NCBI RefSeq assembly: GCF_008831285.2
Contig: NC_045149.1
Coordinates: 16,084,578 to 16,148,577 of the forward strand
Length of the DNA: 64,000 nt
From: Nymphaea colorata
Lineage: Eukaryota; Streptophyta; Magnoliopsida; Nymphaeales; Nymphaeaceae
Reading direction: 5' to 3'
Shown piece by piece: positions 1-64,000 of this stretch (its first letter is position 1; each line of letters begins with the position of its first letter). Below the pieces are notes generated by a model that was given only the letters and a program-made list of their open reading frames with translations, was not told the origin of the DNA and ran no database searches. Position numbers and translations under genes: made by a program.

Positions 1-862
1 ACGTTGCACAACAAGTTCACATGTAACCTTAAACAATTTCTTAGAATTTTGAAAAGTCTGCATAATTGAATTTTATAATTAAATTGATTTAAGAGTTAGA
101 GTATCATGGTATTTTTGGACTACCAGACATTTTGAATTAGTCTTGAATTTTCACAAGAATGCCACTACTTTTTATCATTTTGTGTCTCTTTATCATATGT
201 AAGATATGTGTTACTGTAATATTTTTTTCCTGGAACGCAGTGAAACCTGTGCAGTCTAACATATTATGCCTTTTCCATAACATGTCTTTTTTCAGAATCA
301 AATGTACTAATTATTTAAACAGAAATTCTCAATACCTTCCCTTGCCAAGGTATTACTGCTGAGCCTGATATGCTTTATTTACGGTATGACATCCAGATTC
401 ATCTCTGAAGCACCATGACTAGGTCTTGTAAATATCATACCACAAGCTGTAACATTTTGAATACCCAAAAAACACATGCATATGCAAGAAAAGTGATGAA
501 TATATTGCTTTGTCTTTTCAAGAACATCGCTTTATGTTTTTTCTCCTCTAAAAGAAGTAGGTCATGTGTTACATTCCTGACTTGATGCCTCAGTGCAGTC
601 CATGGAGTACTATTTGCAAATTCACATTTGACAGGGTTATCTTTATGGTTTTTCAGTCTTATTTCCAGATGGTCGCACTTTGATAGGATCCATTGATGAA
701 CTGGAATCAACTTCCTTATTGTTGTTGCAGGGAAATCAACTGCATGATAACATGTTCGATTGGTTGCCTAAAAGAGTTTTGATTGTCATCATACTGCTCT
801 CCCATCTCTTTGTTTTCTATCTTGTAAATGTGCGGCGGAGAACTTTGAAATTGAAAGTATAA
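1..862 (+). CDS. TPST: Tyrosylprotein sulfotransferase copy A, last exon only (partial gene)
   Basis: Only the 3' end of this gene is in the window. An acceptor (gttgttgcag) ends at 730 and opens a phase-0 exon at 731-862 that ends in TAA. It encodes a hydrophobic segment (VLIVIILLSHLFVFYLV) followed by a basic tail (RRRTLKLKV). This is the arrangement at the C-terminus of plant TPST, a type I cis-Golgi membrane enzyme that sulfates tyrosines of secreted peptide hormones using PAPS. Exon 11 of the complete copy C has the same phase, the same anchor layout and a similar tail (RALKLKNH). Bases 1-730 would then be the last intron; I see no other exon there. The catalytic part lies left of the window, so whether the gene is functional cannot be judged. 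Confidence 0.72.
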
Positions 863-879
863 GTGTTGAGCAGCGAAAC

Positions 880-2480
880 CGAAAGGCATCTTGCTGTTCA
901 GTTTTCTATGTAGGGTCCGTAATTCACAATTTGTGCCATTATTGTGTCTTTCATCAGCATAAGAAACGTATATGACTTTATGGTGAAGCTTCACAGCGTG
1001 GTCCACAAGAAGGGGTGGCTGGCAATTTGAGTGGGTTAGCAACTATGGCTTTTGTAGCAGCTGTGGTGTTTTATAGATTTCAGATATCCTTTTTTTAGGG
1101 TTCATCGAGTTTGGTGGATAATGAGATGCATACTGCCAAAGACTAGCTGTTCATCTCATATCCTTGAATGGGGAACAGTCGCTTAAATTTCAAGCAGAAG
1201 AAATTCCTTGGCACAGGCATGGAATCAGGCAAAGAGTTAAGTGTGCAGCCACGGAATCAAGCAAGGATTTGATTTAATCTGTTCTCAATGTACTTGGGAA
1301 CAAGAAATAACGTAATTTTTTCACGTCGGCCCTTTCTTCAGCTATTGAGGACCTGTCACTTGGGCTGATGCATGGGGATTCCTAGAGCACAATGTAAATT
1401 TTGAACTATTTTTACTTTTCTTCGTATTGTACAGAAATACGAGCTTCAAAATACCATTCTTGGTATAATATATTCTTTTATTCGACCAAAGCTTCTCCAT
1501 CCGGTTGGGTTGAGTAAGTCACCTTGAATTTCTTTGACCCGCTTACTTGAGTACCCGTTGACGGCCTGAACCACATTATTTTTCATAAAACGTCATTGTC
1601 AAGAAGAAATTCTGTACATGTAAAAGGGAGAAGTCCGATGTCAGGGGGCAAGAAGGGTGAGTTTAAGGGCCAAAGGTCTCAAGTTCGTGTCAAATCTTTT
1701 TGTTTCCCCCACCACACTGATTTATGGAATGTTAGCTAGTCTTTGGTTTTACCTATGTGGGGTTGAAATGAAAAGGACAGCATGGAAAGTTGGTTTGAGA
1801 AAATTCCCACTGGCCCGCCTTCGTTGAATTTAACTCTAAATGTGAGGCTAGTCTTCCTGATTTTTGTTATACAAGACTCCCTATTGCTTTGAACGACAGA
1901 AACTGCTGTTGCATTAAATCACGAAACGATGGAAAGTGTAGAAAACTCTGATCCCTAATGCATCCTTTTTCAAGTTGAAAAATGGTTTTTCCACTACTGT
2001 TTAGAAAAGGGTAAGGACATCAATGTCATTCTCCTTCTTCAACACAGCTTTTATAAGGTGGTAGCCAGTTACATAGAAGGCTTTTTGAGTTTGCAACTCA
2101 AAGGTAGCTTTTCATATGTCGCCATTATACCGCACACATTCCTGAGTTTTGGAACCTAGAGATAGGCTCTTTACTTGGTAGTAAGAGTAAACTCTTACAG
2201 CAAAATGTTTCAGGAGTCTAGCCCTTCCGAAAATGTGTGGTTAGAAAACCTTATCTGTATGTGATGTTGAAGTAAATAATTTTAAGAAATGTTTAGAAGG
2301 ATGCAGGTGACATGATAAAAGGTAGTGTTGTAAAAATCCAGCTGCGTCGTCCTCTCCATTCAAATGGAATTGGTCGTAAATTGACAGTTTTTATTCACCA
2401 GCTGATATTATAGACTTGGAATCGCAATTTGTTTGTTGTAACGTTTGTTCATATTATAGCATATTTCCCTTGTGATTTTT
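880..2480. repeat. 3' flank of TPST copy A, duplicated downstream at about 4,220-5,380
   Basis: This stretch has no coding signal. Blocks of it recur in the same order 3 to 3.5 kb downstream. The gtaggGTCC block near 912 recurs near 4,246. The 'gggttagcaactatggc' block near 1,031 recurs near 4,381. The 'caaggtagcttttcatatg' block near 2,099 recurs near 4,987. The 'atgcaggtgacatgataaa' block near 2,302 recurs near 5,175. This marks a segmental duplication covering the TPST 3' end and its flank. Confidence 0.65.
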
Positions 2481-3579
2481 GACATCTGAGATGTGATCAG
2501 GGGAACCAGTTACAGATTTATTTGCTTATTTTTCATGTGATCAGTTTAATGTCATTCTATTTCTTGTTTGGGTACACGATTCTATTTTACAAGCCCAGCC
2601 AAGTGGTTTCAAGTGTACTCAGCAGCCTAGGCGCTGCTTCTTGTGCAAGGAATTCCAACAGTCCTCTTGGTCGTTACAGTTTTTTTTTTTTCTGTTTAGG
2701 ATTTTTTTGTTATTTTCATTAAACGACGAGAATTGTCTCTTGGAATAAAAATTCTAGCACATTAAGTTCATAAGAAAAATGAAAATTAAAATATTTTTTT
2801 ATTTCAATTTCAATTAAACCATGTTGCGAACATTCTTATTCTAAAAACATTATTTTAGGACGCCAAACGGGCCTTAAATTTATAATTTTTCTTTCTTTCT
2901 TTCTTTCTCTCGAGTGTATTTTGTTTCTTTTGCCTATTCTTTTCTTTCGTGGGGCAAGTGGTGGGACATCCTTTTTACTCGGTTGTCCTGCTTCGTTACG
3001 TACAACCCGATAAAATTTAATAACCGTGTAAAAAGGATGTCTCTCCTTCCCGTCCTCCTTTCCATTTCTCAATTCCCCGTTGCTTTCTTTGACGGCTAAA
3101 ACGACAGTAGAAATTAAGAAGAGGATACAACTGAAAGCCCCCTAGCGTACGTATATTATTCCTAGATCCATAAGCACACACACACACATATATTCCTGAT
3201 TACGTCCTGCTGGAGATAAGTTTTCCTTCTCTTCATATTCAGATCCACATGGCCCGTTGGTCTCCATCCGTCCGACCAATATAATTCAACGCATACGGCG
3301 TGGAGGAAGGCCCCATGGAACGATATGGGCCATCATCCCCACAGTACTCTTTAATTCATATGTAGGAGGGGACGCGGATGGTGTAAAAGTTAAGCAGTAG
3401 TCCAAACCATAACTATAAGCGCCCCATTCTTTTCAAGTCTTTCTTGTTGTTCTATTAATTTGAATAGTACGAAACGAGGAAATGTCATTTTGGGTAGTCA
3501 AAATTGCGTTTGAAGCACATACCTGTAAGGCTTTTATACGACCTTAAGGTCTCAATTAAGCTCAATGTCTCACAAACCA
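2481..3579. other. Intergenic, no gene seen
   Basis: Between the copy A flank and the copy B remnant. It holds a short pyrimidine microsatellite (repeated ctttctttctt near 2,890) and a short CA run near 3,177, but no open frame with a recognisable product. Confidence 0.6.
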
Positions 3580-4110
3580 CATGATTGAGAAGTTAGGATT
3601 ACAAGCTTGTCAGTTGACAAGAATAATTTTGACATGTCCATTCTTTGGTCGATGCATAGAATCCGGCTGTTCTCACCTTCCCCGCGCGATGTTACCTTCG
3701 GAAACAACTAGGTAACGCCAGAGCAAAATGTAAGCTGCTGGGTAATTCCCAGTGTTATGAAATTCTCCGATTCATTAATGGACCAACGGAGCTTCGTCTA
3801 GCAGAACTACTGGAGGCATATGACGTGCCTTAAATCGGGGCTCATCTCCTCTAAAATATATATATCTCCTGTCGTCTACTCAAAAAAAGGTTGGTATATA
3901 TCATACGTTTGTTAGTAGATCTGCTCTTGAAAAAGGCGTCCAATGGGTCCATCTGACATGTGCTGCTGGGTGCAAGAATCATATTTTAGCACCATAAATC
4001 AAGTTTTAGCTTGAATTTAACTTCGAGACCGATTGAAAAACTGTTGCTTACTAATTTCACATGCATCCTTATGGAAGACATGGGATGCCCAAAATTTAGG
4101 GCGTGTGCTG
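3580..4110 (+). pseudogene. TPST copy B remnant (exon-9 region and flanking introns)
   Basis: This segment is collinear with 17,830-18,430 of TPST copy C. Shared blocks include the 'ttgacaag..tccat' stretch, the cgcgcgatgtta..cttcgg block, 'actggaggcatatgac' (copy C: actaatggaggcctatgac), 'cttctctaaaatat' and 'tcatattttagcaccat'. The equivalent of exon 9 is destroyed: the frame after the LLEAYD-like stretch is lost, the 'KYEADRRSS' part is deleted, and no GT donor remains at the expected place. It is therefore a decayed duplicate, followed by the duplicated 3' flank that is shared with copy A. Confidence 0.6.
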
Positions 4111-4219
4111 TGAGTTCACCGGCCGGATAGACTCATGGGGGGAAGGGAATCCCCACGACGTCATGTCGTGAAGGCCTTTGTGATACAATCAAACTGTTTC
4201 AAGCAGTGGGACCAAAAGA

Positions 4220-5380
4220 CATATTGCTCTGCAGAATTTTTGCGTAGGGTCCCCCAAGTCACGTGGCATTGTTTGGGTCTTTCCTCTAATTAAGAGAGAG
4301 ATGTATCTGATTCTGATCGCTTTACGGTGGAGCCTCACTGCATGATCCACAAGAAAAGAAGTGGTGGGTGGCCTTTTAAATGGGTTAGCAGCTACGGTCT
4401 TTGTAGATTACTGCGGCTTATCTAGAGAATCAGATATCCTTTTTGCAAGGTTAATCGAGTTTGTAGGACAATGAGATGAGCACCGTAGGTCGGCTCCGTC
4501 ATCCCTTGTGTGGTCTCTGCTAGTAATATTTCGCACATCTTCCTTTTTAAACCCGTTCGTCCCATCTTCCTTGGGGCAGGAGCAGGAGCAGGAGCAGTCG
4601 CTTAAATTTTGAGCAGAAGAAGTTTTGTGCTGCAAGCATGAAATCAAGCAAGGACTCCATATAATCTGTTCTCGGTGGTTTCTTAGGATATATCATCTTT
4701 TAACTACTTGCGACCAATAAATAACATAAGCTTTTTATGTATCGCCCCATTCTTAAGCTGTTGAGCTGTTGGATGCATGGGGATTTCTTGAGAGCTAGAC
4801 GTATTCTTTGATGAATTACTTTTAACATACCTTTCCTGATAAATGTAGCCCGGTTAGTATGATCAGTTACAGAATATATATATATCTGATTCGGTTAAAG
4901 CTTTTTGATCTACCCGTTTAAGTTGAGTACATCTCTTTGTCCTGATTAGTTAAGTTTGTTTTAGATCGTGTGGAGTTTATAACTACAAGGTGGTTTTTCA
5001 TGTGTTGCAGTTCGACCGCACATACTCCTGTAGAAATGGCGAGTTGGATGGATTTGCTTGGTTTTAAAAGTAAAAATTTTCTAGAAACAGTCAATTAGGA
5101 TCTAATATGTGGATGAAAATCTTATTTGCATGTTCAAGTAAACAAATTTAAGAAATAGTTTAAATGTTTAGAAAGATGCAGGTGAAGTGGTAGATGGTGG
5201 TGTTGCAAAAACTACCGCTGAATGAATCGTCCTTACGGTCCAAATGGAATTGGTGGAAAATTGGAGAGGATTCACTAGCTGATTTGGTTGCATGCACGCA
5301 GTTTATTTTTAAAATCATTTTGAAGTATTTGTGTTTAATTTTTCTATATATATTGGGAAAATCATGACAGTAGAATATTT
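4220..5380. repeat. Duplicated TPST 3' flank, second copy
   Basis: Second copy of the 880-2,480 block, diverged by substitutions and small indels. A short GGAGCA repeat (4,577-4,597) is special to this copy. The Copia element is inserted in it at 5,380; the flank appears to resume at 9,739, where a 'gtggtcaggggaaacactt' stretch near 9,831 resembles 'gtgatcaggggaaccagtt' near 2,494. Confidence 0.6.
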
Positions 5381-5554
5381 TGATGAAAGTTAATGCAAAA
5401 TAAAAACGTAATCCTTGCTGCCTTGTGTCATGCCTTGTAATTACTTGAAGAAACAAGTGGTGGATTAGTTGTTATGTTGCTCTTGTGTTATATTCCTGTC
5501 ATTTACAGGAGCACAAGAAGAAGACGTGTAGACAGGTCATTCTTTTAGCTAACA
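5381..5554 (+). repeat. Copia 5' LTR (174 bp)
   Basis: Starts TGATGAAAG and ends CTAACA. It matches the 3' LTR over most of its length, but lacks about 50 bp present there and has about 17 bp (around 5,497-5,515) absent there. Confidence 0.88.
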
Positions 5555-5884
5555 GTGGTATCAGAGCTAGGTTGATTGTGTTGTCGCGATTACTGGTAAA
5601 AGTGCAAAAGATAAGCCTGCAAGGTAAAATATGCACATAACTTGTTTGACAAAATTTCTGTGGAAAATTTCTGTTCATTATAGCTAATGGCATGAGAGAG
5701 CTTCAAACAAGGAGAAAAGACAGTTGAATCAAGAGAGCAACGAAAGAAGGATTGAAAAGTCTTACTTATTCTTCAACAAGCTGTAAGTGAGACTATCTTT
5801 CCTCAAATTGCTGGTGCTACTAGTTCAAATGAAGCTTAGACTATTCTCAAGCAAGAATATCATGGTGATAAGAATGTAACGACA

Positions 5885-6580
5885 GTGAAACTCCAAACCC
5901 TCCGTAAAGAGTTTGAGACATTGTTTATGAAAAACAATGAATCAGTCCAAGAATTTTTTTCAAGAGCTTTCATAATTATAAATGAAATGAAAACCTTTGG
6001 AGAGGCTGTTAACAACCAGAAAAATGTAGAAAAAATATTAAGGAGTTTACCGCCTAAATTTGATCGTGTGGTTACAAATATAGAAGAGTATAAAGATTTG
6101 ACTGCATATTCTGCTAATGAACTATTAGGTTTTCTTTTAGCCCATGAACAAATAATGAACAGGTCAACTGAGAAAAGTGTAGAACAAGCATTCCAAGCCC
6201 AAGTCAAGTTAAATGACTTTAGCAAAGAGAGAAAGGGAGCAACTGTACGAAAGAGTGCATGTCGCAGGCGAGGTAAAAGTAACTACCGTAGACGTGGACG
6301 AGGAAGATTTGAGGCAGGAAGAGACAAGTCAGAAGGAGGTGACACGAACAATAAAAAACATGACCACAAAAACATGTATTGTGTTTTTTGCAAAAGAAAT
6401 AGTCATACTGAAGCGAACTGTTGGGATAAAGCAAAACAACAAGCTAATGTAGTGGAAGAGAAAGTAGAAGATGGTAACTTGTTTTTTATTCATATAAAGT
6501 CAAAAGAAAATATCGATCATGCATGGTTTTTAGATAGTGGATGTAGTAATTATGACAGGAAAGAGAGACTTGTTTCGTGA
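5885..6580 (+). pseudogene. Copia gag with zinc knuckle and start of protease (broken)
   Basis: This open segment encodes the UBN2-type gag core, with motifs such as FETLFMKNNESVQEFFSR and LPPKFDRVVTNIEEY. A CCHC zinc knuckle follows (CVFCKRNSHTEANC, spacing CX2CX4HX4C). Next is the protease active-site motif WFLDSGCSN at about 6,524-6,550. The gag frame is already interrupted upstream by a TAG at 5,837-5,839, where a Trp is usual. Right after the DSGCSN motif a 1-nt frame change occurs, and the protease continues in the frame that opens near 6,537. It is a dead polyprotein. Confidence 0.85.
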
Positions 6581-7777
6581 CATTGATGAATCGGTGGAGA
6601 AACAAGTTCGACTTGGAGACAACAAAAAGGTGCAAATTGATGGTAAAGACACAATTGAGATACCAATTAAAGGTGATACTAAAAGGTTGGTACATGATGT
6701 TTACTATATATATGCATTAGCATATAACTTGCTAAGTGTTGGATAGTTAGCACAAAAAGGATATTTGATTTTATTTCATGATGATGTATGTGAAATCAAA
6801 AAGAAATGTTCTAACATGCCACTTATAGTAGTGCACATGACAAAAAACAAAATGTTTTCAATCGAGCTTTCACACTTTAATGCATATGCCTTAGTTGCAA
6901 ACATGAATAAAGTGTCTAAATTATGACACTTAAGATATGGACACTTGCACTACAATGGTCTGAAGTTATTGGGGCAGAAAAAATTAGTTGTTGGTTTACC
7001 TCATCTTACCATTAATGAAGATATTTGTGAAGCATGTGTGTATGAAAAACAACATCGTTTTCCATTTTTAATTGAGAAAGTATGGAAAGTAAAAGTTCCT
7101 TTAGATTTAGTACTGGACCAACAAGAACTCTATCTCTGAACAATAGTAGATGTTTTTTACTATTCACTGATGATTTTTCTTGCATGTGTTGGGTGTTTTT
7201 TCTTGTTGAAAAATTAGAAGCCTTTGAGAAATTCAAGGAATTTAAAGTATTTGCAGAAAAAGAATGTGGACGACCTATAAAAATATTTCATACTGATAGA
7301 GGGGGAGAATTTCTGTCAAATGATTTTGAAAATTTCTGTAAATTACATGGTATACGTAGACAGTTGACAATAAGAAAAATTCCTCAGCAAAATGGAGTTG
7401 TTGAAAGAAAAAACCGTAAACTGGTAGAGATGACTCGTAGTATGTTGAATGAGAAGCATATTCCAAATGAGTTTTGGGCTGAAACAAAGGCTACAGTTGT
7501 GTATCTTCTCAACATATCACCAACTAAAGCAGTCCGCAATATGACTCCATATGAAGCATGGTGGGAGAAAAAACCTTATGTAAGTAATTTAAAAGTTTTT
7601 GGATGCATTGCTTACTTCTTGCTTGGTTCTAGTAGTCGATACAAAATGGATAAAAAGAGTGAGAAATGTATTTTTGTGGGTTATAGTAATAACTCAAAAT
7701 GTTATAGTCTATATAATCCAGTAACAAAATCTTTAATCATTCGGCATGATATCATTTTTTATGAGAATGGATCATGA
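6537..7777 (+). pseudogene. Copia protease end, GAG-pre-integrase and integrase (broken)
   Basis: The protease tail ends at a TAG (6,744-6,746). The GAG-pre-integrase zinc-binding region (HLRYGHLHYNGL and CEACVYEKQHRFPF) follows a TGA at 6,924-6,926. The integrase core is in the frame that ends at 7,777. It shows the acidic catalytic positions in LFTDDFS, HTDRGGEF and NGVVERKNR, followed by the usual WAETKATVVYLLN and KVFGCIAY motifs. A frame change near 7,100-7,140 and the TGA at 7,775-7,777 separate it from its neighbours. Confidence 0.85.
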
Positions 7778-8025
7778 GAGTGGACAAGAAGAGAAGATAA
7801 ACATATTCTATTTGTTGAATCAATTTCTCACTCACATGCATCATCATCAAGTCCTACTCATTCAAAAGAGACCAATTCAGATCATGAAGAAGATGTCGAA
7901 ATAATTATAGATGGATCTTCTTCACCAAGAAAGGTACGATCTCTACATGATATATATGCTTCTTATTCATTTGCTTTTATGGTAACTGAACCATCATGTT
8001 ACGAGGAAGGATGTGGTAAAGAAGA

Positions 8026-9537
8026 ATGAAAAAAGCAATGCAAGAAGAGATTAATACAATTAAGAGAAATGATACATGGCAGCTGGTAGATTTGCCACAA
8101 GGAAAGGGACCTATAAGTGTGAAATGCGTTTACAAATTAAAGTATAATGTTGATGGAGATGTGCAAAAATACAAGGCCAGACTAGTCATCAGAGGGTATG
8201 TACAAAAATATGGCATTGATTATTTTCAAACTTTTTCTCCTGTTGCTTGTTTTGAGACTATCATACTAGTATTTGCACTAGCGGCTTACTTAAAATGGAA
8301 GGTATTTCAATTTGATGTAAAGTCCGCTTTTTTGAATGGTGCTTTAGAAGAAGATGTATACGTACATCAACCACATGACTTTGTCATAAGTGGACATGAA
8401 AAGAAAATGTATAAGTTGAAGAATGTCCTTTATGGTCTCAAGCAAGCACCAAGGGCATGATATGGGGGACTTGACACATATCTTCACAGAAATGAGTTTC
8501 GACGTTGTGAGAGTGAACCCGCATTATACTTGAAAAATAAAGGTATTGATATGCTTGTAGTATGTGTTTATGTAGATGACATTATCTACATGGGATCAGG
8601 TGATGTGCTCATTCAAAAATTCAAGGACAGTATGATAAGTGAGTTCGAAATGTCAGATTTGATTTTATTGCACTTCTTTCTTGGTCTTCAAGTTGTTCAA
8701 ACAAATAATGACATTTTTATCTCTCAAAAACCATATCTATTAAACCTATTTAAGAGTATAAAATGTTAGATTGCAAGTCATGTTCTACTCCAATGAATGC
8801 ATGTGAAAATTTTGACTTTGTATGATGGGATTGCTAAAACCAATGAAACAATGATTAGAGGTCTAGTTGGTGGCTTGTTATATTTGACTCATACACGATC
8901 ATATATTTTATTTTCTATCAGTTTGGTATTCAGGTTCATGCACAATCTATCATTACAGCATCTGGAGGCAGCAAAACGTGTTTTGCGTTACATCCGTGAA
9001 ACTATTGAATATGAAATTTGGTATAAATCAGATGTTTGTTTTAACTTACTTGGTTACACTGATAGTGACTAGGCAAGAGCTGTAGATGATTGAAGGAGCA
9101 CAAGGGGCTATGTTTTTACACTTGGATCAGGTGCTATATCATAGTGTTCAAAAAAGCAAAGTACGACGACATTATCATCTTCAGAAGCGGAGTATATTGC
9201 TACATCTGCAGCTACTTGTTAGGCAATTTGGATGAGTCGAGTTTTGGAAGATCTTGGTCAAAGTCAAACTGAAAGAACACCAATTCATTGTGACAACAAG
9301 GCAACTATAGCAATGACAAGAAATCCGATTTACCATGGGCGGACAAAACATATTGAACTTCGTCATCATTTCATTCGTGAGATTATTGGTAAAGGTCAAG
9401 TTGTGTTGAAGTATTGCTCAACCAATGAGCAAGTTGCAGATGAGTTTACTAAAGCACTTTCATATCCAAAATTTGTGAAGTTTCGGTCTTACCTTGGTGT
9501 TTCAAACTTTGTATTAAAGGGAAGTGATGAAAGTTAA
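8026..9537 (+). pseudogene. Copia reverse transcriptase and RNase H (broken)
   Basis: The reverse transcriptase begins with MQEEINTIKRNDTWQLVDLP and contains QFDVKSAFLNGALEEDVYV and YGLKQAPRA. A TGA at 8,458-8,460 breaks it. The polymerase active site VCVYVDDIIYMGS follows at about 8,560-8,600. Further stops occur at 9,070 (TAG), 9,091 (TGA) and 9,220 (TAG). The RNase H end carries HCDNKATIAMTRNPIYHGRTKH and the ADEFTKAL motif, and reaches the 3' LTR. Family assignment is certain; activity is lost. Confidence 0.87.
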
Positions 9538-9733
9538 TGCAAAATAAAAATGTGAGTAAGGAAGACTTTCAGTGTGTTTTGAAAAATTTCTTGTTGTGTG
9601 CTTAATCCTTGCTGCCTTGTGTCATGCCTTGTGACCACTTGAAGAAACAAGTGGTAGATTAGTTGTTGTATTATTCTTATGTTATAGGAACACAAGAAGA
9701 AGACGTGCATCCAGGTCATTCCTTTAGCTAACA
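9525..9733 (+). repeat. Copia 3' LTR (209 bp)
   Basis: Same TG...CA ends as the 5' LTR. It contains an extra stretch (about 9,552-9,603, 'gagtaaggaagactttcag...') that the 5' LTR lacks, so the two LTRs differ by indels as well as substitutions. Confidence 0.88.
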
Positions 9734-10090
9734 TATTTTGACAATTCAAAACAGCATGGGGTAAAAGGCCACTTGTGGATGGGAGTATTGTATTGTGTCG
9801 CATGTGAATAATTTTATCTTTTCTAGTGCTGTGGTCAGGGGAAACACTTGCATAGTCAATTTGCCTTTTTTTTTCTTTTCCTTATTATTTGATGATCAGT
9901 ATAGTGTCAATATGTTTTTCGTTCGAGTGTAGGAGTGTACTTTACCAGTATATTTTGCAACCATTATATTTTGTTCTACGTCTAGCCTATTTTTTTGACG
10001 GCTGCGGCCAATTGTACAACCTGTACATTTTGGGCTAGTGCAATACTAATATTTTGTGGGCGAAGGGGTCTCAGAGGCAACGGTGCTGTC

Positions 10091-11369
10091 TAGGGCTGCA
10101 CACGAGTCGAGTCGAGCTCGAGCTTGCCCAGCTCGAGATCGACTCGGCTCATTGAGCTCGAGCTCGAACTCGACTCGAACTCGAGTCGAGCTGCCTAACA
10201 CAAGCTCGAGCTCGACTCGATTATACAAAGTCGAGCTCGAGCTCGACTCATTAACTCGATTAACTTGTGTGCTGGAGTTGTAGGCATCGGCATTGTTGAT
10301 GGTGGCGTAGGACTCTTGTTGGGATCCCCTTTTGAAGGCCACCCTGTCTCTGTGATTAAGATGGACACATCTGAGAAATTGAGGTTCTCTATCGAGGCAT
10401 ACGAGGAATTGATCATGGCGTCGAGGACCTTATTGTAGTGAAGCAGAGTATTGGGATCAACCTCCTCTTTCGTGGGACTGATTGGCCGGAACAGAGCATT
10501 GTCAAGGAGAACCACACCTTTGTTTTGCATAAAGACATATTAGGGATAGAGATTGAGCATCAATGGTGAGCCGGTTCTGCGGAGGAGAGAGTGGTGAAGA
10601 CCTCATCACCGACGATGATGGCGACGATGGCGGTGTCAGAATAGAAGGAGGTGATGTTGGTCTTGACCCAAGCTGCTGTAGCCTGCAGAGGCATTGGAGG
10701 AGCCGATGCCCAGCAGTTGGTTGTTGGGATGACGACGATGCAAGCAAGGGTTTCTAAAACTCCACATTTGGGCATACCCTTGCCCAAGCGAGAGTTCCAG
10801 AAAGCCTCCCATTGGCAAAACACAAAACGAGGAAGTGTGAGATCAGAGAGGGAGGGAGGGAAAAAGATAGAGTGTGAGATCATAGAGGGAGGGAGAGAAG
10901 GGGAGAGTAGAGGGAGAGGCTTTGGCAAAACGAGAGAGAGAGAGAGAGAGAGAGAGCGATTAAAGAGGGGAAGATAGAATGAGAGAGTAGAGGGATAGGA
11001 GAGGCCGAGAGTAGAAGGGTGTACCTTAGCATTGAAGAATCGTCGCCGGTGGGGGTGAAAGCCGGTGAAGAGAGATGCAAAGAATGGGAAAGTGATGACG
11101 GTGGGGGTTCATGAGAACGAATAACGAAGAGAAAGCCGGTGAAGAAAGGAAAGTGACGCTGCCGACGCATCATGGAAGAATTACTCAACTCGAGCTAATG
11201 AGCCGAGTTCGGTTAAGCGAGCTTCGTTAAACGAACTCGAGCTCGACTCGATAAATAAACGAGCTGAACCATCAACTCGAGCTTGACTCATCGAGTAAAA
11301 AAGCTGGCTTGAACTCGAGTTTGAGCCGAGCTTTAACGAGCCGAGTTCGAGTTACTCGGCTCACCCTTA
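10091..11369. mobile_element. Non-autonomous hAT-type DNA transposon with captured gene fragment
   Basis: The element is bounded by a perfect 8-bp target-site duplication GTGCTGTC (10,083-10,090 and 11,370-11,377), the length typical of the hAT superfamily. Its ends are imperfect inverted repeats: tagggctgcacacgag at the left, and tagggtgagccgagt as the reverse complement of the right end. Both ends carry long arrays of GAGCTCGA/CGAGTTCGA-like subterminal repeats (about 10,103-10,260 and 11,190-11,365). No transposase is encoded. The interior holds a fragment of a GH17 glucanase gene and a purine-rich stretch with a GA microsatellite (10,932-10,956). Confidence 0.85.
10300..10810 (-). pseudogene. 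GH17 glucan endo-1,3-beta-glucosidase fragment inside the hAT element
   Basis: On the minus strand, 10,530 down to about 10,315 encodes motifs of the plant GH17 glucanase core: VVLLDNALFRP, DPNTLLHYNKVLDAMINSSY and ILITETGWPSKGD. The last contains the conserved ETGWPS catalytic-region motif. Upstream on the same strand (about 10,800-10,590), WVKTNITSFYSDTAIVAIIVGDEV matches the preceding GDEV/GNEV region, cut here into pieces of at most 20 residues. The family's IGSSNAS motif lies in another frame, so a frameshift separates the parts. Start, signal peptide, N-terminal strands and C-terminal domain are missing. It is a transduplicated, non-functional fragment. Confidence 0.8.
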
Positions 11370-11377
11370 GTGCTGTC

Positions 11378-11889
11378 AGAGATGAAGCCAAAGCCACCAC
11401 TGTTTTTAAAGCTTCCAGGTGTTGGGAGATCGAATTTTTTTTATGTAACATCAGGAGTCAGGACAGAAAGGGTCACCCCCACAGAAGGAGCGTTGTCACG
11501 TTGCTACATCTTCATCTGTCTTCTCCAGCTCCAACTCCAACTCCAACTTGAACTCCTTCCCTTGTCGACTGCACTGCACTGCACTGTTCTCTACTTTGAA
11601 GTCCGCACCTTCTTCTATTCTTTATTCTTGATTGCTCCCCGTTTCATTTTCTTAATCTGGATGTAGCGATTTTGTTGTTATTTGAATTCATTTTCCTTTT
11701 TCTTCATCTGTGGATTGTGGGGTCCTTGATCTCCGTTTTTTTTGTCCTTCCAACTATTTTCTTTTTGGCATTTCTTTTTCTCTTTCTTTCATGATTTGTC
11801 GTTGTCTCTTATCTGTTTCTTTTTTTACCGGTGAAAGGAAACTCACCTTATGTTTGGACTATCTTGTTCTGCCTTTTCTTCTCCATTGT
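11378..11889. other. Upstream region of TPST copy C, no gene seen
   Basis: Pyrimidine-rich intergenic DNA between the hAT element and the copy C start. Small open frames here have no recognisable domain. Confidence 0.5.
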
Positions 11890-11890
11890 C

Positions 11891-11900
11891 CCATATATAG
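11891..11900 (+). promoter_or_regulatory. Possible TATA box of TPST copy C
   Basis: The sequence ccatatatag lies 76-85 bases upstream of the proposed ATG at 11,976, a plausible position for a TATA box with a short leader. This is inferred from position and sequence only. Confidence 0.4.
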
Positions 11901-11975
11901 ATAGAGGCTGAGGGATTATGTTTTCATCTAAACTTGTTCAAGGCCTTCCTTCACTGAGAGGGAGAGAATCGAGAG

Positions 11976-14900
11976 ATGTCTCGTTGGATTCTAACGGTGC
12001 TTTTGGCGGCAGGTATGTGTGGAAGCAGCCACATAATTCATGCGTATCAGTTACCACTACTGTCTTCCTTCCTTCTCTAGCTGCATTTCTTGTTTCCCTT
12101 TCCCGCCAATGATATAATCTTTTTCAAACGTTGAATTGCCCCACATATGCAACCGATCAGCGGTCATTTTGCCAACATTAATGGCCATTGCGTCTTCGCA
12201 CGAGGAAGATTTTGAGAGCTGCGAAAGTGTCGTGCTTGGGTGGAGAGATGGATCTATCTCTGATGGGTCTACAACTATTGAAGCGCAACAGTCCAGTCTG
12301 CAGAACTTGCTTTTCTTCCTCCATGTGCCCAGAAGCGGAGGTCGCTCATTCTTCCACTGGCAAGTGTTTCTATTTCTCTCTACTTCTTAAGGGCGGGTTT
12401 GGATGCCACTTCAAAACCTCTACTTAGGTTTTGGGCCACTCTCAGAAAGTGTTGGGATGACAAGAAAATGGAATGGGTTGTCACAAAACAGCGTTTTTTG
12501 CATGAGTCATCAAAAACAAAGTTTTGAAAAAATAGTTTTAAATCAATTTATCGCAATTTTAACTCGATTTTATCATGATTTTTCAATTTTTTTTATTTAA
12601 ATTTTTGTTTTTATTTTTTTTTTCAACTTTTGTTTCATTGTTTTATTTCCTCTTGTTTTCAAGAGTTTAACATGACCTCCTAAATGCAAATACAATATAA
12701 CAAACATTTTGATTTTTTTTTAAAAAAAAAACTCCGAGACTTTTTTGAGATTTTCCTTAAAAAAAATAACTTTGCCGACTATGTCATATGGGTGCGGATA
12801 TGATACGGGTACGAGTATGGTTAAACGGGTATGGACATAGATGCGGATATGACAAAAATGATAAAATTAAAAAAAAACATTAAATTAATAGTTCACTCTT
12901 GTAAGAAAGTTTGTTTTATCACAAAAGTACTTAATATTTGAAAGGATTGTTCATGAAAATAATTGGATACATCACAAAAAAATGATAAAATGAAATAAAA
13001 AACATTAAATTAATAGTTTATTTTTTTGGCATGTCCCACCAGTGTCCTGTATCCAAATATGCGCGTCCGCATATTGGATACAGGTACGTGAGCTAAACCC
13101 ACGTATCCATGTGACAGAGTTTGCCAAAAAACACCCAAGAATGATATTGGTGGCTATGGTACTTATATTATTACTTGGTTAAATAATTAATCATATTAAT
13201 CCTCTCAAGAATTAGCACATTTTTTCTATTAAGGCACATATGCACAACAAATGATGCCACTAAGGGCAACATTATCATATGGCGCTAAAAAACCCAATCA
13301 CAGCATCCATCTGAAGAAACTGAAAGCCGTGCGATAAAACAAACCTATTGAATTGTTTATAAAATGTCCCAAAGGTTGTATATGTATATAATTGCCAACA
13401 ATCATATTTGTAACTTTCATTAAATATTTAAAAAACTCATCCTCAAAAACTCATTTTTTTTATCCAAACGAAAAGCTGGTTTTAAATAGTGAAAGCCTGC
13501 TGGTCATACAAAATAGGCAAACTAGGCTTTCAAGAACGCATTAGAAAACCAAATCAGGTTTTTACAAAATGTGGTTTGATTTTGCAAAAACCAAGTTTTA
13601 GTTTTAGAGGTGTTATCCAGATGGCCCGGCCAAAATTTCTCGATTTATTTTGTGAATGCTCGATCATGCTTGCTTTGTGGGTGGTGCGGAGACCATTAAC
13701 TAACCTTTTTCTTGGTTGTGTGTGTGTGTGTGTGTGTGTGTGTTAGCTTTCTGAGGCATCTGTTCCGAAACCTAGAGTGCCCCTGCTCATATGGCGAAAA
13801 TCTACCCTTCGATCCGAGGTCCGACACCTGATCCGTTCTCTACTTGAACTTCACTACCTTGTTCTTTGGCCCCGTGGGATATGTTGTTTGATTTGTAACC
13901 ATTGGCATGTCGCTTCTTTCTTCCTTCCTATAACGTTGACGATTGATTGATTGTGGGATCCGAGTTCTTGCATTGCGTGCAGTGAGTCCAAGTGTAGAGT
14001 GTTTGTTGCACACCGTGGGTACGACTTGACGTCCAAATTACCGATGGACAAAACTTCGGTGCTCACTGTGCTGCGGCATCCGGTGGCTCGAGTACTGAGC
14101 AGCTACGAGAAGGCTGTGGAATGGGGAGCTCGGTTTCTGGCCCACGCTCATTCCGCTTCCGCCGCCCAGATCACGGAGAAGTTTCGGAGAGAATGGCGTG
14201 ATATGACGGTGCTAGATGCATGGCCATGGAATTACCTTCTCCCATGGACGATTGAAGACCTATTTGCAAGGGTAAAATCTACCTACCTACCAAAATTTCT
14301 GTCTCCCATTTCATTTCTTTCTGCAGTGAAACTTCTATATTCACATGGCCCTCTGCCCTCTTCCCCGTCAGACCAATTACACAGACGAGCCTCTGCTGCT
14401 TGCCCCTCTTACTTACGTTTCATCATTATCATTGTGAAACAACAAAGCTGTCCAAATTTTTAGCAAAGGACAACTCGATTATTCAACCCTTAACATTTAT
14501 TTAAAAGAATGTTTCAACACGACACTCCCGACAATGCCGTCTCGGGAAACTACATTTTTGGAGTGTAGTTTGGCTGGCGTGAAAATTAGGTTCAAGATCG
14601 TAATCCTTATCCTCTCTAGTTACTTTTTTTTTTTTTTAAAAAAAAAAAGAGGAAAAAGAAAAAGCAATTGTTTTGAACGTGTCACACAAACAAGCCAGTT
14701 TTTAAAAAATAATTCAAAAGCTACTTTTCACAAGACAACTTGTTTTTTTGAGGATGTCATTCAATAAATACTTTAAAAATTAATAAATAACTTTTGATTT
14801 TTAAATAAGACTTGAGATTTTTTTTTAATGGGTCACTAAATATATTCTTAACAAACTTTCAATTGATTGACCATGAAGCAATGAGCTGGATTTCATAGAG

Positions 14901-15829
14901 CTATTCCATATAACCGGACCCAAATTCACCCACATATCAACATAAATTAACGTCTCAAAAAGTGAGTAAGCATAAGCTCCATGGAGACCCCACCTGTCTC
15001 CTCCGCTACAAAGAATCATTAGTTCAGCCCAATGCTTGAGCAAATAATAAATAGCTGATGCTAACTTTTGAAAGATAATAAATACGTACTCAACTTTTAA
15101 GTAAAATTTTCAAAGAGCTGCCTACTAAAGAGACAATTTTTAATGTGGAATGAAAGTAGCTCTTACTCTTCTGTTGGTCAATGAAAATATTTTTTGTCTT
15201 TCATAAATGTACTGTTGTTATTTTGACATAGTTGGATTTCAAGTTACAAAGCAACTTTGTAAAAAGTAATGGGTTCTTTGTAGAAACAGCATTTAAAGAA
15301 GAGTTTGGAAAAGAGAAATTCCTTTGAGACCAAAAAGGAAAAAAAAAAAGAGAGTGAGAGGATGAAAAAAGAAGAGAAGGGGAATGACCATGCACACCAA
15401 GGATGCTTCATCCCAAGCATGAAATAAGTGATTTTTGAAGAGCAATATGAGCAAAACTCTATCAGCATTAAAAGGAAAGTTTATATTATTGTTTTCTTGT
15501 ATGAGGTTAGAAAAACCCTTGAGATAAGTGTTTTCTTTTTGGTGCATTGTTTTGAGTTAAACATAACATATGTTACTGTGAATGTCAAAATATATATTGT
15601 CTTATGTCTATAAGTTAAAAGAAGCCAATAGTGAAGGTACGTTGTCTTTTTTGCTTTATGCTCCTGCTACACACACGAAATCTTTCTCTCTCTTTTCTTC
15701 TATCTAGGGGACTTCTTGTTCCCAAATTTTGTAATGAGCTCCCATTTTATCGGCTCTCTATCTCTCTCTCTCCCCCCCCCACTCTGTTCAAAGCTAGTGC
15801 GCCATTTGGTTAACAGTTAACTTAGTGAG

Positions 15830-15861
<32 letters not shown>

Positions 15862-18800
15862 CTCTCTAACAATACCTTATTAGTACTTCAAAGGTATTGA
15901 TGATATGAGAGTGAGTTGCGTGTACCGCTCCATGCATGCAAAATATATACAGAGAAAAAAAAGATAGGAGCTAGGGTATTTTAGAAATTATTTTAAAAAA
16001 TGTCATTTTTTAATCGTTTAACTTTTTCTGTTTTTTTTTTTCCTTACAAAAATGTTTTTAACACAAAAAAATTGTGCACCAGCGTGTGCATATAACCAGC
16101 TCAGTGATGATATTGGTGGTTGTAGGCTAAATTATATAAGTCACAAGGGATACTTGCATTCTAACTACTATTCAATGATTTGCCTAATTAACAGGGGCAT
16201 GGGCAGATTGAAGGAGGCCAGCAGGGGCCATGACCCCACTCAAATTAAAAAAAAAAAAATCAATGTAATGTAACAAAAAAATCATTTAGCTTTTTTAAAA
16301 ATCATATTTTGAAAAATACAACTTAGTAAAAATTCTTAGTTCCACCCCTGCTCATGAATACACCTTCTTTTGCTTGTCTAACATTGTGCGTGTGTTCATC
16401 TTCAGAGGAATGCTAGAGGAAATGAAAGGGTAATGGAAGAAATCAAAAATCCATACGACATCGAAGAGATCGTCATGCCATTACATGCTTTTATTAATGA
16501 TCCGCTTGCACATGAACTCATCCATAATGGTGCCACTTTTCAGGTACACATAATTGTTCACTGCACGTATTGTTGTATTCACCTGCTTTTACATATACGA
16601 TACGATAGATTGCGCACCCATATGCATCCATTAATTTCTTACACCTTCTGCCTAGTTATCATTTATCAATAAAGCTAATTAAAGGGCCTGCAGTTCAAAT
16701 TTTACCATGTTAATTTTCCTATTCAATCAATCGTTCAGGTAGCTGGATTGACAAACAATTCCTGCTTAAAAGATTCCCATGCTGTGCGCCGCTGTGTACA
16801 GAAGCACCCATCACTTGGACGATACGTACTCGATGTTGCGAAGGTGGGCAAATGCACCAGCCAACTGCTAGTTGTTGAGTGGACAGACCCAACGAAATGC
16901 CTTCTTCCTACAAGTGAAGCCGCATGTTGTTAATTTTCCAGGAAACTTAGGCAAAAAGCACTTATCAGTGCCACTAAATAATTAGATGTATATTTCAGGA
17001 AAGATTGGAGAAAATGTTCCATATTGCACTCACAGAGAAACATAAAGAGTCAGCCAGAATGTTTGCTGAAGCAGTTGGTGCGCAAGCGATTTCGGAGCTG
17101 CAAGCCCTAGCATCTCAACCTAAAGCAGCAGCTAACAATGGCGCAGGTATATCTAGTAGCATCCCATATTTAATTTGTTTGAGTTCAACAGGCTTTTTGT
17201 TTTTTGAAAGATGCTCTACTGATCAATTGGTTAATTCGTCAATACCATGCGATGCACTTGACTAAATGAGTTTGCGTTCACTGCCCTAGCTTGAGGAGAA
17301 GCTGGTAGAGAAATTGTCAAGTAGCATTTATGTGAATATATTGAGAAGCTTTTTACACTGACGTCTGCAGTTGTACTCTGCTGGAGCTTGTCGTGTGGCA
17401 CTCAAATGTAAGAAGCAAGTCCGTATGGTGGAGCTGTTTGGTAAATGCTTGCTTTGGGGTATTAATGAAATTCACCGGAAACTCTAACTGCGCCTGTTGC
17501 CTGGGAAGCAAATAATATATTCATCCGTTATCTGATTAATTAGATTCCTCTTGCAGTTGATCAGAGTCGTTTTCTAATTGTAAGAAGCATGCTTGTGTGA
17601 CTGCATAACGTATCCGACCTTGAAACGTGTCTATGACCTTTTCTGTGGCAGAGTCAAGCGGTTCCCTTAACTATTCTGTAATGGAAAATCGAAGCAATCT
17701 CGAGCAGGTGAGCAAGAATTAGCTAAGGCCCGTGATAAAAAAAAGGAGTAAACGTTAATGCATCCTTTTCCTTAAGCTGTTGTAGAGATTATAATATAGT
17801 ACAGGCTAATTGTCTTTCCTTTTTCATTGAGAAGCTCATCAGTTAACAAGCCTTTTGACAAGTCCATCTTTTGATTGGTGGCGTAGAATCCAGCTGTTAT
17901 CGTCTTTCCGCGCGATGTTATCTTCGGCAGTGACGAAGTAATCCCATACCCAAATGTAAGCCATAGCCGATTCCCCATTAACTTTCCGCAATAACAATGT
18001 CCCAATTAATTCGTTAATTAATTAGTGAACCAGCAAACTGACGATGGAACTTTCTGTAGCAGATGACTATAGCTAAACTAATGGAGGCCTATGACAAGTG
18101 CCTCTCTAGAATGGGCAAGTATGAAGCGGATCGGCGTTCGTCTTCTCTAAAATATGTATCTCCTGTCCTCTACTCAAAAGAGGTAAATATATCAAACATT
18201 TGTTAGCATATGTGCTCCTGGAAAAGGCGTTTGTTTACTATATCTGTTCTGGCAAAAGGCGGTCCATTAACAGCAGATTGATGTGAGATATGCCTCATTT
18301 TGGCTGCAGAAATCATATTTTAGCACCATGCATCAAGTTTTAACTTGAATTTGAGCACGAAACATGACTAAAACTAAAGTTGTTTAATTGCTAGTTTCGC
18401 ATACAGGCCCCAGGGAAAAGTGTGGTGAATGACACATCTCGTTATTCGAACATATTTCATCCTGTAGATGTACTTAATTATCATGCCTCTATGTTAGTTG
18501 CTGTTTACACTTACTTTTATTCATTGTTAAGAGGTTCAAACACTTTGTTTGATGAGTAATTTCTGAAAATAACATCTACGAGCTTTCTTTGGCAATTGAA
18601 AAGAATAATCTATGCTCCTTGCACATCTCTTGAAGGGTGGGGACCGTCGTACTTTTAATTATTGCAATTTTCTCTGTTACATATGTTCTCTTTTGTTGTT
18701 TGGTATTCGCTTGGAATATTATCTAAAATTTTTACTTTTCTATTAAATCGGTGAACTATAAAATCTTCAAAAATTCAAAAGATTTGTCAAAGAGCTTTTA

Positions 18801-19405
18801 AAATTAAGTAAAATAATGATCTATAATTTTGTGCCAACGATAAATAATGATAATAATCAATAATGGACACTAAGTACTGTAAAGCAAGTATGGAAGAGAT
18901 TACACACCAAAAGCCGCACCGAAAAGATTATCAATTACGCTGGTCCACAACACTATATCCCGTACCCGCAACATTGGGCTCCCAATGCCCTTTAGTTTTG
19001 ATTTCTGAAAGCTTTGAAACTTGTAGGGACGAAGAAGTATTCCAGAGAGTACCATCAAGCATATAGTATCTTTGAACAGTCTCGATGTAGAACTTCACAA
19101 GCATGCACAGAAGATCTTCGAACAACGGCAGCAGCGCCTCCTGTCGAGCCGCAAAAAGGCCAGCGATAACTTATTTTCCTTTCCTCTCTTATTCTTTCCT
19201 GCATGCATGTCGTGTCGTGGTCGTCAGTTTACTGATCCATATATTGTTGCAGGAAAGTCGTGATGATGATGAGGAGAATAATAGCATAAACAGCTGGTCC
19301 ACCAGAAAAGGCTTTATAGTAGTTCCCCTCACGCTCATGTCCCTCGTTTGTACTCTCCTGCTTGTAATTGCGCGATTAAGAGCTTTGAAGCTCAAGAATC
19401 ACTAG
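11976..19405 (+). CDS. TPST: Tyrosylprotein sulfotransferase copy C, complete 11-exon gene
   Basis: Plant TPST transfers sulfate from PAPS to tyrosines of secreted peptide hormones in the Golgi. The phase-consistent exons are 11,976-12,012; 12,161-12,359; 13,747-13,818; 13,983-14,271; 16,406-16,543; 16,739-16,843; 16,999-17,146; 17,652-17,707; 18,063-18,182; 19,027 to about 19,158; and 19,253-19,405 (TAG), giving about 482 residues. Exons 1 and 2 join into a signal peptide (MSRWILTVLLAAAVILP...). The PAPS-site motif FLHVPRSGGRSFFHC spans exons 2-3. LRHPVARVLSSYE and LDAWPWNYLLPW lie in exon 4. NPYDIEEIVMPLH and IHNGATFQVAGLTNNS lie in exons 5-6. A C-terminal membrane helix and basic tail lie in exon 11. 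Intron 2 uses a GC donor (12,360-12,361). The exon-10 donor is unresolved. No stop or frameshift is seen, so I infer a functional gene. Confidence 0.88.
12771..13128. mobile_element. Possible MITE in intron 2 of TPST copy C
   Basis: The left end (tttgccgactatgtcatatg) and the reverse complement of the right end (ttggcaaactctgtcacatg) form imperfect inverted repeats about 360 bp apart. The interior is AT-rich, with an internal direct repeat containing 'aaacattaaattaatagtt' near 12,876 and near 13,000. I could not find a clear target-site duplication. Confidence 0.4.
13717..13743 (+). repeat. (TG)n microsatellite at the intron-2 acceptor of TPST copy C
   Basis: An uninterrupted TG run ends three bases before the acceptor AG (13,745-13,746). 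It takes the place of the usual polypyrimidine tract. Confidence 0.9.
15829..15868 (+). repeat. (CT)n microsatellite
   Basis: A CT run of about 40 bp with one interruption, in intron 4 of TPST copy C. Confidence 0.9.
16192..16351. mobile_element. Small hAT-type MITE
   Basis: The left end caggggcatgggcag and the reverse complement of the right end (caggggtggaactaag) begin with the CAGGGG typical of plant hAT MITEs. The 8 bases flanking each side (ctaattaa and ctcatgaa) agree at 6 of 8 positions, consistent with an aged target-site duplication. About 160 bp with an A-rich interior and no coding capacity. Confidence 0.5.
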
Positions 19406-19945
19406 GAATTGGTGTCTTCAAACGTGCAGATTCCCATAAAAGCATAAAGCACTTTTTGTGCCATTCGCAATGTTCCTTTTCCCTGCGTCTAGGTGTTAGC
19501 ATGCATGATTTCCAACTGTACTAGCAACTTTTAAATGTGTGTCGCGTCAGGGATGTGTCGAATAATAGTCTTGGCACTTTGAATGGCATGTACTAAGTGC
19601 ACCAGTTCTGGTGCAATATCTTCTGATTACTTGGGTACGACAGCCTAAGATTTCTTTGGACCGATTATTTTGTCCACCTCACACTCTTGCACAAGCACCT
19701 TTGCACATGCGCGTGACAAAAGAAAAAATCCTCTTGCTTCTCACAGCACACCAGCGGATGCATGAGGTGGTATGTCGTGATTGGAGGAAAACATTGGATG
19801 TCCGGAGGATTTAGCACCTATATATATACATATAGATGAAAAGTCGATTGTTGCTAGTGCTAGATGGTTGCTAAATAGTTAAAATTTGGAAATTCATCAC
19901 TAACAGTACCATAAATGACCTTCAAGCGATCATAAACCTTCGGAG

Positions 19946-22900
19946 TGAGTCCAACTGTAGAACGTTTGCTACACACCGTGGGTACGACATGATGTCCAGA
20001 TTGCCCAAGGATAAAACTTCGGTGCTAACAATACAGCGGCATCCGCTGGATCGAGTGCTCAGCAGCTTCGAGAAGAATGTGGAATGGGCAGCCCTGTATC
20101 TGCTTTACCCTAATTCAGCTTCCGCCGCTCAAACTGCGGAGAAGTATCCGAGGGAACGGCGTGTCCCGACTCTGCTAGATGCTTGGCCATGGAACTACCT
20201 GCTGCCATGGATGACGAAGGACCTATTGGCAAGGGGTATATATATATCTTTCATTTTTGCACTTTTTCTTCTTATAATTTGATTACAATATTTGGAAAGA
20301 TACAGAGAAAGTAAGCTTCCTGTACTTGAACGTGTGGGTAGACAACCCCAGGCCGCATCTCATATGATTCGTCAACAGCAGGTTAATTTGCGGGAACATT
20401 TTTCAGTGGTCACTATCTTAATATCAGATCCAGCAGTGTCAAATACCCGTATCTGCTTTATTGCTGATGACATCCCTTGTGTTGCTGATTAATTGCCGAA
20501 AACTGTGTGGTTCTGTCTGTCCTACCCCCTCAGACCAATATAGTTATACACGTACCAATAGTATATACGTCTAAGAATAATGTGCAGGTAGGCTAAGCCC
20601 CATCAAATAACAGGGGCAGTATACATTTTAGAATAATGTGGTGGTAAGCTAAGCCCCATTAAATAATAGAGAGCTCATCAACTTTTCAATGGTCTCTAAG
20701 GGGTCAAATGAACATCATCTGAGTGTTGTATAAATCTAACTCAAATGGGGTCATATTCATAGGAAACCTATTTGAGCGTTCCATGAGTTTATCACAAATT
20801 TATAGCTTGTTCCTTATACTAGGTTTTGTTTCTAAAACCTGGTTTGCCTTCAAAACTCGATGTTGGGTGAGTTTGGATGACATTTTCAGAAAATTTAATT
20901 GATTTCCAAAAGGGAAAAGGTGAGTGAATAACTTTTATCCCCATATGGTTATTCACCAAAAAAAAAAAATGTTTTGGGTGTATCACTCAAACACAAAAAC
21001 CATTTTTTTTTTACTTATTAAGAAACTTAGTTTTCATAAAATCAGGTTTCCTGGAAATGGGTTTGTGAAGGCGTCCCCAAATTCCCGTTAACTTTCAAGT
21101 GAAATTCTCAAAGAACTGCCAATTAATAAAAATTATTCTAATTTTGTATCTTATACGTGCAATTTTATTGCTATGGTCATGTGAAAGCTAAAAGGAAAAA
21201 AAAAAGTTTTAGTGACAGGAATCCACATATTTTGGTTCTGATTCCTTTGTACAGATGTTTAGTAAAGATAAATGTTTTCTAACGCGACTTTTTCCACCAG
21301 TCAATAAATACCCTTTTTTTGTAGTAGTGAAAAAAAAAAAATCATATAGAACACCTGCCAAGAAAGAAAGCCGGTTGACTTTCTTTTGACAAAATGGAGC
21401 GAAGGCTGCCACTCGATGCTCAACTCTTAAAAGTTAATAAATATGTACTTAAGTGAGATTCTTAAAGAGATGCCTAGTAAGAAAAGAAAACATTAATTAG
21501 ATGTAAAATGATAAAAAAAAGTATCACCTGTAAAGATCATCTTCTCTCGTGACCAACGAAAGTTACTTTAATCTTTTTATATTAAAAAATAATATTTTTT
21601 CAGTAAAGCAATTCTCCGACCACCTATGTTTGTTAAGTTGTAAAAATTTGAACAGTGACTTGTTGTTTGTCTCTCTTTGTTTAGGCAAATTTTTGTAACC
21701 CTTTCGTACTGCCATACTAATTTGAATGGCATTGTATTGTATGAAAAAGGGAAATGCATGCCTACCCTGCAGTTTATCCCATATATCTGCTTCTTGATTT
21801 AATCCTCACAACACTTATTGAGGGACATCAAGTCTTCTAACGGATACGTGATGCATATTTCACATCCCAACGTAACCATAGACGCCGGTAGTAAAGGAAA
21901 TGAAAAAGCTTCACTAGCGTTAGACTTGTTCAACAAAAACAAGAAGAAAAAAAAAAACGTAAGTTTGAGCCTTGTTGTAAAATTCATTTGCAAGGGAATC
22001 GAGCGTTGCGGATAAATTCCGAGTGCTCTCCCGACCTGTCATAGCCAATATGAGTTCAGCTCCCAGGCATTATTATATTAAAAGTCCATTGAGTCCATCG
22101 TCTAACTGAACCAGTCAACATGGATGACATTGACATCATATATATTCAATCTAAACAAATACTAGAACACCATCAATCCACTCTCAAACAATATTACAAG
22201 CAATCAAGTAGGGGATGAAGTTCACTCTAGCTGGTATATTGTTCCCGATTCATATATTGCAAGCCCCAACTTAATTGTGCAGGTTCGTGCATATAGAAGA
22301 GACAAGAAATCAGAGCAAAAAGTCTTAACAAGTTTGCAATAGAAGATCTAGTACCCACACTGGACGAAACAGAAACAGGCCGCAACTGGCTCAGGAACTG
22401 TAACTCTACATTCAATAAGAAAACCCACACAACCATGTTAAGCACAGAGGATAATTTGACCTTAAAACAAGAGAAATTAAGATATATATTGATTCCACCT
22501 TTCTCTCTCTCCCTCTCTCTCTTGCATACATAATCTCAGAGGTAGTACAGTAAATATATATATATATATATATAGATGATATTTGTCACCCAATTATAAC
22601 AGCATAAACAATGTAAATGACAAGTGATGCCTGCGTTGCAATTGGCGTTCTGAAAATTCATATCGTCATATATATTGAGAATGTTTGCTGAAGCAGTTGG
22701 TGAACAAGTGATTTCTTAGCTAGCATTCCAACCTAAAGCAGCAGCAACTGTAGCTAAGAATGATGCAGGTATATATAGTAGCTTCCTCATATTTAATTTG
22801 TTTCAATTGAATAATCTATGAGTTTCTGAAGAAACCTTTCTGAAATTTAGTTAATTACGTCCAATACTATGTGACGCATGCAGCTGTCTGAACAAATTTG

Positions 22901-23313
22901 CATTCACTGCCTAGCATGAAGAGAAGCTGGTGGGTATGGCTAGCTATTTGCATGTATGTGAATTTACTGTGAAACTATTGAAACTAACGCCTATATAGCA
23001 GTACTTCCGTGGGATTCTCGACCTTTTAAACACTCCAAACTCTAAGGCCCCGTCTGTACGTATGGTGAAGTTGCTTGGTATATAAATAATGCTTGAGGAT
23101 GTGAAACTTGAAATTCTGATCGTGACTGTTGCCAGGGCTCAAATGTTCCTTTCTCCGGTTAATTAGATTTCTAAACTTGTAGTTCACCAGAGTTATTTTA
23201 GAATTGTAAAAATTAGATATCCAAACCATGAAACGTGCCTATGACCTGTTGTGGCAGAGTCAAGCGCTTTCTTCAGCTATTTCGAAATGGAAGATCCGAG
23301 CAATTTTGAGCAG
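19946..23313 (+). pseudogene. TPST copy D, broken paralogue
   Basis: The exon-4 equivalent (19,946-20,234) has exactly the 289-nt length of copy C exon 4 and is fully open, with SVLTIQRHPLDRVLSSFEKN and LLDAWPWNYLLPW. An extra G then precedes the donor (20,235), shifting the phase. Equivalents of exons 5 and 6 are not found in the following 2.4 kb. An exon-7 remnant (22,679-22,768; RMFAEAVGEQVIS) has an in-frame TAG right after those residues. The exon-8 remnant (23,258-23,313; ESSAFFSYFEMEDPSNFEQ) has lost its donor: GT is TT at 23,314-23,315. Homology to copy C intron DNA stops near 23,445. These lesions make it a pseudogene. Confidence 0.82.
22554..22574. repeat. (TA)n microsatellite
   Basis: Uninterrupted TA run within the copy D region. 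Confidence 0.85.
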
Positions 23314-23449
23314 TTAAGGGAGAAACTAAGGCCAACATTGCTTCTGGCCGTTCTAGAGATTGATTATATATATTAAAGGTTAATTATGTTTCCTATCCCT
23401 TTGAGAAGTTATAATTATAAGCTCCTCAGTTGACAAACATTTTGACATG

Positions 23450-26400
23450 AAAAGATAAACTTTTTTTTTTTAATTATATAGCCTAAAATACCTCTTAAAA
23501 AGGAAAAAAAATTAGTTTAGGAAAATTTAATTGTTTCCCTATCTTTTCTCTGTCGTCTCTTTTGAAAGGTATTTTGAACTTTAAAAAAACGGAAAAACAA
23601 CTTGATTTTTATATTTGCAATTGAATTTTCATCTCTGCTCTCCTTGAATTGATAGTTTAGATAGTTCTCGTAATTAAGTCTGATACATGAGAGTATTGCA
23701 TCAAAGGATGGGATTAAACACATCGCCTGACGAAGTGCATGTATAGTAGGAGAAGCAGGAGGACTTAGCTTTTTCTTCTTTTTTAGCTGTTTGTTGAATG
23801 TGGTGTTGTTTAATCTAATTAATTAGATTGTTTTCCTGTTTTTGAACAGCTCGTCTTCAACTGCTTTTCCTTGGTTCCGATGGGAGCAGGTCGCTGCGGT
23901 GGTAGGCCCCCAACTTAACCCACCGCTAGCTGTGTTCGGCGCGTGTTTGCACAAGAGAGAGAGAGAGAGTTGTCTTGCTAGGCTAGTCGATTGGGTCTAT
24001 CTCTCCCCACCAGAACCACTGAACCAGGACGGACCAGCACAAATGTTGGGTTGTTGTTTTATTTATTCTTGAGCCGTCGTCCTTCAAAGTTAGGCCGTTC
24101 AAAATGTAAGTCATTAAAACTCGTGAGCGTCCTGCTGCTGCTTCTGTTCCACTTCCACAAGCTTGCTTATCGTAGACTAACAACAAACCCCTTTAATATA
24201 TTATTACCAGTAAATTTAACTAGTGATGTGGTGGACTCCGCAAAAGATTGTTTAAGTTGGCCTTACCATGTGCTTAGGTTAGACTTAATTGGCTAAGAAA
24301 AGTGAGACCAACTTTTTTTTTTATATATACATACCTCTCCTCCTGATAAATGCTCGCCAGGAAAGCGATGGCCCGAGCAGTCGTAAATGACGGTCTGTAA
24401 CAATTGGTCCAGCCAAATTTTCTTATAAACAAAAGCACAAATTAAGGATCAAAACGTCCATTTACGCGAATTGTAATTTGTTTGATGATATGATGAAATT
24501 GGAGGAGAGGACTTGAATCCTGGAGCAGCTATGGCCACTAAAAAATTAAAGTGTGAAGGCTAGCTGAATCAGTAATTTCTAATTGATTATTGATTTGTCG
24601 AGTGCAGAAACGGAAGCATATAGGAACGAGTTGCCAAGAAACTGTGAGGGGAAGCACCGAGCATGTAAGGGCGGAGGGACGCAGGGGATGGGAATTTCCG
24701 GGGGGAGAGTTGGGGCCCCGGAAAAGTCGGCGATCTTTCGGAAAACGTTTGCCCCCGAAATGAACCAAATGCGAGCGAGAGAGGAAGAAGGACTGTGGTG
24801 GGCGGAAGTGTCGGTGGATGGATCACCTTCCTCTCTTCACTCATTCTTGGTGCTGCTGGTTGGGGGGAGGGGAGCACCGACTCGCATTTGCATTTGCATA
24901 CCTGGACGTCACATGAAGAGCAATTGGCAGCCAGCCACGTGAGCCTCGCTGGAGCTGTGGAAGTCCTCTCCTGCAAAGCAACGGCCTATAGCCGGTCAGC
25001 TCGTCGGTGGAATTCCAGTGTCGGTCACCGACAGCAGGCAAGGGGATCTGATCTGTCGACTCTCCGCTCCGCCGGTGGACCTGGCTCAGCTGCCGTGGCC
25101 TCATTAAAGAGCGGGGCGAGCAAAAACATGTTCATTGTTGTAATTGGTACGACCCGAAGCGGAATTTGTCTCTTCTCCAACCCAATATGCTTGCTTATTA
25201 CATAGTCCTGAGTAATTTAGCATTCCACCTCCTCTTTGTCATTTTCGATAAAATACCACTGCCTCATTTTCTTCCATTCCATGGGGTTGGAGTTGGGAGG
25301 AAGAGTCGGAAGCAAAGACTACAAAATGGACAACAAAAGAACGCCTCTGCTCTGCCCACTTTTTCACCTTCTTGCCTCAAATAAAAACTTTTTATTCTTC
25401 TCCAGTTGGATGCAGGGGAGGATGTGGAGCGTGCTCTTCTTTCTACTTCATAAATCCTATCCTTCTCTCACCAGTCGCCTCTTTCTTGGCTGACAGCCAT
25501 ACCAGTGTCGGCTGTCCAGCTGCGGCAGGGGATGTTGCAATGCAGCTCGGGGCCACCACGCAACGCAACAGAAGCAGAAGCGGTCCCTCTTTTCCAACGG
25601 CGCGGCGGGGGCTTCGGCTGCCTCGGCCCTCCCTATATTAGAATTAGAATTATTAGAATTGGATTGTCGGCGCTCAAGATCGTTTGTCTCCCGGTGGACG
25701 TTTGACGGGTGTGGAAAACTTTATTCCCGAGGAATTTATCTTCCCTGTACGCCTTTGACTGGAAAAGGAAGAAAAGCTTAAAGCTTTCTCCTCCTGGAGT
25801 TCACCACCCATCCATCACGTGCATGCCTGTTAGAAGGTCCCTTTCTTTCCAACAGTCCATGAGAGGGAAAGGGAAGCGCGGATGCAGAGCAGATGGTAAT
25901 TAATTAATTAATTAATGGAAGGCAACTCCAATCCAATCCATTCCACTTCACCCCTTAATTTTAATTGATGTGCTGGCCTTTGTGACTACCACACCCACCT
26001 ATAAAACCAACACCAAAACCTTAGTACTCGTCTCCTAGACTCTGTTTTTGCTTCTCAAAGACATTTCTTTCCATTCCTACTCATGTATATATATATCAAT
26101 GGTTTCCCACAAATATAAACAACTGGAGGTTGAAAATTTCTAAGATATGATTGCACAACAATTTTTTTAAGTCTGCAGTTGAAAAAGTATGATCCAACAT
26201 CCAGATTAATGGACTAAAACCTTGCGCCAACTCAATTTAAAAAGCCACGGCACCGCTTCAGGCGAACTCTACTTGTAAATCGCAGCCCATAAATTAAATG
26301 TGGGTGTGGGAGGTACACCAAAATGTAGAGAGAGCAAAATTAAAAAAAAAAATAATAATAATAACAAATGGAAGAGCGAGGATAAAATTGGAGCACATGA

Positions 26401-29400
26401 GTGACGCATGCCACATGGGGTTAGATTATATATTTAGAGCATCCAGTCTAGTGGCTCGGTAAGAGAGCACGTGATTGGTCGCTTGCCGTAATAACCACAT
26501 TAAATTAATGTGGGTGATCTGATGTCTTCAACTTCAACCCCTCCCCCCTCATTTCATGTCATGTGTTTAGGTAAATCTGGTTATATGTGCATCAGCAATA
26601 GATATAATTGTAATTAATGCTACCTCCATCCCACTCCCCATCTGAGGTCGCATCGATTGCATTTATACCACATTGCCCTTAAAAGAAAAGAGAAAGAGCC
26701 CACCCTCAACTCACTCAAGCCACGGGTCCCCCGAGACAATCCATCAACTATAAGAGTCAAATAGCTTCCTAGTCCCTCACATCCTCTAATTTTCAATTTT
26801 ATTTCTTACTAGTCTAGTCTGGGAAGGAGAGGAAGAACATCCACGAGAGCTTTTGAAGAAACCAATTAATGAAATTAGGATGACGCCTCTGGCTTCCACT
26901 TTCCCTCCAAATCAGCCTCCTCTATATGAAACACTTGCTCCTCGCATGGCATGCTTCTTTTATTTACAAAAAAACAAAAAAAAAACCACATTGCATACAT
27001 GTCTTCAAGTGTTCAAAATGTAGAAATTTTGGAGCCGTTGGTTCGTGAGATTTTTTCCGAGTGCAATGTTAAATCTTTATTAAAAGAAACTACTGACTTA
27101 TTGAACGTCTGCATATGCATATTCAAATTCCAAATAAGATAAAAAAAAAAAAAAAAAAGCCGAAGCTCCAGACTTGGCTTAGGCGCTTCCGGAAGGCGAC
27201 GGGGTGGGGTCGGGGGTGACGCGCTTTGCGGCAAAAGCGGGCCTGCGCCTGTGGAAAAGTGAGGAATCCTCACATTCTCCAGCCTTCACCATTTCTTAAT
27301 AAACAGAAATTGAGCGGCAATAAATAGCTGTCGAGCGGTGGCCCTGGTAAAGCAAGGGAAGGGAAGGGAGTGAAAAAGGAATAAAAGGGGTAAACAAGGG
27401 AGCGGCAGAGTCGTCGTCATCGTAACTCGTAAGCCTTCAACGTCAAGCCAGCAAGGATGAATAAGGACAGCTAGCAGCGGCAGGGAGTCAGCAGAAGAGG
27501 CGCGCGCGAGAGAGAGAGAGAGAGCGAGTCTCCATCCACCAACCAACCATCGATCGAGTGCAGACAGCGTAGCCCCCCCACCTCTCCCCTAACTCAAGCC
27601 TCTGCTCTTATGTATGTATGATGCACCTGTATTGCCCCCTCTTTACCTCTAACCCCTCATCTTTCTCACTCTTCCGCAATCATCTCTCTCTCTCTCTCTC
27701 TCTCTCTTGTTGGCTTGGCCTGTCTGTCAGCTTGCGGTATAAGAGTGCACTGCCTCAGTCTCTTGCCCGCATTTTGTTTCCTCCCTTCGACTTCATCGCT
27801 GCTGCTGTTAGTGTTCCTCAAGTTCAATGCCCCTCCCTTCCAACTGTAAGAACCGCTTCTTCTTTCCCTCTCACATGCAAGTTTAACAACTCTCCATAAA
27901 CGGCCATTCCCTTTTGATACCAGCTAATTTCACCTGGTTTCTAAAGCGCCCCTCCCCTGTTCACGTTCTGTTCCTGTGGAGTGAAATTCATCTACTTCTT
28001 ACTATCTGTAGTTATATAATGCCTTACGTTTTGCTTCATTTCTCCTGAGCGCACTAAAATATGCTGATTGATTGCCAAGTAAATTTGTCGTAATGGCATC
28101 TCAGCTTCAGAAGTTGAGAAAGCAAGTAGCAAGTAGGAGAACCCTTTTTGTAGTTGGGATGTGTTGTGTCTCTTTTTTGTTAGTATCACAAACAATTCAG
28201 CTTTAAAAATGGCACCGCGGCTTCCTTAATTTTCATCCTTGTCGGGATTTCGAAGAATCTCGGCGCCATTCCAGATGAAAGGGTCGGTACTGGGCTGGGT
28301 GGGGAATTTTGCAACGGGAAGGCGGATGCGCCTTTCTGTGATTTCTTTTTTTTTTCTGTCTTTTCCTCGGTTGATTGCTGGAGCCGAGTGATTTGCCCGG
28401 CGATGCGGGGAAGGCAAATGGTTTCTCCGGCTTGAGGGCATACCAAGTTGCGCCAATTTCGGTCACCATTTTCCGAGGCTTGCCACTTTGGTCGGCGTCT
28501 CGGAAAGGAAGGGGAAGCGGGTGCATTTATTTCGGCAATTTCCTCTTAATTTCTGTGTTTCAGTTTTCGACCGTCAAACTGAACAGAGGGTCAAACACTT
28601 TCTTCCTTCTTCTCATCGTTTGACGGCAAGCATCGTTTCTCTTACTCGCAGAATTGATGCATTTTTGGGTAAGGATAGGAAAGCAGTAAAGCTCAAGCTC
28701 GACCGTTGTGCCAACGTGAAGATCAAGGTATGTATCTCTTTCTCACTCCCTCTGTGTGTGTGTGTGTGTGTCTAGAGGACGTTCATGTAAGTTCGCGGAT
28801 GCTGAACAGTTCAGAGGAAGCCTAAACTTTTAAGGAAATGGGCTGCCTACCAAATACCACCGACACCTCACAGGCGTTTTTTTTTTTTTTTTTTTTTCAC
28901 TGGATGATGGCCAACGGTGGTCAAAATTCTTATTCCGTTTGGCCCCCTCTACCTTCTTTTGTCTGTTATGATGTTCCTTCCCTTGGCAAGCAGACACGAA
29001 CAACATGGTGGGGACTAATTGGGCATTGTCTTGGAGGAGAACGCGAGCTACGCTTCCCGTCAATCTCGCCCGCCGGACGCACGGCGCAATCGTAGGACAG
29101 CTTATCTGGGGAGCGGCAGCCGCTCGCTCCCCTGTCTCGTTCCGCAGAAGCAGAACAATGGGTGCCAACCCTTGTAGAAAGTCGGAAACGGAGAGACCCC
29201 GCCTCCCTTTTGATTTAAAAAAAAAAAAAAAAAAAAAAGGGAAAAAAGAGCAGGGGACGAACGGGGAGCGCGGATCATGATTTTTAAGGCAGATGCCCAT
29301 GTGGGCGCCACTCCTCTCTCCTTCCGTAATCACAATTCAAGTCTGAAATAATAAATGGCCACCGACGCACACACGGTGAACCGCCGGACCTTGGACAAAT

Positions 29401-30110
29401 CAAGACCATCGGATCGAGCCGGTCATGAAATTCGTGCGCCCACCGTATCTGGATGGATTCCATCCATGAAAAAGGAAGCGAGAATTCCCTTGTGATTTTA
29501 TTAATATAAGGCTTGTTTTGGGGGTTAAAGTGACTATCACTTGACGTTTTAGACAAGCTATATTCCAAATAGATGGTGTTATAATGTATGTGTAAACGAC
29601 CATAACGCCTTCAGGGGAGACAGCTCTCAGTCCATACATACGCTCTTCAGGTTCAAGTTTCCAGGGGTTCCTTTGTCCAGACTTCATTGCAGTGCCACCG
29701 ACGGTCCCATCATGATGACGCCCCTCTCCTCTCGGTTGGTGGCGGTGCCCCCCGTCCATCCTTTTCTACCAAACCCTTTTAATCTTTTCACATTGCTTGC
29801 TTCCAATGTGGTGAAAGGAAATGAGAGAGCCACAATAATAAGTTGGATCCACAACCACATTCCCCATTTGTAGTTTGTTCCCACCTTCTTTAGTTCCAAT
29901 TTTCGCACCTAACTACTGTACATAACGTTCGCTTTTTTCAAGTGCAAGCCTGCATTGCCTTTGAAGAAAAGGCTCTGCCTCCTATCAAATTATCAATCAC
30001 AGTTGAGGCCTTTTCTCTTCTAAATTTCAAGACGTTGGACGAGCAGTAGCCCTACCGTGGAGCTATTAGCGATGCCTCTCCCTCTCAAGCTTCAGTCTCT
30101 CTTTCTTGCA
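23450..30110. other. Long intergenic stretch without supported genes
   Basis: Open frames up to 167 codons occur on both strands, but none shows a known domain and most sit in low-complexity, CT- or GA-rich DNA. Landmarks are an (AATT)n-like run at 25,900-25,916, a CT microsatellite at 27,683-27,708, a TG run at 28,753-28,772, a poly-T run near 28,877 and a poly-A run near 29,216. Part of it may be promoter or untranslated exon DNA of the GATA gene. Confidence 0.5.
27683..27708 (+). repeat. (CT)n microsatellite
   Basis: CT run of about 26 bp in intergenic DNA; a GA run of similar type lies at about 27,508-27,524. Confidence 0.85.
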
Positions 30111-30118
30111 TATAAATA
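30111..30118 (+). promoter_or_regulatory. Probable TATA box of the GATA factor gene
   Basis: tataaata lies 63-70 bases before the ATG at 30,181, giving room for a leader of about 35-40 bases. Position and sequence support it; no transcript evidence is available. Confidence 0.5.
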
Positions 30119-30180
30119 GTTTCTGTACTTTGTGGGTCTGCTGACCTGCCCCGATTGCTTCGTTTTGTCTGCGAGATCAG

Positions 30181-31405
30181 ATGCAAGAGATTGAATCGGA
30201 GCTGAGCCTCGATTTGTTTGACCACATCGACGATTTGCTTGACTTCCCCAACGAAGATATGGACGGCAAGGTTGGAGACGGCATGGACATCAATTGGCCA
30301 AGCGACGACCTGTTCGGCGTTACTAGCGGCACCTTCACTGCCCACGTCGAAGGCGGCTTCGACCACCATGCTGGGGACTTCCCCCTTCCAGTAAGTCGCC
30401 CCCCCACTCTCCATCTTGTGTTTCAATTTCATCGCCCTTAATACCATCCATTCTATACATATATCTATCTGATACATATATCCATCTGCAACGTACCAAG
30501 CTAATTACTAAGTTGAAATGGTCTTTAGTCTATAAATTTCAACCATTTCATCGCGGTTTGGGTGCTAACGATGGTTCTAAATCATAAAGCAGTGCGAAGA
30601 CATGGCGGAGCTGGAATGGTTGTCCAATTTTGTGGAGGACTCGTTCTCGGGGGGGAGCGCTACTGCTGCTGCTGCTGCTGCTGCCGCTACAGCTGCGGTG
30701 GAGGATCACAATAGCAGCAGCCACATCGTCGGCGACGCCACCCAATTCCGGACCTCCAGTCCTGTCTCCGTCCTGGAAAGCAGCTCCTGCTCCGGCAAGG
30801 CTCTCAGCTTCGGCAGCAACGACGCCTTACCCTCTGTTCCCGCTAAAGCCAGAAGCAAACGCCCCCGCCCACCTGCCTTCTCTCCCCGGCTCCCCACGAC
30901 CACCGCCAACAATAGCGACGACGACGACTGCAGCAACAACAATCTCATCTCCCCCTCTTCATCGGCCAGCAATCCTTCCAGTAGTGACCTTTCCTCCCAG
31001 TTCCAGTTCGAGGCCGAGTCCTTCGCGGAGTCGAAGCCACCATCCAGGAAGGTGCCCAAGAGCGTCGGCGGCCAGAGGAACAGAAAAGCAATGCTGGAGC
31101 AGGGGAATGTGGCGGTGAGGAAGTGCCTTCACTGCGGGATACAGAAAACACCACAATGGAGGATGGGGCCGATGGGTCCAAAGACACTCTGCAATGCCTG
31201 CGGCGTCCGCTATAAATCCGGCAGGCTCTTCCCTGAGTATCGGCCAGCTGCGAGCCCCACGTTCGTAGCGTCGAAGCACTCGAACTCGCACAAGAAGGTT
31301 ATGGAGATGAGGACAAAGAAGAGTGCGACCGCTGATGAGAGGCTGGTGGAGAAGCAGCAGCACGAGCTTCTGTTTCTGAGGGACACGATGGTCGGCTACA
31401 TGTGA
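30181..31405 (+). CDS. Class-A plant GATA zinc-finger transcription factor (two exons)
   Basis: Nuclear transcription factor that binds GATA motifs. Exon 1 is 30,181-30,390 (donor GTAAGT). Exon 2 is 30,593-31,405 (acceptor AG at 30,591-30,592). Both are phase 0, giving 340 residues. The N-terminus is acidic ([19 protein letters not shown]). The junction reads [20 protein letters not shown], a motif of the GATA2/4/8/9/12-type subfamily. One GATA finger has the CX2CX18CX2C spacing at about Cys248, 251, 270 and 273 ([13 protein letters not shown]...[20 protein letters not shown]). A basic stretch (KARSKRPRP) precedes it. A short alanine tract lies near residues 93-105. I choose the 30,181 ATG because it opens the conserved acidic N-terminus. 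I do not assign a specific family number. Confidence 0.93.
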
Positions 31406-32700
31406 AAGCACTGGAGGAGGATGCCAGCAGCAGCAGTTAGAGGCGCTTAGCATTTAGTAGAAATTTATAAAATTTTTTTCTTCTCCCTCTCCTTTTGCCG
31501 CTCCTTCTTCCTTCTGTTCTGCAGGGGGACTGCATCTTTTCCTTTTCATCGGGTTTTGTACAGTAGGGAAAGAGAGAAGGGGGCGAGGGGGAGGGAGGAC
31601 GGTAGCTTGTAGGTAAAGGGAAAAGAAGAATCGAATGCAACGGAACGACAAGAAGATGGTGTCAAGCAAGGAGGAGCAATAGAATTAGAACTTCGGGTGA
31701 TCAGAACATTGAAAGAGGAAAAGTTGGCTGTAGTACGTAGGTAGGTATGTATGTCTCATGTATTCTTTTGGCATTTGGTTTGAGAGTAGTGTCCGTTGAG
31801 ACTTTAGCAGTGTGGCGGCAGATGCCAATGTTCTTATTCAGTTATTCTGTATTCTTTGATTTTTTTTTTCCCCCCTTCTTTCAACATATTTCTCATCACA
31901 TGTGTGTGCACATATGTCCTCCTTTCCAGCATTTTGTTCTTTATAACATATCCCACTAATGTGATCAATGGGCCACTAAATTCTTGTCTGGGTTGTGTCT
32001 TGTTACTTTCTTTGGGTTGTGCTTGGTTTCAGCCGATGATCAGCTTGTTCATCTATATATCCAGTTCCTGCAGAAAGCAGCTTAATTAGTACATGTGAGG
32101 TGTAGGCCATGCCATTTAGATGGACAAACTCGATCATCTGCTGGACCCTCTCTTTCCTCCAAGACACCTGCTTCATATATATATATGATCAATGTACATG
32201 TAGCAGGATGTACATCCCAAATCAAATTTTTAGGGCGTTAGCTTCCAGGTCTCCACCCTTTGTTTCCGTCTTCGTGGTGACTCGCATTATGTGCATCGAT
32301 TGTAGTTTCCTTAATTACGATGCTTTCCGCCATTTCCATGGCAAATGGTTTTGATTCATGAACGCCAAATGTGACTCCCTGATCTGCCTTCCATCAGAAG
32401 CTGTTTGATTGCTAGCCTATAGCAGTTCTGTACTTGCATTCTTAACGGCATATGTAACAAGAACTCGGGCAACCGACTTTCTTCTTTTTTACTGTGTTAA
32501 AGTTCATCAAAGCCGAAAGGATACGACTAAATTTTTGAGACACAGCATCAATAGTTTAACAAAAATCGTTTTCATTATACATCACAAGAACAAGGCATAA
32601 TAAAAGAATTTAAACATGCTTTATCATGCTATAACTTCAAACTAAAAATATTAAGGCTACTTGGACAAGTTGGTTGGTTCCTACAGGAGCCAACCTAATG
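31406..32700. other. 3' flank of the GATA gene, no further gene seen
   Basis: The 3' untranslated region probably covers the first several hundred bases. Remaining small open frames lack recognisable products. Confidence 0.5.
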
Positions 32701-32854
32701 CACTGGCACAGCCAGAATTTGGCTGGAGGAGCACTAATTCAATACATTTAATGCTTTTAGGGGCACCTATATATTTATAAACAATCAAATATATCAAAGC
32801 ACTGATGTAAAAATAAATAAGTTTTTTGAGTGCCCACATGTGGCTCTGCCACTG
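32701..32854. mobile_element. Small hAT-type MITE with CAcTGGCA ends
   Basis: The left end (cactggcacagccag) and the reverse complement of the right end (cagtggcagagccac) match at most positions, forming terminal inverted repeats about 154 bp apart. Flanking 8-mers (aacctaat, one base off the left end, and aaccaaag) agree at 6 of 8. It is similar in size to the element at 16,192-16,351. Confidence 0.5.
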
Positions 32855-33518
32855 AACCAAAGTTAATTTTACTTGGTCATACGCGAGCTACTCGTGGGTC
32901 GTGGATTTAATCCCAGACTTTTCGCCTTGGCATATTAGGTGAGGGTCAGGTTTTTTCACGGCGTAAAATAGAAAGTGAAAATTTTTAAGTTTGGGCCCGA
33001 GATTCTTATTTTGCTAAAATGATGGATTTTAGTGTGTATTCTTTGTTACATGGGCAGAAAGATGCTCCGTCATGGATTTAAGATGGCTGCTTGCCTGTGG
33101 TGGAAAGGAAAAGAAACTATATATTGCAGGCGATGGGACACTCCGATCGATCACCAGCCCTCATTTTTCAGTTCGTAAAAGCAAAGAATCGATAAGGTAG
33201 CCTAGCACCAGGGATGATCGGATCAACAGAAAGTTGATGGAGCAATTGTACCGCCGGTGACCTCAATGATCATAGATCACGAATATTTTAGACTACAGAA
33301 TTTCTTCAGCCAGATGTTCACTAGTTCATAAATCTCAAGGAAGTCCACATGAAACCCTTTTTACAATTGAGGAAGCGTTTCCATCATTGATCACATAGAT
33401 AGCTAGGTCCTCCTTGACACTCAAAAGGACGATAATTGAAAAGAAAGTTCTAATATCTATTTCTATCACCCAACAACAACAACAGGCCTTCCTTTTAGTT
33501 TCAAGTTAGGAGGAAATT

Positions 33519-33590
33519 TGGAGCGTGGCCAAGTGGTAATTAGAAAATGGGTTTTTTGTCCCGTTCCCTGGACCTTTAAATCCTTTACAC
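33519..33590 (+). pseudogene. Decayed plastid-type tRNA-Gln(UUG)-like sequence
   Basis: The 5' part (gcgtggccaagtggtaa) is a near-exact match, from my knowledge of the family, to the start of plastid trnQ-UUG. The anticodon arm (gggttttttgtcccg) and the T-arm region (tttaaatcctt) also resemble it. Insertions in the D-arm and a changed T-loop (no GGTTCGAATCC) argue against a working tRNA. I infer an old plastid-to-nucleus transfer remnant. Confidence 0.4.
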
Positions 33591-34563
33591 ACCTATCAGA
33601 AGAACGATCACTTTGATTCGCGTCAAGTAACGAACGTTTTAAAGATTTTATGCACTTCTGATTTCTCCCTTGACATGCATGCAAACTATTTAAATTATAA
33701 GGCGATTGCGCCATTCCCTCTCCCAAATAATAGATAACAATATGACAGACAGCAAGCGTCGCCCATTTTAGTTGATTTCTTATCTTATTTTCTTTTCTTT
33801 TCTTTTTTTATTATACCTCCGCCCCGTGACCTTTCCTTTCCCGTCCTAAATCATTGAATTTTGAAGAATGACGAATACTATATATGAGGATATCTGGAGT
33901 TGTGTTTAATCACAATCACCTGAATCATTGTATCGGATGTGTATGCTTAGATATCCGGATACACTAGGTAGTATATTGTGATAAATTGTAAGATTTTTCC
34001 ATTCAAAAGATCTCCAAATTATATATGTATATATTCCAACAATCTAGACCTCCATCCAATTGTAGTTGTTCAATGCATTACATTGAATGGAATGTTGTGA
34101 GAAGTCGGAAGAATTTTTTATTTGGATTTAATGAAAAAAGCTAGCACAACCATGCAATGATTGTATCGAAGGGCCCAAAGATTTATCCATCTCAACTCGT
34201 ATGAAAAAATACAAGAATCTTTTTATATATATTATATATATATATAGATAATGAAAAAAATGGTACTTGTATAATTTTGTATGGGCAGGGTTAAGGAAAC
34301 GGCCAAAACCAAATGGCACACGGAGAGACCAGATGCCACAAGCAGGAGAGGGAAGGGGGAACGAGGAGAGGCGGTAGGCCGGTAGCTACTCCTCGGAGCA
34401 ACTGCCCTTCTAGTTTGTACCACCTTCGCGTTGGTGGGTGAATTGGGTTTGTGCCCCCTGGCCCTGCGGTTTCTATCTCTTGAACGGGAGGGCAGTCAAG
34501 GTTGGCCTTCGTTGTTGCCTTCTTTGGCTTTCTTCTTCAGGTTAATTGCCCGATTATATCACA

Positions 34564-37500
34564 ATGGCAGGTCCTCATCTCTCTCTTCTATCTCTCTCTC
34601 TATCTCTCTTTCCCTCCCTCCCTCCCTCCCTCTCTTCACGCACGCGCACAAAATATAGATTCCCTCACCGATCTGCTTCCACTTTGTCTTACTGTTATCG
34701 TGAATCGAGTGTTATTCTTGGTAATGGTTGAATTGGGCTTCTTGCCAATAGAAAAGAGCATGATAATTTAGTTTTAACTATTGATGTTCGTATTGATGGT
34801 CTCTAAGAAGGTAGTTTATTTGACGGCTCGGAATTTCCGGAACTTCAAAATTGGCGCATGAAATGAAGTTTCTTTTAACCATTTGTTTCCTGCCGCTAAT
34901 TCTACGGGGCATTTGTCTATCACAGCCAGTAAGACAATGTCATCTCGTAAATCTCTAATCTAGTGTAAATGTCTAGTTGTTACCTGGAACTTTGTATTGC
35001 CATCTCTCTTGATGCATGGTTATATATGTTTCTTTTTACCATCACATATGAACGATGATGATCCTGACTCTAAGAACACTCGTTGACTATATTAGTGGGT
35101 CTCATTTCACCCTTTTCCTTGATTCCGCGTGATACAGAAACCTGATAAAGTTTCAAATTTGGATGCAGCAACATCTTGGAAGGCTATACAACATCGTTCT
35201 GTGGCACAAAGTTGCCAGTGGAATAGGAAAACATCCGTATGCTATTGCAGGAATGGCCCTACCCTTAATATGTGCAAATGGCTTCCCTTCCAAGAGAGGA
35301 AGTTGGTGCCAGCCGTTGGGTCAGCCATCCGAGTGGTCACATTATCGAAGTACCACTCTGGTCCCCGTCGTCCAGAAAGTGTCCTTTGCAATGGTCTGTT
35401 CTGTACTTCACGTGTAGATTGGACCCAAGTCATTCTAATTTTTTTCACTAACTTGAAAGTCTCATGTGCGTATTTTATGTTTCATTCCATATTCTTTGAT
35501 CATTTGTGTGGTCATGCTTCATAGTTCATACCTCCAGCCCTTAACTATATATTTCTCAGTTGGTTGGTAATGTTTACAATTTCATTTAGTTCTGACTTTT
35601 AATCTTATTCTATGTGATCATTAATCTAGCTCTCTGCATTTTATATGTCTTCCTTGTTCCAGCTTCCGCCTCAGTAGATTCTGCTTCTTTGGAGAAGGTT
35701 GATTTTCACAAGCTTCAGAATGGGAGGTAAGCTAGCGTGAGTCGGTATTTTCCTTGATATCTGCTTTGTGCAACATGAAGTTGATTCACACGTATAAACA
35801 TGTAGCAAAGACAGGCTTATGACTGGCACCAACTAGAGTTTCTAGTACCTAAGTTATGCTGTTGACTCCTTGGATGTGCATGTAACTTTTGCGAGTAGTG
35901 CAGGTGGTGTCTGTAGCCTAAACAAAAACAAACGCATATGTTTCATTGGTTGTTATTCAATTAGGTTTCAGTTATGCTGGTCATTTTTGCAGTGATATCA
36001 GAGGAGTTGCCATTGCTGGGGTTGAAGGGGAGCCTGTCACCCTTACAGAACCCGTAACAGAAGCAATTGCTGCTGCTTTTGCTGCATGGTTGCTGGACCG
36101 GAAGAAAGTTGAGTCATCAAAGCGTTTGAGAATCTCTGTGGGGCATGATTCAAGGATTTCGGCACAAGTCTTACAAGTACTTTCTTTACATGCTTATCCA
36201 ACATAAATAGTTTTGTCATTGAAATTTTCAGTATTCTACGAAAATATAGTGATGTTGCAAACTGATTAAACATCCACAGTAGGATTAATCCTCAGCATTC
36301 TCCTTTCGATTCCTTAGTGGCTCCTTTCCTAGCTCTTTAATGATTTCTGCTCATAGCCTGATACTCCTGTTATTTCTGGTAAATGTGCACTAGTTCATTT
36401 CTATTATTTGGATATCTTAGTGTTCTTATTGTATCTTTTAACCTGCAATGTGGCATTTCTACTTGTAGATCTATAATGGTAAGCTCTCTAAGATGCTTAC
36501 TTGAGAATGAAAATGAAGTTTCATGGAAATACAGTTGCACTTGATTTTGCATGTACAACTCATTTATGAAATCACCACACTGTATTCATAATTTTGTAAG
36601 TCATAGCACATGGTAAAGCAAAGCAGGATAGTTGACAGGAAAAGAAGACAATTTTATTTAGTTTCCCAAAAACCAAATAAAGATTTTAAGACTAATTTAT
36701 TTCTAATACTTCTTAGTTAACTCCTTAGCTTCTTCTTTTTGTTTTTGTCTAGAGTTTTCCATACGCTTGGAGCAACTTCCAACCGTATAGCTGGAACAAC
36801 TTTCTGTAGCTGCTTTTCAAAATGTTGAAATCACTTTGGAGATAATCATGTGTTCCTTCCTTTATTTTCACGCAGTAGCTATAATATATTGTTTCTGCTT
36901 GTAGGGCTTTGTAGTTTTTCTTTCCCTACAAAATGCATTTTAACCTGCATATTTCACCATCAATTATACTCCTTGTGAATTGCACTTTATTTGATCATGT
37001 CCAATTCTCTTCCAAATAATTCCACTAAGCCTCTTCCTGGTCGAGGTTCGTTCTAGTTTTTTTTTTTTCTGCCAGTAACCATGAGCACATCTGACTAAAT
37101 AAACCTATGAAGCATTTAAGAGCATGAAAGATGTATGCTTTTAATTTTATATTACTAAATGTGTTACATGGTAGCCATCACTCTTTTCATGTCAAACATG
37201 TTTAAGTAATCAATTTTCTCTCGAGAGCTAATTAATTTGCTTTCTGAAGATGTCATTTTTTGACTGCTGCAACAGTATCTTTTCTGTAAATGCACAGGAT
37301 GCTGTCTCTCGTGGAATTATTAGTGCTGGACTTGATGTGATACAATATGGGTAAAGTTGGCCATTGATTCCATGTCCTTTTCAACTAACTGTACTGCCTA
37401 ATTGGTATTCTTGTGCAACTGGAGAAAACTATAGACCAGCATATTTTTTCATGGTTTTTTCCATGGTCAGAAATTTATTTGTCGCCAGGGTTTACCCTGG

Positions 37501-40500
37501 AGGTTTCTTCAAAATACAGCTTTTCTTAGGAATTTCCTTCGAGTATAACCATCCATTTTGGGCAGGGATTTAGTGGATTATTTTGGAACTCTGAAAGTTT
37601 GAGAGTACACACTCTTCTTCATGTTTGTGATTGTAGGTTGGCATCTACACCGGCAATGTTTAATAGCACACTTACAGAAAATGAGGAGTTCCTCTGCCCT
37701 GTTGATGGTTCTATAATGGTGACAGGTTTGCTTATCGTGATCCATTATCGAGTCGTATAAGGAAAATTGGATTTGTGTATGAGATTCCTCCTTTTCATTT
37801 TTCATATTTTCAGGGTACTGTGGGGTTTGAACTGTCAAATTTGTCATGTCTGATTCTGTTTAATTTTTATTTTCACATTTGTCAAAAACTTGGTCATATT
37901 TTGCGTAGTATACCACTGGCAATGTTGGCCTGAGTCGTCATTTTTCTCTAATTGCTTCTGAAATTCTGAGATCTACAATCACTTGTGTTGTTAATGCATT
38001 TTAATGGAGCACAAAAATTTACACATGTAGCACTTTATCTATTGCAGCCAGTCATCTCCCTTACAATCGAAATGGATTTAAATTTTTCACAAATGAAGGA
38101 GGCCTTGGCAAGACTGACATAAAGGACATCCTAGAGCGTGCTGCAAACATATACGAGAAAATGCATGAGCAAGTTAAGGAGCCAAGAGATGTTTCCTCCT
38201 CTATTAAGAGAGTTGACTACATGACAGTTTATACGTCAGATCTTGTAAAAGCAGTTCGTAAAGCTGCAAACGATGTTGGTATGTTTATAGTTTGATAGTC
38301 ATGCATATGTGTATATATATCTGCATGTTGAGAGAGAGAGCTAATATGCTTTTTTTTTAAAAAAAAAAAAAACTTAAGAGAGTAGCATCCTGGAATTCAT
38401 ATTTGAAGTAGCCAATACCTCTCTCTTGCTGATTAAAACTGTAATTCACTGACAGAGAAACCATTGGAGGGGTTTCACATAATTGTGGATGCTGGAAATG
38501 GTTCAGGTGGTTTTTTTGCGGTGAGTATTGTCTTATACAAATCAATTTTTTATGTGATGGCATCTGTATGTGTGTGCCTGTGTAGGTGGTGAGAGGAATG
38601 TTGTTGACCTGTTTTTTCTTCATGTTGCATCATTTTTTAATGCAAGTTCCCATTATGCTTTATGAATAGATTTTGTTTCCATTTTAAAATGCTGGATATT
38701 CTCCATAGATGTTTGGAAATAGGTCGAGTACAATCTTGATATTATAGATCTGTGTCATGATTTTTTGTGTACTTTTTATTTTTCCTATTACGCAAGAATG
38801 ATTTCGTGCATAAATTATGTCTAGAATTTAGATGTAAAAGAAAGACAGAAGGCCATAAGGAAGGTATTCTGAGTTTTTTTTCATTTGGGTATAGCAATTT
38901 GAAGTTCTAGCAAATTAACATCTCATGTTTTAAAATGTTTTGGGTCCCACAGAGTTGGTAATCTTCTGACTAAATGAGCTCCTATGCATCCCCAATGCCT
39001 TTTCAGATTTTTTCCCTTCCTAGCAATAACTTAATGTTGGGACCAATGGTTTCAGGAAAGAGTGCTTGAGCCTCTGGGTGCAGTTACTTCTGGAAGTCAG
39101 TTTTTGGAACCCAATGGTAATTTCTCAAATGTTTCCCTAAATTTGCTTTAAGTGTATATTTTACTTCATAGCTTCCATATTGATTTTATGTTTCTGACTC
39201 TTCAACAAAATTTTGTCATCTTGTACAAGTCGCTTAAATTTTTTCTGTTCGACTTTCATGCGGTTCTAAATTTAATTCCTAACAACTAACATGCATGTTT
39301 TTTTTTTTTATTAGAAAACGTACTGTCACAATCAGAACCTCTGTTCCTCCGAGTTATGTGATTGCAATTGACCAACTCTCTTTGGTTCTTATTTCTCCCT
39401 TATGATTTTCAGGAATGTTTCCAAACCATATTCCCAACCCAGAAGATAAAATTGCCATGAAATCTATTACCCAAGCTGTACTTCAGAACAAGGCTGATCT
39501 TGGCATCATATTTGACACTGATGTTGACAGGTTGAACTATCTCTTTCTTTCCAATGCCTTAGGAACCAGTTCTTTTCCCTTCACCTTATTCTTCTCGTTT
39601 CCTAGATCTGCTGCTGTTGATTCAACTGGACGTGAGTTCAACCGCAACCGACTAATAGCATTGATATCTGCTATAATTCTGGAGGAAGTAAGTGTCAATG
39701 TGAACAATTTGCATTGTTTCATGTAGAGATTTGAGCTACCTGTTTCCTGAAAGTGGAAATTCTTTTGATTGTGCTTTGGCCAACAGCATCCCGGAACAAC
39801 AATTGTAACAGACAGCGTAACCTCAGATGGATTGACTACATTTATTGAAAATAAACTAGGTGAGCTAGCTATGTTCAGAAACTTCTGCCTTAGCTTTAAA
39901 TTTTTAATATGTTTTCACCTTTGAATTCTTCCTAACTGTTGCTTTTCTCACCAGGAGGGAAGCATCATCGATTTAAAAGAGGGTATAAAAATGTCATCGA
40001 CGAAGCTATTCGCTTGGTGAGTATAGTCGGTGACTGTGATTACATGTATGCTGCAGTACAGATTGCATGATCACCTAAAATGCATTTGTAACACTTTGGA
40101 TTTCACAAGAATGTTTCCTCCTAACATCAAATATCATGAATAGTTCATAATTTTTTAGTTATTTTCTCGTTTCCTCATTCATTTTTTTTAAAAAAAATTG
40201 AATTAGCATGAGATACCAAGGGAGAGATCGGTAGACACTTAAGATCTGCATATGTTTAACTGGATCTCATTATGGGGCTTGGTTCCTTCTGCCCACCATT
40301 AGTTCCCTCATAATCAGAAATTGTACATTTCAAATATTCTTGATCGTTCAATAAATTGTATGGCTTCTTCAAACATTGATACTATATGTTAATGGGATAT
40401 CTTAAGCAAATATATATTGTGTGGTGTTCGTGTGTGTGGCAGAATATGGCTGGGGTTGAATCACATCTTGCTATTGAGACCAGCGGACATGGAGCTCTTA

Positions 40501-41671
40501 AGGAGAATCATTGGCTTGATGATGGAGCATATCTTATGGCAAGCATCAGTTGATTTTTATATTTACAATTGAAGGATGGATCTTACCTGGCGTACCCCTT
40601 TTTTTTAATAAATATGTACTCGGATCATTTAGTTCTTTTCTGATAATTTTTTTTTTCAATTAGGTCAAGCTTCTAAATAAACTTGCGTCAGCCAGGGCTT
40701 CAGGCGCAGGCAGGGGAAGCCAAGTTTTGACTGATCTTGTGGAAGGCCTGGAGGAGCCTGGAGTAGCAGTGGAACTGAGAATAAGAATAGATCAGCACCA
40801 TCCTGATGTCACTGAAGGGTACGCATTGTATCTGATGTGGAAACATATGTTCTTGTATTCTAGGAAAATGGAAAAAGCACAGTTTAACTAAGTCAATGCA
40901 CGAGCATGCAGGGACTAGTTGAGCTGGTCAATCCTAATTGGATTTCTCAAAAAGAGTGTGTGTGTGTGTGTGTGTGTGGAAAGCATTTGTGGGGGTTATT
41001 GGGCTTGCTGACCTAGAAAGTGCATATTTACCATGCTTATGCGACTATACCAAGGTCACTGAGTTTGGGGTCTCCAAGCGACGAGTCCAACATTTTATTC
41101 TCTAGTTAATGTACCTATGACTACACTATTGCAATGCAATAATGCCACAGGAACCGCTCTCGTGATGTTGTTTACAATTTGAGATTGCCATTTTGACACC
41201 TGTTTGTAGATCCTTCCGTGAGTATGGCGAGGTGGTCCTCAAACACTTGGAGAACAGAGTGGATTCAGACCCAAATTTAAACAAAGCACCAGTAAACTAT
41301 GAAGGAGTAAGATACCATATGCATCACAGTTGATTTATCCTGGAGCATGTGCATGTCAGCTTGTAACGGAAGCATGTTTCTTCTGTCCTTTTGTAACAGG
41401 TTAGAGCTTCGGGTTTTGGCGGTTGGTTCCTGTTGAGACTGTCCCTTCACGACCCTGTTCTGCCCCTAAACATCGAGGTGAGTATGTAGCTTGGTGATTT
41501 ACTGCTGCCTGTCTTCCCGAAACAAGTGTTTGCAACATATTACACTATATGTTGTCGCAGGCACAAAGTTACGAGGACGCTGTGAAACTTGGCCTTTCTG
41601 TGATGGCATCCCTCAAAGAGTTCTCGGCCTTGGAAACATCCGCGTTGGATAGGTTTGTTAACCAGGTTTAG
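34564..41671 (+). CDS. Alpha-D-phosphohexomutase (phosphoglucomutase/phosphomannomutase family), about 18 exons
   Basis: Interconverts hexose 1- and 6-phosphates; a plastid location is inferred. Exons: 34,564-34,570 (tentative); 35,169-35,393; 35,663-35,726; 35,993-36,176; 37,298-37,350; 37,637-37,725; 38,048-38,278; 38,456-38,520; 39,056-39,116; 39,413-39,530; 39,606-39,687; 39,787-39,859; 39,955-40,016; 40,443-40,538; 40,664-40,818; 41,210-41,306; 41,400-41,477; 41,561-41,671 (TAG). All junctions are phase-consistent, giving about 616 residues. Motifs in order: SDIRGVA; ISVGHDSR; the phosphoserine loop TASHLPYNRNG; the metal-binding loop FDTDVDRSA; the sugar-binding loop ETSGHGALKENHW; and the phosphate-binding end RASGFGGWFLLR. 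The first exon (ATGGCAG) is inferred because it joins in frame to give MAATSWK; no ATG lies early in exon 2. The intron after 40,538 is GC-AG. Confidence 0.9.
40955..40978 (+). repeat. (TG)n microsatellite in a phosphohexomutase intron
   Basis: TG run in the intron between exons 15 and 16. Confidence 0.85.
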
Positions 41672-42494
41672 GATTCTCATGGTTGACGGGAAGGGATCTG
41701 CAATCTTTAACTACTGAAGCTAAGACGGCATTCAACTCCAGAGAGGCTGCTGCATTCTGTTAGTATTGCCTATGTTGGCAGGTGTATTAACTTTTCCAAT
41801 ATATGGTACCAAACGAGACGATGTCAAAAGGTGGAGAGTCTTGAGTTGCTTGGACAATAAGTAACTAATAAAAAAAAGTTCCGCTTGAATGAGCTGGCTG
41901 GGATGACCAACTATGGCCATCCAGTTATCCGTTCATGCACCTCAACCGAAACCTGGTGGTTAACATGCGGAGTGAGTGGCGATATGTTGCGGGTTTTGTG
42001 TCCGTTCCAACGAAACCTGCAATGAGATGGGGACGTTGGTGACGCATACCTATTGCGTTGAAGCACACATTCTGTGTGCTACCTGCCTGGTCCGACGCAA
42101 CTCACTTTTGCTTGTTATTATACAGTCTCAGGCACAGCGCAGCACATCCTTGACCAGCTCAATTTTTCTGCTCTATCATAAAGGACAGAAAATGCAACGA
42201 TAAACTGGGGGTGCTTGAAATATGATCACGAAATATAATCGCTCTAAGATCCATCTATGTATATATATACAGGCCATCGAACTTGACGTATACAAGCACG
42301 CGGGCGCGCACAACTTGCCAACTTTTCTCCTGCCATCTGCCATTACTCATAAAAAGCAACTGTGGAAATTAATAGCTTGCCATGCGATACTGTTGTCCAC
42401 CGTCTCTTTATCATCTGGCAGCAGGGAGATGTATATAAATTTATATGTATCTTGGCTTCTAAGCACGTGCATGAGGCAAAGGCGAGGGCCAAGT
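41672..42494. other. Gap between convergent genes
   Basis: Shared 3' region of the plus-strand phosphohexomutase gene and the minus-strand GNAT gene. No additional gene is seen. Confidence 0.55.
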
Positions 42495-44959
42495 TCAGGT
42501 GGTGGCGGTGGGAGTTACTGGTAGGAGCTTCATCATGAAGTGAAACTCGGAGCTGGCTGCAGTCCTGGGTTCAGGCCAATTGGCACCATCGGGAACCTTG
42601 ATGCACCTGAAGCCCTGGGCCTTGTAAAGTGCAACCGCCGCAGGGTTGTTGACGTCGCAGTGCAATGCGAGGGAACGGCAACCCCAACGCCTGGCCTGCT
42701 CCTCAGCCTTGGCAATCAACCGCTTCGCTATTCCCTTCCGCCTCTCCCTCTGCTTCACAGCAACATTTGATATATATGCAATGCCAGTCCTGAAAGCAAG
42801 CAACAACTAAGAGGGAGAGAGACGTGGCAGCATAGTACCGTCTGCTAAGGCGGGTATTGTAAAACAAGAACCATAGAGACTTATAGATGTTGAATGGTAA
42901 TTTCTACCATCTACAAAAGATGAAAGCTCAGATGTGCACGTTAACATATACCTATCTTTAAGTGAACATAACTAGTGTAGTTTGAAATGAACTCCATTTT
43001 GAAAGAATTTGTGGTGATGACAGATGCAGTGCAAACTAGCTCAAGATCGATAAGGTATCACGCATAAATGATAACCGGATCCAGGTTCCCAGAATGTCAG
43101 GTGTGGACGATGGCCGCAGAAAGTCTGCTTACACAAGCAGGTTTCAATGTGTCAGAATAACTCCATACCGTGTTCACACTAATGTTTTGTTCAAACAAGC
43201 TCTTAAGAGAAAATGCAAAAAAAAAAAAAACAAAAAAAAAACAAGTTGTAAAGAGCGTCAGTTGGAAAAGCAGGCATCGAGACTCGAGCAGTCAAGATGA
43301 ACAAAATTGTATTTGGCTAGAATCGGGCGCGGATGAAAGAACTTACAAATGGCAATAAAAGTTGGCGCACGCACAAAAGCTCAACCATTTGTTGGATACA
43401 CTCCCACAACACAATTCCCCAAGGATAGAGCTATTTTATGAACTTGGCAATGCGATTACCGACATGTACAAGTTGATATAGAGTATACATGTGAGTTAGC
43501 CAAACATTCTTCACACCGTTTTCCGTAGGAAATGCGTACGAATGGTGAGAGGTGGCGAAAACAAGAATGGAGGAAAGCAACACGGAGTTCAACCATTTTC
43601 ATGTGCAGCATTTCAGCAAATTTTAAGGCATGGGAGGCGGGAACAAGTTTTCAACTATGATTTATGCGCATGCAAATGCAAACGAGAAGAATAAAGAGAT
43701 ACTTTTACGCAGATTATGAAACTTATGAGTTGCAGGCAAGCATGAAGGGGCAATTTGATTAAGATCAAAAGAATGATTACTTAGGAGTCACCTTCTTTGG
43801 CCCAGCGGCCCTTTCCTTGGCAGGAAATCAGCCAACGTGTCTATCGTCAGTATTCCCGCAACATATCCCCTGTTGAAGCTGAACTTCCCTTCAAAGCCGA
43901 ATACCTTGATATCCATGACGCCGCCGAACAAGTGGCTATCATCCACGGGACCACCAACAACTGCTACCAGGCACTTCTTCATATGTCCAACAGGAAGGGA
44001 TAAGGCCGCTAACAGCGACACCGAGCGATTGACCCGCAGTGCCAAGTCGAAGGGAAATGAATAATTCGGGAAGAACGAGCTACAGTGGGTTTCAGCAATT
44101 TCCCAGCAATCCTCCGCCCGTGCTTCTCTGACAACGATATCAGGGCAAACAGGTGGAAAAAAATCAACAGCTTGACTCGCTCGACATACTCCTGTTTATG
44201 GGCACGATTTTTTCACGCATCCAAAACAACCGAGTGAGAGTCTATTCCCTGAACCAACCAAGAGAAGTTAAAGTTCTATCAACCGGCGAAGAATAACGAG
44301 ACGAGGTGCCGCGAGGCCAATAGGGCCTGCATTTTGTAGAAAATTCATAAGCAGAGAAGGCTCCTCCGGAGTATGCAGTAAAACACTGCCACAACGAGAA
44401 GGAAATAAGGGGAAAGGAAGAGAAGGTTTACAATAAAGCTCCAGCAAAGGGGTTTCAACCGAAAATTTGTTATCATGAAACGGATACTGAAATCCATTAC
44501 AAATATATGACGAGAAGCGTTGCAGAAATAGCCAGGAGGAGACATGCTACTGTCGGATAGGAAAGGGAGCCCCTTTTAAGGATGTTTATAAATTCTGTTT
44601 CTTGAGAAAAAATAGCTAATGTCCGAGATGCGCATGCTGTCGAAGGAGAATTTGGGCAAGGGCAATCAAACTCCCAAAAGGGCGGAAGAAAAAAAAAAAA
44701 AAGACAAAATACAAAAGAACGAAAAGAGGATGAGTATTGAGCGGAGAAGAGGAAGGTGCATACCCGATGTGGATGAGTCAGGTATCCGGCGAAAAGAATC
44801 GGTAACAAAAGCGATCCTTCGGGGCAGAGAGGATGGCATAGAGGGAGAGTAGAAAGAAACGTGGTGGCGATGGCATGGACGGTGCAGCAGCAAGAGAGGG
44901 GAGAAATGGGAAGGAATGGAAGATCCAAGGGGAGCAGCCTGCATTGCTGCTGCCGGCAC
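42495..44959 (-). CDS. GNAT-family N-acetyltransferase, probably plastid (three exons)
   Basis: Transfers acetyl from acetyl-CoA to amino groups. Plant relatives act in plastids on lysines and protein N-termini. Minus-strand exons are 44,959-44,764, 44,191-43,792 and 42,789-42,495 (TGA). Phases 1 and 2 match at both junctions, giving 296 residues. Exon 1 is rich in Ser, Pro and Arg, as in a transit peptide. Exon 2 holds DIVVREARAEDCWEIAETHC and NRGYVAGILTIDTLADFLP. Exon 3 carries TGIAYISNVAV and the acetyl-CoA loop RERRKGIAKRL (R-x-x-G-x-A), then WGCRSLALHCDVNNPAAVAL and YKAQGF. I take the first Met at 44,959; an alternative Met lies five codons downstream. No lesions are seen. It converges with the phosphohexomutase gene. 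Confidence 0.9.
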
Positions 44960-45213
44960 GGAGCCGCAGTCCCACTCCCCGGCTTGTCAATAATAAGATG
45001 CTCCTCCTCCCTCCTGTGCTAATCACACCTCATTCCTCCATCTTAGATTCAGCAACTCAGATTTCGCCCCTCCTCAACATTTCCAGTCATTCATTCTTAG
45101 CATTGAAAGGTTGGATGCATAAATAGATAAATAAGTATACATCAGTATTACGGATATGGTTCGTCCTTTGTGGGAAAAACAAGGAAAAACCTATGGCCCG
45201 GAAAGAGCCTCTA

Positions 45214-45402
45214 GTTAAAGCCAGGCGGGACCATGGAAAAAGCACCGGCCGCTAGGTTGGAGTCCTCATCCTGCCCACCCGACTCTTCCCCCGCCACCTT
45301 TAAATCTTCACTACCATGCCCATGCCCTCGAACATGGTTTAATCAAGATGCAGCTCCGAGGGTGGGTGCTTTCGTATACCAACTAACGCTCAAAAAAAAA
45401 AA
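45214..45402 (+). mobile_element. Possible tRNA-derived SINE
   Basis: It carries a B-box-like stretch (ggttggagtcc near 45,254) and ends in a poly-A run near 45,391-45,401 after 'gtataccaactaacgctc'. The hexamer ctctag occurs on both sides (45,208-45,213 and just after the poly-A), consistent with a target-site duplication. The evidence is weak. Confidence 0.3.
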
Positions 45403-45735
45403 TCTCTAGCAGCGGTAACATTTAGTACAACTTGTTCTCTTATAAATACATCGGCCATCATCAACAAATAACGAAACTTTATGCATGTGGTTGTACTGTT
45501 ATTAAACAGAATGTACTCAAATTACTCGGTTCAAGTATAATAACTTGTCTAATACAACGTCATCATCTTCACATTCACTCTTATGGTGACCACAGTTAGT
45601 CTCGTTATGCTTTATTAAGTAAAATACCTTGAGGCATTAGATGCTATAACTTTTAAAGCCTTTTGCTACTTCTTCTAATTTGCTCATCAGACATCGTCAA
45701 GCTGTGCACCTTGTTGAAGCTTGTAGAACTCTCTT

Positions 45736-48528
45736 TGTCACGACCCAATTTTTGACACCAAAAATTTTCTTTTCATTTCTATAATAGCAGAAGCAATATT
45801 GAGTCATGACCAGAACATAAAGAAATCAGACATTGTTTTATTTCAATAATAAAATACTTGGACCCAAACAAAAATAAACACAAGTCTCCAAAACCGACGC
45901 AGTGCCCAGAATGCTAATGCCCGTCCATCACAAGACTGAGGTCGTCGCTCCAAAGCCAAAATCTATCAAGGACTACCTGTAGAGATAGAAAGAAGGGTCA
46001 GAATTCCTCTGAGTATGAGAAAATCCAGCCATGAATGGAACATGGCCCAAAATAATATTTAGTTTCATAAAACGATTCCAAAAAAGACCTTATGAACTAC
46101 AACCATAAGTTTTCCAAAACTTAACACATATCAGAGTTACATCACACAGAACGAGGTGTGCACAACCTCTAAAATTTCGTAGGCTTCCAACCGTGGTTCT
46201 TTGACAATGTCATGGTCATCGTGCCGAGCAACAGAAATCCCCGTGGGCACAACTCACGGGCAGAACAGAATATATCATCACCAGGCAATCCAACGGATCG
46301 AGGGTACCTGAAGTGAAGCATCCTGAGATATCCCAGATCGCCACTGCAACAGCATGGCCCCTCTAGGAACCCGGTTTGATGGACCAGGAGATGTCTCTCT
46401 CCCAACACAGCAGCAGTACCCCGGGCCCTTGTGCCGCCCAATACCCTGTGGGCCCTCCAGTACAGCCAGAGGAGTGTGCGTCAACAGTGAGTCACGCGCA
46501 CCACTACCTTCCGGGACGAAACCAAACACTGGGCAGAACAGAAAGCTCGCACTCGCATAAACCATCACACAAAGTCCACGTTTCGCCTTCGAATTTCAAA
46601 AATGAGGGTTTCTCATCACTAGACCTCTTCTAGTACCTCTCACAGAAACCACCCTCAGCTTGGTTTCTCGAACAAAAGCAACAAGTCATAAAACACATCT
46701 TGTCTTAAAACCTCAAATAATACTATTATCATCCTCATTTAAAAACGAGAAATTTACATTTAAATTCTCAAAACATGGCCTCTAACGGTTCCGAAATAAA
46801 TCTCAGAACCATTTTTCTGAACTTTTAAACACAACTAGAGGACCAAAGAGTAATAAAGCATAATATTTCGTTTTTAATTTATAAAACCCCCTTTTTGTAA
46901 TTTTTTTTGAACTCAGAGGGTACCAAAACGTGATTTCTTATTAAATGCATGGTTTTTGCTGAAAATCACTTTCCCAAGCCTCTTTTTGAAGAGCTTTTCA
47001 GCAAAAACGTTGCAGCATGAACGCTTAAAAGTTATAACAGCTTTTTCAAAAATTTTGATAATATGGTGGACCCGCTTTGAAATTTTTCATCATTGATATA
47101 AATTTGGCCGACGCTCGTTTTTCTTCATTTCACGCCTGCGTTTTCTCTCTCCTCGCGCGAGAGCTCCTCTCCTCACGTTCAACCCACGGTGGGCGGTGGC
47201 TTCCCTTGCTTCTGCAATCACCCAAAACCAGTTCGAGGGGGAGAGAAGGGAACGTCATCCTCCTGCGAGCTCCGACGCCACGGTTCTCCACCACCCCACC
47301 GACTGTCCGACGCTCTCAGCCAACATTGCCTCCTCTGCCCTCATTCTTCCAGCACAGTTTCTGTGAGGGAGACAACCAGCCGAACTAGGTGCGTCTCTCT
47401 CAATCTCCCATTTCATTGCGACAAGGATGGACCAGCCAACGAGGAGGAACGACGCAGGAGTAAAATCTGCGTCATCAGTACCGTGTTCATCTTTTCCCCC
47501 AAATCGCCTCTGCTACTATCGTGAAGAAGACGACCCCCGACACTGATCTTTGTACGTCGGTGAGCGACTGATTCCTCTAACGCATCTCTCCTCTCAAATA
47601 TGCATGCTGTGTTATTCTAGTCTAGGTTTCTCACAGGTGGAATGAGAAACAACTTCAGATAATATAAACACCAGAGAGTTTCAACAGCCATCATGGATTA
47701 ACACGCTTCACACTTCAAATCAAAATATAGCATGCTTTATATCTAAGAAATCAGAAATACTAGAACCAGAGTACGAGTCTCATTCTAACATACAACACCT
47801 CCCACGTCTATTGCTATCTAGGCGTGAAAATATATAGATTCACATGCATATTTATCTCTGACCAGTCAAAAATACAAGGGCTTCATGATCTATTCACAAC
47901 TGAATATTCCCCATACATGCTTATCGATGTTCATTTTCAGAAATTCAGTGATAGTCACAACTGAATATTCCCCATACATGCTTATCGATGTTCATTTTCA
48001 GAAATTCAGTGATAGTTAGAACCGAAGAACACTGGTATAACATGCATAGATCAACTAGTATAATATGCATATAAATATCTATCCACCAGAAAACAGAAAA
48101 ATACAAAGGCTACATGATCCAACCAAAGCTGAACATTCCCATACTTATTAATCGAGATGAGTTTCCAGCACCAACTCCCTTCCTTGCCGCCACCAATCGA
48201 TGAAAGCAAAAAAATGAGGATCTCCACTTGACGTTCCCCTTCTTTCTCTCAAATTCTTAATCGTTGAGTTTTCTCTTCTATGAAGGCAGTAAAGAAAGGG
48301 TTAATTACTGTACATCAGATCTAAATAGCCCCCTTCACAACCCTTGTAACTGTCATAGGAATTTCTTTTCGTTTCCTTTTTCATTTCTTTCTATAGCTTC
48401 TCTCTTTTTCATTTAATTGGCAGTTTCCATTTCATTTTTTCAGTCATTTAAACCTACCGTTTATGATTTCCTGCCCATAATAACGTTCCCATAATTAAAG
48501 AAACTTAATAAAAATCGTGGGTCTTACA
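45736..48528. mobile_element. Large LTR-like insertion (about 2.8 kb), possibly a solo LTR
   Basis: Starts TGTCACGACCC and ends GGGTCTTACA, the short inverted TGT...ACA ends of an LTR. It interrupts one unit of a tandem duplication exactly at a CT-rich site; the flanking pentamers are ctctt and ctctc, so any 5-bp duplication is imperfect or hidden by the microsatellite. No reverse transcriptase, integrase or gag frame is visible inside, which fits a solo LTR. A large retrotransposon derivative without coding DNA is also possible. The part near 47,120-47,530 is GC-richer and has short open frames without recognised domains. Confidence 0.6.
47894..48015. repeat. Exact 61-bp tandem repeat (two units)
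   Basis: Units 47,894-47,954 and 47,955-48,015 start tcacaactgaatattcccc and end cagtgatag. They appear identical. A diverged third version begins near 48,125 (aagctgaacattcccatac). Confidence 0.9.
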
Positions 48529-48583
48529 CTCTCTCTATCTCTTGGACCCACCAAATCTGCACTTGCATTTTGGTCATCAAAGC

Positions 48584-48587
<4 letters not shown>

Positions 48588-48616
<29 letters not shown>
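48588..48616 (+). repeat. (GA)n microsatellite
   Basis: GA run in duplication unit 1; the matching position in unit 2 is an interrupted, purine-rich stretch. Confidence 0.88.
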
Positions 48617-48618
<2 letters not shown>

Positions 48619-48740
48619 ATTTCCTATTCTTCCATATCTGCCATCAATCCTTTGTTCATGGAGTCGCTTTATCTAATGGTCTCTCACATTTAACTATGAC
48701 ATTTTTTTTATTTCCTTGGTGCACCTTGTTGAAGCATGTA

Positions 48741-48744
<4 letters not shown>

Positions 48745-48773
<29 letters not shown>
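48745..48773 (+). repeat. (CT)n microsatellite
   Basis: CT run in duplication unit 2, at the site that corresponds to the insertion point in unit 1. Confidence 0.88.
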
Positions 48774-48775
<2 letters not shown>

Positions 48776-48982
48776 TGGACCCACCAAATATGCACTTGCT
48801 TTTTGGTCAAAGCCACCGAGAGGGAGAGGGAAAGTGAGAGAGAGAGAGTAATTTCCTATTCTTCTTCCATATCTGACATAAATCCTTTGTTCATGGAGTC
48901 ACTTTATCTAATGGTCTCTCACATTTAACTATGACATTTTTTTATTTCCTTAGGCACTAACTGAGCTCGTCGCGTCCATTGG

Positions 48983-50170
48983 ATGGCCATGTGTGGCAAA
49001 AAGTTTGCTTACTCTTCGCAGCTACTGTCAAGTGCTAGTAGCAGGATCTTTTCATTTTCATGGGGCTTTCCCTTTCTTGTTCAGAAGTCATTCAAATCCT
49101 CAGGCAGACGACCCAAGAAGAAAATTTACTATAGGGAACATGATCTCGATAGGGTCATGGAGCTCCAGAAGAAGCCTTCACTTATTTTACAACTCAAGAA
49201 CATCATTCTCAACCAAAAGAATCGATGTATCCTTCTCAGAGACTTAGAAAAGGAGGTGGGTATTGTTGAAAAATGGAATTTTATGTCCATCATTGAGAGA
49301 TATCCATTAATTTTCAAGGTTACTGGAGGAAGTAGAAGACCTTATGTCTTACAGCTCACAGATAAGGCTCTCTCAATCGTTGAACAGCAAAAAGATGTTA
49401 TGGAAATGATGGAGCCCATTGTTGTCACCAACCTAAGAAAGTTGTTGATGATGTCCATGGATTGTAGAATTCCATTGGCTAAACTTGTCTTGATCCAACC
49501 TGAGTTGGGTTTACCCAAAAACTTTATGGAGGATCTGATTCCCAATTATCCAGATTTCTTTAGTGTGCAGGAGTTCAAAGGACATGATTATCTTCAACTT
49601 GAGAGTTGGGACTCTTCATTAGCAGTCACTCACCGTGAATCCAACTTGTTTATGGATCCAATGAATGGGAAAAGGCTCCACTTCACTAAAGATGGCAACT
49701 GCTCCTGTCCATTTTCTTTCAGAGTCAAATTTCCTGCTGGCTTTAGGCCAAACATGAGGTATCTTGAAGAGTTTCATAAATGGCAGAAACTGGCGTTTCC
49801 TTCCCCGTACTTGAATGCCAGGCAGTTCAATCCAGCCAGTCCTGCAGCACGTAAACGGGCAGTTGCTGTACTTCATGAGCTTTTAAGCTTAACTGTGGAG
49901 AAACGATTAACTTCTGCACAATTAGATGCTTTTCATGCTGAATATCAACTACCATGTAGGTTGTTGCTCTGCTTGGTGAGGAACCATGGCATATTCTATC
50001 TCACAAATAAGGGGATAAGAAGCACTGTCATGCTCAAAGAAGCTTATGATGGTTCTTGCTTGATTGAGAAATCTCCTTTGGTTAGATTTAATGATAAATT
50101 CTTATCTCTTGCAGGTAGGATTGAACATAGTTTGAACAAGAAAATGCCTTTAACTGTGGAAGTTGTATGA
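48983..50170 (+). CDS. PORR-domain (plant organelle RNA recognition) protein, single exon
   Basis: An uninterrupted 395-residue frame. Proteins of this plant-specific family (DUF860; WTF1/WTF9 type) bind group II introns or other organelle transcripts and help splice or stabilise them in mitochondria or plastids. The N-terminal 40 residues are rich in Ser and basic residues and poor in acidic ones, as in an organelle-targeting peptide. Family motifs follow: KKIYYREHDLDRVMELQK, IERYPLIFKV, LQLTDKALSIVEQQK, LKLLMM-like segments, IPNYPDFFSV, and near the C-terminus FHAEYQLPCRLLLCLVRNHG and FYLTNKG. A second Met lies two codons after the chosen one, so the exact start is open. The upstream DNA is the tandem duplication with the 2.8-kb insertion. 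The target organelle and RNA cannot be told. Confidence 0.92.
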   Translation: MAMCGKKFAYSSQLLSSASSRIFSFSWGFPFLVQKSFKSSGRRPKKKIYYREHDLDRVMELQKKPSLILQLKNIILNQKNRCILLRDLEKEVGIVEKWNFMSIIERYPLIFKVTGGSRRPYVLQLTDKALSIVEQQKDVMEMMEPIVVTNLRKLLMMSMDCRIPLAKLVLIQPELGLPKNFMEDLIPNYPDFFSVQEFKGHDYLQLESWDSSLAVTHRESNLFMDPMNGKRLHFTKDGNCSCPFSFRVKFPAGFRPNMRYLEEFHKWQKLAFPSPYLNARQFNPASPAARKRAVAVLHELLSLTVEKRLTSAQLDAFHAEYQLPCRLLLCLVRNHGIFYLTNKGIRSTVMLKEAYDGSCLIEKSPLVRFNDKFLSLAGRIEHSLNKKMPLTVEVV

Positions 50171-50803
50171 AGTTTATCAGGTTTTGTAAATACCTATGTA
50201 CTTTGAGAAAGTTGCAATACGATGAATTTTTTTATCTGCAGAGCCACCTGAGTGCCAGCATAAGTTCTTAACAAAAGGCCTAAAGGTTTTGCAGACAGAC
50301 GATCTTGAAGGATGACCATTAACTTTTTTTCCATATCTAAGCTAACTCCTAAAATGATTGGACACAACATGAAAAGTTTCCTTATGGCAACAATTAGTTT
50401 CACTGTATAGAGATTTCAGTGTTACGTGTTACTTTGATAAAGTTGGCAATAATGGGGTGACAGGAGCCATTGTGGATGTTGATATTTGATAGCCTGAATA
50501 TCCTGAGACTGAGGTTTGTGCAAGATTGGTATTCCTTTGCGGAATGTGTGCATTTCTTGTTTGTGGCATGTTCTGCAGCTTCAAGGTTATGCAACATGTT
50601 TAGAAAAGGAAATTTTGTGTTTGTATTTATTTGTTTGTTGATTATTTAATCCTTTTGTGCTTGGCCTTCATAACCTCAGCAGGTTTCTATGGAGGTGTAT
50701 GGAACAAACTTTTGAGTTTTGACCATTTATGAAAGAAATATTATTTTAGTCAGTTCTGTTTGGAGCTGAATCAATAGGGTGCTGTTAGATCTTATTCATG
50801 CAG
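50171..50803. other. 3' region of the PORR gene, no further gene seen
   Basis: AT-rich DNA with no supported open frame. A stretch reading LLDL just before 50,795 may be the frameshifted start of the DCP2 relic. Confidence 0.5.
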
Positions 50804-53800
50804 CCATGTTTTCCTGAAAGTTCCTAAGGAAGTCATAAAGTCTTTTGAGAGGATATTGTTTCTTGTGGAGCAAGCCCACTGGTTTTATGAAGACAATTCA
50901 GTAGAGCAGAATCCATCAATCAAGTCACTTTCGCTTCGGGAATTTACCTCTTTGACTTTCCAGTGTTTTTTTCCCTTCATTTTCTGACTGTAACTTAAAG
51001 GACATACAACTTCATCTTTTTCCATATAACTCTTTTCCATGTTGATGAATTTGTGCAATGTCAAAACTAAACTGAAAGATTCTTTTCTTTGTTGCAAAGA
51101 TGCATTTGGCCATGAAAACTGCCAATACTCCAAAGTATGGTCTGGTATTGATAGTGAGCCTGCATGTCCTAGTTATGTGTAAGATGTCAGATGCATTGTT
51201 CAAATTTTGAAGCACTGAAAGTTGTGGTTCCACTTGCAATTAGTTTACAGTCAGGCATACTTCAGATTTAGCAGGTAAAACAATCAAGGTGAGTCAAATG
51301 GGGCCACAATCACGAGATCAGTCACTTATTAATTGTGGGGTTTGTAATCTGACCTCCCTTCCAGATTTGAACTATATCTTGGATCTTTACCTGAAAACTG
51401 AGTCTTGCCAATTGGTATTCTGAGCATATAGAAATGAAATCCAACAAGAATGGAGTGATGACCTATAATACTAGGTAGCCTAGCATGTAAAACTTGAACT
51501 TGGCCTCACTATGTTGGACTTGGAGGCTAAACACCATAAGGTGACACCAAAAGATTTCTTCTTTTGCAGGCAGGTTACTGTTTATTTCACATGTTCTTTT
51601 CACCATGTCGAGCAAGAATAGAGTCTAATATGCTCATGGATTTGGACCATAGACACATGTTCATGAGTGTCTTAAATAAAGTGTAAAGTGCGAGAGCTTT
51701 ATTGGCTTTTTAATGGTTCTGCAGAATGACTAAAAATAATATTGCAAAGGTGTAAGTAGCTATTGGTTAAGTGAATTTGTTCTGTGTGGGTATTGTATGA
51801 TAGACTGCCCTTTGTTTTCTTTTTGTCCTTCATAGTATTTAATGGTTGTTCTTCTGCATAGTGACCATAAATATGAACAGTGCAGGTGTAACTGGTTAAT
51901 TTGCGACATAAATTTGTTTTGTGTGGATTTTATATGATAGACAGCCCTTTATTTTCTTAAGTCCTATAGTGTTCAATAGTTGTGCAGCACTTGGACCATA
52001 TATTGCTCATATTGATGACATATACGAGGACTTTAGGTCCTACGAAGTTCGAGTACCAGTGACGGCTTTAATTATCTTAGGCAAATCCTATGAGCAGGTA
52101 AGTTATTAGGTTTCCTCTAAAAGGTATACTGTTTGGACTTTGGAGTCTATTTCTTTCTTCTGAGATCTGAAATGGGGTATTCCTTTGACATTAGATCAAA
52201 TCCCATGTCCACAAATCGAGCCTTGGCAATTTAAATGAATTCAAAGCATGCTGTGTGACTGATGTTAGAGTACAGTTTGCGTTTCATGGTCATAAAGTTC
52301 AAAATGTCTGTCTTTTTGTTGCTTTTGAAGTTTTTCTTTGTCTTGCAGTTTCCATTGTCCTGATAATTTTGCATCCCTTCAGATGCAAGCAGAGATTAGT
52401 TTGTTCATGCTTTCTTGCACTACCATATTCTCTATTCCTTTTTTGAGGAGTCAGGATATTGTTGTATGGTTGATGCAAATAGCACATTGAATTTTTTGTA
52501 ATGCTTGCTAGTGAAAGGTTGGAAAGCTGGTGCAAGTTGGAGTTTTCCCCTTGGAAAGAAAAACAAGGATGAGGAGGACCACACCTGTGCAATCAGAGAG
52601 GTATTAACTCTTTGTAGCTAGGCGTTGATGTATATTTTGTTTTTATGCTCTGAATAAGTTCCAATTGAATATGTTGTGACTTGTCTTATGGAAAGATTTT
52701 GTATTCTGTTGTTTGTTATTTGTGTGTCCTTCCTTGCAGTTTAGTCTTCCTTTTTGTTGTTCCTTGACAATTAGACTCACTAACAGTGTAAAAAATAGTT
52801 ATTTATTGATTGCTATCTGCTCGTTATGGTAGAGCACTTCTTTTCACTAGTTATAATAGTGGTTCTTTTTTCCTTCTCAACAATAAATCAGGTCTTGGAG
52901 AAAACTGGATTTGACATTTCCAAGCTTTTGAAGTTGGAAGACAATATTGAAGTTGTAATAGGGCAGCAAAGAATGAGACTCTACATTATTGCTGGAGTGA
53001 AGAAAGATACGGTCTTTGCACCTCTAACAAAGAAAAAAATAAGCGTATGTTTTCATCCACATTAGAAACTGCAATCATTTTGTTGAGATTATCTGTCAAC
53101 TTCTCATTTGAGGTGTTCTCACATGCTGAGTGTTTGATCATCATCTACGTTCTTTGTTTGCTATCACTACCACCACGGTTTCCCCATTTGCAATCATAAG
53201 ATTACAGATTATTATTCTCACCATCAGCGTTGTTTATCTACTGTTATATGGCCACTACTATCATTGTAGATACTATCACTACTTTTCTCTGGTGACCACT
53301 ATCATCCTTGAGTCTCTGTGTCTCTCCCTGTCTCTCTCTCATGCTCATGTGTCCTTTTGGGCTGTCAGAATTTTTTTTCTCTTTCGTGATCTGCATTGCA
53401 ATTTGACTTTCATTTTATGGTGATGGAACTTCTTTATGAGCCGAAGCTTTTTTCTTCTATGACTTCGGGATTTCTACTAGTATGCTTCTATCATGTCCTT
53501 ACCAATTTTTAGAGAAAAGGGACAAAACGTTGGTTACTGGAAGCTTTTACATACCTTTAACACCTGCTTTGGTAACAGGAAAGTAATTGCTTTGGAAATT
53601 CACATATCTAATGACATCAGTATTCTTATTATGAGAACAATTAAGTCCTAACTATTTGTAATTCCAGAATTCATCAATTTTAGTTTGAATGAGGAATGTT
53701 CTTTACTATTTGCATATTTTATATTTTTCGCTTCTCTCTTCTCTGTTCCTATGTGTTTAAGCAACCACATTTTATACCTTTGGAAGATGCTTCTCTCTTG

Positions 53801-54896
53801 GCTATGATACCACAGGCACATTCACAGGGGAGAAAGGTGAGGGCAAGAAAGGGGTAAGAGGATGGTAGTTACCAAAATTTCACGAGTTAGTGTATGGGGA
53901 GATGAGCCTGTCTTATTCCCGAGGGAAGTTACCGAAAGAAGCTTTTCATGAGTTAATTTCTCGGGAGATCACCCTGTCTTATTCCCCATAGATTAAGCTG
54001 TTTCTCTAGGGTTTCTTTTCCCAAGTTAATTTTTTGAACTATTCTAAGCTTAAGCAAATTTCAGCATGTTGCATAATGGCCTGAATGCTTTCAAGAGCTT
54101 GAATGTGACGAGAAGCCTGGAAAGTTGAAGCAAAAGGAGTTTTTGGTCTCATTTATGTTTTACCTTCTGCCATACAGGGGATTTCTTGGCATCGTCTTGA
54201 TGAGCTTCAGCCAGCTGGTAATGATGTAATATCCCGTGGATCAAATGGGTTGAAGCTGTTTATGGTCGCTCCCGTCTTGATGTAGGTACTTCCACCTGCC
54301 TTACCCCACTATGGCAGTGATTGTCTCTCGACTAATTTGGCCCCTTTTTTATGCAGGCCTGTTAAAGCGTGGATGTCTGCACATTATCCTACAGGTCAGA
54401 AATTTGATGTTTCTGTGAAAGGTCTCTCTCTCTTTCTCTCTTTTCACACACACACACACACATGCACATGATTGTTTAAAAGATTTGTCTCGCCCCTTCT
54501 GTGGTGAAAGGTTGGAGATCTCTTAATTATTATGTTGGCATGAACATTTTCCTTGGTTGTTTGAGTGGTGCAGCAGTCTCTATTTTACAATGTGCTTTGT
54601 GCTGGAAATACTGTATTCTATGGCACTGGGTGATCTAAGCATGGCTAACTAACTGTAAAATGGGAATGTTGGTCATTTCTTGGTCAGCTGTTTATGTTTC
54701 AAAGTTTAGCTACTTGCTTGATAAAAATTAATGTGGTGTAATATTCTTTGAAGGTGCAACATGCTGGAAGGCAAAAGCGAGCTCAACTGGACGCATGAGT
54801 GATGCAATACCCTCTATAACTGGTGTATATGGGCATACCAATGCACATTTGACTGTCATTAGTCCTATTAAAATCTTCAGGAAACTTCGGATTTGA
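50804..54896 (+). pseudogene. DCP2-like mRNA-decapping Nudix enzyme relic
   Basis: DCP2 removes the mRNA cap in P-bodies. Recognisable exons: about 50,804-50,962 (SFERILFLVEQAHWFYEDNS); 51,970-52,097 (NSCAALGPYIAHIDDIYEDF); 52,502-52,600 ([19 protein letters not shown]); 52,892-53,044 (VLEKTGFDISKLLK); 54,178-54,281 (ISWHRLDELQPAGNDVISRG); 54,357-54,394; 54,754-54,896 (TGA). Lesions: the exon-3 acceptor AG is AA (52,500-52,501); no phase-compatible donor follows the first exon; no first coding exon with an ATG is found; and the Nudix box reads REVLEKTGFD where the family has two adjacent Glu, so a catalytic Glu is Lys. The usual FPRGK is FPLGK. The other junctions still match in phase, so decay looks recent. 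A divergent transcribed paralogue remains possible. Confidence 0.8.
54443..54462 (+). repeat. (CA)n microsatellite in the DCP2 relic
   Basis: CA run in the last intron, just after a CT-rich stretch. Confidence 0.85.
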
Positions 54897-55040
54897 GTCT
54901 GGTTCTCATTGTAAGGGTTCTGGAAGCTGCTTTTGCCAAGTGTTAGATGGTACTTCGGTGACCCCTTGTATGTGTGTTACTTGATAGCTGTTCTTTTTTC
55001 TCTTGCCCTGTGAAAATACAATTCCTAGTTTATTTCTCAA

Positions 55041-55499
55041 GTGAAAGTAAGCAGCATCCCATACGGTTCTTGTGGCCAGAACAGTGTTGTGTATGAACAG
55101 GCCCTCAGGCTTTTACAAGATAGAATGTGTTGGCGCCGTGTTTTCTTGCTATTAAGGCCACTATATTGGGATGTGCTAAAGTGGCAGAGCGTCGTTGAGG
55201 ATGTTTTATTTTTGTACTTGCTAGAGACTAGAGAGACAGGCAAAGGAACTCTCTGTAGGATGACCAACGATCATGTCATTGAAAAATGGGGCATTATGCA
55301 GTTGAAATTTGTGCCCCGGGCAGGTATTTTTCCATTTATGGATGTTGCTGGCATCTCTAAGCTGCTTGTCCGCGATTGGCAATTGTCCTTAAAAGCCAAT
55401 CTTCTGATTTCAGCTTCACGACCGGAAAGGGAACTGGAATGTTATATTATTGAAAAATCAGGAGGACATTTTGTTGTGATCAGAAGTTTTAGCCGATGA
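55041..55499 (+). CDS. Orphan open frame of 152 codons, function unknown
   Basis: An ATG-started frame without introns, 145 bases downstream of the DCP2 relic and on the same strand. It has a mixed composition (RLLQDRMCWRRVFLLLRPLY, then LLETRETGKGTLCR and HFVVIRSFSR at the end). I recognise no domain, signal peptide or clear membrane segment. It could be a chance frame in an old 3' region, a fragment of a mobile element, or a small gene. I lean to chance. Confidence 0.2.
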   Translation: MKVSSIPYGSCGQNSVVYEQALRLLQDRMCWRRVFLLLRPLYWDVLKWQSVVEDVLFLYLLETRETGKGTLCRMTNDHVIEKWGIMQLKFVPRAGIFPFMDVAGISKLLVRDWQLSLKANLLISASRPERELECYIIEKSGGHFVVIRSFSR

Positions 55500-57134
55500 A
55501 AAGAATACAAACAAAAAAGGTTTGGAACAAAAGTGTTGTATTATTATCTTCGGCTAGACTCTCTAGTTAGAACCAAAATGAATTTTAAATTCAAATTGTA
55601 CTTGTAAGTTATCAGATGTTGGTTCCTTTTTCTTCTTCTGGGTTGCTTTAATCTTCTTTAAGTGCCTCGTTCTTCTCGCGGGCCTTCGTATCACCTTTTC
55701 CTGTTCTAGTCGGTCTGTTGTAGCCTCTATGAGAACGCATTTCGTACGGTGTTGGCTTTTTCTTAGCTTGTGCAAATTCAAACAAATCGGCAACAGCCAG
55801 TCATCCTTAATTGTTCTTCGATTTGTGCCTCTTCACTACGTGCAACGGTATTAGGATAGAGAAATTCGGTGGTCCAAGGCTTAGAAGACTTCCTTTTCTG
55901 TATTACTAGCACTTTTCAGGTTTTCCAATCAACTGGCACATCTATCTTGTGCAGCTGTTGATAAGTCCATCCCGGATGATCCTTATCCGCCATAACAAAA
56001 GTTCGCGTCTTCATTTGAAGGTGGTTGAACGCATGATTGTCTTCTTTTGTGATTAAAAAATGGGCATGGAATTGTGAAGCTCATTTTCCAAAAGATGGTA
56101 TTTTCAGGCCCTAGCATTTGCAAAGACATAAATTTGAAGGAAAAGGAGGTTTCTGGATTGGATAATTATAAGAATACTGTGGACAAAATGTAAACTGTTT
56201 TACAAAGTGTCGTGAAAAATTTATTTTATAAAAGAAATGATACTTTGAAAAAATAACTTTGCACATAAAACTTTTAAATCATCAATAAAACTCACCCAGA
56301 TATTGAATTTACATAATGATCGTAATTGAGTTATCTCGCGTACTGTAAAGATTGTGCGTCTGTGTGTGTACATATACAAACCCCAACTTACAATTTTTTT
56401 TTTTAAGGGGGGGTGTTGGTGGTGAGGGTGGCTATGGCTATAAATAATTCTTCAGAAGCGAGAAATTTCAAAGGGTTGCTGGCTTCTGCAGGACAACAGC
56501 ATGCTCGTAACTCGTGCCATCTGATTTCTCACATAGTTGGCAATGTCAACGAAATTGTTCTTTAGGAGTGTGAACCCTTTTACTCAGGCGCTAGTAATTG
56601 AACAGAAGGCGGAGAAATCAAGCAACCTTGTGTGAGCAAGAAGCATCCGCCCGAGTTCATCTGCCCTGGGCCCCTTCATAAATCTAGCGACCGGACAGAA
56701 TGGCCCACGGACTACTAGGAAGTCATCAACACCATTCCCACAAATCACCATAGCCGCTCTGTAGGGTGTGCCATTTTGCTTGGCATGGAGGATATATATA
56801 TATACATATTCCCCCTCCCCCGCCGTATTTTCTTCGCGTGGACGACAGCGGCCATGTATATTCGTACCTAACGACGCACCACGGTGGCAATGGGCGGAAC
56901 CAGTTTTTGTTCTTCCAACAATTTATTTCCAAACTTTCTTTTGTCCTCTACTTTGATATGGAAAAAAATGTATATCGTGGGTCTAAGACTCTATCGGACT
57001 CATCGTTTCCTTCTCTCTCCCTCCCTCTCTCTCTCTCCCCCTCTTTTTCCTCTTTCAAAATCTTTGAGAAAGCAGGAAAGGTGAAACAGACACAAATTTT
57101 CAGTGTCGTTAATCGCATCTTGCGCTGTTGCAGA
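55500..57134. other. Intergenic and 3' region of the DRB gene
   Basis: No supported gene. Small minus-strand frames near 55,563-55,793 and 56,726-56,932 lack domains. The part nearest 57,134 is probably the 3' untranslated region of the minus-strand DRB gene. Confidence 0.5.
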
Positions 57135-59724
57135 TCAAAGCTCCAGCTGCTTCAAACTCTCCATTGCAGCTATTTCTATCTGCCGATCAATGGTGTTAAC
57201 TTCTTTATGGTGCTCCTGTTGTGCTGCCGTTGGCGGTGATGCTGCTGGTTGTATTGGACGCGGTGATGCTGCTGGCTGTGTGGCACGCAGCGACGGCGTG
57301 GGCGCCGAGGCCGCTACTTGTGATGGCGACGATGGTGAAGGACGTGGAGGTGGCGGTGGAGCAGCGAACACGCGCACCACTGGCCTTATCTGAACCGGCG
57401 GGGCTACCACTTGAGGGGGGCGACACATCGGCGGTGGGAGTGGCATTGCGGAGAAGACAGGAACTGCGTTCCGGATTGTCACTGGCGGTGCCATGGAAGG
57501 CGATCCATGATACGCAGCCCTATACGGCAGATAAGGCAATCGTGGAGTTGGGTACCTGACGTGCCTAATGCCATGGAACGGCGGTGGCCCTGAGAATGAC
57601 GGTGATACCTTGGGCTGAGGCAATTGGCTACAGTCTGCCGCCGTAGTGAGTACCCTGTTTCGTGGGCCAGCGGGCTTTGATGGAATGAGGGGGAGGATCT
57701 TTGATTCTGCCAGTGGTGCGAGGAGCCGCTTTCGCTCAAGGGATGCAGGTCTCCTTGGCATTGTTGGCACGCCCTTCGACGGTAACGTCATCTCTTTGAG
57801 GCGATAGTTCACCAAAGCTCTAGCTATGGTGATCTGCTCCTGTTCGTCGTTGCTTTCGGTCTCAGACGAGCTTGCCGCTACTTGTTTTGCCACTGAAAGT
57901 TTACAATAAGTAAGCAAAATTATTCACAAATCGAAATTGGACACCATGTTGCAGCTAAAGCTGCTGAGCAACTTTGGGCCATTTGGTTCCGATCAAAAGT
58001 CAGATGGAGCTTATTGTCTCGCTGGGATGCTTAAGAAATTCAATCACGGGTGACTTCCAAGTTAGGAAATAACAGGAAGCAATCGATGACCAACCAGAGC
58101 TATGTAAGGACAGTAGCCTGGAGGCATGTCGGTTCAGTGGAATGAGTAGCCGAGACCTACACTGGCACTTACGACAGAAAAATGGCGCTGGTACTTTAGC
58201 TTCATCGTATTTAAGTTTAGAGAATTGACTTGCATGATCACGGACAGGCATCATCAGTCCAGGCGCCAAACAGAAGTACGAGCCATAGACGTCAAGGTCC
58301 AAAGGAGTTCTCAGTCTGGGGGATGATGAAGGCACACGACCTAAAGGCGCCTCTACATATGTGAGCCACCATCAGGCAAACCTTTCGACAAAAACGCGAC
58401 GAAATAGCGGGGCTTGGAAATAGTTTCACCCAGCTGTCTTGACCAGTGAAAATTCTTATATACACCATCATTCACCTACAATGATAGGACCGACTTAGCA
58501 GCCAAGATCCCATCCCTCTACCACAACTTGGGCGGGCTTCTTCATTCACAAGCATACCACAGGCTTCCCTCCATCTATTTGGCCTCAAAGTGCCACATAC
58601 ATACAAACACACACACACAGTGTGTCTCTTTACAAACCACCGCCATTAAAAATTCATGTTCTCAGTTTTTTTTCCATTCAAGAGCGATTTGGTTCAGCCG
58701 ACTCTCTGAAGTCCCTCGAAAGATGATTGGATTGAAAACCCTACTTTGACAACATCCCTAGAGACCAACTCCACAGAAAAGGAAAAAGCCGGAGGTAGGG
58801 TGGGGAGGATGATACATACATTGCTTAAGTGAAGACCAGGCAGCCATCGCCGCGTTCTTTTCCGCCTGTTTTTTGTTCTTAGCCGGCTCCCCTGTGAACG
58901 AGATCCCCGCCAGTTCTACCGTGCAAGTGAACACGGGGAGATGACCCAGGCCGGAATGGACGGTCGTATACACGGGAAGTGCAGCCCCAGCTCTCTGAGC
59001 GATCTCCTGCAGCAGGTTCTTGTACACACCCGTCTCATCCTGTAAAACGAGATTTAAAGGGAGGCATCATCAACCATATAGTGGTTATAAATAAGAGAAG
59101 CCTATCATCTTTCTTTATTAACGTGATTTTGGGCACTGGTGGATTGAGGACGCAGCGAAGGGATGCAATGGAGAAGATATCAACCATTGACTGGAACAAG
59201 CTCCACATACCACCAACATTTCCCATAAATGAATGGAAGAAAGAACACCACCAAATTAACCACCGCAAAAAACTGCTCCCTTTAGCTTGGGGTGGGAGAG
59301 AGTGTGAACGGCAACTAGCCAGATTGAAAGACGGAAGCATCTAAAAAGGGAAAAGCTCAAGAAAGCGCAGAGCTTCGAAGAAGCCCTAAACAAAAACTCG
59401 CAAGGGACAAGAAAAAGAAAAGTAGACGCCGTATTGGAAGGAAGAGAGGTCGGAAGGGGAGTGGAAGAAACAGCTGACCAGAATCCTTGCAGCCAGAGCT
59501 TGGGAGGGGCCCCTGTTGGAGAGAGTGTTCAGCGCTACCTCCGCCGCCGCATGCTCCGCCTGCCTGAGGGTTGTGCAATAGTTTGGGCTCTCGAACACCT
59601 CGCCGTTGAAGTTAACGGTGGCCTTGAACCTGGGGGCATGATCTGGACCCTCCCGTATGCAGGTATAGGAGGGGAGGTTGAAGCAGCTCCTCTGTGCCAA
59701 CTCCTGCAGCTGGTTCTTATACAT
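57135..59724 (-). CDS. Double-stranded RNA-binding protein, DRB2/DRB3/DRB5 type (three exons)
   Basis: Binds double-stranded RNA through two dsRBDs; plant relatives help small-RNA biogenesis or antiviral silencing. Minus-strand exons are 59,724-59,479, 59,039-58,820 and 57,892-57,135; phases match (0, then 1), giving 407 residues. dsRBD1 (residues about 1-70) starts MYKNQLQELAQRSCFNLPSY and ends AEHAAAEVALNTL. dsRBD2 (about 87-155) starts DETGVYKNLLQEIAQRAGA and ends KNKKQAEKNAAMAAWSSLKQ. Exon 3 is a Pro-, Ala- and Ser-rich disordered tail (PAASPRPIQPAASPPTAAQQ) with a helical end (MESLKQLEL). The ATG at 59,724 is chosen because dsRBD1 of this family begins right at MYKN. No lesions are seen. 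Whether it is DRB2, DRB3 or DRB5 cannot be settled by eye. Confidence 0.93.
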
Positions 59725-60110
59725 CTCTTCTGCGATTTTGGAAACAAGTTTTCCCCCACGTACCAAATAACCTGAAACTCTTACTCTAAGTGTTAGATCC
59801 GTCGATTGAGTGGCACCGAGAAGCAACAAACAAAGATCGGATTTAGCAGGACGACTCGGGCTTCAGCTTCAGCCGCCAGAATCACTGGATATTTTGCCAG
59901 CAACCATGTGGGTAAGCGTAATGGAAGCTGCTGGAACGGCGCAGGGGGGAGGGCGAGCAGGAGAGGGTGGTAATCCGGTGAGGAAGATGGGGGCCAGAAG
60001 AGAAGGCAGGAGGACCTGCCGAACGGAGATCTGAAGTGTGGAGCGGCGTTGCGAGGAAACAGAGACTCTCTCTCTCTCTCTCCCCCCTGCGGCTGCCTCC
60101 CCCGCTTCCT
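59725..60110 (-). promoter_or_regulatory. Leader and promoter region of the DRB gene
   Basis: Upstream of the minus-strand ATG. It includes a purine/pyrimidine microsatellite (CT run on the plus strand at about 60,067-60,084), a common feature of plant leaders and core promoters. No clear TATA box was found. In-frame upstream codons exist, but no better start. Confidence 0.35.
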
Positions 60111-63100
60111 CTCTGTCTTTCTAGTGGTCTGGTCCGGTGCCTGCTTTTCCTTTACCACTTTTCTCTTTTCCTCTCTTCACATCGTCCTCTTAGCCAATTT
60201 TTTTTTTTCAAAAAGAAAAATAAAAGGGTTACGGCGGGTCAACCATGAGCTTTTTCATCAGCATGCTTCCGTGCACTGTGATGGGAGTAAGGGCATCATC
60301 CTCCCCTACCACCCCTTTCTACATTTTGACCTCCTCCTCTTTTACGTGCATTGCATTTCCTTCTCCTCTTTTATTTTATTCTTAAATTTCTTCCTACCGT
60401 GCAAAATTTTAAGCGTAAATGCCGGCATTTATTTCCTAATGTTGCTTAAAAAGACGTTGGAACAGTATGAACTTTCGGAGTCAAACATCTTGTTTTTTGA
60501 AGTCTGATATCACTAATTGCGGCCGTCGGCTCAATTAATATATTGCAAGAGGAGGGTGACCAAGAAACGCGTACCTTTTCAACTTGTTCTGCCTCTCTCA
60601 ATCTCCCCAACGAAATGTCTCTCTCTTCGCCCCAATGAAACATTTCTTTTTCTTTTATTAAAGCTGAAACATTTGCCTTTTGGTGAACGAACCAATACGC
60701 TTTGACAATTATGAAAAGCAGGGGGAACGTTCGAGCTTACGCAGTTGCTGACCGCGCGGTGTCCGACTGTCCATTTATTATCAGTTCGTTTTAATATTTT
60801 CCGCCTTTTTTCCCATTGAGTACTGGATCACCATCTACACCTTCTTGGGTTGCTGACCGTAAAACCATGCCGGCAGTTTTTCCGATCTGTAAATACCAAG
60901 AAATAAGTGAAGACAACTAGTTGACAAATCATACCAGAAACAGAACAGAAAATGGAAGCCACCCATTAAAGAAGAAACAAAAACGAGAGAGAGAGAAGAA
61001 AAACAAAAGAAAACAAGGACGCATCCCCTGCAAACACCAAAATAAAGAAAGATGGTATGGAACAATTCTTTAAAGTCGAACCGAAACATAATGAACCTGC
61101 TGGCAAATTTCAGGCGCACGAACACAAACCACAAACATATATGCACATTCATCAAAGACGGTTTCTCATATCCTTTGTTGCAAAATATATAGCGACATTT
61201 CCAATAAGTTCTTGGCAGCTAAAATGATCACTTGAAAACTATGGACAACCCTGTTTCTGAAAGAAGTACAAGTCCTGTTGCAGTTGCATTTGGCTTATTA
61301 GATGGAGAAATCCGGCGCCGTCATTGTAACCTATAGCACTACAAACCGGCAATTACACAGCATCTATATATCTTAGATCCAGATAACCGGAATCCGTGTT
61401 CCATAATAAATTGTAATTGTTGAAAGCTGAAATGATAAAGTCAATCTAGTAATAATGATTGTGGCGACTAGCGTGTCGATCCTTTCCTTTGGTTTTTTGT
61501 GATGGGTAGGCAGGAGGGACGGGACCGTTTGAAAGCTAGCCGCTTGTAGTCTCCTTTAGTTGCTGCCGCCACCGGATTCTTGCATCTCGAAGATGAAGCA
61601 AAAGAAAAATGAGGGGAGCGTGACTATGTACACACTGCACGAATATGTTTTGAAGCTAGCTATCGAGCATGCAGTTGAAGGTAATCAACAAGGAGCACGG
61701 CCTCACTTTCTCCCCATTCAGAAATTGTGGTGGTGACACTCACGACTCACACTGCCAAGGCGCATTTGGCAAAAAATACGGTTCTCGTAGCGTGTGGGTC
61801 AAATCCGGTATCATGGGTGTTACTTGTTTTCAACTGTACATGCATGGTGCATGCGTGGCTTTTGCTGTCCACTTGTCCAAAATGCTCTTTTTTAAAATAA
61901 ATATGATGATACTCTTAAAAAAAATCTAATATCGGAATTGTATTAAACTAATGAAATATGTGGGTTAAACTTTCGCTGTTTCTTTTCTTAATTTTTGTGA
62001 TTTTGGATATTCTACATTGTCCATTCAAACTGTCGAAGTGAAGTTATGCAAAGAGCGGAATGGCCATGGAGACACGCAATAATACGTATTGGGGTCTTAA
62101 ATCATTTGCCTGAAAACGATTACAATGAATCGTAAAGTAGAGATGTCCGGCTGAGAGGTATGAATGAAACTAATGAAGACGGCAAGAGTCCGGTTCGCAG
62201 CGGCCCTTGACGTCGTCCACATCCTCGATGGGGAGACTTGGCTGATGATGAGGAGATGGCCACAAAATTCAAAGCAGTGATGGCCCATTATTCATTATCG
62301 CAGACACCTTTTTTTCAGTGCTCTTATATTCATTAATTTGCTGGATCCACATCGCTTTGGTGGTTTACTTATGAATGAAAATTAAGAAGACTTCTCTACT
62401 TCTCCCTCCCTCCCTCTCCATCGAGTTGCGGAATATGGCACCTTTCTTTTCTTTAAGAAGCCATACGCATATACGGCAGAAACTACCACTTCTACATGTG
62501 CACCATATATCTACGGCAGAAACTACCTGTTTCTTCTTTAATGCCCATTCGTCTTCACATTTTTTTGGGAATATTCTTTGATCCTCATCCGGCGAAATGT
62601 TAGATGGACAACACCGGACTGGCTGTTTGTGAAGCTACAAATAAAGCCACCGGACTTTATTCCGTCGGTTCACTTTACTTGAGTAAGTTGTGACTAGCAA
62701 TAGTAGAGGCAGGCCTTCTTTTGATGGTTAGTTGTAAAGATTAGGCAGCCCTACAAAATCCATCAGCCTAAGTCCCGCTTTTGAAATCATGCCCACAAAG
62801 TCTGCAAGGTTCCCAATAAATTATTGATCCTTTATATATGGTCATATTTTCTAAAATCAAATCGATGGTTTTTAGGTGCAGGCTGTGAATAAATAATTGT
62901 TCGGCAAAACTGATTGCTATTCGATCAAGTGGGGTGGACTCGGGACGTAGGGAAAACTACCCAAGCAAACAGTAGATGCACTACGTATGTGCCTCAAATT
63001 AATATCGATCCCCACAGAGAAGGATAAGAAACCATTTTGACGGCAATCCTGAGGAATAATATGATTCTGATTCACCAGGATTCCAAGTGGCCATGAATGA

Positions 63101-63890
63101 AGGGCCATGATTAGTTACAAGTTAGAAGCATGCATATAACTACGATATTTCATCCAAAAGGCTAACATATTAATATCTCTAATGTAGTACTGAATATTCC
63201 TCACTAAGATATGCTCACATAAAGTGAGGATGTGAAAGTAGCTTACAACTTTTTGTCTCCTAATGCAGTACATAGATGTAGGGCTGACCCGATTTGATTC
63301 TATATATACATATATTCCATCTCCTCCATGAATCATGGAGATCCCCACCATTAACACCGGCCCGATGCATCGCGATGGTGTTATTATGCATATGCCCCCG
63401 TGCATTTGCATCGGGTGCATGTGTCACTAAAGATTGTCTACAGTTAGCAATTCTGGTCCTATCATATGCTTCCCCCCACCCCTCACAAACATTGGCAGAA
63501 ATCACTTAAGAAATGGCCACCAATCTCAATTTTCAGAATAAGCTTCTATAATTTTCAGAAGAGAATAAAATCGAAATTTTAAATAACACTCTTAATTTTT
63601 TGCAGTTGACCAAAAAAACCCATATTAAAAGAATAGAGCTGTAACACTGGCTTTCTTGAATTATCTTTGAGTTTCATGTGTCTGTGTCTGTGTCTGCGTG
63701 TGTGTGTACGTATGTATGCACTATCTCCTTCTATAGATGCATATTGCCATTCCTGAATTTCCCCCTTCACTTGATGAAGAAGCCGTTTGCAGGATGGCTT
63801 TTGTGTTGATTTTTTGCATCTGATGAAGTAATATCTCTTGGTCACAAAGAAAGCGTAACTGTTGCACAAGTCAAGCAGTAGTACTGTGAA
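60111..63890. other. Intergenic stretch, no gene supported
   Basis: Only short frames without domains on both strands. It contains short TG and TA runs (near 63,677-63,710 and 63,300). Confidence 0.55.
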
Positions 63891-64000
63891 ATGGAGAGCC
63901 TTGAAGAAAGGCTTCACAAGCTAGTTATGCAGAGCAAGACAAATGAAACCAAGGATGTTATGAAGAGACAAGCTAGCGAAATGGACAAGAACAAGTTCTA
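63891..64000 (+). CDS. Start of a coding frame cut by the window edge
   Basis: An ATG at 63,891 opens a frame that continues without a stop to the last base (36 codons). It begins [20 protein letters not shown] and is highly charged, probably helical. Codon use looks coding, but I do not recognise the family. Confidence 0.45.

Follow-up and report, generated by a model that had tools for sequence, protein, structure and literature searches.

A probable old tandem cluster of tyrosylprotein sulfotransferase-like genes in Nymphaea colorata, with one intact gene model and decayed copies

Background

Tyrosylprotein sulfotransferase (TPST) is a type I membrane enzyme of the Golgi that acts on tyrosines of peptide-hormone precursors. 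A locus of Nymphaea colorata that carries several TPST-like gene pieces side by side raises the question of how these pieces arose and which of them belong to working genes. The family role is described as the tyrosine sulfation of precursors of PSK- and PSY1-like peptides in the Golgi (PMC4199319), and the PSK, PSY, RGF and CIF peptide hormones are said to be activated via a TPST step (PMC13074997). According to statements in two reviews, the Arabidopsis enzyme is the only sulfotransferase with its domain in that plant (PMC4199319, PMC12506393), in contrast to the four tandem pieces at the Nymphaea locus. The first-pass annotation of this DNA, which set the cluster against a single-copy gene in Arabidopsis, agrees with these reviews but overstates the surprise, given that another report puts the copy number per plant typically at fewer than four, with more than five in few taxa, and the length of plant TPSTs at about 400-600 amino acids (PMC13074997). 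The same report describes two TPSTs in Liriodendron chinense, LcTPST1 and LcTPST2; like Nymphaea, this species has more than one TPST locus per genome, but its genes lie on separate chromosomes, Chr3 and Chr15, and are not in tandem (PMC13074997). Among the literature matches listed, no title or abstract opening describes a tandem TPST array.

Results and discussion

Four gene pieces joined by collinear blocks

A sensitive self-alignment of positions 1-24,500, complemented by a less sensitive one of the window (the whole 64,000-nucleotide stretch analyzed here), identified four TPST-like gene pieces, denoted A to D, on the same strand within positions 1-23,450, in line with the earlier claim of four pieces in one direction within about 23 kb. 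The 3' flanks of A and B share the blocks 869-1,128 versus 4,202-4,478 (E=3e-22) and 2,232-2,406 versus 5,104-5,283 (E=8e-18); B and C share 3,603-3,735 versus 17,832-17,961, 3,834-3,939 versus 18,130-18,230 and 3,967-4,018 versus 18,301-18,352 (E=2e-18 to 2e-12); and the blocks common to C and D cover exon 4 (13,981-14,272 versus 19,944-20,235, E=2e-69) and exons 7-8 with intron 7 (17,056-17,730 versus 22,678-23,333, E=2e-45). All these blocks are on the same strand, and similarity far exceeds that of shuffled sequences both for the A/B flank (Z=24, 60 shuffles) and for intron 10 of B and C (Z=14.6, 60 shuffles). The collinearity of 880-2,480 with 4,220-5,380 and of 3,580-4,110 with 17,830-18,430, named in advance as the point on which the duplication would stand or fall, is accordingly present in the self-alignment. 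Given that introns 7, 8 and 10 and the 3' flanks can be aligned between copies in the same orientation, the pieces stem from tandem duplication at the DNA level and not from retroposition, as had been proposed.

Neighboring copies differ in about 19-22% of the aligned bases: 132/607 in the A-B flank, 89/467 between B and C, 114/608 between C and D, and 57/288 in exon 4 of C and D (60/288 without gaps). Kimura two-parameter distances for introns or flanks are 0.20-0.22 in the pairs A-B and C-D but lower, at 0.12-0.17, in B-C. Differences of this size are too large for allelic artefacts, so that the notion of unmerged haplotypes in the assembly is hardly credible; further arguments against it are the many indels between the copies, lesions that differ from copy to copy, and the presence, beside B alone, of a copia element bounded by a 5-base target duplication.

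The copies, their order, their common introns and flanks, and their lesions can be read directly from these alignments. The history that we consider quite probable is that of an old tandem cluster of plant TPST genes, generated by duplication at the DNA level, in which C is intact and predicted to be probably working, B and D have decayed, and A is either a gene or a remnant. Under this scenario, local duplication, with unequal crossing-over as its putative mechanism, would have produced at least four TPST units in one orientation; C would have stayed intact and probably works, whereas B and D would have decayed through deletions, frameshifts, a stop codon and the loss of splice sites. The division into one complete and two decayed copies made in the first-pass annotation fits the intact model of C and the broken state of B and D. 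In itself, the locus is a case of ordinary tandem duplication and decay in a family of known variable copy number; a cluster of intact and decayed TPSTs would show dosage trimming of a shared low-copy enzyme after duplication.

A tblastn search of the whole window with the C protein (E up to 1) yielded C itself, exons 4 and 7 of D, and B. The search also returned one chance-like match elsewhere, at 55,814-55,930 (E=0.88). Rfam models produced no match in the whole window at gathering thresholds.

The intact gene model of copy C

Copy C (11,976-19,405, plus strand) can be assembled into 12 coding exons that form one open frame of 505 codons, with exon ends set by hand at splice sites chosen to maintain the frame. 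Exon 1 (11,976-12,012) carries the start codon and, together with exon 2 (12,161-12,359), encodes a hydrophobic, signal-peptide-like stretch; exon 2 also contains the motif HVPRSGGRSFFH and ends at a GC donor (TG|GCAAGT). It is followed by exon 3 (13,747-13,818), exon 4 with the motif LRHPVARVLSSYE (13,983-14,271), exon 5 (16,406-16,543), exon 6 (16,739-16,843), exon 7 (16,999-17,146), exon 8 (17,652-17,707), exon 9 (17,887-17,955), exon 10 (18,063-18,182), exon 11 (19,027-19,158) and exon 12 (19,253-19,405), the latter encoding a hydrophobic helix, as judged by hydropathy, a basic tail and the stop. The 3' end of exon 11 is uncertain, as other open choices exist from 40 bases into the exon onward; splicing from a GC donor at 19,159 to the acceptor at 19,253 is preferred because the acceptor sequence and phase match those of the last exon of A and the conserved region is retained. 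Thus, introns 2 and 11 of C both have GC donors, that of the last intron being poor, and if the last intron were left unspliced, the membrane helix would be lost. The earlier description of a complete 11-exon gene at these coordinates is therefore upheld as to an intact model, but the number of coding exons is 12 and completeness depends on the two GC-AG introns.

When neutral drift of the C frame was simulated, only 23 of 5,000 runs (0.46%) were free of stops at 151 substitutions, and 6.6% at 75; an open frame of 505 codons is thus unlikely for an unselected sequence, with the caveat that the splice sites were picked to stay open. In exon 4, the comparison of C and D gives a dN/dS of 0.47 (NG86), and 33 amino-acid differences compared to 38.5 +/- 3.0 expected in the absence of selection, with 234 of 5,000 simulations as low, which is weak evidence of constraint on this exon. 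At these 33 sites, the residue of a provisional Arabidopsis TPST sequence is found in C in 11 cases, in D in 9 and in neither in 13. Exon 4 is hence not clearly better conserved in C than in D, so that C may itself be relaxed.

Family assignment and predicted layout of the C protein

The only Pfam family that matched the C protein with E up to 1 was Sulfotransfer_2 (PF03567), at 12.9 bits, below the cut-off of 22 (E=0.12), and the only match among PDB sequences in the same range was heparan sulfate 6-O-sulfotransferase 3 (HS6ST3, 5t03; E=0.019); neither match is significant by itself. The similarity to this animal enzyme consists of three collinear, singly weak stretches that include two nucleotide-site motifs: FFLHVPRSGGRSFF and LRHPVARVLSSYE of C align, in this order, with VFLHIQKTGGTTFG and LRDPVSRYLSEW of HS6ST3, in stretches of only 6.7 and 0.8 bits. 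We take these motifs to be the 5' and 3' phosphosulfate sites. The latter motif reads RHP in C and D, as opposed to RDP in HS6ST3 and in the provisional Arabidopsis TPST sequence. HS6ST3 differs from TPST in that its substrate is a glycan and its membrane topology is unlike that of TPST.

In C, just two segments, residues 1-26 and 473-502, have a mean hydropathy above 1.6 over windows of 19 residues, so that, judged by hydropathy, the protein has the type I membrane layout, with a predicted N-terminal signal and a single predicted C-terminal helix. Its length, 505 amino acids, falls within the range of about 400-600 given for plant TPSTs. Arabidopsis TPST (AT1G08030, 500 amino acids) resembles C in length, hydrophobic N-terminus, sulfotransferase region, and C-terminal helix with a basic tail. 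In an alignment that stops short of the membrane helix, C is 44% identical to the provisional sequence of the Arabidopsis protein (200/453 positions), a value to be treated as a lead rather than a test. These features suggest that C is a TPST, which is predicted to be expressed; by the family role, it would sulfate tyrosines of PSK and PSY1-type peptide precursors in the Golgi. A search of viral contigs and of bacterial and archaeal genomes with a 249-residue part of C returned 5 and 68 pattern matches, respectively, with no relative confirmed, as expected of a plant gene.

Decay of copies D and B

Homology of D to C extends from exon 4 into intron 8 (all on the plus strand). Exon 4 (19,946-20,234) is open and 66% identical to C at the amino-acid level, with a donor altered by an extra G; the 3' part of exon 7 (22,678-22,769), aligned to C as DNA, contains an in-frame TAG at 22,717; and exon 8 (23,258-23,313), detected in the DNA alignment but not by tblastn with C, is open, with its GT donor now TT. 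By self-alignment and tblastn, homology ends in intron 8 (23,347-23,449). The broken copy annotated previously at 19,946-23,313 is indeed decayed, but its homology reaches 23,449. Exons 1-3, 5, 6 and 9-12 were found neither by tblastn (E up to 1) nor in the DNA self-alignment, and the DNA to the right of D (23,440-24,600) shows no similarity to C, B or the A flank (Z=-2.5, -0.3 and -3.7, respectively).

In Pfam, exon 4 of D gives two sub-threshold matches, to PF00685 (E=0.071) and to PF03567 (E=0.21). The exon stays open across 96 codons and is nearly as similar to the provisional Arabidopsis TPST sequence (46.9%) as exon 4 of C (47.9%), which might suggest that D is not dead and that this exon is still part of some transcript. 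This is very improbable: besides the exons not found in the window, D has the stop in exon 7, the lost donor of exon 8 and the shifted donor of exon 4, and in 20,000 simulations an open exon 4 is expected neutrally in 11% of cases when all substitutions are placed on D and in 30% when half are. D is thus best regarded as a decayed copy.

The remnant of B (3,584-4,087, plus strand) comprises exons 9 and 10 and parts of introns 8-10, and agrees with C at 81% of 467 aligned bases. Exon 9 has one extra base, and exon 10 has several indels, including losses of 16, 7 and 2 bases. Exon 11 was not found in the self-alignment or by tblastn, and exon 12 is represented by its final bases at most. The remnant is followed by an A-like 3' flank (4,164-5,375, plus strand; self-alignment, shuffle controls) up to a copia insertion, so that the reading of B as a dead 3' remnant stands but its former limits, 3,580-4,110, do not: homology runs from about 3,584 to 5,343, with fainter similarity to D already from 3,382. 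Weaker homology between the A flank and B may resume to the right of the copia element (2,440-2,700, Z=4.8), with the matching part of the A flank near 2,480-2,600; a longer comparison, of 2,480-3,580 with 9,740-11,975, revealed no similarity (Z=-0.9).

Copy A and the composition of copy B

Only the last coding exon of A (731-862, plus strand) lies within the window; the remainder would be to the left of its edge. This exon is an open frame of 43 codons that encodes a hydrophobic helix (top 19-residue hydropathy 2.65), a basic tail and a stop. Its acceptor, ttgttgcag, is the same as that of exon 12 of C, and the two exons are 65% identical as DNA (Z=5.9, 200 shuffles). It is followed by the flank common to B (863-2,600, plus strand), in which blocks are 78% identical to 4,192-5,343. 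In a tblastn search, the last exon of A retrieved itself and eight weak places (E 0.010-0.96), and the true exon 12 of C (E=0.071) ranked below a stretch of C intron 10 (E=0.010). The A-C link is therefore weak at the protein level and depends on DNA similarity and position. Positions 1-730 show no similarity to introns 10 and 11 of C (Z=-2.1). Copy A may represent either a second gene that works or one more remnant; in the former case, the number of working copies may be two or more, as the first-pass annotation suggested.

The tail encoded by A fits that of the provisional Arabidopsis TPST sequence better (score 55, Z 7.4) than the tail of C does (27, Z 3.8; 300 shuffles each). Together with the two GC donors of C, one of them poor, and the dN/dS of 0.47 in exon 4, this lends some weight to the possibility, which we rate at somewhat below even, that the principal working TPST of the locus is A, with C as a diverged paralogue, possibly relaxed or specialized. 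Against this possibility, C is open over 505 codons, which is improbable without selection, A is visible for only 43 amino acids, and the Arabidopsis outgroup sequence is provisional. We therefore continue to regard C as the copy that probably works.

The last exons of A and C differ at 41/118 positions, more than the A-B flank (Fisher p=0.003) or B and C (p=0.0005), and the 3' flank of C shows no similarity to the flanks of A or B (Z=1.6 and -1.2, respectively; 60 shuffles each). With this excess and with a C flank unlike those of A and B, the distances do not fit B as a plain sister of either C or A, and would fit C-type and A-type halves. Copy B may thus be a mosaic of a C-like and an A-like half, perhaps created by unequal crossing-over as well. 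Under a stricter local alignment, however, the A-C exon comparison shrinks to 51 aligned bases, with 19.6% difference, similar to A-B (17.7%); the excess vanishes, and the mosaic depends on alignment settings. It is also possible that the last exon of C has been changing faster, or that the flank of C was lost in the same deletion that took the start of D. The same alignment dependence weakens a joint reading, which appears unlikely, in which A and C are both working TPSTs with diverged membrane-anchor exons (41/118 compared to 132/607 in the neutral flanks) and B is a recombinant of both types. If it were true, one cluster would supply two differently anchored peptide-sulfating enzymes. The cluster matters little if A and C are not both expressed, or if they share location and substrate.

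Insertions between copies B and C

The copia element (5,381-9,733) is flanked by the target duplication TATTT, adjoins only B, and encodes gag, integrase and reverse-transcriptase domains in separate open frames. Its long terminal repeats differ by 10.6% over 189 aligned bases (K2P 0.115), in an alignment that slightly overruns the repeats. This is below the A-B divergence and fits insertion later than the A-B split. A second, transposon-like insertion (10,091-11,369) lies between the 8-base repeats GTGCTGTC, carries a fragment of a glycosyl hydrolase 17 (glucanase) gene on the minus strand, and ends about 600 bases upstream of the start codon of C.

Insertions between TPST-like copies B and C

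The 3' flank of copy B, the dead 3' remnant of a TPST-like gene, contains a Copia-type LTR retrotransposon (5,381-9,733) that is associated with a TATTT target duplication and has broken reading frames. Just upstream of copy C, the intact TPST-like gene model, lies a transposon-like insertion of 1,279 bases (10,091-11,369), which is bordered on both sides by the 8-base repeat GTGCTGTC (10,083-10,090 and 11,370-11,377). The ends of this insertion start with TAGGG/TAAGGG and are hAT-like; within it, a fragment of a glycosyl hydrolase 17 (beta-1,3-glucanase) lies on the minus strand (10,195-10,539; Pfam E=3.6e-8). In copy C itself, intron 2 is of the GC-AG type, with a donor site at 12,359-12,360 (TG|GCAAGT) that is strong apart from the GC.

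Other genes and domains in the window

An exon of a GATA zinc-finger transcription factor is found at 30,581-31,405 (Pfam E=3e-14), and an open frame of 401 codons at 48,965-50,170 encodes a plant organelle RNA recognition (PORR) protein (Pfam E=3.3e-106); the latter is preceded by a tandem repeat with a 235-base unit present in 1.8 copies (48,529-48,951). The other domain matches are a phosphoglucomutase/phosphomannomutase domain II exon on the plus strand (39,406-39,726; Pfam E=1.8e-10) and, on the minus strand, a GNAT acetyltransferase exon (42,495-42,806; E=4.5e-17) and two double-stranded RNA binding motifs (58,758-59,862; Pfam E=5.5e-16 and 1.6e-16).
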